NCBI GenBank assembly: GCA_039801245.1
Contig: JBDRUF010000011.1
Span: 1 to 38,845, forward strand
Origin: a candidate division WOR-3 bacterium
Lineage (GTDB): Bacteria; Hydrothermota; Tepidihabitantia; Tepidihabitantales; Tepidihabitantaceae
Reading direction: 5' to 3'
DNA length: 38,845 bases
Numbering within the stretch: the stretch's first letter is position 1; each line of letters begins with the position of its first letter. Under the pieces are notes generated by a model that worked only from the letters and a program-made list of their open reading frames with translations, did no database searches and was not told the origin of the DNA. Positions 1-38,845 of this stretch are shown in pieces. A program made the translations under genes and the position numbers.

Positions 1-575
1 GCCTGAGCGCTTTAGGCAGGACAGATAAGCCTCTTCTCCGCTGTGGTGCCCGTCCTGGCGATTTTGTCTATCTTACCGGTTATGCCGGGCTGGCTGAGAC
101 CGGCCGCATCCTCCTTGCTCAGAAAAGAAGGAGTTTATGCTCCATTTCAGGTGCAAAGGAGGCAATAGCACGCCACCTCTTTCCCCTGCCAAGGATTGAG
201 GTGATGAGGCAACTGAAAGGGCAGATGGGCGCCTTGATTGACACCTCTGACGGCTTGGCAACCGATGCGAGGCATATTGCGGAGATGAGCAATGTGCGGA
301 TTATCATTCACCCGGAGAAAATTCCGATGCACAAAGCCACGGTTAAAATTTGTCAACTGCTTGACAAAAATCCGTTCAGGTTTTGCCTGACTGCAGGTGA
401 GGATTACGAACTCCTGTTTACCACAAAGGAGAAAATGCCCAGTCGGATTGCAAATATCCCTGTGAGCGTGATTGGGAGGGTGGAGAGGGGCAGGGGGTTG
501 TATTATGAGGAAAAGGGGGTAATAAGAGCGATAAAGGAGCATGGTTACGACCATCTTGACCAAAAAACAGGCTAA
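1..575 (+). CDS. thiL: Thiamine-monophosphate kinase, 5'-truncated
   Basis: This is the C-terminal part of ThiL, which phosphorylates thiamine monophosphate to thiamine diphosphate in the cytoplasm, the last step of cofactor synthesis. The open frame runs in from the window edge; the first complete codon starts at position 3. Visible family signatures are RCGARPGDFVYLTG near the start, the metal/ATP-binding DTSDGLATD motif at about 238-264, and AGEDYELLFT at about 393-422. The start codon and the N-terminal AIR-synthase-like domain lie outside the window. The stop at 573-575 is followed by a 216-bp spacer, so thiL probably ends its own transcription unit before nrdR. The identification rests on three separate motifs in the right order. 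Confidence 0.92.
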   Translation, partial: LSALGRTDKPLLRCGARPGDFVYLTGYAGLAETGRILLAQKRRSLCSISGAKEAIARHLFPLPRIEVMRQLKGQMGALIDTSDGLATDARHIAEMSNVRIIIHPEKIPMHKATVKICQLLDKNPFRFCLTAGEDYELLFTTKEKMPSRIANIPVSVIGRVERGRGLYYEEKGVIRAIKEHGYDHLDQKTG

Positions 576-588
576 AATGTTGACAAGT

Positions 589-609
589 TGTGGATAAATA
601 TGTGGAAAA
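589..609. promoter_or_regulatory. Pair of DnaA-box-like sites between thiL and nrdR
   Basis: TGTGGATAA at 589-597 is an exact reverse complement of the classical DnaA box TTATCCACA. A second copy, TGTGGAAAA at 601-609, differs at one position, lies on the same strand and is 3 bp away. In E. coli DnaA binds upstream of nrdAB, so a regulatory role at this nrd locus is plausible. I did not find the larger cluster of boxes expected of a replication origin. Confidence 0.45.
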
Positions 610-749
610 ACCCCAAATTTAACGATTTTTAACCCTGCACACCCCTTAACTCCACAGAAATAAATACCATTGCTGATTTTTACGGCACCTGTTCTGTAAG
701 TTTAATTTTATCAAATAGTTAAAGAGTTGTATCTATTAAAAGATTTTGT

Positions 750-778
750 TTGACATACTATATGTTGTGCTGTATTAT
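750..778 (+). promoter_or_regulatory. Predicted sigma-70-type promoter of nrdR-nrdD-yggU
   Basis: A perfect -35 box TTGACA (750-755) is followed after 17 bp by the -10 box TATTAT (773-778). Initiation would be expected near 784-786, only 6-8 nt before the nrdR ATG at 792. No Shine-Dalgarno sequence fits in that space. The mRNA is therefore likely leaderless or nearly so. The NrdR-box-like element overlaps the spacer of this promoter. Confidence 0.75.
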
Positions 779-800
779 TATTAAGCACCATATGAAGTGT
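755..800 (+). promoter_or_regulatory. Tandem NrdR-box-like operators at the nrdR promoter
   Basis: The NrdR box is a 16-bp palindrome, roughly ACACTATATATAGTGT. The stretch 755-770 matches it at 13 of 16 positions (counting the W position) and lies between the -35 and -10 boxes. The stretch 785-800 matches at 12 of 16 and covers the expected transcription start and the ATG. The two sites are 30 bp apart start to start, close to the roughly 31-32 bp spacing of known paired boxes. This suggests direct autorepression of the operon by NrdR. Part of the second site is also the codons for the conserved MKC start of NrdR, which weakens its independent weight. Confidence 0.6.
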
Positions 801-1283
801 CCATATTGTCTAAATGAAGAGGATAAGGTTCTTGACTCCCGTCCTGCCCAGGAAGGAAATGCGATTCGCAGGCGGAGGGAGTGTTTGAAGTGCGGGAAGC
901 GTTTTACCACTTATGAGTACATCGAGCGCACGCCCCTGATGGTTGTGAAGCGGGATGGCAGGCATGAGCCCTACGACCGGCAGAAGGTGATTAATGGTAT
1001 TCTCCTTGCCTGCAGGAAAAGACCGGTGGGAAGGGCAGAGATTGAGAAACTGGTGGATGCGGTTGAGAATAGATTGAGTGAGGACGGTCGGATTGAGGTC
1101 AGTTCCGCTGAGTTAGGCGAAATGGTGTTGGCGCAGCTAATAAATATTGACCCGGTAGCCTATGTGAGGTTTGCCTCGGTTTACCGGCAATTCAATAGTC
1201 CGGAGCAGTTTGTTGAGGAGTTAAAAAATTTAAAAAAGGGAGGCATTGGTGGCAGCACCGAGAAAAAGGACGAAAAAGAATAA
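792..1283 (+). CDS. nrdR: Transcriptional repressor NrdR
   Basis: NrdR is the Zn-ribbon/ATP-cone repressor that senses ATP versus dATP and shuts off ribonucleotide reductase genes. The 163-residue product begins MKCPYC, with the zinc ribbon Cys pairs CPYC and CLKCGKRF (about residues 3-40), the typical RRRREC arginine patch between them, and an ATP-cone domain from about residue 46 (MVVKRDGRHEPYDRQKV). Length is normal for the family. I chose ATG 792 over an in-frame upstream start at 750 because family members begin at MKCPYC and because 750-778 holds the promoter. The 3' end overlaps nrdD by 35 bp, indicating co-transcription and probable translational coupling. Confidence 0.95.
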   Translation: MKCPYCLNEEDKVLDSRPAQEGNAIRRRRECLKCGKRFTTYEYIERTPLMVVKRDGRHEPYDRQKVINGILLACRKRPVGRAEIEKLVDAVENRLSEDGRIEVSSAELGEMVLAQLINIDPVAYVRFASVYRQFNSPEQFVEELKNLKKGGIGGSTEKKDEKE

Positions 1284-3750
1284 TCAACAGAATGATTTGG
1301 CAAAGCAGATGGTTAATGAGAGCGAAAGGTTGCAACGCCTGTTTCGCAAGGTACAGAAGCGTTCTGGCGACTTGGTGGATTTTGACATCAATAAGATAAC
1401 CACTGCCATTTTCAATGCTGCCCGCGCGGTTGGTGGTGAGGATTATGCCCGTGCCCAGTGGCTGGCAGAAAAGGTGGTGGAATACCTTTATGCCCAGCGC
1501 GGACCCCATATTCCTACAGTTGATGAGATTGGGGATGCGGTGGAAAAGATTCTGATTGAAAATGGTCATGCCCAGACCGCCAAGGCTTTTATTCTCAAGC
1601 GGGAGGAGCGCGCCCGGGCAAGAAGGCTCCATGCCGCCCGGATCAAGCCCAACATCGGCGGCAAGAGGGATACAACCGAGTTTGCCCTGTTTGTCCGTTC
1701 ATCCGATGACACCATCCGGCAGTGGGACCGGAGTCGCATCAGCCGCGCGCTTGTGCGTGAAGCCGGTCTTGACCCTGATGATGCCGAAGAGATTGCCAGG
1801 GAGGTGGAGGAAATCATCATTAACGCCAATGTCAAGCGGGTGACATCAAGTCTGGTGCGGGAGCTGGTTAATGCCAAACTAATTGAGCGGGGTCTGGAGG
1901 AGCATCGCCGGCGCCATGCCCGGCTGGGTGTGCCGATTGCCGATGTGGAGAATCTAATTCTGTATAAGAACCGTGAGAATGCCAATACCCCGCACAATCC
2001 TGAGGCAACCAATATGACCCTTGCGGAATGGACCTTGAAGCAGTTTGCCCTTTCCTCGGTTTTCGACTCAGATATTGCGGACGCGCATACCTGGGGCGAT
2101 ATCCATTTGCATGACCTTGGTTTTATCAATCGCCCCTATTGTTCGGGTCAATCCTTGGAGTATGTTAAAAAGTTTGGGCTGAATCTGCCCAATGCCCTGT
2201 CAATGGCAAAGCCGGCACGGCACCCGGAAACCCTGCTTGCCCATATGGTGAAATTCTCCGCCGCGTTGCAGGGGCATTTTGCCGGGGCGATTGGCTGGGA
2301 TGCGGTCAACATATTTTTCGCACCCTTTCTCACCGGGATGAGTGACAGAGATATTCATCAGTTAGCCCAGATGTTGGTTTTTGAGTATTCCCAGCAGAAT
2401 GTTGCCCGGGGTGGTCAGGCGATATTTTCTGATATCAACCTTTACTGGGAGATTCCCAATCACTTTGCTAATGTTGAGGCGATTGGACCCGGTGGTGAAT
2501 ACACCGGCAAGAAGTACGGTGAGTATTTGACCGAGGCGCAACGGTTCCTGTGGGCAATCTTTGATGTTTACCTGGAGGGTGATGGTTCTGGGCGCCCGTT
2601 CTTTTTCCCAAAACCTTTAGTCCATATGACCGAAAACTTTTTCAAGACCCCAGGGTCAAAGGAGTTTCTTGAACACATTGCTGATGTCGCCGCGGAAAAG
2701 GGTAATACCTATTTTGTTTTTGACCGGGGTAAGACCGCGAAGGTAAGCGAGTGTTGTCGCTTGAGTTTCCGGCTGGATGAACATGACCTTTGCGATGCCC
2801 AGACACCATGGAAGATGCGTTACTGCGCGTTGCAGAATGTCACTTTGAACCTGCCCCGGGTGGCTTACCTTGCCAATCACAACGACGATACCCTTTTCCG
2901 CCTCCTGCGGGAACGGATGGAGATGATTGCCCGTGCCCACCTGGAAAAGAAAACCTTTATTGAAAAACTGCTGGCGCTTAAAAATGAGGGTCCTTTGGCA
3001 CTCTTGACGATGAACCCTGATGGGGAACCCTATCTGCGGCTACATCGGGTTACCTATCTGGTTGGAATCCTCGGGCTGAATGAACTGGTTCAGTACCATC
3101 TTGGTCAAGAGTTGCATGAGAGCGAGCAGGCGTTCCGGTTCGGACTGAAGGTGATTGCCTTTCTCAATCTCGAGTGCAAACGGCTGGCGAGAATGCATAA
3201 CATCCGGCTGGTTTTAGAGCAAACACCGGCGGAGTCAACCGCTTATCGGCTGGCAAAACTTGATTTGGAGTTTTATCCGGAGCAGGCGCTCCAAGTGGTG
3301 AAGGGCGATATCAATTCCGGTTCGGTTTATTACACCAACTCCACCTATCTCAACATCTCCGCACCCATTGACCCGATTGAGCGGGTTTACTATGAAGGCA
3401 AATTCCACGATATGATCGAGGCGGGCGCTCTGACCCATGTCTGGCTTGCCGACTCAAGACCACCGAAGGAGTCGATCGCCAACTTTGTGCTCAAGACATT
3501 TCACCAGACGCGCAATGCCCAGATTGCCTTTTCACCCGAATTCACCACCTGCGCCCGATGCCACCGAACCAGCCGCGGGCTTAACAGCACCTGTCCTTGG
3601 TGCCATTCCGCTGATGTTGACCACATCACCCGAGTCACCGGTTATTTCTCCCGAGTCTCAGGCTGGAATGCGGGTAAAAGGCAGGAACTGAAAGACCGAT
3701 ATAAAACCGACTTGAAGGCCATTAAGGAATCTCTCCATCGCAACGGTTAA
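1249..3750 (+). CDS. nrdD: Anaerobic (class III) ribonucleoside-triphosphate reductase
   Basis: This enzyme reduces ribonucleotides to deoxyribonucleotides using an oxygen-sensitive glycyl radical. The 833-residue protein has two N-terminal ATP-cone domains (about residues 35-125 and 147-230), then the catalytic barrel. A zinc site CARC...CPWC lies about 30 residues before the glycyl-radical segment RVTGYF...NAGKR, with the radical Gly close to residue 798. The preferred start is GTG at 1249, because GGGAGG at 1238-1243 sits 5 nt before it; the in-frame TTG at 1246 is too close to the ribosome site. It overlaps nrdR by 35 bp, and the two are likely regulated together by NrdR. No nrdG activase gene lies beside it, although the radical must be installed by such an enzyme. 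Confidence 0.96.
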   Translation: MAAPRKRTKKNNQQNDLAKQMVNESERLQRLFRKVQKRSGDLVDFDINKITTAIFNAARAVGGEDYARAQWLAEKVVEYLYAQRGPHIPTVDEIGDAVEKILIENGHAQTAKAFILKREERARARRLHAARIKPNIGGKRDTTEFALFVRSSDDTIRQWDRSRISRALVREAGLDPDDAEEIAREVEEIIINANVKRVTSSLVRELVNAKLIERGLEEHRRRHARLGVPIADVENLILYKNRENANTPHNPEATNMTLAEWTLKQFALSSVFDSDIADAHTWGDIHLHDLGFINRPYCSGQSLEYVKKFGLNLPNALSMAKPARHPETLLAHMVKFSAALQGHFAGAIGWDAVNIFFAPFLTGMSDRDIHQLAQMLVFEYSQQNVARGGQAIFSDINLYWEIPNHFANVEAIGPGGEYTGKKYGEYLTEAQRFLWAIFDVYLEGDGSGRPFFFPKPLVHMTENFFKTPGSKEFLEHIADVAAEKGNTYFVFDRGKTAKVSECCRLSFRLDEHDLCDAQTPWKMRYCALQNVTLNLPRVAYLANHNDDTLFRLLRERMEMIARAHLEKKTFIEKLLALKNEGPLALLTMNPDGEPYLRLHRVTYLVGILGLNELVQYHLGQELHESEQAFRFGLKVIAFLNLECKRLARMHNIRLVLEQTPAESTAYRLAKLDLEFYPEQALQVVKGDINSGSVYYTNSTYLNISAPIDPIERVYYEGKFHDMIEAGALTHVWLADSRPPKESIANFVLKTFHQTRNAQIAFSPEFTTCARCHRTSRGLNSTCPWCHSADVDHITRVTGYFSRVSGWNAGKRQELKDRYKTDLKAIKESLHRNG

Positions 3751-3752
3751 AT

Positions 3753-3980
3753 TTGCAGATTCAAGTCCTGGTTAAGCCTCGGTCAAATGTAAATAAGGTC
3801 ATTCCCAACCCCGATGGTTCTTTTACAGTTACGGTGGCTGCTCCTCCAGTTGAGGGAAAAGCCAACCAGGCGGTAGTCGCCGCTCTTGCCGAATTTTTTA
3901 AAGTACCCAAAACCTTTATCAGACTGGTTGCCGGTGAGCGTTCACGGCGTAAGATTTTTCAGATTACTGAGCGAGGTTAG
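3753..3980 (+). CDS. yggU: DUF167/YggU family protein
   Basis: This 75-residue protein matches the small DUF167 (YggU) family. The signature is VKPRSNVNKV near the start, then VTVAAPPVEGKANQAVVAALAEFFKVPKTFIRLVAGERSRRKIFQI. The fold is known but the molecular role is not established. It starts with TTG two nt after the nrdD stop, so it is translated from the same mRNA. It converges on rng with only 4 bp between stops, leaving no room for a separate terminator. The link with nrd genes here is positional only. Confidence 0.85.
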   Translation: MQIQVLVKPRSNVNKVIPNPDGSFTVTVAAPPVEGKANQAVVAALAEFFKVPKTFIRLVAGERSRRKIFQITERG

Positions 3981-3984
3981 CTAA

Positions 3985-5469
3985 TCAAGTAGCCTCAGTT
4001 AGTAATTTAAACTCGGTAGGTGCGAGCTGATAATCGGTTTTCACATCAATTGCCAGTTCGTAGCGCCGGGCGAACTCTGCCAAGCGCTCGTACCACTCGG
4101 TGGTGAGAAATTCGGTCAGCGCGGGGGCGGCAAGGATTCTTATCCTTCTGCCCCGAAGTTTTGGGAGCTTTGTCAGAATCATCCTTTCGATACGCATCGC
4201 CACCTCGGAGCGGGAGCGCACCCGACCCGAACCCTGGCACACTGGGCAGGTTTCAAACAAAAGGTACATCATCCCTGGACGGGTTCTTTCCCGGGTCATC
4301 TCTAAGAGTCCGAACCGGCTCATCTTGGAAAAGTCTGATTTTGCCCGGTCGTTTGCCAGCTGTGCCTTTAACTCCTGAACAACCCGCTCGGTATTCTTTG
4401 GGTCCTCCATATCAATGAAATCGATGATTATCAGCCCAGCAAGGTCGCGCAGCCTTATCTGCCGGGCAATTTCTGCTGCCGCCTCAAGGTTTGTCTCAAG
4501 AATCAACTTCTCAGGATTTTCCTCCTGAGCAGAACGTCCGGTATTGACATCAATCGCCACCATCGCTTCGGTCTGGTCAATGGTAATAAAGCCCCCGCCT
4601 TTAAGCCAAATACGCTTGTGGAAGAGCCTTTCCAGTTCCGCCTCAACACCCACCTGTTCGAGCAAAGGCGTTTCGCCCTGATAAAGTTCTACCCGGCGCT
4701 TTAGCCGGGGTGCTACCCTTGAAATGTAATTGCCAATTTCCTTATAGGAGGGCTCGTAGTCTACCACAACCTTTTCAACACTTTCATTGAGCAGATCGCG
4801 CACTACCTTAATCGCAATGGAGGGTTCCTCATAAAGAACTGCCGGTGATGCTACCTGTTCCGCCTTTGCCCTCACCTCCTCCCAGATGCGTTCCAGTTCC
4901 TGATACTCAAGTCTCAGATCTTCGTATGAAGCCTCCTGGGCCACTGTGCGGATAATGACCCCGGCATGATGGCTTTTAAACTGCCGAACCGCCTCCCGGA
5001 GCCGGTTGCGCTCCTTGCGATCGCTGATACGCCGGGAGATGCCGATTCGCTGAACATTGGGGAAATAAACGAGATACCTGCCGGGAATGGAGACAAAAGA
5101 TGTGAGGCGCGCCCCCTTTTCTGCAAATGGGTCTTTGACAACCTGAACTAAAATCTCCTCACCCTCGCGGAGGCTGATGGTCCGGGGCTGGGGTCTGCCG
5201 CCTTCAGATTCCTCACCCTCCTCCTCAAGGGTATCAAATTCGGGTATTTCGGTGAGCGGCAGAAACCCGTTCTTGCGCAGCCCGATATTGATAAATGCGC
5301 CCCGCAGCCCTTTGACAACATTTTCAACCCTACCTTTGTAAATCCGACCAACAAGATTTTGCTGCTCCGCCCGTTCCACATAAAACTCTACCAGCCGGTC
5401 GTTTTCAAAAACCGCCACCCTTGTTTCCCATTCGTTGGCACTAACAAAAATTTTTGTCTTGACTTTCAT
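3985..5469 (-). CDS. rng: Ribonuclease G/E family endoribonuclease
   Basis: This is an RNase E/G-type single-strand endoribonuclease for rRNA maturation and mRNA decay. The 494-residue product has an S1 domain near residues 35-100 (GRIYKGRVENVVKGLRGAFINIG). The catalytic Mg-binding aspartates lie in MVAIDVNTGR and in IIIDFIDM. The Zn-link-type motif CPVCQGSGRVRS lies about 90 residues before the end. The length fits RNase G rather than full RNase E, as there is no long disordered C-terminal scaffold. The start at 5469 (MKVKTKIFVS) has GGAGG just upstream; longer in-frame extensions run into the upstream gene. It follows the radical SAM gene by 17 bp and is probably co-transcribed with it. Confidence 0.93.
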   Translation of the reverse strand: MKVKTKIFVSANEWETRVAVFENDRLVEFYVERAEQQNLVGRIYKGRVENVVKGLRGAFINIGLRKNGFLPLTEIPEFDTLEEEGEESEGGRPQPRTISLREGEEILVQVVKDPFAEKGARLTSFVSIPGRYLVYFPNVQRIGISRRISDRKERNRLREAVRQFKSHHAGVIIRTVAQEASYEDLRLEYQELERIWEEVRAKAEQVASPAVLYEEPSIAIKVVRDLLNESVEKVVVDYEPSYKEIGNYISRVAPRLKRRVELYQGETPLLEQVGVEAELERLFHKRIWLKGGGFITIDQTEAMVAIDVNTGRSAQEENPEKLILETNLEAAAEIARQIRLRDLAGLIIIDFIDMEDPKNTERVVQELKAQLANDRAKSDFSKMSRFGLLEMTRERTRPGMMYLLFETCPVCQGSGRVRSRSEVAMRIERMILTKLPKLRGRRIRILAAPALTEFLTTEWYERLAEFARRYELAIDVKTDYQLAPTEFKLLTEAT

Positions 5470-5486
5470 AAATCCTCCATCTGAAT

Positions 5487-7919
5487 TCAATCTGCCACCG
5501 GCTCCCCAAATGGCGAGAGGAGTTTGCCATCCCTTATAACCAGGCAGTCCTTGCGCTTGATCCGCAGACACCTAATCTCCGGTGCTGGTATCTTCAAAAT
5601 CTGCTCGAGGGTATCAAACAATTTTATCCCCGGGGCAATTGTCAAGTCAAGAAGATAGACATCCTCATCGTGCTGGCAAAAACCCCTCACGCCCGGAACA
5701 CCAGGTGCGTTTTGCATTCTCTCGGCAAGAAAATTGGGCAAAGAGATTTCATACCTGCCGAGGTTGATTATTTCTCCGAGTGCCGGGCTGGTTTGTGGCA
5801 CCAGTTGTGCGACAACAATCCGCAGCCCCTTGGGCAGAAAGGGTCCGAGGTCACGAAGGATATTCCCTGAATATTGGTAACTGGTGTAGATATCAACATA
5901 CTCCCCATCCGAGATTAACCCCACTGGCAGGGGCGGACCAAAGGAAAGCATCGGCTTGGGTGCAAAACCCTTGGTATATACAATTGGTAAATCACTGCGG
6001 CGCAGTGCCCGGTAAAATGCCCGCACCCGGTCGAGATGGGCAGAAAACCGAAACTGCTCCTCAACCACATATTTCAATCGGAACCGGTTCTTGAGTTCGC
6101 CGTACGAAAGAACCGGTACCGGTCTGCGACCGTAAACCTTTTCCTGTGACTCCCTTTTTGTTGGTGGCTGGGGTAAGTTAGGCTTGGGACCCAAACAGGC
6201 ACCGCAGTTGGTGCAGCCCGCCTGAAGGCAATCAGGGGTTTCTTCGCCGGCTTGCGCCCGCCTGTATTCTGAAAGGAGAAACTCCTTATTAACCCCAACA
6301 TCAATAAAATCCCAGGGCAGTCTCTCATCAACTTTGCGTTCTTGGAGATATATTTCCGGGGATATCCCAGCAGCATCCAGCGCCTCCTGCCACAGGGAAA
6401 ACTTGAAGAATTCGGTCCATTCCTGAAAAATGCCACCCGAATGGTAAACCCTTTCAATCACTTGACCTAAACGCTCATCACCGCGGGCAAGCAACGCCTG
6501 AACATAGGAGCATTCCGGGTTTTCCCATTTGGGCTTGATGTTGCGCCGGTTGACCAGCGCCTTGAGCATAGCCAGCTTTGCCTGGGTCTCTTTTAAATCG
6601 GCAAAGCCTGCCCATTGCAAAGGTGTATGGGGCTTGGGTATGAATGGTGTCAGGTTAAACCGAACCATTCTGCCCCGGCAGAGCCGGGCAATCTCATTGA
6701 CAAAACGGGCAATCTCCCGGACATCATCCTCGGTCTCGCCAGGTAGACCAATCATAAAGTAGAGTTTTACCCCTGCCCAGCCCGCATCAAGGGCATTGCG
6801 CACCGACTCTAAAATCTTCTCCTCAGGGATGTTTTTGTTGATGAATCTCCTTAACCGGCTGGAGGCGGTTTCCGGCGCAAATGTCAGACCTGCCTTTTTC
6901 ACCTCCTGCAGGTTCAGTGCCAGTTCAGGAGAAAAGTCCTCACCCCTGGTTGAGGGCAAGGAGATGGCAACCCGGCGCTCCTTCAGTTTCTCATTGAGCC
7001 GGCGCACCAGTTCCAAGAGATAGGGATAGTCGAGTGCGGAAAGGGAAAGGAGCGAGACCTCCTCCCAGCCGCTTGCCCTGATCCCCCTTTCTGCCAGCCT
7101 GACAATCTGGTCAACATCACGGAAACGGACCGGACGGTTTATTATCCCTGCCTGACAGAACCGGCAGCCCCGAACGCAACCACGCGCAATCTCCACTGTG
7201 AGCCGGTCATGGGTGATTTCGCAGATGGGCACAACCGGTGGCAAGGGAAAGTCCTCCTCGCGCAACTCAGAAACAACCCGGCGCAAAACCTGCCCATCTT
7301 TGCAATCGGTATAACCGGGCACAAAAACACCTTTGAGCCGGGCGAGTGCCCGCAGAAGCCCATCACGGCTCTTATGGTCCCATTCCTGATAAACCGCGCT
7401 GATTTCCCTGACAACCTCTTCGCCATCGCCGACGACAAACACATCAATGAAATCAATCAGGGGCAAGGGGTTGACGGTGCAGGGTCCGCCAGCAACAATC
7501 AAAGGATGAGCGGTGGTTCTCTCCTCCCGGTGCAAAGGGATTTTAGCCAAATCCAAAAGATAAAGGATGTTGGTGTAGGAAAGTTCGCTCTGCAGGGAAA
7601 TGCCGAGGATGTCAAACTCATACACCGGTCGCTTTGACTCCAACGCATAGAGCGGCAAGCCCTTTGCCTTTAACAGGGCAGCAAAATCGGGCCAGGGCAC
7701 ATAAGAGCGCTCACAACCGGTATTGGGAAGGCGGTTAAGAATTGAATAGAGAATCCGCAATCCGTAATTGGACATCCCGATTTCATAGACATCGGGCAGC
7801 GCCAGAACCCAGTTTACCCGACCTGGTTCGGGTTCGGCATAGAAGGTGTTGTACTCGCCGCCGGTGTAGCGAATCGGTTTGGTGACGAGGGGTAGAACCT
7901 CGCTTATTCTCTCAAACAT
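5487..7919 (-). CDS. Radical SAM protein with fused DUF2344 domain (TIGR03960/TIGR03936 type)
   Basis: This is an 810-residue fusion. The first two thirds form a radical SAM enzyme with an N-terminal Rossmann-like (B12-binding-like) region and the cluster motif CVRGCRFCQAG (C-x3-C-x2-C). A cysteine-rich linker (CLQAGCTNCGACLG) leads into a C-terminal DUF2344-like domain recognisable by VVEEQFRFSAHLDRVRAFYRALRRS and GFAPKPMLSFGPPLPVG. The substrate of this family is not known to me. Its placement directly before RNase G is a recurrent arrangement in many bacteria, which hints at an RNA- or ribosome-related role (inference). The ATG at 7917-7919 lies 10 nt after a perfect TATAAT box and has no clear Shine-Dalgarno. 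Confidence 0.88.
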   Translation of the reverse strand: MFERISEVLPLVTKPIRYTGGEYNTFYAEPEPGRVNWVLALPDVYEIGMSNYGLRILYSILNRLPNTGCERSYVPWPDFAALLKAKGLPLYALESKRPVYEFDILGISLQSELSYTNILYLLDLAKIPLHREERTTAHPLIVAGGPCTVNPLPLIDFIDVFVVGDGEEVVREISAVYQEWDHKSRDGLLRALARLKGVFVPGYTDCKDGQVLRRVVSELREEDFPLPPVVPICEITHDRLTVEIARGCVRGCRFCQAGIINRPVRFRDVDQIVRLAERGIRASGWEEVSLLSLSALDYPYLLELVRRLNEKLKERRVAISLPSTRGEDFSPELALNLQEVKKAGLTFAPETASSRLRRFINKNIPEEKILESVRNALDAGWAGVKLYFMIGLPGETEDDVREIARFVNEIARLCRGRMVRFNLTPFIPKPHTPLQWAGFADLKETQAKLAMLKALVNRRNIKPKWENPECSYVQALLARGDERLGQVIERVYHSGGIFQEWTEFFKFSLWQEALDAAGISPEIYLQERKVDERLPWDFIDVGVNKEFLLSEYRRAQAGEETPDCLQAGCTNCGACLGPKPNLPQPPTKRESQEKVYGRRPVPVLSYGELKNRFRLKYVVEEQFRFSAHLDRVRAFYRALRRSDLPIVYTKGFAPKPMLSFGPPLPVGLISDGEYVDIYTSYQYSGNILRDLGPFLPKGLRIVVAQLVPQTSPALGEIINLGRYEISLPNFLAERMQNAPGVPGVRGFCQHDEDVYLLDLTIAPGIKLFDTLEQILKIPAPEIRCLRIKRKDCLVIRDGKLLSPFGEPVAD

Positions 7920-7929
7920 TTTGTAAACT

Positions 7930-7960
7930 ATTATACTAACCGAACCCGAACCAAAGTCAA
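7930..7960 (-). promoter_or_regulatory. Predicted promoter of the radical SAM-rng operon
   Basis: Reading the minus strand, TTGACT (7955-7960) and a perfect TATAAT (7930-7935) are separated by 19 bp, which is longer than ideal. The start codon follows 10 nt after the -10 box, so the expected leader is only about 3-5 nt. The -10 match is strong; the -35 pairing is less certain because of the spacing. Confidence 0.6.
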
Positions 7961-7992
7961 GAAACCGAGCCTGAAAGGAAATTTCCTGCCCT

Positions 7993-8616
7993 TTATCTCC
8001 CAATCAGAAACCGGGCACCCAGTTCCGCGGAATTAAAGCCGCAGGTCTCAAGACCGGAGTAGGAGGCGCCTCCGAAACCATCAAACACAATAACCCCATC
8101 CCACCACAAATCGTGGGAAAACAGCTGGGTTTCGGCAAAAATCTCAACCTTGGGGTTCAGGAGGAACTTCAGCCCCAGACCTGCCCGATAATGAACCTCG
8201 GAGTCGTGATGGTATGTCGGTGGCTCGGTTTCAGGCAGACCGCCATAACTCACCAGCCTCATTCCTGCCCAGAGATAGGGCTTGAGGCGCCAAGAGAGTG
8301 GCGGCTCTGCGAGGATGTCCAGCCCTAACATCGGGAAAATCTTGAACGCGGCACCACCGGTTGTGAAAAACGCCAGCTGCATCAGGTCAACCCTGCCCGA
8401 AAACCAGCCAATCGGTCCATAACAGGCTTCAACCGTTGGACCAACAAACGGCTCGCCATAACTGACCTGCGCCACCGGTTTACCGGTGGTGTCAGAGTAG
8501 GTCCCGGTTCCATAACCGCTGTGATAGGTTAATTTTGTGCCAACCCTCATCGTTGGACTCGCCAGTGCGATACCGGCAAACAAAAGAGATATTGTTAGGT
8601 GCCTGTTAGTGACCAT
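7993..8616 (-). CDS. Predicted outer-membrane beta-barrel-like protein
   Basis: The 207-residue product starts with a signal peptide (MVTNRHLTISLLFAGIALAS, cleavage after about residue 19). The rest alternates short aromatic-ended strands with turns rich in Gly, Pro and Tyr, for example MRVGTKLTYHSGYGTGTYSD and YRAGLGLKFLLNPKVEIFAETQLF. It ends in SAELGARFLIGR, resembling the closing strand of small OmpA/OmpX-like barrels. I do not recognise a named family. The ATG at 8616 is preceded by GGGAGG at good spacing, so the longer in-frame TTG extension to 8721 is not needed. It has its own promoter with a long leader. Function unknown; a structural envelope role is inference. Confidence 0.65.
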   Translation of the reverse strand: MVTNRHLTISLLFAGIALASPTMRVGTKLTYHSGYGTGTYSDTTGKPVAQVSYGEPFVGPTVEACYGPIGWFSGRVDLMQLAFFTTGGAAFKIFPMLGLDILAEPPLSWRLKPYLWAGMRLVSYGGLPETEPPTYHHDSEVHYRAGLGLKFLLNPKVEIFAETQLFSHDLWWDGVIVFDGFGGASYSGLETCGFNSAELGARFLIGR

Positions 8617-8650
8617 TATGCCTCCCTTTGTCTTTGTTTTTCCTCTCAAA

Positions 8651-8687
8651 GGGCTAAAAGAGGCAAATCCCCTGCGCCTTTTAGCCC
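8651..8687 (-). promoter_or_regulatory. Stem-loop in the 5' leader of the beta-barrel gene
   Basis: GGGCTAAAAG (8651-8660) and CTTTTAGCCC (8678-8687) are perfect 10-bp inverted repeats separated by 17 bp. The hairpin sits mid-leader, about 35 nt before the ATG and about 90 nt after the predicted transcription start. No U-run follows on the minus strand, so it is not a standard terminator. It could stabilise the mRNA or bind a regulator. Confidence 0.5.
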
Positions 8688-8785
8688 CAGCATGCTTAAC
8701 CAATAAGCACCAAGAGTCCAACTACGATTGTTTTACCGGAAAGACCTCCTGAGGGTTTGGTTTTCGGCACAAATCATACAAAAAC

Positions 8786-8813
8786 ATCATAACAAAACAA
8801 AACCATCTGTCAA
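8786..8813 (-). promoter_or_regulatory. Predicted promoter of the beta-barrel gene
   Basis: On the minus strand TTGACA (8808-8813) is followed after 16 bp by TATGAT (8786-8791). Transcription would start near 8779, giving a leader of about 160 nt. This is unlike the very short leaders predicted for most other genes here. Confidence 0.65.
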
Positions 8814-8975
8814 GAAAAATCTTAAATTCACAGGGGTTCACCATTTAAGGGGCGACAACGACAGACTGAACACCTCTTAGGGGGATGGTGGGGAGGACGA
8901 GGTCTAAACTCCTTTATTTTATTGCTAACATATTGAAATTAAAAGTAATATAACGAATTTCCATTATAACCCTTT

Positions 8976-8993
8976 GTATACTTATAAGTATAC
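8976..8993. repeat. Perfect 18-bp palindrome in the spacer after the YfhO-like gene
   Basis: GTATACTTATAAGTATAC is identical to its own reverse complement. It lies 20 bp past the stop of the YfhO-like gene and about 160 bp upstream of the beta-barrel promoter. It may be an operator for a dimeric regulator or a weak AU hairpin at the mRNA end; no T-run follows. The remaining spacer between 8814 and 9013 shows no ORF, RNA gene or further repeat that I can support. Confidence 0.45.
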
Positions 8994-9013
8994 TTGATGG
9001 TAAGCTCCTCCGA

Positions 9014-11461
9014 TTAATTCTGTAAATTCTGGTCTGATACGCGCCGCCTCAATAGAAAAATTATGAGAAAGACAAGTAAGATTAAGGTGGCTAACAGGGA
9101 AAGGAAAAGCCCAATTTGGTATGACCTTGAACGGTAGGCAAACTCAACGGTATGCTCGCCCGGCTCAAGCGCAACCGCCCTGAGGGTGTGAAAAGCCTGG
9201 AGGAGTTTTGCCGGTTTACCATCGACTGTTACCTGCCAGTCAGGGTGAAAGTTCTCACTCAACACCAAAATCCCGGGTGTGCTGACATTTGCCTTAACTC
9301 TGATGCGATTGGCATCGTAATAAAGGATGGTGCATTGGGTTGCCGGGCTTGGATTTGAGTCCACTACCGGCTTATAACCAGGCGCTTCGTAAACCAGCGC
9401 AGTTTTACCCGGGTCAAATTCTTTTTGCATCAAAAGGGAGATGACCTCATCCTTGTCTTTGACAACCTGATAATCAGGGGTGATGAAGGCTCGGGGCAAA
9501 AGGTCTTTGTTTTCAAAGATGGTGTAGCGGCCGCCGGTGAAAACCCTCTCAAACTGAGGCTGGCTGAAATAGGACTTCAACTGGCTGATGACCTGCTGGC
9601 TCTGCGGGTCAAACATTGACACATCCTCGGGCAGGTTGTAGGTGATGATGTATTTGATGTTCAAGAGGTTCATAAAGTTGGGGTTGAGGAGGTTGTTTGC
9701 CTGAAACATCACGCTTTTGCCTGCGCCGATAAAGTCCTGATAACTCTGCAGCGGATTGGGAATCTGACCGGCAACCGAATAGATGTTATGAAGCCAGAGT
9801 TCGCCCTCGTCGGAGCGGTCGTAATGGAGCGGCAGGACCCGGTAAAAGGAGCTGTCCTGTTTGAGAAAGCGCACCACCTCATCCGGGCTAAAGTATTCCT
9901 TCGGATGGGGTATTGAGCGGATATAGCCGCGCTGGTTGTCCCAGAGCCTTAAGGAGATGCCGATGTCAATGGTCATTATCACTGCGCAGATGCCGGCAAA
10001 AACCGGCTTGGCGATGCGGTTGCGGTTAAAAAGGAAGACAAGACCGGTGCCAATCGCCCAGAGAAAAAGGGCAAAGAGCAGACCGCCAGTAAGTGCGGGG
10101 TAGTTGGCTTGAAACTGGTTAAGCCGCGGACCGGGACTAAATATATTAGCAGCGGCGTCACGGGCGGCAAGGAAGAAAAGGAGAACAATCAATAGCACCC
10201 CCCCGGCATAAAGGAGGAAACGATGCCCTTTCCCTTTCCTCTCCTCGGTGAGAAGGTGATTGACCCCAAAACCGGCAAGGACCGATATGGAAAAGCCGGC
10301 AAGGAAGAATATCATCCCTGGACCCCTAAACATCTTTATCCCGGGCAGGAGGTGATAAGGGAGGCGATAAAAAGGGGTGTTGCCGCCCCATGCCATTAAC
10401 AGGGTGACAACAAAGGCAAATAGGAAAAACTTAACATTTGGCTTTTTCCAGGAGCGGATGATGGCGACAACGGCAAACAGGAGGGGCAAAATCCCCAAAT
10501 ATTCGCTATGGAGTTTGAACGGGTTTTTGCTCCAGTAGTTTTCCAGACCGCCAGAGAATTTTGGGGTTAACAGGTCAAAGACCTCGGCAACGGGCATTGA
10601 CCAGGAGGTGGCATATTCATACCCTCTTTCCGCACCCCGCGCGCTGTAAGGCAAATTGGCATAAACCGGCAGATACTGAATTGCGGCCAGGCAACCGGCA
10701 AAAAACATACCAAGGGCAAAATAGCAGATGAGCTTGGGTGCCAGATTGGGTTTTTTCTCCTGACGGACGGTGCGGATGAGACAAAAGATAAACCAGGCAA
10801 CAAGGATGAGTCCGGTGTAATACACCTTCTGGATATGACCGGAGAGCAGTTGCAGGGCGATGACAAGACCGGTGAGAAGGAACCAGAAGAACTGGCGCCG
10901 GTTGATGCCCCGGGTCAAAAAGAAAATCGCCAGGGGCATAAGTGCGGAGCCAATCAGTCTGCCATCATGACCGGCATAGGCAAGGGTCAAGAGGCTCCCG
11001 GAGAACATATAGGCAACACCGGCAAGGAAGGCGGCAACGGTTTGTAGTTTCAGCTCTTTGAGAAAGAGATAGGCGCCCAGTCCGGCAAGAAAGGTGTGGA
11101 GAAAGAATGTCCAGGCCCAGACAGTATGGACTGGGAGAATAAGGCGCAAGAGGATTGTCGGATAGAAAAGGTCGCCAAAAAAGGCGGCAACAGTGGGCTG
11201 ACCCGAGAGTATCTGCGGCTGCCAGAAGGCGATGTTGAAATGACTGCGGATGTATTCTGCCATAAAATGGCGCTGGGCATAGCCACCGGCGCCGATGAAG
11301 TCGGTGCCAAACATCATCACCGAGCCAAAGAGGAATCGGGCATAAAAGAAAAGCGGCAAGAGAAAAAGTGCGCCGACCGCGTAAAGGTGAAGTTTTTCTT
11401 CAGGTATTGACCAGGCAGGTTTTTGTGCCGGTGCTGGCCGGGCGCGGTGTTTTTTTGCCAT
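9014..11461 (-). CDS. YfhO-family polytopic membrane protein
   Basis: The 815-residue protein has a lysine-rich cytoplasmic N-terminus (MAKKHRARPAP), then about 12 membrane helices, an extracytoplasmic region and a last helix before a short basic tail. The C-terminal motif HPDWQVTVDGKPAKLLQ...HTLRAVALEPGEHTVEFAYRS is the hallmark of YfhO-like proteins, which resemble GT-C glycosyltransferases and in Gram-positives are linked to glycosylation of cell-surface polymers. The start at 11461 has AGGAGGTGA upstream, inside the 3' end region of the preceding gene. It is third after a GT4 enzyme and a flippase-like protein, which supports a role in making or decorating a lipid-linked surface glycan. 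The exact donor and acceptor are unknown. Confidence 0.8.
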   Translation of the reverse strand: MAKKHRARPAPAQKPAWSIPEEKLHLYAVGALFLLPLFFYARFLFGSVMMFGTDFIGAGGYAQRHFMAEYIRSHFNIAFWQPQILSGQPTVAAFFGDLFYPTILLRLILPVHTVWAWTFFLHTFLAGLGAYLFLKELKLQTVAAFLAGVAYMFSGSLLTLAYAGHDGRLIGSALMPLAIFFLTRGINRRQFFWFLLTGLVIALQLLSGHIQKVYYTGLILVAWFIFCLIRTVRQEKKPNLAPKLICYFALGMFFAGCLAAIQYLPVYANLPYSARGAERGYEYATSWSMPVAEVFDLLTPKFSGGLENYWSKNPFKLHSEYLGILPLLFAVVAIIRSWKKPNVKFFLFAFVVTLLMAWGGNTPFYRLPYHLLPGIKMFRGPGMIFFLAGFSISVLAGFGVNHLLTEERKGKGHRFLLYAGGVLLIVLLFFLAARDAAANIFSPGPRLNQFQANYPALTGGLLFALFLWAIGTGLVFLFNRNRIAKPVFAGICAVIMTIDIGISLRLWDNQRGYIRSIPHPKEYFSPDEVVRFLKQDSSFYRVLPLHYDRSDEGELWLHNIYSVAGQIPNPLQSYQDFIGAGKSVMFQANNLLNPNFMNLLNIKYIITYNLPEDVSMFDPQSQQVISQLKSYFSQPQFERVFTGGRYTIFENKDLLPRAFITPDYQVVKDKDEVISLLMQKEFDPGKTALVYEAPGYKPVVDSNPSPATQCTILYYDANRIRVKANVSTPGILVLSENFHPDWQVTVDGKPAKLLQAFHTLRAVALEPGEHTVEFAYRSRSYQIGLFLSLLATLILLVFLIIFLLRRRVSDQNLQN

Positions 11462-11464
11462 TTT

Positions 11465-12430
11465 TCACCTCCTGAAAGTTTTTTCGGACTCTTTCAAACC
11501 CTTGCGTAATAAGGGCAGGCAGATTAAAGCCATCGCCACTTCTGCGGTACTCATCCAGACTCTTGTTATCAACGCTGATATGATAGCAATCGTCTGGGGC
11601 ATTACCAGTTTGAGAATGAAGGTGTAAATCCCCTCACGCACACCCAGACCCGCCGGTGCGATAAGGATGATAAAGCCAAGAATCCAGGAGATGGAATAAC
11701 CACCTAAAAGAATTGGCAGGTGGGAAAGGGAAAGGGGATAAAATGAGTTGATTAAGACAAAGCAGCCGATACCCTGAACAAACCAGTCAAGGACATAAAC
11801 CCCAAGGATGGCGAGGAGCCGGGGATAGGAGAGTTCTAATGAAAAAAGGGGCTGTTTGAACCATCTGAGCAGGGGCTTTAATATCCGGTTGAGGATGGGC
11901 GGATAGGTCACGATAAGGGTGATGGGTGCCAAAAGAAACGAATAATAGACCCCTTTGGGAACAACCGCGCGGGGTAAAAGGAGAACCGCAATCGCAAACA
12001 GAAAGATGGCGGCAAGGAGGAGAAAGCCGGTTTCAATTACGACGCTGGTTAAGGTTTTGGCTTCAGGAATCCCATCCCTTTTTGCAAACGACATCCTTCC
12101 CAATGTGAACCAGACCTTGCCCGGTGCATACTTGCCCAACTGGGTGACGGTGATGATGGCGGTGCAGCGCAGCGCCGGCAAATTTTCACCAAGACCGGCA
12201 AGTATCAGTTTCCAGGCGTAACCACCGAGGGGGAAATGAAGACAAAGCAGGATAAGATAGGAAAGAATCAAAAGAACCGGGTTAAAGCGAAGTTCGGAGA
12301 ACGGAATCTGTTGCCAGTCGCGCAAAAGCCGGCTGATAAGGAAGTAAAAGGAAATAATGACAATGGCAATGCCGAGGGTGTAGCGGAGCCAGCGCAGTTT
12401 CTTCCGGGGGTTGCCGGCAGCGGGATTCAT
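11465..12430 (-). CDS. UPF0104 / lysylphosphatidylglycerol synthase transmembrane-domain protein
   Basis: The 321-residue protein has about eight membrane helices. The segments LPALRCTAIITVTQLGKYAPGKVWFTLGR and IAPAGLGVREGIYTFIL match the membrane part of the MprF/AglD-like family (PF03706), without a soluble aminoacyl-transferase domain. Members act in lipid flipping or in glycolipid pathways. The start codon overlaps the glycosyltransferase stop by 4 bp (ATGA type) and its stop lies 3 bp before the YfhO-like start, so the three genes form one tight unit. The specific substrate cannot be read from the sequence. Confidence 0.8.
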   Translation of the reverse strand: MNPAAGNPRKKLRWLRYTLGIAIVIISFYFLISRLLRDWQQIPFSELRFNPVLLILSYLILLCLHFPLGGYAWKLILAGLGENLPALRCTAIITVTQLGKYAPGKVWFTLGRMSFAKRDGIPEAKTLTSVVIETGFLLLAAIFLFAIAVLLLPRAVVPKGVYYSFLLAPITLIVTYPPILNRILKPLLRWFKQPLFSLELSYPRLLAILGVYVLDWFVQGIGCFVLINSFYPLSLSHLPILLGGYSISWILGFIILIAPAGLGVREGIYTFILKLVMPQTIAIISALITRVWMSTAEVAMALICLPLLRKGLKESEKTFRR

Positions 12431-13617
12431 TGAAATAAATCTTGGTAGAGATTCATCAGACGGTCAATAATCGCCTGCCAGGAGTAGTTTTTCTGAATGT
12501 GTTCATAACCTGCCTGGGCAAGACGATGGGCAAGTTCGCTATCTGTTAGTAACCGCTCAATTGCCTTTGCCAGCGCCTCGCTGTCCGCGGGTGGAACCGC
12601 CAGTCCGGTCTTTTCAGAAATGACCAAATCGGTGACGCCACCAACCGCCGAGGCAACAACCGGCTTTTTATAGCTCATCGCCTCAATAATCACCACACCC
12701 AAACCTTCGGTGTCGCCCTTGGAGTCAATAATCGCGGGCAGGACAAAGATATCACAGTTTTTATAATGCCTCTGCAAACTTTCTGCGGAAACCTGACCGT
12801 GAAAGAGGACGACACCTTCAAGCTTCAGCCCTTGGACAAGTTTTTTGAGCGCGGGTAGTTCTGGTCCATTCCCAACGATGTTGACCCTGATTTTGTAATG
12901 TCGGGAAAGGAACTTAGCGGCCTCAATCAGATACCGGACACCCTTCCGTTCAACCAGCCTGCCAACAAACAGAACCCTTTTCTCCTCCCTTGCCTCCTCC
13001 TGCTCCTCCATCTCTACCTGTTCCTCGGGTAGGGCAGCGCCAAACGGAATGATGTCAACAGGACGGTTGAAGAGCTCCTGAATCGCCCTCACCGTATGGT
13101 TTGAATTGGCGGTAACGCGCTGCGCCTTGGCGATTGCCCAGCGCAAAAACGGACGCAGGATTTTGAACCTGTGTCTCACCGCCATCAGTTCTGCACCATG
13201 AAAACTTATGACCGTCGGTGCCGAGCAGGTGCGGGCGGCAACATAACCGAACAGGAAGTGAGGCAAAGGCCAGTGGATGTGGATGATGTCATATCTTTCT
13301 TTACGGCATAGGCGCCAGACCGCAAAGGTGCCGCAGATAAGATAGAAGATGGCGAGGATTTTGTTCAAAAACCCCTTTTGCACCCGGTCAATCGCGGTCT
13401 CGTCATGGGTCAGTTTTTCCCAGCGGGAGAAAAAATAGCGAAACCGTTTGACCGGCGTGCCGAATATTACCTGGTCACCCAACCCGGCATAGGCAGAGGT
13501 AAACATTGTGATGTGAACACCCCGTGCCTGAAGCCGCCGGATGGTTTCAACCAGCCACGGGGTGATAACATCATTTTCCGAGCGGGGATAGGCGGTGGCA
13601 ATATAAAGGACTTTCAT
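12427..13617 (-). CDS. GT4-family glycosyltransferase
   Basis: This 396-residue protein is a GT-B-fold glycosyltransferase of family 4. The N-terminal Rossmann domain starts MKVLYIATAYPRSENDVITPW. The C-terminal domain carries RVLFVGRLVERKGVRYLIEAAK, IVGNGPELPALK and the nucleotide-sugar-binding E-x7-E region (TEGLGVVIIEAMSYKKPVVAS). There is no signal peptide or membrane helix, so it should act at the inner membrane face. A Glu-rich linker (EEQVEMEEQEEAREEK) joins the two domains. It lies 30 bp after rpsT with no visible terminator between them, so it probably shares the tRNA-Phe/rpsT promoter. Donor and acceptor sugars are not predictable. Confidence 0.88.
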   Translation of the reverse strand: MKVLYIATAYPRSENDVITPWLVETIRRLQARGVHITMFTSAYAGLGDQVIFGTPVKRFRYFFSRWEKLTHDETAIDRVQKGFLNKILAIFYLICGTFAVWRLCRKERYDIIHIHWPLPHFLFGYVAARTCSAPTVISFHGAELMAVRHRFKILRPFLRWAIAKAQRVTANSNHTVRAIQELFNRPVDIIPFGAALPEEQVEMEEQEEAREEKRVLFVGRLVERKGVRYLIEAAKFLSRHYKIRVNIVGNGPELPALKKLVQGLKLEGVVLFHGQVSAESLQRHYKNCDIFVLPAIIDSKGDTEGLGVVIIEAMSYKKPVVASAVGGVTDLVISEKTGLAVPPADSEALAKAIERLLTDSELAHRLAQAGYEHIQKNYSWQAIIDRLMNLYQDLFQ

Positions 13618-13647
13618 TCACCCTGCCGCCCCATTAAGCCTTACGGG

Positions 13648-13905
13648 TTATTTCAGGTAGGAGATTGCCCGCATCAGGCGCGACTTCAGGCGGCTGGCAG
13701 CGTTGGGGTGAATGAGCCGGGTTTTTGCGGAGCGGTCAATGACCGACTGGGCAGCAACAAATGCCTTCAGCGCCTCCTCCCTGGTCTGGGCGGTGCGCAC
13801 CGCCTTCACCGCCCTTTTCAAAGCGAGCCGGCGGATGCGATTGCGCAGGCGGCGGCGTGCATCCTTGCGTGCCTGCTTGATTCCAGAAGCGGTTCTCTTT
13901 GCCAA
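13648..13905 (-). CDS. rpsT: 30S ribosomal protein bS20
   Basis: The 85-residue basic protein (MAKRTASGIKQARKDARRRLRN...) matches bS20 in length, charge and the NxxxKSxxRT-like helical pattern, ending AASRLKSRLMRAI. bS20 binds the 5' domain of 16S rRNA early in 30S assembly. The start codon is TTG (13903-13905), with GGAGG four nt upstream; E. coli rpsT also uses a UUG start, which takes part in its autoregulation. The gene begins 28 bp after tRNA-Phe and is read from the same promoter. Confidence 0.93.
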   Translation of the reverse strand: MAKRTASGIKQARKDARRRLRNRIRRLALKRAVKAVRTAQTREEALKAFVAAQSVIDRSAKTRLIHPNAASRLKSRLMRAISYLK

Positions 13906-13933
13906 ATTGCCTCCGTCAATTTTAAATCAACAA

Positions 13934-14006
13934 TGCCGGGACACAGAATCGAACTGTGGACACCGGGATTTTCAGTCCCGTGCTCTACCAACTGAGCTAT
14001 CCCGGC
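13934..14006 (-). tRNA. trnF: tRNA-Phe (anticodon GAA)
   Basis: The minus strand folds into a full 73-nt cloverleaf: acceptor GCCGGGA pairing with TCCCGGC and discriminator A; D arm with AGCTCAGTTGGTAGAGC; anticodon stem GGGAC/ATCCC region with loop CTGAAAA and anticodon GAA; T arm CACAG-TTCGATT-CTGTG. CCA is not encoded. It is directly upstream of rpsT in the same transcript, so 3' processing would release the rpsT mRNA. Confidence 0.96.
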
Positions 14007-14015
14007 ACTTCTTAT

Positions 14016-14043
14016 ATTTTAATGAGAAACCACCAACTGTCAA
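14016..14043 (-). promoter_or_regulatory. Predicted promoter of tRNA-Phe-rpsT and downstream genes
   Basis: On the minus strand a perfect TTGACA (14038-14043) is followed after 16 bp by TAAAAT (14016-14021). The tRNA 5' end is 9 nt beyond the -10 box, so transcription starts within about 2 nt of the mature tRNA end. Confidence 0.75.
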
Positions 14044-14301
14044 CAATAAATTCACACCGTTAAAGAAAGTGAAATGTTAATTGAGGTGGCTCCTAAAAGC
14101 CAAAGTTTACATAAAAATACACTAAATTTTTATAGAGAAATTGAGTTATGTTTTCGGATTATAATAACTTAGCCGAAGAACAAATTTTACAAGGGACAAT
14201 CCCCCGGCGGATTTTGGGCGTAATCTCACCTGGTAGCTATCCTCCGCCCTTAATGGAGAAGATACTCTTTCTTATGCGCCCGGCTTATAAATATAATTTC
14301 C
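14044..14301. other. Intergenic stretch with no supported feature
   Basis: Between the divergent tRNA-Phe and rnfC promoters I see no credible gene. A 67-codon plus-strand frame (14148-14351) runs through the rnfC promoter, lacks a ribosome site and resembles no family. No hairpin or repeat stands out. Confidence 0.5.
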
Positions 14302-14329
14302 TTGACAATGGATTTAAGGGGGGTAAAAT
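14302..14329 (+). promoter_or_regulatory. Predicted promoter of the rnf operon
   Basis: TTGACA (14302-14307), a 16-bp spacer and TAAAAT (14324-14329) form a near-consensus promoter. The rnfC ATG at 14345 begins 15 nt after the -10 box and lacks a Shine-Dalgarno, so the leader should be only about 8-9 nt. Confidence 0.75.
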
Positions 14330-14344
14330 TCTCGCTTCTAATAA

Positions 14345-15646
14345 ATGGTAAAGTTTCGCGGTGGAATCCACCCCCGGGAGGAGAAGGAGGCAACCGCATA
14401 CAAGCCGATTGAGGTTGCCCCATTACCTTCGCGGGCTTATATTCCCCTTTCCCAACACCTCGGCGCACCTTCAAAGCCGGTGGTGAAGAAGGGTGATAAG
14501 GTATTTACCGGCACGACGATTGGCGAGCCACAAGGAACGGTTTCAGTGCCCACCCATTCCTCAATATCCGGCACCGTTTTTGATGTCACGGAAATGCCCC
14601 ACCCTTTAACCGGAAGGCCGACAACAACGGTAATCATTGACTCGGACGGTAACGACACCCTTGATGTGTCCATCAAAAGGCAGGAGATAACCCAATTAAA
14701 CCCGGAAAGAATAATCTCCGCGGTAAAACAGGCGGGGATAGTTGGTCTGGGTGGTGCGGCATTTCCAACATTCTTCAAAATGTCACCGCCCAAGGACAAG
14801 CCCATTGACACACTCATCATCAACGGCTGTGAGTGCGAGCCCTGTCTTACCGCTGACCACCGGTTGATGCTCGAAAAACCCAATGAGATTGTTGAGGGTG
14901 CAGGGTTTATCGCGCAGGCGCTCGGGGTAAAAAATGTTTATATTGCCATCGAGGACAACAAGCCTGATGCGATTTTGGTGATGAGGGAGGCGGCAGAAAG
15001 GGCTGGTTTCAATGTTGTCCGGCTGAAAACAAAGTATCCCCAGGGTGCGGAAAAGCAGCTTATCAAAGCCTGCCTGAATCGGGAGGTTCCTTCTGGTGGA
15101 CTGCCTTTTGAGGTTGGCTGCATTGTTCAGAATGTTGGCACCGCCTATGCGGTTCGGGAGGCAGTTCTCTTCAACCGTCCGCTTTTTGAGCGGGTTGTCA
15201 CTGTTACCGGTGCGGGAGTAAAGGAGCCCAAAAACCTCCTGGTGAGAATCGGGACACCTATCAGGAATCTGATTGATTTCTGCGGTGGCTACAATGGGGA
15301 GCCGAAAAAGATAATTATGGGTGGTCCGATGATGGGAATAGCGCTCGGTTCTGACCAGGTGCCGGTATTGAAAGGGACATCCGGGGTTTTAATCTTTAAC
15401 CAGGTTAAAGAGGAAAAGGAGCAGGATTGCATCCGTTGCGGCAGGTGCATTGAAGCCTGTCCGATGGGGCTTTCGCCAACCCGCTTGAATTACCATATCA
15501 AGGCAAAAAGGTTCGCCGCAGCAAAGTCAGACCATCTCCTTGACTGTATTGAGTGCGGCTGCTGCGCCTATGTCTGCCCGGCAAAAATCAGGCTGGTTCA
15601 TAACTTCAAGTTCGGTAAGGCAGAGATTGCCCGGCTAAAGGTGTAA
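14345..15646 (+). CDS. rnfC: Rnf electron-transport complex subunit C
   Basis: RnfC is the peripheral NADH-binding Fe-S/flavin subunit of the Rnf complex, which couples electron flow between ferredoxin and NAD+ to Na+ or H+ transport. The 433-residue protein begins with the typical FRGGIHPREEKE. The Gly-rich NADH/FMN-site segment VGLGGAAFPTFFKM and NGCECEPCLTAD follow at about residues 135-185. Two [4Fe-4S] motifs, CIRCGRCIEACP and CIECGCCAYVCP, lie at about 365-415. It is the first gene of the rnfCDGEAB operon, the order seen in clostridial and thermotogal clusters. The start is set by the family N-terminus and the promoter distance. Confidence 0.96.
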   Translation: MVKFRGGIHPREEKEATAYKPIEVAPLPSRAYIPLSQHLGAPSKPVVKKGDKVFTGTTIGEPQGTVSVPTHSSISGTVFDVTEMPHPLTGRPTTTVIIDSDGNDTLDVSIKRQEITQLNPERIISAVKQAGIVGLGGAAFPTFFKMSPPKDKPIDTLIINGCECEPCLTADHRLMLEKPNEIVEGAGFIAQALGVKNVYIAIEDNKPDAILVMREAAERAGFNVVRLKTKYPQGAEKQLIKACLNREVPSGGLPFEVGCIVQNVGTAYAVREAVLFNRPLFERVVTVTGAGVKEPKNLLVRIGTPIRNLIDFCGGYNGEPKKIIMGGPMMGIALGSDQVPVLKGTSGVLIFNQVKEEKEQDCIRCGRCIEACPMGLSPTRLNYHIKAKRFAAAKSDHLLDCIECGCCAYVCPAKIRLVHNFKFGKAEIARLKV

Positions 15647-15647
15647 T

Positions 15648-16700
15648 ATGAGTGAACAAAAATCAACCCTGCTCGTAACCGCATCACCCCATATTTTCTC
15701 ACCAGTGAATGTTAGCAAACTGATGTGGGCGGTGGTATTTGCCCTCCTGCCAGCATTTGCCGGCTCAATCTACTTCTTCGGTCTCAGGGCGCTCCTGATT
15801 GTTCTCATCAGCACATTCTCGGCGGTTCTTTTTGATGCGGTTGCTCAACTTTTGTTTGGACGCAGAGTGACAATCGGTGATGGCAGTGCGGTCATCACCG
15901 GAATCCTTTTGGGCTTTAACCTGCCACCCAATGTGCCCTGGTGGTTGCCGGTTGCGGGTAGCGGTTTTGCGATGGTTGTTGCCAAGCAGTTCTTTGGCGG
16001 TTTGGGTCATAATTTTATCAACCCCGCACTTGCCGGCAGGGCGTTTCTTGTTGCCTCCTGGCCAACGCAGATGACAACATCCTATCTTGCCCCGCGTGGT
16101 GGTCTTATCCCTGCGCTTTCGCAGGATGCGCTTAAAGTCTGCACCGATGCGGTTACGAGCGCAACTCCACTCAATGTGTTAAAGCAGGGAAGTAAATTGG
16201 TTTTACCCGGCTGCGACCCCAGGCTTCTTTATGAACAGCTCCAGTCCTGGTCAACACTGAAGAGGCTTTTCTTTGGCAATACCGGCGGCTGCATTGGTGA
16301 GACTTCAGCCCTTTTACTTTTAATCGGTGGCATCCTCCTTATCGCCATGAAGGTAATTGACTGGCGCATACCCCTGTCCTATCTCTTAACCGTTGCCGGT
16401 CTGGTTCTGATTTTACCTGGGAATAAAGCCAATCTTTTGAACTACACCTTGTTTCACCTTTTGTCTGGCGGTCTGATGCTCGGTGCATTTTATATGGCAA
16501 CCGACTATGTCACCTCACCTTTAACCCATAAAGGCAGGGTCATCTTTGGTATCGGCTGCGGGATTCTGACGGTTGTTATCAGGCTCTGGGGTGGTTATCC
16601 TGAAGGGGTATGCTACTCAATCCTGTTGATGAATGTTGCCACACCCTTGATTGACCGGCTTACCCTGCCCAGGGTTTTTGGCACAAGGATGCGGAGATGA
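15648..16700 (+). CDS. rnfD: Rnf complex subunit D
   Basis: RnfD is an integral membrane flavoprotein that belongs to the ion-translocating core and is homologous to NqrB. The 350-residue protein starts with the characteristic LLVTASPHIFSP segment and has about nine to ten membrane helices. The covalent FMN site is at VTSATPL, with the acceptor Thr near residue 173 (the usual motif is SGAT). The start is 1 nt after the rnfC stop and its stop overlaps rnfG by 4 bp, so translation is coupled. Confidence 0.95.
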   Translation: MSEQKSTLLVTASPHIFSPVNVSKLMWAVVFALLPAFAGSIYFFGLRALLIVLISTFSAVLFDAVAQLLFGRRVTIGDGSAVITGILLGFNLPPNVPWWLPVAGSGFAMVVAKQFFGGLGHNFINPALAGRAFLVASWPTQMTTSYLAPRGGLIPALSQDALKVCTDAVTSATPLNVLKQGSKLVLPGCDPRLLYEQLQSWSTLKRLFFGNTGGCIGETSALLLLIGGILLIAMKVIDWRIPLSYLLTVAGLVLILPGNKANLLNYTLFHLLSGGLMLGAFYMATDYVTSPLTHKGRVIFGIGCGILTVVIRLWGGYPEGVCYSILLMNVATPLIDRLTLPRVFGTRMRR

Positions 16701-17266
16701 AGGAAAATAGGGTCTGGATGGTTCTTTCCCTTTTCATCGTGTGTGTTATATCCGCCTTTGCCCTTGCCCAGATTTACAACCTTACCTTGCCCAAGATTGA
16801 GTATCAGCGCAATGTTCTGGCAATCAAACTGGCTTTTACCGCGGTAATGCCTGATGCTGACCGGTTTGAACCGGTTACACCTGACTCCAGTGTCTGGTTT
16901 GCCTATCAAGGTGAAAACCGCATCGGCTCAATCCTGCGGGTTGCGAGTCAGGGCTATGGCGGACCGGTGCCGGTTACCGCTGGCATTGATATTGAAGGCA
17001 GGGTAGTTGCAATTAAGGTGGCGAGCGCTTCTGAAGGCTTGAAGGAAACCCCTGGTCTTGGTCTCAAGGCAACTGAGCCACAATTTCGCGACCAGTTTAA
17101 GGGTAAGACCGCATCAGAGATAAGATTGACCAAGGATGGTGGCAAAATTGAGGCGATAACCGGTGCCACCATCACCTCGCGCGCGGTTTGCGATGGTCTG
17201 CGCGCAGCAATGGAAAAATATGCACAGATGCTAAAACCATCTTTAGGGGTTGAAGATGAACAGTAA
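16697..17266 (+). CDS. rnfG: Rnf complex subunit G
   Basis: RnfG is a single-helix-anchored flavoprotein homologous to NqrC, with its main domain outside the cytoplasm. The 189-residue protein has one N-terminal helix (about residues 7-27). The covalent FMN motif ITGATITSRAV follows, with the attachment Thr near residue 158. GYGGPVPVTAGIDIEGRV and LKETPGLGLK are typical FMN-binding-domain segments. It overlaps rnfD by 4 bp and rnfE by 11 bp. Confidence 0.95.
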   Translation: MKENRVWMVLSLFIVCVISAFALAQIYNLTLPKIEYQRNVLAIKLAFTAVMPDADRFEPVTPDSSVWFAYQGENRIGSILRVASQGYGGPVPVTAGIDIEGRVVAIKVASASEGLKETPGLGLKATEPQFRDQFKGKTASEIRLTKDGGKIEAITGATITSRAVCDGLRAAMEKYAQMLKPSLGVEDEQ

Positions 17267-17867
17267 ACCGTCACGCATCAGTTATCTCACCTCAGGGATA
17301 ATCAAGGAAAACCCGACCCTGATTCTGATGATTGGACTATGCCCGACACTTGCCACCACGGTTACCGCCCGTGACGGTCTGGGTATGGCGCTTGCCGCAT
17401 CGTTTGTCCTAATCTGCTCAAACATCGTCATCTCCCTGATCCGCAAAATTGTTCCTGATTCGGTCCGCATCCCCATCTTCATCATCATCATCTCCACCTT
17501 TGTCACAATAATTGACTATGTGATGCAGGCGTATCAGCCTGACCTTTACCGGGTTCTGGGCGTGTTTGTTCCTTTGATTGTTGTCAACTGCATCATCCTT
17601 GGCAGAGCCGAGGCGTTTGCCTATCACCATGGCATCATTGACTCATTCCTTGATGGCTTGGGCAAGTCAATCGGCTTTGCCCTGGTTCTGTTCATTATGG
17701 GCGCATTGCGCGAACTTTTTGGCAATGGCACATTTTTCGGCAAGCCGGTAATGCCTTCCGCCTATCGCTCCGCACCGATGCTCTTTGCCATCTTTCCACC
17801 GGGTGCGTTCTTTCTCATTGGTCTTCTCAAAGCCTTGGTCAACAAACTTGGCTGGGGGAAAAGTTAG
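17256..17867 (+). CDS. rnfE: Rnf complex subunit E
   Basis: RnfE is a membrane core subunit homologous to NqrD, with about six helices. The 203-residue product carries the conserved NPTLILMIGLCPTLATTVTARDGLGMALA and the mirror-image motif FVPLIVVNCIILGRAEAFA, each providing a Cys for the membrane Fe-S centre shared with RnfA. I chose ATG 17256, with AGGGG 6 nt upstream, over the in-frame TTG 17250. It overlaps rnfG by 11 bp. Confidence 0.95.
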   Translation: MNSKPSRISYLTSGIIKENPTLILMIGLCPTLATTVTARDGLGMALAASFVLICSNIVISLIRKIVPDSVRIPIFIIIISTFVTIIDYVMQAYQPDLYRVLGVFVPLIVVNCIILGRAEAFAYHHGIIDSFLDGLGKSIGFALVLFIMGALRELFGNGTFFGKPVMPSAYRSAPMLFAIFPPGAFFLIGLLKALVNKLGWGKS

Positions 17868-17870
17868 GAT

Positions 17871-18452
17871 ATGAACAGCGCCAAAATCTTCCTTGCCGCC
17901 TTTTTGGTCAATAACATCATCCTGATGCGCTTTATCGGTCTGTGTCCGTTCTTCGGTGTTTCCACCTCGGTTTCAACATCAATCGGTATGAGCGCAGCGG
18001 TCCTATTTGTGATGCTTTTAGCATCCTGGGTCTCCTGGATTTTATACCATACCCTGCTTTTACCCCTTGGACTGGTATTTCTGCGCACCGCGGTCTTTAT
18101 CCTCGTGATTGCCGCCTTGGTCCAGTTTGTGGAGATGTTTCTCAAAAGGTATATCCGCAACCTCTACTCGGCAATGGGCATCTATCTGCCACTTATCACC
18201 ACCAACTGCGCCATCCTGGCGGTGACATTCTTTAACATCAACTACAAGTTCAACCTCCTCCAGGCAACCATCTTTGCCCTGGGCACCGCCTTTGGCTTTG
18301 CCCTTGCCATCATCCTTTTTGCCGCAATTCGGGAGCGGCTTGAGGATGCGCCCATCAGCCCGGCATTCAAGGGTTATCCGATTGCCTTTATCGGTGCGGC
18401 GCTGGTCTCGCTCGCATTTATGGGCTTTACCGCACTTTTCGGCATCTCATAA
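17871..18452 (+). CDS. rnfA: Rnf complex subunit A
   Basis: RnfA is the inverted partner of RnfE and homologous to NqrE. The 193-residue protein has about six helices. NNIILMRFIGLCPFFGVS and YLPLITTNCAILAVTF carry the paired conserved Cys residues at half-membrane helices. The gene starts 3 nt after rnfE and ends 2 nt before rnfB, in keeping with one operon. Confidence 0.96.
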   Translation: MNSAKIFLAAFLVNNIILMRFIGLCPFFGVSTSVSTSIGMSAAVLFVMLLASWVSWILYHTLLLPLGLVFLRTAVFILVIAALVQFVEMFLKRYIRNLYSAMGIYLPLITTNCAILAVTFFNINYKFNLLQATIFALGTAFGFALAIILFAAIRERLEDAPISPAFKGYPIAFIGAALVSLAFMGFTALFGIS

Positions 18453-18454
18453 AT

Positions 18455-19465
18455 ATGGACTGGCAGTTAATTATCAAAGCGCTCATCACCCTGGGCGGGC
18501 TTGGTCTTATCCTTGGTCTGATTCTCCTCATCGCATCAATAAAACTGACCGTTAAGGTTGATGAGAGGGAGGCGCGGATTCGCTCGGTCCTTCCTGGTGC
18601 CAACTGCGGTGCCTGCGGCTACCCTGGTTGTGATGGCTATGCCGCTGCCGTTGTTAGTGGCAAGGCGCCTTTAAACGCCTGCTCTGTTGGCGGACCTCAG
18701 GTTGCCAAAATGATTGGCGAAATAATGGGTCAGGATGTAACTGGTGTTGAACCCAAGGTGGCGGTCCTAATCTGCCGCGGTGGTAAAAATGAGGCGCCCA
18801 ACCGGTTTGAGTACAAGGGGGCGGAAGACTGCCGCCAGGCTGCGCTTTTGCTTGGCGGACCAAAAGCCTGTATCTACGGCTGTGTTGGTCTTGGGCACTG
18901 CGTTACCGTCTGTCCGGTTAAAGCGATTAGGATGGGTGAAAACCGCCTGCCTGAGATTGATGAGAAAAGATGCATCGGCTGCGGCAAATGTGTCTCTGAG
19001 TGTCCAAAAGGAACCCTTACCCTGATTCCCCGCTCAAAACTGGTCTATCTTGCCTGTGTCTCGCACGACCGGGGCAAGGCGGTAAAGGATGTGTGCGCGG
19101 TTGGCTGCATCGGTTGCGGGCTCTGCGTCAAGGTATGCCCTGCTGGTGCATTAAAGATGGAGCGCAACCTGCCGGTAATGGACTTTTCCAAATGCATTGA
19201 CTGCGGCATCTGCGTGCACAAATGCCCGACAAAATCCTTTATTGACCGCGCACCAGGCAGACCAAAGGCTTCAATCAACCCCCGCTGCAATGGCTGCGGT
19301 GAGTGTGTTAAGGTTTGTCAGTTCAAGGCGATTGAGGGCGAAAAGGACAAACAGCATCGGGTCATTTCAGAAAAGTGCATCGGTTGCGGTCAGTGTGTGC
19401 TTGTCTGCCCAATAAAGGCGATTGACCTTGTGGGCGCATTAGGACACACCGTCAAAACGGTCTGA
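18455..19465 (+). CDS. rnfB: Rnf complex subunit B, polyferredoxin form
   Basis: RnfB is the ferredoxin-accepting subunit. The 336-residue protein has an N-terminal membrane helix, then the atypical cluster motif NCGACGYPGCDGYA near residue 50. Six cubane motifs follow: CIYGCVGLGHCVTVCP, CIGCGKCVSECP, CAVGCIGCGLCVKVCP, CIDCGICVHKCP, CNGCGECVKVCQ and CIGCGQCVLVCP. This is the extended clostridial-type form; proteobacterial RnfB has fewer clusters. One motif ends CQ instead of CP, which does not remove a ligand. It is the last gene of the operon and converges on the hydrogenase operon. Confidence 0.95.
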   Translation: MDWQLIIKALITLGGLGLILGLILLIASIKLTVKVDEREARIRSVLPGANCGACGYPGCDGYAAAVVSGKAPLNACSVGGPQVAKMIGEIMGQDVTGVEPKVAVLICRGGKNEAPNRFEYKGAEDCRQAALLLGGPKACIYGCVGLGHCVTVCPVKAIRMGENRLPEIDEKRCIGCGKCVSECPKGTLTLIPRSKLVYLACVSHDRGKAVKDVCAVGCIGCGLCVKVCPAGALKMERNLPVMDFSKCIDCGICVHKCPTKSFIDRAPGRPKASINPRCNGCGECVKVCQFKAIEGEKDKQHRVISEKCIGCGQCVLVCPIKAIDLVGALGHTVKTV

Positions 19466-19600
19466 TAACAAACACCCCTGAATTTTGGGTTAGTTGTAAT
19501 AACATTCATATTATCAGATACTTAGCTGATTTTGCACCCCAGCCCGGGGCGAGCCCCCCAGTCACCCCCTCTCTTGTTATATTTACCGCTTAAGGGTTTT
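19466..19600. other. Spacer between the converging rnf and hydrogenase operons
   Basis: This 135-bp spacer must hold the ends of two long transcripts. The best fold is a GGGG/CCCC stem at about 19546-19557 with a 4-nt loop, but no U-run follows on either strand. I cannot call a factor-independent terminator here. Confidence 0.4.
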
Positions 19601-20212
19601 TTAATAGCCCCACTCTTCGGTCATATAGACCTTGCGCCGGCAGTCAGGGCAGAGAATCCGCATCGTTCCCGAACGGTAAGGCAGAACCCCTTGAGGCGGT
19701 TTTTCGGGCGCAGCAAGCCCAAGGCTCTGGTAAAGGGTTAAGAGGAGTGTTGGGTTGGAGTTTACCAAATCACCAACCTTGTAGGCGATGTGCAAAAGTT
19801 GCGCCTTAGTGGCAAAGGGCTCACCGCAAGCCTCACAATAGGCAAGTTCCTTTTCCACAAATGTGTCCCAATCTCCCCGCTCGGTCCGGGAAAGGTCAAA
19901 CTCTGGAGTGTGATAAATAGCCTCGGTTGGACAACCTTTGACACATTGCGCGCAGTAGATGCAGCGGTCCGCATGATGGACATTGCGCATCACACCCTTT
20001 TCCCTGTCTAAGATAAGTTCGCGGGCATCGGTTGGACAGACCTGAGAGCAGGCGCCACAGCAGATGCATCTGTCTTCGTGAAATTTTAATATGCCGCGGA
20101 AGTTGGGATGGACCGAATCAACCTCTTTGGGGAAGCGGGTGGTAAACGGTCCTTTAACAACCGCCCTGACCGCCTCAATCAGTTCCCTAACCTTTGGTAA
20201 TGGAATCCTCAT
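19601..20212 (-). CDS. NuoI/HycF-like two-cluster ferredoxin subunit of the hydrogenase complex
   Basis: The 203-residue protein carries two [4Fe-4S] motifs, CICCGACSQVCP and CIYCAQCVKGCP, at about residues 48-105. This matches NuoI/HycF-type subunits that bring electrons from ferredoxin to the small hydrogenase subunit. The C-terminal part holds CEACGEPFATKAQL and, about 55 residues later, CPDCRR, a probable four-Cys zinc site seen in some hydrogenase-4-type homologues. N-terminal residues MRIPLPKVRELIEAVRAVVKGPFTTRFP form an amphipathic anchor typical of the family. It is the last of 18 genes and overlaps mnhG by 4 bp. Having the Q-module ferredoxin after the Mrp genes is an unusual position. 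Confidence 0.88.
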   Translation of the reverse strand: MRIPLPKVRELIEAVRAVVKGPFTTRFPKEVDSVHPNFRGILKFHEDRCICCGACSQVCPTDARELILDREKGVMRNVHHADRCIYCAQCVKGCPTEAIYHTPEFDLSRTERGDWDTFVEKELAYCEACGEPFATKAQLLHIAYKVGDLVNSNPTLLLTLYQSLGLAAPEKPPQGVLPYRSGTMRILCPDCRRKVYMTEEWGY

Positions 20213-20562
20213 TTTTCTTCCTCAATGATTGGTTCTGCACCACGGTCTTTGGTGAACTCATCCTTGACCGTCCCTTTCCAGAGTTTGACACCGGCAATTA
20301 AAGAACCCCGCGCAAGGGCATGGCTTGAGACCGGCACGGTTAAAAGGATGAAAGCTGCACAGATGAGCGCCTTCACTCCGAGGGGGTTGAAGCCGGAGCG
20401 GAGAAAGATGCCAATCATAATCCCGCAGACACCAAGGGTGACGCACTTGGTTGCCGCCTGCATGCGGTTGTAAAGGTCGGGAAAGCGCGCCAAGCCCAGT
20501 GCACCTAAAAGGACAAAGCCGACACCCATCCAGAGAAAGAGAAGGGCAAGGACGCTAATCAT
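20209..20562 (-). CDS. mnhG: Mrp/Mnh antiporter subunit G
   Basis: This 117-residue, three-helix protein has the MnhG/MrpG segment LGALGLARFPDLYNRMQAATKCVTLGV near residues 18-45. It is one of the small accessory subunits of the Mrp-type cation/proton antiporter. The start at 20562 has AGGAG upstream and overlaps mnhF by 8 bp; a longer in-frame extension lies inside mnhF and is rejected. A charged cytoplasmic tail of about 30 residues ends in EEEK. Confidence 0.9.
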   Translation of the reverse strand: MISVLALLFLWMGVGFVLLGALGLARFPDLYNRMQAATKCVTLGVCGIMIGIFLRSGFNPLGVKALICAAFILLTVPVSSHALARGSLIAGVKLWKGTVKDEFTKDRGAEPIIEEEK

Positions 20563-20806
20563 CAAGGCTCCTTTTCTCAAGGAACTTGGCAAGTGCCAAT
20601 GCACCCACGAATGAGATGACCGCCAGGGCGATTGATAGATCAAGGAGATAACTCAACCGGAAACGGAGAGCCAATAATGCGGTTATTGCCGAAAACACCA
20701 CACCCATCATATCAACCGCAATCGCCCGGTCAGCAATTGAGGGTCCAACAAGCGCGCGGTAAAGGCAGAAGAGCGCTGCCGGCACTAACACAATGATTGG
20801 CACCAT
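20555..20806 (-). CDS. mnhF: Mrp/Mnh antiporter subunit F
   Basis: The 83-residue protein has three predicted helices. The family motif VGPSIADRAIAVDMMG lies near residues 19-35, followed by LLDLSIALAVISFVGALALAKFLE. It belongs to the small MnhEFG group, which in Mbh-type hydrogenases forms the sodium-translocating part of the membrane arm. It begins 9 nt after mnhE and overlaps mnhG. Confidence 0.92.
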   Translation of the reverse strand: MVPIIVLVPAALFCLYRALVGPSIADRAIAVDMMGVVFSAITALLALRFRLSYLLDLSIALAVISFVGALALAKFLEKRSLDD

Positions 20807-20815
20807 TACATCCTC

Positions 20816-21304
20816 CTAATCAAAAATCCTCTTCAGGAAAAACTCAAAAGGTCCTTTAATCATCTTTGCCATCTCCTCCGGGTCATCGCTTCTGATTTCA
20901 ATCCAGTGGATATAGAGCGTATCATCCTTTATCTCAACGGTTAATGTTCCTGGTGTCATCGTGATGGAATTGGCAAGGAAAACCCGGGCGATTTCGCTTT
21001 TCAGGCTGGTTTTGATTTTGACGATTCCTGGCTTCAGGTTCAAGCCTGGAGAGAGAACCCGCAGGGCAACATCAATGTTTGCCTTTAAGCACTGCCAGCC
21101 AAACACCGGGATATATACTAAGACCCAGAACCAGCGGACCGGGTTTAAAAGTTTCTTGGGCTCAACCGGCAGGTAGCCGCCAAACATTCCCGCAGCCAAA
21201 AGTGCCACTGCTGCACCGGCAATGATTTCCTGATAGTTAACTGTCCAGGAGAGAAGGAGCCAGACGATAAGTCCGGCAATGAAATAGGCAAGGCGCCGCG
21301 CCAC
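20816..21304 (-). CDS. mnhE: Mrp/Mnh antiporter subunit E
   Basis: The 162-residue protein starts with two helices, then a soluble domain with LANSITMTPGTLTVEIKDDTLYIHWIE, the clear MnhE signature. The start is GTG (21302-21304) with GGGAGG upstream. It abuts the mnhD stop directly. Its partners are the neighbouring Mnh subunits. Confidence 0.92.
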   Translation of the reverse strand: MARRLAYFIAGLIVWLLLSWTVNYQEIIAGAAVALLAAGMFGGYLPVEPKKLLNPVRWFWVLVYIPVFGWQCLKANIDVALRVLSPGLNLKPGIVKIKTSLKSEIARVFLANSITMTPGTLTVEIKDDTLYIHWIEIRSDDPEEMAKMIKGPFEFFLKRIFD

Positions 21305-22810
21305 TTATCCTCCCAGGACCAAACGGGCATATTCCAGCCCGTTTAAAAGCACCTTTGCTGCTGGACCAACAAGATGGTCCAAAACACCCTTGAAACCCAG
21401 GCCAACAACTAAGGTGAGTATTACCAGTACCATCATCGCCATAACCATCAATGCCGGTGACTCCTTTGCCCTGGTTGGCGTCTCATCTTTTTTGGCAAAG
21501 AACGCCTGATTCACAACCTTGGTCAGATAGCCCAGCGTTACCGCTGAGAAGAGCGCGGCAAGAAATGCCAGCCAGTACATCCTTGCAGAAATCGCGCCGA
21601 TGATGATGAAAAGTTTTGAGAAGAAGCCGGCAAATGGTGGAATCCCAGCCATTGAGAAGGAAGCGAGGATATGGGACCAGGAGGTTACCGGCATCGTCCG
21701 TTCAAGCCCTTTGAGTTGCTCAAGGTCCCTTGTGCCGGTCTGACGCTCAACCGAGCCTGCTGAAAGAAACAGCGTGCCTTTGCCAAGGGCATGGGCGAGG
21801 ATATGAAACATTGCACCGGCAACACCCCAGAAGTTGCCGATACCTAAAGCCACCAAGATATAGCCAATCTGGCTGATAGAAGAGTATGCTAAGAGCCGCT
21901 TGTAATCCTTCTGGGAATAGGCTAAAAGGCCACCTAAGACCATTGAAACCGCACCAAAGGCAATCAAAAGATTGAAGAATGCCGGTGTCTCTGCCCGGGA
22001 GACTCCAAAAACATTGAACATCAACCGGCACATCCCATAAACACCGGTAACCTTGATGAAGACGCCGGAAAGCATTGCCGAGATTGGTGCCGGAGCAGAG
22101 AAGTGGGCATCAGCCAGCCAGGCGTGAAACGGCTCCATACCCATCTTAATCGCAAAGCCAACGAGTAGCGTGGCAATCACAAACCAGTAAAACGGGGTCC
22201 TGCCCATTCCGGCAAGAACCTGGGAAAGATGGGCAAGATTCAGGGTTGAAGCCCGGGCATAAAGCAACGCGATGCCAAACAGAAGAACTGCACCCCCAAC
22301 CTCACCCAAAACCATATATTTGAACGCCGCCTCCACCTCCTCCTCTTCCGTGCCAAATGCCACCAAGGCATAACTGGCAATTGCCGAAATCTCAATGAAC
22401 ACATACATATTGAACAAATCCCCTGATATCGCCAGACCGTTCAGACCGGCAATGAGCAAGAGGAGGAGGGTGAAAAACTTCCATCTACCAGTTGTGTAGC
22501 GGTCAAGATAGCGCACCGAGTAAATGGTGGCGCACAATCCGACGATGTTAATCACTAAAACAATCAGTGCGGTGAGGGGATCAAACCACATTGCGATGCC
22601 AATGACACGCCAGCCACCAACCCAGTAATGCATCGGCAGACCAGCAGCATTGACAATCAAAAGACCGTAAATTGAGATACCCAAAAGTGCCGAGACCACA
22701 ATATTTGCTATCAGGTCGGCAAATCTTGACCACAGTTTGGAAAGCAAGGGCACCAGAAAGGCACCACCAAGCGGTAATGCCACAAACAGGGGCAGAAGTT
22801 TACCTTCCAT
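21305..22810 (-). CDS. mnhD: Mrp/Mnh antiporter subunit D (NuoN/M-like ion channel)
   Basis: This 501-residue protein is an antiporter-like subunit with about 14 helices, equivalent to MbhH of Thermococcus Mbh. Key charged sites are present: the TM5-type Glu in NMYVFIEISAIAS (near residue 140), Lys in AIKMGMEPFHAWLADAH, Lys in SGVFIKVTGVYGM, and Lys in LAHALGKGTLFLSAG. The ion path therefore looks intact. It follows mnhC by 2 bp. Confidence 0.94.
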   Translation of the reverse strand: MEGKLLPLFVALPLGGAFLVPLLSKLWSRFADLIANIVVSALLGISIYGLLIVNAAGLPMHYWVGGWRVIGIAMWFDPLTALIVLVINIVGLCATIYSVRYLDRYTTGRWKFFTLLLLLIAGLNGLAISGDLFNMYVFIEISAIASYALVAFGTEEEEVEAAFKYMVLGEVGGAVLLFGIALLYARASTLNLAHLSQVLAGMGRTPFYWFVIATLLVGFAIKMGMEPFHAWLADAHFSAPAPISAMLSGVFIKVTGVYGMCRLMFNVFGVSRAETPAFFNLLIAFGAVSMVLGGLLAYSQKDYKRLLAYSSISQIGYILVALGIGNFWGVAGAMFHILAHALGKGTLFLSAGSVERQTGTRDLEQLKGLERTMPVTSWSHILASFSMAGIPPFAGFFSKLFIIIGAISARMYWLAFLAALFSAVTLGYLTKVVNQAFFAKKDETPTRAKESPALMVMAMMVLVILTLVVGLGFKGVLDHLVGPAAKVLLNGLEYARLVLGG

Positions 22811-22812
22811 TG

Positions 22813-23166
22813 CTATCCTTTCAGCCTTCTGAATTCCGAAACATCAAAGGTCTTGTACTTCTCATAAAGCCGGAGTGCCAGTGAGAGCATCAAGGCGGTT
22901 GTGGAAAGCCCGATAACAATTGCGGTCAGAACCAGCGCCTGCGGCACCGGGTCAACAAAGTTTCTTGCCACACCCATGCGCACCTGTTCCTGTTGGGTGA
23001 CGATTGGTGCCAGCGCGCCCTTTTTGAACCCGACCAGGGCAAAGAAGAGATTGACCGCATACTCAATCAGACAGAAGCCAATGACAATCTTGATCAGGTT
23101 GCGTTTGGAGATGACCACATAAAGACCAATCAGAAACAAAAGGACACAGGCGATATAGGGAATCAT
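22813..23166 (-). CDS. mnhC: Mrp/Mnh antiporter subunit C (NuoK-like)
   Basis: The 117-residue, three-helix protein has NLIKIVIGFCLIEYAVNLFFALVG (holding the conserved buried Glu) and the MnhC hallmark DPVPQALVLTAIVIGLSTTALMLSLALR. It corresponds to NuoK in complex I and MbhG in Mbh. It follows mnhB by 1 bp within the operon. Confidence 0.93.
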   Translation of the reverse strand: MIPYIACVLLFLIGLYVVISKRNLIKIVIGFCLIEYAVNLFFALVGFKKGALAPIVTQQEQVRMGVARNFVDPVPQALVLTAIVIGLSTTALMLSLALRLYEKYKTFDVSEFRRLKG

Positions 23167-23167
23167 C

Positions 23168-23608
23168 TTACTCCTTCATCACAAACCTTGATGCGCCAAG
23201 CGCCAGAAAGATGGCAAAGAGCCCGGCGCCAACCTTCAGTCCTATGGCAATGTTCGCAAAGGGGATGATACCGCCACTGACCAGTTGCAAGGGTCTGCCG
23301 ATAAAGAAAAGTCCGGCATTGCGGAAGAAGTAGTCAGCGGCAAGATAGCCTGCCAATGCCAGGGCAATAAACCCGAGTCCGCCAAAACTCTCAAATATTG
23401 AGGAAAGGATATACTCCTTACGCTCCACCTGCTCAACCGAACCAAAGGCAAGCGAGACCAGAATTAACGCAGCGGCAATCAAAACCCCACCGGCAAAGCC
23501 ACCTCCTGGTGTCAGATGTCCGTGCAGGGTAATGTAGCCACCATAGAGAATGAGCATCCCGGCCATCAAACCGGTTATCACCTTAACAATTGAAGACATC
23601 CCGCGCAT
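23168..23608 (-). CDS. mnhB: Mrp/Mnh antiporter subunit B
   Basis: The 146-residue protein carries GHLTPGGGFAGGVLIAAALILVSLAFG, the MnhB/MrpB (MbhF) signature, within about four helices. The start at 23608 has GGAG 8 nt upstream and lies 2 bp after the preceding stop. It should pack beside MnhC and the MbhD/E-type fusion to form the linker part of the membrane arm. Confidence 0.92.
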   Translation of the reverse strand: MRGMSSIVKVITGLMAGMLILYGGYITLHGHLTPGGGFAGGVLIAAALILVSLAFGSVEQVERKEYILSSIFESFGGLGFIALALAGYLAADYFFRNAGLFFIGRPLQLVSGGIIPFANIAIGLKVGAGLFAIFLALGASRFVMKE

Positions 23609-23610
23609 AA

Positions 23611-24156
23611 TTACAGCTCCTCGGGCTTTTTTCTTGTTACCAGCCGCATCACGGTCAAGACGCCGATAACCGCGGTGAAAAGGACCGTTGCCTCGCCCAA
23701 GGTATCATAGCCACGAAAGTCAAGAATTATTGCCGCAACCACATTTGCCGCACCGGTCCTTTCCAGACCTAACTGGACATACTCCTGCGCAATCCGCATC
23801 ATCGGTTCACCAAATTTGGGCAACTCGCGCAATACACCGATGATAAGGGAAAGGAAAAGACCGCCAAACGCCAGAAAGGCGGCAATGAACATTGCGGTCT
23901 CCATCTTCAAGCCACCGGTAACGGTTGTGTCAATCTCGGTGGTGCGCAAAATTACCGCGGTGAAGAAAACAACCGTCAGGGTTTCAACAACAATCTGAAC
24001 AATCGCCAAATCAGGTGCCTGGACAAGGATAAAGATTATCGCCACACTGAAACCAACTAACCCTAAGGCAACCGCAGCAGCCAGAAGGTTCTTGGTCTCA
24101 CTGGCAACCAGTGCCGCTGCCAACATCACCGCCAGGAGTAAATAAAGTTCAATCAT
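23611..24156 (-). CDS. MbhD/MbhE-type fusion (MrpA C-terminal-like)
   Basis: The 181-residue protein joins two modules. Residues 1-80 resemble MbhD/DUF4040 (APDLAIVQIVVETLTVVFFTAVILR). Residues 90-180 resemble MbhE (LGLERTGAANVVAAIILDFRGYDTLGEATVLFTAVIGVLTVMR). In canonical Mrp antiporters both modules are the C-terminal end of MrpA; in Thermococcus Mbh they are separate genes. Here they form one protein directly after a NuoL-like gene (3-bp gap), so that gene plus this one look like a split MrpA. Confidence 0.85.
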   Translation of the reverse strand: MIELYLLLAVMLAAALVASETKNLLAAAVALGLVGFSVAIIFILVQAPDLAIVQIVVETLTVVFFTAVILRTTEIDTTVTGGLKMETAMFIAAFLAFGGLFLSLIIGVLRELPKFGEPMMRIAQEYVQLGLERTGAANVVAAIILDFRGYDTLGEATVLFTAVIGVLTVMRLVTRKKPEEL

Positions 24157-24159
24157 AAA

Positions 24160-26091
24160 CTACCTCAAGAACAAGAGAAGATAAAACAATACCGCACCTA
24201 AAAACACCCAGGAGAGATAAAGCGGCAGATTACCGGTGTGAATCCTTGATAACCCGAGCCCGAAGTAATAAATCAGTTTGCCGACAAACTCGGTGAGCGC
24301 AACCAGTGCTTTGTCAACACCCTCCCGGAAAATATAGCCGATAACCCGGAAAATGCCCACAAGCCAGTTGTAGATGTCAAAAGCCCCGCGCTCGCCAAAT
24401 ACCAAAAGTTCACCGATGATGGGCATATGCTTGACAGAAGAGTAGAATGCGGTTCCCGTGACCCGGCTCTCTTCTAAATCAAGAATCTTTTCACCACCAA
24501 CAAATGTCCTGCCAATAACCGGCTTGGCAACAGTTCCTAAAGAATAGAGAATCGCACCCAAGCCCAATGCCGCAACCAAAAGAAGTGTTGCCGGAATCGG
24601 ACTCCACATCCCGAAAAGGTTCAAATCATAAAACCCTAAGCCAGGAATAATAAGCCCCCTTAAAGGCACCTGATAGGCAAAAACACCTAAGACCACGCAA
24701 CCAAGCGCTAAAAGGAAAGAGGGGAGCCACATTGTCATACTCACCTCGCGCACCCGTTCAAGGTTTTCTGGTCTTTGACCAAGGAAAAGGGCATGAATCA
24801 TCTTGAGGAAAGAGGCGAGGGTTAACACACTACCCAAAAGCGCAGCAACCAGAAATATGGGGAAAAGCCGATTGCCCTCAGCGCCAACGCTTAAAACCCC
24901 CTGATAAACCATCCACTTGGAGAAAAAGCCGTTTAAAGGCGGCACCCCGGCAATCGCCATTGAACAGAGGAAGAATGAGATAAATGTTAAAGGCATCTGT
25001 TTTGCCACTCCACCCAACTTCTCCAGTTCATCGGTCTTTGCCCAGTGCTCAACCGCACCGGCAGAAAGGAAAAGACCGGTCTTGTAGATGGCATGATTGA
25101 GCATATGGAAAAGCCCGCCGGCAATGCCAACCGGAATACCGGTGCCAATCCCTAAAACCATATAACCCACCTGTGAGACCGCATGGAATGAGAGAAGTTT
25201 CATTGCCCTTTTCTGAACCAGTGCCATCATCACCGCAAAGAGAATTGTTGCCGCGCCGATTGCCATTAGAACATTACGCAGAACCATATTGCTGGAGATG
25301 TCAAACATATAGACCGAAACCCGGACTAAGAGATAGATGCCTAAGAGTTTATCAAGTGAAGCTGGAATGAGCGCCATCACCGGTGCGGGTGCGGTTTCAC
25401 CGGCAGTTGGAATCCAGGTGTGCAATGGCATCGCACCCGCTTTGGCAAGGGCGCCCGCAGCGAGGAGCACAAAGGCACTAATCATTGCCGGGTCATATAA
25501 GGGCATTGAAGCCCTGGGCGCCAGGTCAATCCAGCCACCGGCAACAAATGTCTTCACAATCAAAAGGACAATCCCCAAGAGCATCGCAAAGTCGGAGAGT
25601 CCAACAATGACCAGCGCCTTGCGTGCGGTCCTATAGGTATCCCCTTTACCGATTAAGAGAATCGCATATAAAATCAATAGGAGCGCACCCCAGAAGAAGA
25701 AAAGGGTTATTAGATTGGATGCCAGAACCACGCCGTTGGCAAAGGCAAGAATTAAGAGTGAATAGAGATAATAGCCACGGGTCCCTTCCCTTCCCCGCAT
25801 ATACCGGAAGGAATAGAAAATCACTAAAGTGGCAAATATGCTGACAAAGAGCAGAATAAATCCTGACAACTGGTCAAGCCGAAAACCAAGCGGGATACCG
25901 GCAATGTTTGCCAGTTGGAGTATTATCGGCTCACCGGTGCGAGAAACGAGGAAGAGCCTGATGGCATAATAGAGCGATGCAACCGTCCCGATGAAACTGA
26001 ACTCATTCCGCAATCTGCCGATAAGGTAACCCAATAATCCGGCTGCGGCTGGTATGAGGATTATCATGATAAACGGATGGGAAAACATCAT
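24160..26091 (-). CDS. NuoL/MrpA-like antiporter-type subunit with altered TM5 site
   Basis: The 643-residue protein has about 14 antiporter-type helices and a long C-terminal extension with two or three further helices, as in NuoL. Lysines of the ion path are present in LAKAGAMPLHTWIP, PASLDKLLGIYLL and LNHAIYKTGLFLSAG. The usual TM5 Trp-Glu is Trp-Gly (LFFFWGALLLI, residues 134-135), so the acidic partner of the TM7 Lys is missing. Start and stop overlap or abut neighbours (4-bp overlap upstream). It may act mainly as structure, or use another acidic residue. The family assignment is firm; the effect of the substitution is inference. Confidence 0.9.
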   Translation of the reverse strand: MMFSHPFIMIILIPAAAGLLGYLIGRLRNEFSFIGTVASLYYAIRLFLVSRTGEPIILQLANIAGIPLGFRLDQLSGFILLFVSIFATLVIFYSFRYMRGREGTRGYYLYSLLILAFANGVVLASNLITLFFFWGALLLILYAILLIGKGDTYRTARKALVIVGLSDFAMLLGIVLLIVKTFVAGGWIDLAPRASMPLYDPAMISAFVLLAAGALAKAGAMPLHTWIPTAGETAPAPVMALIPASLDKLLGIYLLVRVSVYMFDISSNMVLRNVLMAIGAATILFAVMMALVQKRAMKLLSFHAVSQVGYMVLGIGTGIPVGIAGGLFHMLNHAIYKTGLFLSAGAVEHWAKTDELEKLGGVAKQMPLTFISFFLCSMAIAGVPPLNGFFSKWMVYQGVLSVGAEGNRLFPIFLVAALLGSVLTLASFLKMIHALFLGQRPENLERVREVSMTMWLPSFLLALGCVVLGVFAYQVPLRGLIIPGLGFYDLNLFGMWSPIPATLLLVAALGLGAILYSLGTVAKPVIGRTFVGGEKILDLEESRVTGTAFYSSVKHMPIIGELLVFGERGAFDIYNWLVGIFRVIGYIFREGVDKALVALTEFVGKLIYYFGLGLSRIHTGNLPLYLSWVFLGAVLFYLLLFLR

Positions 26092-27305
26092 AACCCTCCC
26101 TCAAGAAACCGCACCGGCAGGAACCAGAAAATGCCAAAAATAACTGTAACTACTGCCATAATTATCACTAACGCAATTGACAGGGGCGGAATTCTATTAA
26201 AAGTGCTGTTTTGATAAGCCTTGCCAAGAAAGACCCGAGCATAAAGTCGGCTGAGATAAAGCATTGTAAAAAGAGCGGCAATAAGGGCTCCAATCCCTAA
26301 TAAGATATTTTTTTGCACCGCTCCGATTACCACCCCTATCTTGGCAAAAAATCCTATTGTTGGTGGTAAACCCATTATTGATAATACCAAGACCCCAGCC
26401 GCACCGGCAAGGGCAGGAGAGTTCTGGGCAAAACCGCCTAACTTCTCCAGTTCTCCGGTTCCCCTTGAGTCCTCAATCACACCGGCGGTGAAGAATAGCC
26501 CAGCTTTAGCGACCGCATGCGCCAAAACATATAAAAGTCCGCCCATTACTCCGTAATAACCGGCAACGGCAAATCCTAAGAATATGAAGCCCAGCTGACC
26601 AACAGTTGAATAGGCAAGGGTCTCTCTGATTGTTTTAGTCGTAAGTGCAACACCACCGGCGACAAGACCAGAAGCAACAGCCAGTGTTGCGCTCACAAGG
26701 AAAAAGGGTCCAGCGACCTTTACAGTCAATACAAACAATTTAAGGAACAGAACCAGACCGAGATTTTCTGCAACTCCAGAAAGAAGCGCACAGGCCGGTG
26801 CCGGTGCCTGGCGATATGCCTTTGGCAACCAGATGTATAAAGGAAGGGTTGCGGACTTAGCAAGAATACCTATAAGCACCAGAATCGCCGGGAAGAAGGG
26901 AAGTGGTTTGCCGGCAAGATCCTGAAGAGCCCAGCTCCCCTCTTGAATCTGAATCAAAACCAGGCCAATTAGCATTACTGCAGCAGCAGCAAAATTTATG
27001 TAAAGCGCCCACAACCCCGCCTCGACGCCTTCTTTATTACGGAAATAACTTACCAGCCGCCAGAGTGCAACTGTTGCCAGTTCCCAGAAAACAAATATCA
27101 AAAGCAAATCATGGGCAAAAACTACACCTAAACCAGCACCGACCAAGACAATTAGGAATATGTAGTACTCTCCGAGCCGCCCGTTGTTGCCTTTTATGCT
27201 TGTTATAGAATACAACAAAGCCATCAGCCCGATGAATACAAAAATCCCGGCAAAGAATAACTCCTGTCTGCCAATACCAAAACTGAACCAAGAACCGAAG
27301 TTCAT
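26088..27305 (-). CDS. NuoM/N-like antiporter-type subunit
   Basis: The 405-residue protein is a short antiporter-like subunit, like HyfF or NuoN in build, with 12-13 helices. The TM5 Glu is present (FVFWELATVAL, residue 75). So are the TM7 Lys (LAKSATLPLYIWLPKAY) and TM12 Lys (LAHAVAKAGLFFTAG). The TM8 region reads SGVAENLGLVLFLKL, where relatives usually have a Lys before the Gly; here the position is Asn or Glu. It overlaps both flanking genes by 4 bp. Together with MnhD and the NuoL-like protein this gives the complex three antiporter-type subunits. Confidence 0.88.
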   Translation of the reverse strand: MNFGSWFSFGIGRQELFFAGIFVFIGLMALLYSITSIKGNNGRLGEYYIFLIVLVGAGLGVVFAHDLLLIFVFWELATVALWRLVSYFRNKEGVEAGLWALYINFAAAAVMLIGLVLIQIQEGSWALQDLAGKPLPFFPAILVLIGILAKSATLPLYIWLPKAYRQAPAPACALLSGVAENLGLVLFLKLFVLTVKVAGPFFLVSATLAVASGLVAGGVALTTKTIRETLAYSTVGQLGFIFLGFAVAGYYGVMGGLLYVLAHAVAKAGLFFTAGVIEDSRGTGELEKLGGFAQNSPALAGAAGVLVLSIMGLPPTIGFFAKIGVVIGAVQKNILLGIGALIAALFTMLYLSRLYARVFLGKAYQNSTFNRIPPLSIALVIIMAVVTVIFGIFWFLPVRFLEGGL

Positions 27306-28492
27306 TTGAACCTCTCCCTAAGCCTTTCTGTCTTTTGCCAGGAGAGCCGTAAAAGTTCTTTGCCCGAGTATTTTAATTTCCCATCTTCAAAGGCTGCCAT
27401 CCGCTCGGTGCAACAGTAACAGGGGTCAACCGCCGCAAGGGTGAGCGCCGCATCGGCAATAGAACCACCCTTAACTGCCACAACATTCGAGGCGATGTTC
27501 ATATAACTGGGCGCCCTGATTTTATGCCGCAAAGGACGGTTAGAGCCATCAGAGCGAATGTAGTGGAATACCTCACCGCGCGGTGCCTCGGTTCTACCGA
27601 TGCCTTCACCTGGTGGAATTTCATCAATCCTTGTATCAATCGGTCCGTCAGGCAGGTTGCCCAGGCAACCCCGGATAATACGAATTGACTCAAAAATCTC
27701 AAGAAGTCTGACCTTGGCTTTGGCAAAGACATCACCTTCAGGTAAAACGACAACATTCCAGGGAATTTGGTCATAGGCGCAATGTGGATCATCCCTTCTG
27801 ACATCAATATCAACCCCCGAGGCTCTTGCAGTTGGACCAACGACCGACCAGGCAAGCGCCTGCTCTTTTGTAAGAACACCAACGCCCTCAAGCCGTGCCC
27901 TTATCACCGGGTCATCAAGAACCGCTTTTGTCAACATCAGCGTCTTCTTCTCCACCAAATCTAAGGCTGCCCTGATTTCCGGAATATATTCAGGTTTTAT
28001 ATCCCAGCGCACGCCACCAGGTTTGTTTGCTGCATAATGGTTGCGGTTCCCGGTAATCATCTCAAAAACCTGCAGAACATGCTCCCGATAGCGCCATGCC
28101 CACATCCACACCGTATTGTAACCGATGAAGTGCCCGGCAAGTCCAACCCAGAGAAGATGGGAGTGAATACGCTCAAGTTCGTGGATAATGCTCCGGATGT
28201 AATTTGCCCTTGGTGGCGGCTTGATGCCGGCACAATCTTCAATTGCCAAAACCGCTGCGAGTGGATGAGAATTAGAACAGATCCCGCAGATGCGCTCAAC
28301 TAAGAAAGGCACCTGTTCATAGGTCAGTTCCGGGGAGATGAACTCGTGCCCGCGATGGTTGTAGCCTAAATGAATCTCTAAGTCTACAACCGTTTCGCCT
28401 TCAACAATCAGTTTAAAGAACTCCGGCTCTTCCTGAAGTGGATGATAAGGACCAATTGGAACTATGCGCCTGGTCTTGGTTTCATCGCTCAT
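27302..28492 (-). CDS. Group 4 [NiFe] hydrogenase large subunit (NuoD-like)
   Basis: This 396-residue protein is the catalytic subunit. Both nickel-iron ligand pairs are intact: ERICGICSNSH (Cys69 and Cys72) and DPCYCCTER (Cys358 and Cys361), so H2 chemistry is expected. This separates it from complex I NuoD and from the sulfane reductase MBS, where the ligands are changed. Length and sequence fit membrane-bound energy-converting (group 4) enzymes. About 35 residues follow the second motif; whether this tail is cleaved on maturation is not evident. The start overlaps nuoC-like by 11 bp. Maturation genes (hyp) are not in the window. Confidence 0.95.
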   Translation of the reverse strand: MSDETKTRRIVPIGPYHPLQEEPEFFKLIVEGETVVDLEIHLGYNHRGHEFISPELTYEQVPFLVERICGICSNSHPLAAVLAIEDCAGIKPPPRANYIRSIIHELERIHSHLLWVGLAGHFIGYNTVWMWAWRYREHVLQVFEMITGNRNHYAANKPGGVRWDIKPEYIPEIRAALDLVEKKTLMLTKAVLDDPVIRARLEGVGVLTKEQALAWSVVGPTARASGVDIDVRRDDPHCAYDQIPWNVVVLPEGDVFAKAKVRLLEIFESIRIIRGCLGNLPDGPIDTRIDEIPPGEGIGRTEAPRGEVFHYIRSDGSNRPLRHKIRAPSYMNIASNVVAVKGGSIADAALTLAAVDPCYCCTERMAAFEDGKLKYSGKELLRLSWQKTERLRERFK

Positions 28493-28934
28493 GAGATTCG
28501 CTCCTGTTTTCGTAATCCCGGCGCAAAGGATAGCGGTCTGCTTCCCAGTTGGTATCCGAGGTTAAAAACGGCGTTAGGTTGGGATGTCCGACAAAATCTA
28601 TTCCAAGCAGTTCGTGCATCTCCCTTTCAATCCATTGTGCGGCTGGAAACCAGGCGCCCTGCGAATCAATCTTTGGGTCGTCCTTAGGTGCAAAAACCTT
28701 TAAGGTATAGATGGTACCAGTTTTATCCTCAGAAAAATGATAAAGAACCTCAAACCCATCCCGGGTATCAATACCTGTGCATATAGAAAGCCTCATTCCC
28801 AACTCTTTATGGAGGAATTGGGCTATCTTTGTTAGTTCTTCACGCGGAATGGTCAGATAAAGACGCCGTGGATTTTTCTCAAATACTTGAACCTCGGGGA
28901 AGCGTTCGCGGATAAGGATAAGTGAATTGCTCAT
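28482..28934 (-). CDS. NuoC-like 30-kDa subunit of the hydrogenase complex
   Basis: The 150-residue protein matches the NuoC/30-kDa family. Characteristic segments are LSICTGIDTRDGFEVLYHFSEDKTGTIYTLKVFAPKDDPKIDSQG, WIEREMHELLGIDFVGHPNL, and the C-terminal YPLRRDYE. It scaffolds the small and large subunits in the peripheral arm. Keeping it as a separate gene is like Ech/Mbh; in HycE/HyfG it is fused to the large subunit. It overlaps the small subunit gene by 4 bp. Confidence 0.92.
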   Translation of the reverse strand: MSNSLILIRERFPEVQVFEKNPRRLYLTIPREELTKIAQFLHKELGMRLSICTGIDTRDGFEVLYHFSEDKTGTIYTLKVFAPKDDPKIDSQGAWFPAAQWIEREMHELLGIDFVGHPNLTPFLTSDTNWEADRYPLRRDYENRSESHER

Positions 28935-29347
28935 AGCTTGCTCAATGCCTTTACAATTCCCATTATCATCGCCTCAGGTTTGGGCGGACAGCCTGGAATA
29001 TAGGCATTAACCGGGATGTATTTGTCATAAGGACCAACCGCATTGTAGGAATTGCGGAAGATATGGCAGTTACAGGCGCAAGTACCGATGGCAATCACGA
29101 GGCAGGGTTTTGGAGTCTGTTCATAAACTTCCAGGACCCTTGGCAACGACTTTCTATTAATCACACCAGTCACTAAAAGTGCATCCGCATGCCGAGGAGA
29201 ACCCACAAGAACCGCGCCAAACCGCTCCACATCATAGCGTGGGGTCAAAAGTTCCAGAATTTCAATATCACAGTTGTTACATGATGCCGCAGCGAGGTGG
29301 TAAACCCAAGGTGACTTCTTTAATCCCCAGACTCTTAAATCTTTCAT
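28931..29347 (-). CDS. Group 4 hydrogenase small subunit (NuoB-like)
   Basis: The 138-residue protein is the electron-transfer subunit that holds the single proximal [4Fe-4S] cluster. Ligand motifs are SCNNCDIE (Cys23, Cys26), GTCACNCHIF and PGCPPKPEA. The start at 29347 overlaps the NuoH-like stop by 4 bp; the longer open frame up to 29521 lies within that gene and is rejected. The short size is typical of Ech/Mbh-type small subunits. Confidence 0.94.
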   Translation of the reverse strand: MKDLRVWGLKKSPWVYHLAAASCNNCDIEILELLTPRYDVERFGAVLVGSPRHADALLVTGVINRKSLPRVLEVYEQTPKPCLVIAIGTCACNCHIFRNSYNAVGPYDKYIPVNAYIPGCPPKPEAMIMGIVKALSKL

Positions 29348-30300
29348 AAGCCAATAAATGCCAGAACCAAACCAACTATTCCTAATGGCGCAAGGATAAA
29401 CCAGAAAAATGTCAGCGCCTGATGAATGGTCAGGCGAGGGTTGGTATTTTTCATCAGGACAACTAAAACCACAATCAAGAGAAACTTGAGAATCGCCCAC
29501 CAGTCGCCAATACCACCCCACAACACCGTGAGAAGAAAGAGCGGCAGGAGGACAAACATCATTGCCCGGGTAATTCTGAAAGCGGCAAGGGGCGCACCTG
29601 AATACTCCACAATCACCCCAGACATAATCTCCTGCTCTGCCTCTGGTATATCAAACGGCACATAGCCCAATTTTGCCTGAATCACAAATAGGATAATAAT
29701 TGCCGCAATCACCCCGGAAATGGAATAGAGGAAAGGACCAAACTGTTGTTGATAGGCAATTAGTCCGCCGAGCCGCAGTGCGCTGGCAACATCCCATTTC
29801 TGCGCCACTTTGACAATTGGAACAAGTAATGCCAAGACAAACGGCAGTTCATAGCCAAGATAAAGTGTCATCTCCCTTGAGGCACCAACCGCCGCCACCG
29901 GATTCCTTGAGGCGGAGGCACCGATGATAAAGGCTAAAGGAACCAGGGCAAAGGAGTACAGGATTACGATGATATCGCCGACAAATGATGTCCTTTGCGC
30001 AACAACCACACCGAGGTTGCTATAGAAAAGCATAACCGCCACCAAACTCATTCCGGCGATCCCCACAAGGGGAGCAAAAAGGAACACCGTTCGTGCCGCA
30101 CCTGTGGGGACAATTGTCTGTTTTAACAAGAGTTTTAAAACATCGGCAAATGGCTGATAAAAAGGCGGACCTTTGCGCCACTGGACCCGGGCAGAAACAA
30201 ATCTATCAACCCAGGTGAGAACCAGACCAGCTGCCGGTACAACAATTACTGTTCCCACGAACGCAATCACCAGCCGCCAGCCTGAAAGCCAAGCGCTCAT
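29344..30300 (-). CDS. NuoH/HyfC/EchB-like membrane anchor subunit
   Basis: The 318-residue protein has about eight helices and joins the hydrogenase module to the ion-pumping arm. Recognisable segments are DRFVSARVQWRKGPPFYQPFADVLKLLLKQ and VPFDIPEAEQEIMSGVIVEYSGAPLAAFR, the latter being the strongly conserved NuoH acidic loop. It overlaps the preceding ferredoxin gene and the following small subunit by 4 bp each. Confidence 0.95.
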   Translation of the reverse strand: MSAWLSGWRLVIAFVGTVIVVPAAGLVLTWVDRFVSARVQWRKGPPFYQPFADVLKLLLKQTIVPTGAARTVFLFAPLVGIAGMSLVAVMLFYSNLGVVVAQRTSFVGDIIVILYSFALVPLAFIIGASASRNPVAAVGASREMTLYLGYELPFVLALLVPIVKVAQKWDVASALRLGGLIAYQQQFGPFLYSISGVIAAIIILFVIQAKLGYVPFDIPEAEQEIMSGVIVEYSGAPLAAFRITRAMMFVLLPLFLLTVLWGGIGDWWAILKFLLIVVLVVLMKNTNPRLTIHQALTFFWFILAPLGIVGLVLAFIGL

Positions 30301-30788
30301 ACTCGCCTCCAGAAAGGCATCCGTGCGCCTACACGCTTGCCTACCATTTGTTCCGGTAACTCCTTTTCTTCAATAAACTGCAGGGCACCGGTAGGACAGG
30401 TGGCAGCGCATCGCGGACCATCCTCGCGGTCATAGCAGAGGCTACATTTCTGCGCCATCCTTCTCAAAAGTTCCTTATCAAGGACACCAAATGGACAGGC
30501 AAGGATACAGGATTTGCAGCCAACACAGTGCAAAACCGACTTGACCACAATTCCCCGCTCCTCATCCTTCTTAATTACCTGAAATGGGCAGGCGGCAGCG
30601 CATAACGGCTCCTCACAATGACGGCAGGACAAAGGGATAAGCGCTGTCTCGCTAACCTCAGCATATCTAACCCGCGCCTCACCTTTGAACCGGCTCCGGC
30701 AGGCTGCCTCACATGCCCGACAGCCAATACAATAGTCCAAGCGGACAAAAAGCCTTTTCTTCTGTTGTTTTACACCTGCGCTCGCCAT
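30297..30788 (-). CDS. Four-cluster ferredoxin (HycB/CooF/DmsB-like)
   Basis: The 163-residue protein has four [4Fe-4S] motifs in the DMSO-reductase-B arrangement: CIGCRACEAACR, CRHCEEPLCAAACP, CVGCKSCILACP and CSLCYDREDGPRCAATCP. Such proteins pass electrons between a molybdopterin-family or other redox partner and a membrane hydrogenase, as HycB does in formate hydrogenlyase and CooF in CO-oxidising hydrogenases. It overlaps the end of the molybdopterin-family gene by 19 bp and precedes the NuoH-like gene, so it fits as an electronic bridge (inference). Confidence 0.9.
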   Translation of the reverse strand: MASAGVKQQKKRLFVRLDYCIGCRACEAACRSRFKGEARVRYAEVSETALIPLSCRHCEEPLCAAACPFQVIKKDEERGIVVKSVLHCVGCKSCILACPFGVLDKELLRRMAQKCSLCYDREDGPRCAATCPTGALQFIEEKELPEQMVGKRVGARMPFWRRV

Positions 30789-32371
30789 ATTTCAACCTTG
30801 GTTGGCGGAATTGTAACTATGCCACTCTTATCGTCAACTTCTACCGAAAACAGCGCCCGGTTTTTATGGTTATTAACGCCAATACTTACCACACCAGCCG
30901 GCACTCCTGACGTTGGGTCGCACTGAAACCTCAATTCACTTGTGGGGCTTTTTACCACAACCCATTCCCCCTCCTTAACATTAAGTTTGTTGGCATCACC
31001 CGGGTTAATACCAATTTTATCCTCTTGCTCAAAGAAACCGCCAACACCAAAAGCCTGCTTTTCCCCTAATAGGAAAAAGCCATCACCTTCAAAAGAGGGG
31101 ATGTTGTACTCGGCGGCAAACTGTAAAACTTCTGCTACAGAGAACCTTTTCCTTTCTGGTAAGGGAAGGGGTTGGATTTCTTTACCCGCAATCTTTTTTA
31201 CAATCTCGGCTAAAGATTTTGTCCCGCTCACCGGAGGGGCAAGCGGCTCCCGGTTCGCCTCTCCCCAGAGCGTCTCTGCCCTGCCCTTTTTTTCGTATTC
31301 GCTGGGCACAGGTAAAACCAGACCTGGTAATGGGTTCGCAGGGCGAAAGATGCTTGATGCCACCCGGAACCTAACATTCTTCATTTCAGGGAACACCTCA
31401 GGGTAGGAGTAAGGAAAAAGCCCACCAAACCAGAAAAGCATCTTGATTTTACCCTGGCTAATCTTTTCCCTTAACTTGCCAAAGGAAATTTTGCCCTCAG
31501 GAACCAGCGCCTCAGTAAAGCCGGTAAAGGGCTTGTTCGCCTTTAACGCCACCAGTTGCGCGCACAGGCTGTGTAAAAGGGGATTATACACCCTGCCCAA
31601 AAATGCCGAGGCGCCAACAAAACCGCTATTAGTGTTTTTAAGGATTTGCGCCGCCTGCTCAATAATACCACGCTGAACCCCGGAACGCTGAACACAATCA
31701 TCAATATTTATCCTTAAGTTCGGGTCTAAAATCCCGGCAATGGCAAGGAGGGCAAGGTATTCTCTCCCAGGTCTTACCTGAATAAATATATGGGCAAACC
31801 CTGCCTGTTTGGTTTTGATGGAGTCAATCACAATGAGCCGGCTGGTTTTCTCCGCATAGCGCGCCTCGAGCAGCGGTTTTGCTGCTACTGGTGAGGTGCT
31901 GAAGACATCACCAACAAGGATGGTTGCCCTTGAGGCGGTAATATCATCAAGTTTTGCCTGTTTTACACCCTCCAGTTGGTACCAGAAATAGTTGCTCGGC
32001 TCAAGATAGCCGCAGGCAATGCTTTCTATTCCTAAAGCCCCTGCCAAACCGTAAACAATTTTTATCTCCTCATCCTGTAATCCGCGGCTGTAAACAATCG
32101 CAATCTCCTCAGGCAAACACTGGGAGCGCCACTCCTTGATAAGACCAAAAGCCCTTTCCCAGTTTATCTCCTTGCCATCAAGAAGTGGATAACAGAGCCT
32201 TTTCGGATGGTCAATGACAATATTGGCGCTGTTTCCCCGCGGGCATAACCGACCGTGATTGGGCTCAACATCTGTTAAATATTCAATCCGGTACTGATAC
32301 CCATCATAACTGACACCCACACGGCAACCATTAAGGCAAAGCGGGCAAACAGTTTTCCTTAACTCGCTCAC
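30770..32371 (-). CDS. Short molybdopterin-oxidoreductase-family protein (FdhA/NuoG-like)
   Basis: The 533-residue protein has an N-terminal [4Fe-4S] site (Cys9, Cys12, Cys16, Cys43) with LCPRGNSAN, then a molybdopterin-oxidoreductase body and a C-terminal dinucleotide-binding domain (KIGINPGDANKLNVKEGEWVVV...GVVSIGVNNHK). It is shorter than typical FdhA (about 700 or more). The region where formate dehydrogenases have Sec/Cys followed by His reads IESIACGYLEPSNYF, so a Cys is nearby (Cys120) but the Cys-His pair is not evident. It may be a NuoG-like, non-catalytic electron relay, or an enzyme with an unknown substrate. It overlaps both neighbours by 4 and 19 bp. Confidence 0.75.
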   Translation of the reverse strand: MSELRKTVCPLCLNGCRVGVSYDGYQYRIEYLTDVEPNHGRLCPRGNSANIVIDHPKRLCYPLLDGKEINWERAFGLIKEWRSQCLPEEIAIVYSRGLQDEEIKIVYGLAGALGIESIACGYLEPSNYFWYQLEGVKQAKLDDITASRATILVGDVFSTSPVAAKPLLEARYAEKTSRLIVIDSIKTKQAGFAHIFIQVRPGREYLALLAIAGILDPNLRINIDDCVQRSGVQRGIIEQAAQILKNTNSGFVGASAFLGRVYNPLLHSLCAQLVALKANKPFTGFTEALVPEGKISFGKLREKISQGKIKMLFWFGGLFPYSYPEVFPEMKNVRFRVASSIFRPANPLPGLVLPVPSEYEKKGRAETLWGEANREPLAPPVSGTKSLAEIVKKIAGKEIQPLPLPERKRFSVAEVLQFAAEYNIPSFEGDGFFLLGEKQAFGVGGFFEQEDKIGINPGDANKLNVKEGEWVVVKSPTSELRFQCDPTSGVPAGVVSIGVNNHKNRALFSVEVDDKSGIVTIPPTKVEIWRAQV

Positions 32372-33183
32372 AGGAACGGCTCCTCAATGTCTTTAATCTG
32401 CTCCCAGGTGAGAACCGGACCATCCTTGCAGGTAAAATAAGGACCTAACCGGCAGTGTCCGCACTGACCCAGTCCGCAGGACATATTCATCTCCATTGAG
32501 AGGTAGATTGAACCTCCTGGGAACCCGGCTTCAAGCAGTTTTTTGGTGACAAATTTCATCATTATCGGTGGTCCGCATACCACCGCCACACTCTTTTTCA
32601 CATCGCAGGGGATCTCATCCATCAGGCAGGTGACAACACCCACCTTCCGCTCCCAGGGTTCATCCGCCGCATCAACCGAAAGGTCAATATCAACACCCTT
32701 TATTTTCTCCCACTCTTTCAGCTGTTTCTTATAGACAATATCTTTGGGCGTGCGCGCGCCGTAACGGAGAAATATTCTACCATATTTCTTCTTCTCCTCG
32801 GTCAACGCCAGAAACAGCGCCCGCAGAGGGGCAAGACCAACGCCACCACCAACAATATAGATATCCCTGCCTTCAAACTCCTTTAACGGATAGGGCTTGC
32901 CATAAGGACCGCGAATCCCCAATAAATCCCCTGGTTTTTTGGTAAAAAGCGCCCCGGTTGCCCTGCCAACACGCATAATTGTCATCTCCAGGGTTTCCCG
33001 TCGAAAATGGGATGACGATGGTGTAAATGGCGCCTCGCCAAATCCAGGGATGGTCAGTTCCACAAACTGACCGGCAAGAAATGGTATCTCCCTCTCCGGC
33101 TTTAAGACAAATGTCCTGATATTGGGTGTCTCCTCAATCACATCCAGTATCTTTGCCTGAACCGGTTGATAGGGATTGCTCAT
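32368..33183 (-). CDS. FAD/NAD(P)-binding reductase (HydG/AsrB/PyrK-like)
   Basis: The 271-residue protein is a ferredoxin-NADP reductase-type flavoprotein. An N-terminal FAD barrel is followed by GPYGKPYPL, then the NAD(P) domain with VGGGVGLAPLRAL near residue 110. The C-terminal motif CGLGQCGHC...GPYFTCKDGPVLTWEQI binds a [2Fe-2S] cluster, as in sulfhydrogenase gamma subunits, AsrB and PyrK. With the next-door HydB-like protein it forms a pyridine-nucleotide module. Here it heads an energy-converting hydrogenase operon, not a soluble sulfhydrogenase. Preference for NADH or NADPH cannot be read from the sequence. Confidence 0.9.
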   Translation of the reverse strand: MSNPYQPVQAKILDVIEETPNIRTFVLKPEREIPFLAGQFVELTIPGFGEAPFTPSSSHFRRETLEMTIMRVGRATGALFTKKPGDLLGIRGPYGKPYPLKEFEGRDIYIVGGGVGLAPLRALFLALTEEKKKYGRIFLRYGARTPKDIVYKKQLKEWEKIKGVDIDLSVDAADEPWERKVGVVTCLMDEIPCDVKKSVAVVCGPPIMMKFVTKKLLEAGFPGGSIYLSMEMNMSCGLGQCGHCRLGPYFTCKDGPVLTWEQIKDIEEPFL

Positions 33184-34199
33184 AACTGTCCTAAGATATT
33201 ACGGATATCTATTCTGCCCATACAGGTGGAAAAGCAGCGCCCGCAACCAGAACAGGCGTAAAAACCGTTCTGATTTTTTGAATGCATAAACTTGCAGTGA
33301 AACCGGTTGATGAAGCGGTCAATAAACCTTGCCCTGGGGTTGGCACCGCCACCAACCCGGGCATACATCGGAAGATAGCAGAAATCCCAGACCCTACTTC
33401 TTTCAAACCTTTCCGCATTCCCCTGGTCATAAAGAAGAAAGCAGAAGCAGGTCGGGCAGGTCAAAAGGCACCCAAAGCATTCCACACAATCCCTTGCCGC
33501 ATCAATCCAGAATCTCTTGTCAGCGGTTTTATCAGCAATCGCCTGGGCCAGGTTTGGGTTCCAATCCTTAGGGTTCTGCTCTTTAAGAATCCGCATCGCC
33601 TTTTGCCGCTGCTCCTCCCTTTTGGCAATTTGGCTGTCTGTTGCCTTTTGCAACCCATTTTCCATCTGCATCAGTTCTGCCCCGCGTTCAGAAAGAGCCT
33701 CAATCAGCCAGCCATCATCAATGACGGTCAAACTCAAATCCACATCCTCGGTTAAAAATGGCTTTAACCCTAAAAGGTTGCAGAAGCAGGTCCTTTCCGG
33801 TGCCGGGCAGTCTGCACCAAGAAGAATGGTGTTATTTAACCTCTGGGCAAAAAACGGGTCGGCAAACTCACCTTCAAGAAACATCCTTTTATGAACCGCA
33901 ATACCGCGCAGGTCACACCCCTTAACCCCAAAAAGGAGGGTGGGTTTCATCTTAGTTTCTGGTTCAACCGGCTCAGGAAATGAGGCGACCCTTTCCCGCG
34001 GTGAAAAGAAAAACGGCTTGATTGGCTCCGCTGCACGGATTTTCCTTAAAGCCAGTTGCTCAATATTGAAATCATTAGCGTCATACCGCTGCCAGTGAAC
34101 AGCCTCGTCAACCTCTCTCGGATAAAAAAGATTGAACCTGCCTGCCAGACTGGCAAGCCAAGAGGAACACCTGTGATTGGGTAGAAAATATGCGTCCAA
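33180..34199 (-). CDS. HydB/AsrA-like Fe-S protein
   Basis: The 339-residue protein matches the beta subunit of sulfhydrogenases and AsrA. A mixed N-terminal domain contains FGVKGCDLRGIAVHKRMF and ADCPAPERTCFC. Two C-terminal [4Fe-4S] motifs follow: CVECFGCLLTCPTCFC and CSGCGRCFSTCMGRIDIR. It should carry electrons between the FAD subunit and the rest of the complex. It is the first gene of the operon and begins with TTG (34197-34199), only 7 nt after the predicted -10 box, with no ribosome site. No better in-frame start follows before the conserved region. It overlaps the next gene by 4 bp. Confidence 0.88.
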   Translation of the reverse strand: MDAYFLPNHRCSSWLASLAGRFNLFYPREVDEAVHWQRYDANDFNIEQLALRKIRAAEPIKPFFFSPRERVASFPEPVEPETKMKPTLLFGVKGCDLRGIAVHKRMFLEGEFADPFFAQRLNNTILLGADCPAPERTCFCNLLGLKPFLTEDVDLSLTVIDDGWLIEALSERGAELMQMENGLQKATDSQIAKREEQRQKAMRILKEQNPKDWNPNLAQAIADKTADKRFWIDAARDCVECFGCLLTCPTCFCFLLYDQGNAERFERSRVWDFCYLPMYARVGGGANPRARFIDRFINRFHCKFMHSKNQNGFYACSGCGRCFSTCMGRIDIRNILGQL

Positions 34200-34206
34200 G
34201 AAGTGA

Positions 34207-34234
34207 AATATATAAACCTTGCCCCTCCTGTCAA
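34207..34234 (-). promoter_or_regulatory. Predicted promoter of the 18-gene hydrogenase operon
   Basis: On the minus strand TTGACA (34229-34234), 16 bp and TATATT (34207-34212) form a near-consensus promoter. The TTG start codon begins 7 nt after the -10 box, so transcription would start at or within a base or two of the codon. No later promoter is evident, since nearly all genes below overlap or abut. Confidence 0.7.
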
Positions 34235-34557
34235 GAAAAATCTAACAGGACTGAAAAAGACCAAAAGAGGGGCTTCCCTTCAATCTGGGATAAGAAAACT
34301 CTCCCTATTAGGTAGAAAAATTACAGGTGATTTTATTTTCTATCACCTTAATTCTCCAGATGTTGAACAAATTTTATGCAATTTTTGCCCCCGTCCCCTC
34401 CACCCTCTCCCCCGCTGTTATCCAAATGCCTGCCCAGAGGTCTGTCTGGGATAGATTCCTTTTTGATTTAGTCAGGCGATTTTTCCGGTTTCCTCGGTTT
34501 TAGTCAAAACCTCCCTAATCCGCGGTCTTTATCTGATAGGGAAATCTCCCACCCTTT
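34235..34557. other. Spacer between the FG-GAP gene and the hydrogenase operon promoter
   Basis: No gene is supported here. Two small inverted repeats are visible: AGGTGAT/ATCACCT (34325-34331 and 34342-34348, 10-nt loop) and CCCAGA/TCTGGG (34433-34438 and 34445-34450, 6-nt loop). Neither is followed by a clear T-run in the direction of the upstream gene. The first lies about 90 bp upstream of the hydrogenase -35 box and could be an operator. Confidence 0.4.
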
Positions 34558-36318
34558 TTATTTCTGGATGACAAACCTGCCCGACCTCTGGTTCTTCTGG
34601 ACAAGGAAATATGTCCCTGTGGTCAAGTTGCTTACATCAACACTCGCCTCGGTTTCCCCGGCAATAATTTCAACTTCCTTAACCACCCTGCCCGAGACAT
34701 CACAAACCTTCAGCCTTTCACCCCGGTTCAGAGCCTGCCCGAAAACAATCCTTATCTTTCCTTTTGCCGGGTTGGGCACAATCTGGTTTTTTTGATCCCG
34801 GTGTGGTTCGGATTCTTCAAAAATCCCGGTGGGGTTCCCGATGAAAAAGGGTCTTGGTGTCAGCGCAGAAGCCGCCTCCCCTCCCTGAAAAACGGTATAG
34901 CGAAGATAACATTCCCGGGAACTGACACTTTCCGGCACAAGCCACTGAAACCTGCCGTTATTGCGCAAACTGTCAGCAATCATCTGCCAAGGACCCTGGG
35001 GTCCGGTTGTGGAAAGTTCTATCCTTACCCTGCTGGACTCGGCAAGAGGCGCCTCGCTCCACCAGTCAATAAATTGCACCGAGTTGTTCCAGAACCGCTC
35101 ACCGCCACGCGGAAATACCGGGAAGATTCTTAAACTTTCCCTTGGGGTTGTTTCCTTATAGGCATGAGCCCAGTTGCGGTAATTGGGCCAGGTTCCCTCC
35201 TCAATTATAATCGCCATATCCGGTCTGCCGTTGTGGTCAAAATCTGCACCCGTGCGAAAAGCCTGATACCTTCCTGGCGAATTTGTGGTGATATCTGCTG
35301 CCTGGGTCCAGTTTCCCTGTCCATTACCGGTCCAGACGGTCAGATGACCACCACCAAGAGCCAAAACATCAACAAAACCGTCGCAGTTCATATCACACAA
35401 CTGGGTGCCACGATAGTTGCCGCTTGCGGGCAAGCCATTGGAAAAAGTCTGCCAGATTTGCGCTGAGTCGTTATAGACCCAGACCTCAACCCCGCCCTGA
35501 GAGTTGCAGAAGGCAACATCAAAACCGCCGTCATTGTCAACATCGCCGGGTGAGATTCCGTATAACCCGTAGTTGGAACGGGGCAACCCGGAATCACCAG
35601 GATAAAACCCGCCGGTGCCATCACCAAAATAGACCGCTGGTCCTCCGGTTGCAGAGATTATGTCCGGATTGCCATCCCGGTTCACATCCCGGAAATAGAA
35701 CTCCATATTGCTGTTAATGCTCTCGGGTGTACCAAAACTCTTTCGCCAGGTACCGGTGCCCAGATTGAGATAAACCCTTAATCCCACACCAGAGCCAAAT
35801 GAGCAGGAGCCAACATCCAAATCGCCATCATGGTCAACATCGGCAAAGTCTGTGGAAAACATCCCCCAGCAGGCACCACCAGGCATCAGGCTATCATCCC
35901 AGGCGGTCCAAAATCTGCCGGTACCATCCCCCAGCGCCACCTCAAGCATATCATTGCCCAAATCCTCACCAGAATAGTTGTGATGCATCCCATAACCAAC
36001 ATCCCAGTACCCATCCCAATTGACATCACCTATCGCAATTCCGCCATAACCGAAATTGCCATACTGGTAAACGCTCCAGGTGCCCTGGCCATTACCAAAC
36101 CAGACCATCACCCCGTGCTCCTCGGTGTTGATATACGGGCTGCCGTGGTCGCCAATGGAAAGGATGTCAACATTGCCGTCGTTGTTGACATCGGCAAACT
36201 CCAGTTCGGTCCTGCCACCCTCAAGCTGGGGATACTGAAACCCGTTGGAGCATTCAATATAACTTAACCGGGCAAAGGCAATCCCTGCACTTAGTGCAAT
36301 TAATAAAAGGGAGCGCGT
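34558..36318 (-). CDS. Secreted FG-GAP/VCBS-repeat protein with Por/T9SS-like C-terminal tail
   Basis: The frame continues upstream of the first standard start codon (GTG 36111) through a good signal peptide (TRSLLLIALSAGIAFA) to an AAGGAGG ribosome site. The only codon at proper distance is ACG at 36316-36318, giving about 586 residues. The body has at least seven FG-GAP-like repeats with DxDxDG calcium-loop motifs (DVNNDGNVD, DVNWDGYWD, DVDHDGDLD, DVNRDGNPD, DVDNDGGFD, DMNCDGFVD, DFDHNGRPD), expected to form a beta-propeller. The last 75 residues (NPAKGKIRIVFGQ...GTYFLVQ...GRFVIQK) resemble a type A sorting tail. It is third in an operon after thyX. Binding partner unknown. Confidence 0.82.
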   Translation of the reverse strand, partial: TRSLLLIALSAGIAFARLSYIECSNGFQYPQLEGGRTELEFADVNNDGNVDILSIGDHGSPYINTEEHGVMVWFGNGQGTWSVYQYGNFGYGGIAIGDVNWDGYWDVGYGMHHNYSGEDLGNDMLEVALGDGTGRFWTAWDDSLMPGGACWGMFSTDFADVDHDGDLDVGSCSFGSGVGLRVYLNLGTGTWRKSFGTPESINSNMEFYFRDVNRDGNPDIISATGGPAVYFGDGTGGFYPGDSGLPRSNYGLYGISPGDVDNDGGFDVAFCNSQGGVEVWVYNDSAQIWQTFSNGLPASGNYRGTQLCDMNCDGFVDVLALGGGHLTVWTGNGQGNWTQAADITTNSPGRYQAFRTGADFDHNGRPDMAIIIEEGTWPNYRNWAHAYKETTPRESLRIFPVFPRGGERFWNNSVQFIDWWSEAPLAESSRVRIELSTTGPQGPWQMIADSLRNNGRFQWLVPESVSSRECYLRYTVFQGGEAASALTPRPFFIGNPTGIFEESEPHRDQKNQIVPNPAKGKIRIVFGQALNRGERLKVCDVSGRVVKEVEIIAGETEASVDVSNLTTGTYFLVQKNQRSGRFVIQK

Positions 36319-36329
36319 CTTGCCTCCTT

Positions 36330-36689
36330 TTATTTCTGCGGTTTCCTTAAACTCAGTTTTAACTGATTTTCACTTGTGGCAACAATCTTGTACAGCCTTG
36401 CCACCGGCAGCAAATAGTCGGCAAAAAGGAGGAGAATGCCGACTCCCAAGAGAATCTGCCTGATCAGTCTGCTTGAGCCGGTTTCAAAAAAATCTATTCG
36501 CAAAGGATTCGCCCACATAATGATGGCAATCGCCAGGATGGCAAAAACGGTGATATTGGCGGCAAGGCGCAAGCCCATCTGCAGGCGCACCCGCCTGATT
36601 ACTGCCGGTTCGCTGATGACCAGTTCTGGCTCCTGCCTTTTCACCGCCTCTTTCAACTCCTCAAAGTTAGTTATCACTTTGGAGTTCAT
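36330..36689 (-). CDS. Small membrane protein of unknown function
   Basis: The 119-residue protein has a charged N-terminal cytoplasmic segment of about 38 residues, two membrane helices (about residues 44-61 and 78-96), and a basic tail (LKLSLRKPQK). I do not recognise a family. It starts 4 bp after the thyX stop and ends 11 bp before the ACG start of the FG-GAP gene, so it is in the same operon. The upstream ribosome site is weak, suggesting coupling to thyX translation. Confidence 0.7.
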   Translation of the reverse strand: MNSKVITNFEELKEAVKRQEPELVISEPAVIRRVRLQMGLRLAANITVFAILAIAIIMWANPLRIDFFETGSSRLIRQILLGVGILLLFADYLLPVARLYKIVATSENQLKLSLRKPQK

Positions 36690-36693
36690 AGTT

Positions 36694-38208
36694 TCACTTT
36701 TTAATCTCTCTTGGCTCGGGCAACTTCAGTTCAGTTACCTTAGGCGGTTTGCCAAAAAGTTCCTGATAAACCTTGGGATAGTTGTCCTTGCCCCCTGCCA
36801 AAAGAAGCGTCAATGGCATCACATTCTTTGCCTGCTCTACCATCCTACTGACAACGTCTCTAATGTCCCATTGGGCTGACTTGTCCTGGCGTAGGCGGGA
36901 AAGGTGATAAAGTTCGCGCGCATTCAGGGTAACCAGAACCCGACGCTGATGGGCATTGGTCAAAACATACTGGGCCGCTACCGGATTCACCTTGGCAATC
37001 TTGTCATAAACATCCTCGGTGAGCGCCAAGAGCTCCTTGAAAGCCTTGTGCTCCTTGAGTTCAGCGATTGAGACCGGAATCGTCCAGCCCAAATCCGGGT
37101 CATAGGGCTGGGTGGTGATGGTTGTCAGGCGGTGCCTTTTCAGCTGGGCAAAACAGGCAGCAGAGATGATGAGTTCAAATGTGAGATAGAGGTGCTCAAA
37201 CTCCCGCAAAACCGCATCATAAGCTTGCAAGTCCTGACAGGCAAGTTTGAAAATCTCCTTTTTCCGTGCGAGGGTCTGCTTTTCTGAACGGGAAAAACAC
37301 TCCGCATACGATGCCTGAGAGGTGGTGTGCATCAATGTCGCCAGCAGTTTATTGTCCGCATTCTGAGTATAATCAACCAAGACAACATCTGATGCGGACA
37401 TCGCAATCAGATTTCTTGGTCGCCGCGGAAACGGTCGCTGCATAAAGACCGTGGCAAACTCCTTGAGCCGAGAATAGGTGTTGCGCTCATAATCGGTTGG
37501 TCCGGTAAATATCAAAAGTGAGGGTGCCACCGTTTCTGCCTGATGGTAAAGCTCATCTGCCAACGCCCGCACCTCGGCAAGCTCATTTGCCGCCAGCCGG
37601 CGTAGCATCAGCTCCAGGGTTCGGGCATTAACGGTCATTCCCAACTGGGTCTGGGTCGCCAGACTGGTGATATAACGGGCATCCTCCTTGGCTAAATTCT
37701 CCAGCCGGTCTGGATGCTCCTTCAGTTCAGGTCGGGTGCGGGCAAAATGACCCTTCAGTTTCTCAATCAGCTGATTATAGGTCTGATTCTGGAGCCGAAT
37801 GATGTTTAAATAGTCACTCAAATAATCTGAATTCTGAATCTCGGGCGGCACGAGAAAATGGTTCTCCAGCCGGACATAACGCTGGGAACGCTCGGTAAAG
37901 GATGCCAGGCGGTGATGCTCAATCGCCTCAACAGCCAAGCGGGAAACATCCTCAATGTCAAAGTTAAATACCGCATGCTCCGCGATAGAGTGATGCCCCA
38001 TCTCAAAAACAATCGTCTGATTGGACTGCCGCGCCTTTTTCAACTCCCGCCTTGCCTCAGAGCGCAGTTCATCAACCGGTTTGGTGCTTCTACTCACCCG
38101 GGCATAGGCAGCAGCGATTGTCTCGGGCGTCGGCACCACCCGACGGTTCTTTATTAAGGTCTGAATCAAATCCTTTTCAATATTATAACCAGCAAGCCTG
38201 ACCTTCAT
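36694..38208 (-). CDS. thyX: Flavin-dependent thymidylate synthase, tandem-domain form
   Basis: ThyX makes dTMP from dUMP with FAD, NAD(P)H and methylene-tetrahydrofolate. The 504-residue protein is about twice the usual 220-250. The first half has GHHSIAEHAVFNFDIEDVSR and HHRLASFTERSQRYV, close to the ThyX motif RHR-x-x-S-x-x-E-x-S-x-R-Y but with His for the first Arg. The second half has AQLKRHRLTTITTQPYD and a typical ThyX end (NARELYHLSRLRQDKSAQWDIRD). Two ThyX domains fused in tandem are known from chlamydial-type enzymes. I chose ATG 38208; a GTG at 38217 is in frame but touches the -10 box. No folate-type thyA is in the window. Confidence 0.92.
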   Translation of the reverse strand: MKVRLAGYNIEKDLIQTLIKNRRVVPTPETIAAAYARVSRSTKPVDELRSEARRELKKARQSNQTIVFEMGHHSIAEHAVFNFDIEDVSRLAVEAIEHHRLASFTERSQRYVRLENHFLVPPEIQNSDYLSDYLNIIRLQNQTYNQLIEKLKGHFARTRPELKEHPDRLENLAKEDARYITSLATQTQLGMTVNARTLELMLRRLAANELAEVRALADELYHQAETVAPSLLIFTGPTDYERNTYSRLKEFATVFMQRPFPRRPRNLIAMSASDVVLVDYTQNADNKLLATLMHTTSQASYAECFSRSEKQTLARKKEIFKLACQDLQAYDAVLREFEHLYLTFELIISAACFAQLKRHRLTTITTQPYDPDLGWTIPVSIAELKEHKAFKELLALTEDVYDKIAKVNPVAAQYVLTNAHQRRVLVTLNARELYHLSRLRQDKSAQWDIRDVVSRMVEQAKNVMPLTLLLAGGKDNYPKVYQELFGKPPKVTELKLPEPREIKK

Positions 38209-38217
38209 ATCCTTCAC

Positions 38218-38245
38218 AGGATATTCAACCCGCCCTGACTGTCAA
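38218..38245 (-). promoter_or_regulatory. Predicted promoter of thyX
   Basis: On the minus strand TTGACA (38240-38245), 16 bp and TATCCT (38218-38223) precede the gene. The ATG at 38208 lies 9 nt after the -10 box, predicting a leader of about 2-3 nt. The -10 box is weaker than the others here. The AAGGA just before the ATG is too close to be a normal ribosome site. Confidence 0.55.
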
Positions 38246-38401
38246 TCAAATCAGAGCTCGTTCCTTGCATTCTGCCTTTTAACCTTTGTATTGCGCGTAC
38301 ACCTCTCTTTCCAACCGAAATAGAAGGATACTTGCTCCTTGCTCGGGTCGGGTTTTTGACCTTTGCCTCACCTGAAGAGAGTCAGTTTCTCCTCCTCCTC
38401 C

Positions 38402-38845
38402 TTATCTTTCCATTTCTGGTTTTGGCGGGTTCTTCATCTGTTCATAGCGGGCTCTGCCAGCAGCGGTGCGGAAATCAAGACCCTGCGCCTTGCCCTCACG
38501 CTCAAGTTGGAGCATACAGCCGGCAAGGAAGTCATCATCAAGCATTCTGCCCGCAAGTTCTCCGGTCTTTGGTTGCTCAACCGGCATCATCCTTCTTGTT
38601 GCCTCTGCTGAGACATCCTGCCGCTCGCCGGTAACCTGCCAGTAGACCTCCATTCCGGGCTTGCCGCCAATCACAAACCGGTTGCCAGATATTTTCTCGG
38701 CAACATAGACATCAGAAGAACCAACTCCGGTCAGCTGGATGTGCGGGTTTCGGTTAAGCGCGGAGAAGTAGTCAGGCAGTTTCACCTCGGCTCTGCCCGA
38801 GGCATCAAGGATAACGCTGCCGCGATAAATGTTGAGCATCTCTGG
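38402..38845 (-). CDS. C-terminal end of a surface-type protein, 5'-truncated
   Basis: The frame is open to the window edge, so at least 147 C-terminal residues of a larger protein are seen. It contains PEMLNIYRGSVILDASGRAEVKLPDYFSALN, SSDVYVAEKISGNRFVIGGKPGMEVYWQVTGERQD. This pattern (a repeat-like beta segment ending in WQVTG) is familiar from the ends of long surface or fibre-like proteins in poorly characterised bacteria. A charged tail ends in EMKNPPKP-like residues. The internal ATG at 38839 is probably not the real start. Function unknown. Confidence 0.65.
   Translation of the reverse strand, partial: PEMLNIYRGSVILDASGRAEVKLPDYFSALNRNPHIQLTGVGSSDVYVAEKISGNRFVIGGKPGMEVYWQVTGERQDVSAEATRRMMPVEQPKTGELAGRMLDDDFLAGCMLQLEREGKAQGLDFRTAAGRARYEQMKNPPKPEMER

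Follow-up and report, generated by a model that had tools for sequence, protein, structure and literature searches.

The 18 minus-strand genes at 34199-19601 of the window (the whole stretch of DNA analysed, 38,845 nt), from a bacterium of the candidate phylum WOR-3, form a single tight operon that probably encodes one membrane-bound complex. Judged from its gene content, this complex would unite a group 4g [NiFe] hydrogenase with a HydBG NAD(P)H module and couple both to Na+/H+ translocation. According to the coordinates, all 17 gene junctions range from a 19-base overlap to a 9-base gap. The sequence-only reading had claimed these genes and families and their arrangement as one operon; both claims were confirmed, the former by the open reading frames and family models. 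Operon linkage alone, in general, does not prove a physical complex. Two start codons should probably be corrected, that of NuoB to about 29347 and that of MnhG to about 20562. The features are listed below with their strand and the evidence used.

34207-34234 (-): promoter-like match TTGACA-16-TATATT preceding the operon, just 5' of HydB; top match of the region, 11/12 (consensus match only)
33180-34199 (-): HydB/AsrA-like Fe-S subunit, 16 invariant Cys, TTG start; electron relay of the input module (family and PDB matches)
32368-33183 (-): HydG/AsrB-like FAD/NAD(P)/[2Fe-2S] subunit, where NAD(P)H presumably binds (family and PDB matches, motifs, tree)
30770-32371 (-): short, WOR-3-specific molybdopterin-fold protein that has an N-terminal [4Fe-4S] site but lacks a Mo/W ligand (family and fold matches)
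30297-30788 (-): CooF/HycB-like ferredoxin with 16/16 invariant Cys in its four [4Fe-4S] motifs (family matches, alignment)
29344-30300 (-): NuoH/MbhM-like membrane anchor (family matches)
28931-29347 (-): NuoB/MbhJ-like small subunit, proximal cluster (family matches, alignment)
28482-28934 (-): NuoC/MbhK-like subunit (family matches)
27302-28492 (-): [NiFe] large subunit with its four Cys ligands intact, extended C-terminally past CTER (family matches, alignment, tree)
26088-27305 (-): antiporter-type subunit ApM of 405 aa, with a short N-terminus and TM5 Glu75 in 31/31 (family matches, alignment)
24160-26091 (-): NuoL/MrpA-like antiporter subunit ApL, with Gly/Asn replacing the TM5 Glu in 29/29 (family matches, alignment)
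23611-24156 (-): MbhD-MbhE fusion, the MrpA C-terminal part (family matches)
23168-23608 (-): MnhB/MrpB-like (family matches)
22813-23166 (-): MnhC/NuoK-like (family matches)
21305-22810 (-): MnhD/MrpD-like antiporter subunit, TM5 Glu140 in 28/31, Lys222 (family matches, alignment)
20816-21304 (-): MnhE/MrpE-like (family matches)
20555-20806 (-): MnhF/MrpF-like (family matches)
20209-20562 (-): MnhG/MrpG-like, start trimmed relative to the listed ORF (ORF list, family matches)
19601-20212 (-): NuoI/HycF-like 2x[4Fe-4S] subunit bearing an additional tail with invariant CxxC...CxxC (family matches, alignment)

The core is that of a group 4 hydrogenase, as NuoB-, NuoC-, NuoD-, NuoH- and NuoI-like subunits are all encoded in the operon. 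The ligand motifs of the large subunit are RICGIC and DPCYCCTER, and the two CxxC pairs (C69/C72 and C358/C361) were invariant in the alignment of 38/38 relatives, in agreement with the earlier claim of intact ligands. The large subunit is the sole [NiFe] match in the WOR-3 genome, a genome search found no [FeFe] hydrogenase, and the maturation genes for HypD and the HycI protease are present. The three antiporter-type and MnhBCEFG-like subunits that had been claimed were likewise recovered (MbhDE and MnhB, C, E, F and G). Every subunit of an Mrp set A(split)-G is present, yet ApL lacks the TM5 Glu. The antiporter arm differs among relatives; the HydB-HydG-ferredoxin input module is constant. 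Rnf genes neighbour the hydrogenase operon.

In the tree, the large subunits of the HydBG-linked loci formed one clade (support 98/98) that includes Ca. Saelkia. The label group 4g is a probable one that follows from this clade membership, Ca. Saelkia having been published as 4g. The outgroup was another group 4 type of Omnitrophota and WOR-3, about 44% identical, with the gene order ApM-ApL-MnhD-MnhC-NuoB-C-LS-NuoH-I; HydBG is absent from these outgroup-type loci. Mbh and HycE are long branches, and their joins carry no reading.

HydB and HydG match the sulfhydrogenase and AsrAB family models, and the beta/gamma subunits of sulfhydrogenase I (SHI, 9nez) were matched in the PDB with 2e-39 for HydB and 1.4e-50 for HydG. 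However, the scores remained far below the curated NCBIfam cut-offs (HydB, 155 vs 690 bits for the ShyB model; HydG, 179 vs 650 bits). By these comparisons, the two proteins are homologous to sulfhydrogenase subunits, but are not their equivalogs. The FAD, NAD and [2Fe-2S] motifs of HydG are retained. Judged from the sequence, HydG may use either NADH or NADPH.

The assembly of the complex, its donor, direction and ion are inferred, and the following route is proposed. A hydride would be passed from NAD(P)H to the FAD on HydG, and electrons would then flow via the HydG [2Fe-2S] cluster and the HydB clusters to the four-cluster ferredoxin, and further via the NuoI cluster pair and the NuoB cluster to the Ni-Fe site, where H+ would be reduced to H2. 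The membrane arm, comprising NuoH, the three antiporter-type subunits and the Mrp set, would couple this electron flow to Na+ or H+ movement. Formation of H2 from NADH is endergonic under standard conditions, which counts against an NAD(P)H-driven reaction. The complex would be reversible, because the NADH/H2 reaction is near equilibrium or uphill: in one direction, an ion gradient, e.g. from the neighbouring Rnf, could be spent on H2 evolution from NAD(P)H, and in the other, energy could be conserved at low H2 or during H2 oxidation. A further point against NAD(P)H is that the 4g donor presumed in the group 4g entries of HydDB and the literature is ferredoxin (PMC5037454, PMC8542988).

Ferredoxin might also serve as a second donor. 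In such a confurcation, NAD(P)H and reduced ferredoxin would jointly feed an ion-coupled H2 formation, with NuoI or the four-cluster protein as the entry point of ferredoxin. The group 4 parents use ferredoxin, the many clusters offer a possible second electron entry, and the Mbh-Bfu complex with NADH plus ferredoxin has been predicted (PMC9304861). Nevertheless, we regard this as unlikely, as HydB and HydG are no homologues of BfuB/C or NfnL and the operon encodes no second flavin protein. In addition, SHI and AsrAB are not known to carry a bifurcating flavin.

Slightly less likely still, HydBG could be a soluble enzyme of its own, an NAD(P)H oxidoreductase or sulfur reductase, merely co-transcribed with an ordinary ferredoxin-driven Mbh. 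HydBG homologues do pair with other partners (SHI, AsrC, HdrABC), and in one genome (G042) HydB and HydG lie away from the core. However, the linkage is near-invariant over phyla, which also speaks for one complex. In MAGs of WOR-3, Omnitrophota, Endomicrobia and Clostridia whose contigs extend far enough, HydB-HydG-ferredoxin precedes large subunits of this clade, apart from one genome in which the genes are present but scattered and one with a probable scaffolding join. Every WOR-3 relative with a sufficiently long contig has HydB-HydG-(Mo)-ferredoxin immediately before the core. In the GTDB set, the module precedes the core in 53/56 loci with room. Three loci deviate: L105 has an N run, L084/L186 is broken, with HydB-HydG-Mo located elsewhere, and L092/L187 is a scattered operon with HydB and HydG still in the genome; the break in L084, a MAG with N runs, is probably a scaffolding join. 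In the Omnitrophota sample, the module was found in 20/22 loci; of the remaining two, one has an N run and the other stops at a contig end. Loss of HydBG in L105, L163 and L164 was rejected on the grounds of N runs or a contig end.

Operon-type HydB (39-100% identity) sits in the operon in 40/41 relatives, and other HydB copies are far weaker. A weaker second HydB of the WOR-3 genome adjoins an MvhD-like gene and another Fe-S gene; it was rejected as a free copy of the module, being Flx/Hdr-like by appearance and having no hydrogenase nearby. HydG from the 4g loci forms one clade (98/99), separate from sulfhydrogenase and Flx-type HydG. HydG and large-subunit distances correlate (Mantel r 0.89), as genes of a common species history do anyway. 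Also at odds with a separate enzyme, a HycB-type adaptor is always placed between HydG and the core, and HydB and HydG are kept even in the scattered genome. The proposal that HydBG co-travels with the hydrogenase therefore held for this hydrogenase clade, and the refuting case, modules lying apart in most genomes, was not seen.

That sulfur or polysulfide is the natural acceptor of an ion-pumping sulfhydrogenase is very improbable: HydBG resembles sulfhydrogenase and AsrAB, and SHI possesses sulfur reductase activity (cited in PMC8542988), but the [NiFe] ligands are intact and the operon lacks a sulfur-specific subunit.

The molybdopterin-family protein that had been proposed does have an FDH/NuoG-like fold, with formate dehydrogenases as the closest solved folds, but at only 533 aa it falls short of FdhF by about 180 aa, and its metal ligand is missing: the Cys/Sec and His are replaced and unconserved. 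Invariant are only the four [4Fe-4S] cluster Cys and scattered structural residues. The gene does not always accompany the core: it occurs in WOR-3 loci alone, is absent between HydG and ferredoxin outside WOR-3, and was rejected as an obligate part. Being WOR-3-confined and cofactor-less in appearance, it does not provide a second active redox site, and probably is a NuoG-like wire or scaffold; in WOR-3 it would contribute one [4Fe-4S] cluster and a scaffold, as NuoG does in complex I. An active subunit, which would turn the complex into a formate hydrogenlyase that also branches to NAD(P)H, is the least credible reading and was rejected on this ligand loss, despite the nearest folds and a true FdhA (Cys-His) near the operon in one Clostridia MAG locus (L120).

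If HydBG is part of the complex, a single reversible machine would connect NAD(P)H, H2 and an ion gradient in WOR-3, Omnitrophota, Endomicrobia and some Clostridia, and MAG-based fermentation and syntrophy models would change for many uncultured anaerobes. It would be an independent answer to the task, also faced by complex I, of supplying an antiporter arm with electrons from NAD(P)H. More tentatively, one may see here an ion-translocating NAD(P)H:H+ oxidoreductase of complex I size and wide distribution, whose input evolved independently of NuoEFG and Bfu, with WOR-3 also having acquired and inactivated an FDH-like subunit, which might be thought of as a second run of NuoG's presumed history.

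The novelty is limited by two earlier reports. In Saganbacteria RX5A, a group 4 [NiFe] gene set in one locus was called 'enigmatic' in 2019 and given an Mbh-like role; it shares the group 4 hydrogenase, Mrp-like subunits, CooF, AsrA, AsrB and an unclassifiable molybdopterin protein, and was nearest to Zixibacteria and Omnitrophica (PMC6349859). Cross-genome linkage, ligand loss of the Mo protein and module swapping, addressed here, lie outside the main text of that paper. Mbh-Bfu is likewise a predicted group 4 hydrogenase with an NAD(H) module, but this is the NuoEF-like BfuABC of Chloroflexi, with proposed bifurcation (PMC9304861); an alternative NAD(H)/ferredoxin input to group 4 had thus already been predicted. 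New are the near-obligate HydBG linkage, its single recruitment and the degeneration of the Mo subunit; for HydDB group 4g, a donor that can be tested is proposed. In HydDB, the role of 4g is 'undetermined' and putatively ferredoxin-coupled (PMC5037454). The large subunit shares about 63% identity with its counterpart in Ca. Saelkia tenebricola (L113), which has been published as 4g with a link to Mrp (PMC8542988); the group 4g accounts in these two papers do not mention the HydBG module present here.

The contrasts drawn by the sequence-only reading were incomplete in view of the Saganbacteria gene set and the predicted Mbh-Bfu. P. furiosus Mbh (6cfw, group 4d), the top PDB match of the large subunit, shares the core, NuoH/NuoI and the Mrp-type arm, but lacks HydBG and the four-cluster protein; it has one antiporter-type subunit vs three here. 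Group 4d, with a ferredoxin donor and no pyridine-nucleotide module, does not fit an operon containing HydBG. In E. coli formate hydrogenlyase (7z0s, group 4a), a HycB-type four-cluster adaptor also bridges an oxidoreductase and a group 4 core, and HycF is NuoI-like, but the input is FdhF (formate), and the Mrp set and NAD(P)H module are missing. P. furiosus sulfhydrogenase I (9nez, group 3b) has the HydB/HydG module, but is soluble, with other hydrogenase subunits and no membrane arm; instead of HydA/HydD-type subunits, the WOR-3 operon encodes NuoD/NuoB-type subunits and a membrane arm. In T. onnurineus Fdh3, an NADP-binding flavoprotein and Fe-S proteins exchange electrons with an FDH, but the enzyme is soluble, has an active W-FDH and lacks a hydrogenase (PMC8965080). 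Respiratory complex I resembles the proposed complex in size, the NuoBCDHI core, three antiporter-type subunits and a metal-less Mo-fold subunit, and differs in its NuoEFG input and in having quinone in place of Ni-Fe.

The hydrogenase operon and its surroundings contain the following features:

34199 to 19601, first part, minus strand: HydB and HydG (together HydBG, the predicted NAD(P)H input module), a molybdopterin-fold (Mo-type) protein, a four-cluster ferredoxin, NuoH, NuoB, NuoC and the [NiFe] large subunit
34199 to 19601, remainder, minus strand: the antiporter-type subunits ApM (26088-27305) and ApL (NuoL/MrpA-like, 24160-26091), then MbhDE, MnhB, MnhC, MnhD, MnhE, MnhF, MnhG and NuoI (19601-20212)
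14345-19465, plus strand: complete Rnf cluster rnfCDGEAB, converging on the 3' end of the operon
34558-36111, minus strand: FG-GAP repeat protein with a Por secretion-system C-terminal sorting domain, adjoining the operon
36694-38217, minus strand: ThyX-type protein with two Thy1 matches; at 507 aa it has roughly double the usual length

The operon comprises 18 genes, and all of their junctions lie between -19 and +9 bases; therefore, they almost certainly form a single transcription unit. The region's top promoter-like match is found directly upstream of HydB, which alone is weak evidence. The Rnf cluster is a likely partner of the hydrogenase in the ion and ferredoxin/NADH economy.

The host belongs to the candidate phylum WOR-3 (Stahlbacteria), and nearly all named relatives of its large subunit at 82-92% identity come from WOR-3 metagenome-assembled genomes (MAGs). 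The sequence-only reading had called for a search for the gene order in related genomes; the order HydB-HydG-Mo-ferredoxin-NuoH-B-C-large subunit was identical at every WOR-3 locus with enough contig. The operon includes operon-type HydB (at least 240 bits) in 40 of 41 WOR-3 genomes, the match being split or cut by a contig end in a few of them; the 41st genome (82% complete) lacks a large subunit of this kind. The remaining HydB-like copies of these WOR-3 genomes scored no higher than 166 bits across comparable lengths. One of them belongs to a second HydB/HydG pair in the host genome (L143:7227-10354, C15), which is accompanied by an MvhD-like and another Fe-S gene, has no adjoining hydrogenase, and is Flx/Hdr-like by appearance.

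A GTDB-wide scan yielded 475 relatives, and among the best 80 of these, HydB, HydG and the ferredoxin were present in 53 of the 56 loci with at least 5.8 kb upstream. Of the three exceptions, L105 has an N run where HydBG is expected. For L084, HydB-HydG-Mo(fragment) is encoded elsewhere in the same genome, and because this MAG contains N runs, a scaffolding join is likely. At L092 the operon is scattered, and same-clade HydB and HydG are still in the genome. In this genome (G042, L092 and L187), NuoC, the large subunit and NuoI are together, and HydB and HydG are at another place with a small gene between them. From a sample of 145 Omnitrophota genomes, 22 high-scoring loci were read, of which 20 carried HydB-HydG-ferredoxin; the remaining two break off at an N run or the end of the contig. 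The two locus sets partly overlap, so that their counts are not additive. Loci of the lower-scoring group 4 class in these phyla lack HydBG. A second group 4 type without HydBG (L056, L167-L177; WOR-3 and Omnitrophota) has the order ApM-ApL-MnhD-MnhC-NuoB-C-large subunit-NuoH-I and, at L167, the motif DPCFSCTDR.

The HydG proteins accompanying this hydrogenase group together in a single clade (98/99). P. furiosus sulfhydrogenase I (SHI), the second HydG of the host genome and a group 3b copy fall outside it; the outgroup consists of three rows only, all on long branches. The large subunits likewise form one clade (98/98), which includes Ca. Saelkia tenebricola, whose hydrogenase has been described as group 4g and Mrp-linked (PMC8542988). 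The distance matrices of HydG, HydB, ferredoxin and large subunit were correlated (Mantel r 0.83-0.89), as expected of joint inheritance, although shared species history alone yields part of this. To judge from these sequences, HydBG was probably recruited once to this hydrogenase.

The ligands of the [NiFe] core, earlier read as intact, are so throughout: the four Ni-Fe cysteines are kept in 38/38 relatives. The large subunit has a C-terminal tail beyond CTER, which fits a protease-matured subunit, and the genome encodes HypD and a HycI-family protease. As the large subunit is the sole [NiFe] match at E < 0.001 in its own genome, and no [FeFe] hydrogenase was found in this 97% complete assembly, it appears to belong to the genome's only hydrogenase. 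The ferredoxin cysteines are invariant (16/16), and HydB has 16 invariant cysteines, all visible in the alignment to P. furiosus SHI beta. Of 119 HydG sequences, 118 retain the GGGxGxxP loop and 116 the [2Fe-2S] motif. An additional C-terminal CxxC...CxxC pair of the NuoI-like subunit is invariant in 29/29 relatives and may be a zinc or rubredoxin-like site.

The sequence-only reading asked whether the Mo-type gene, like HydBG, always travels with the core; linkage of this kind was seen in WOR-3 only. The gene lies inside the operon in 40/41 WOR-3 relatives, with only weak FDH-like matches elsewhere, and is absent between HydG and ferredoxin in the Omnitrophota, Endomicrobia and Clostridia loci. 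In Clostridia MAGs (L120, L130, L131), a molybdopterin/FDH-type gene is found upstream of HydB-HydG-ferredoxin; the one at L120 encodes a true formate dehydrogenase, with Cys-His kept, and together with the MobA-, FdhD- and Rex-like genes that come after it suggests a link to formate. The AlphaFold2 model of the Mo-type protein is confident (pLDDT 90.8, pTM 0.92); Foldseek groups it with FDH, Nap and NuoG, and sequence profiles place it closer to FDH than to NuoG. The residues shared by all of 23 diverse members comprise the four cysteines of the cluster and certain structural positions, whereas the Cys/Sec-His position is unconserved (Tyr-Leu or Glu-Pro, by alignment used). In our reading, the protein is a subunit derived from FDH whose metal site has been lost and which is predicted to serve as a scaffold and [4Fe-4S] relay, the role of the C-terminal part of NuoG in complex I.

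HydBG is constant among the loci, whereas the membrane arm varies. L071/L038, L032, L162 and L180 (WOR-3, Omnitrophota) keep HydBG with one or two antiporter-type subunits and have no Mrp set; they represent natural minimal forms with the full HydBG input. In loci of the window's type, ApM and MnhD retain the TM5 Glu as well as the Lys residues. From ApL the TM5 Glu is lost, with Gly/Asn in its place in 29/29 relatives and other channel Lys/His kept.

Parts of this picture have been recorded. Saganbacteria RX5A has a cluster with the same gene set: a group 4 hydrogenase accompanied by Mrp-like subunits, a molybdopterin protein that could not be classified, CooF, AsrA and AsrB, related to Zixibacteria and Omnitrophica sequences, labelled enigmatic and proposed to make up an oxidoreductase module (PMC6349859, 2019). 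In HydDB, group 4g carries the label 'undetermined role' and a putative coupling to ferredoxin (PMC5037454). A group 4 hydrogenase joined to a NuoEF-type module, Mbh-Bfu, has been predicted (PMC9304861), and a 2025 WOR-3 survey emphasizes Mvh/Hdr and Rnf, with Mrp not found by text search (PMC12542636). The operon type is thus a genuine variant, widespread and already on record, but not worked out before.

In the simplest reading, electrons would pass from NAD(P)H via HydG and HydB to the four-cluster ferredoxin, with the Mo-type protein added to the path in WOR-3, and onward via NuoI and NuoB to Ni-Fe, coupled to the passage of ions across the membrane arm. The NAD(P)H and H2 couples lie close together, so which way the reaction runs would have to depend on the ion gradient, the redox ratio and the pressure of H2. 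In sulfhydrogenase, HydBG forms the part that reacts with NADPH, and the NADP-dependent Fdh3 of T. onnurineus is served by a comparable arrangement (PMC8965080). The ferredoxin is an adaptor of the HycB type; in formate hydrogenlyase and HDCR, this adaptor links the hydrogenase with an oxidoreductase.
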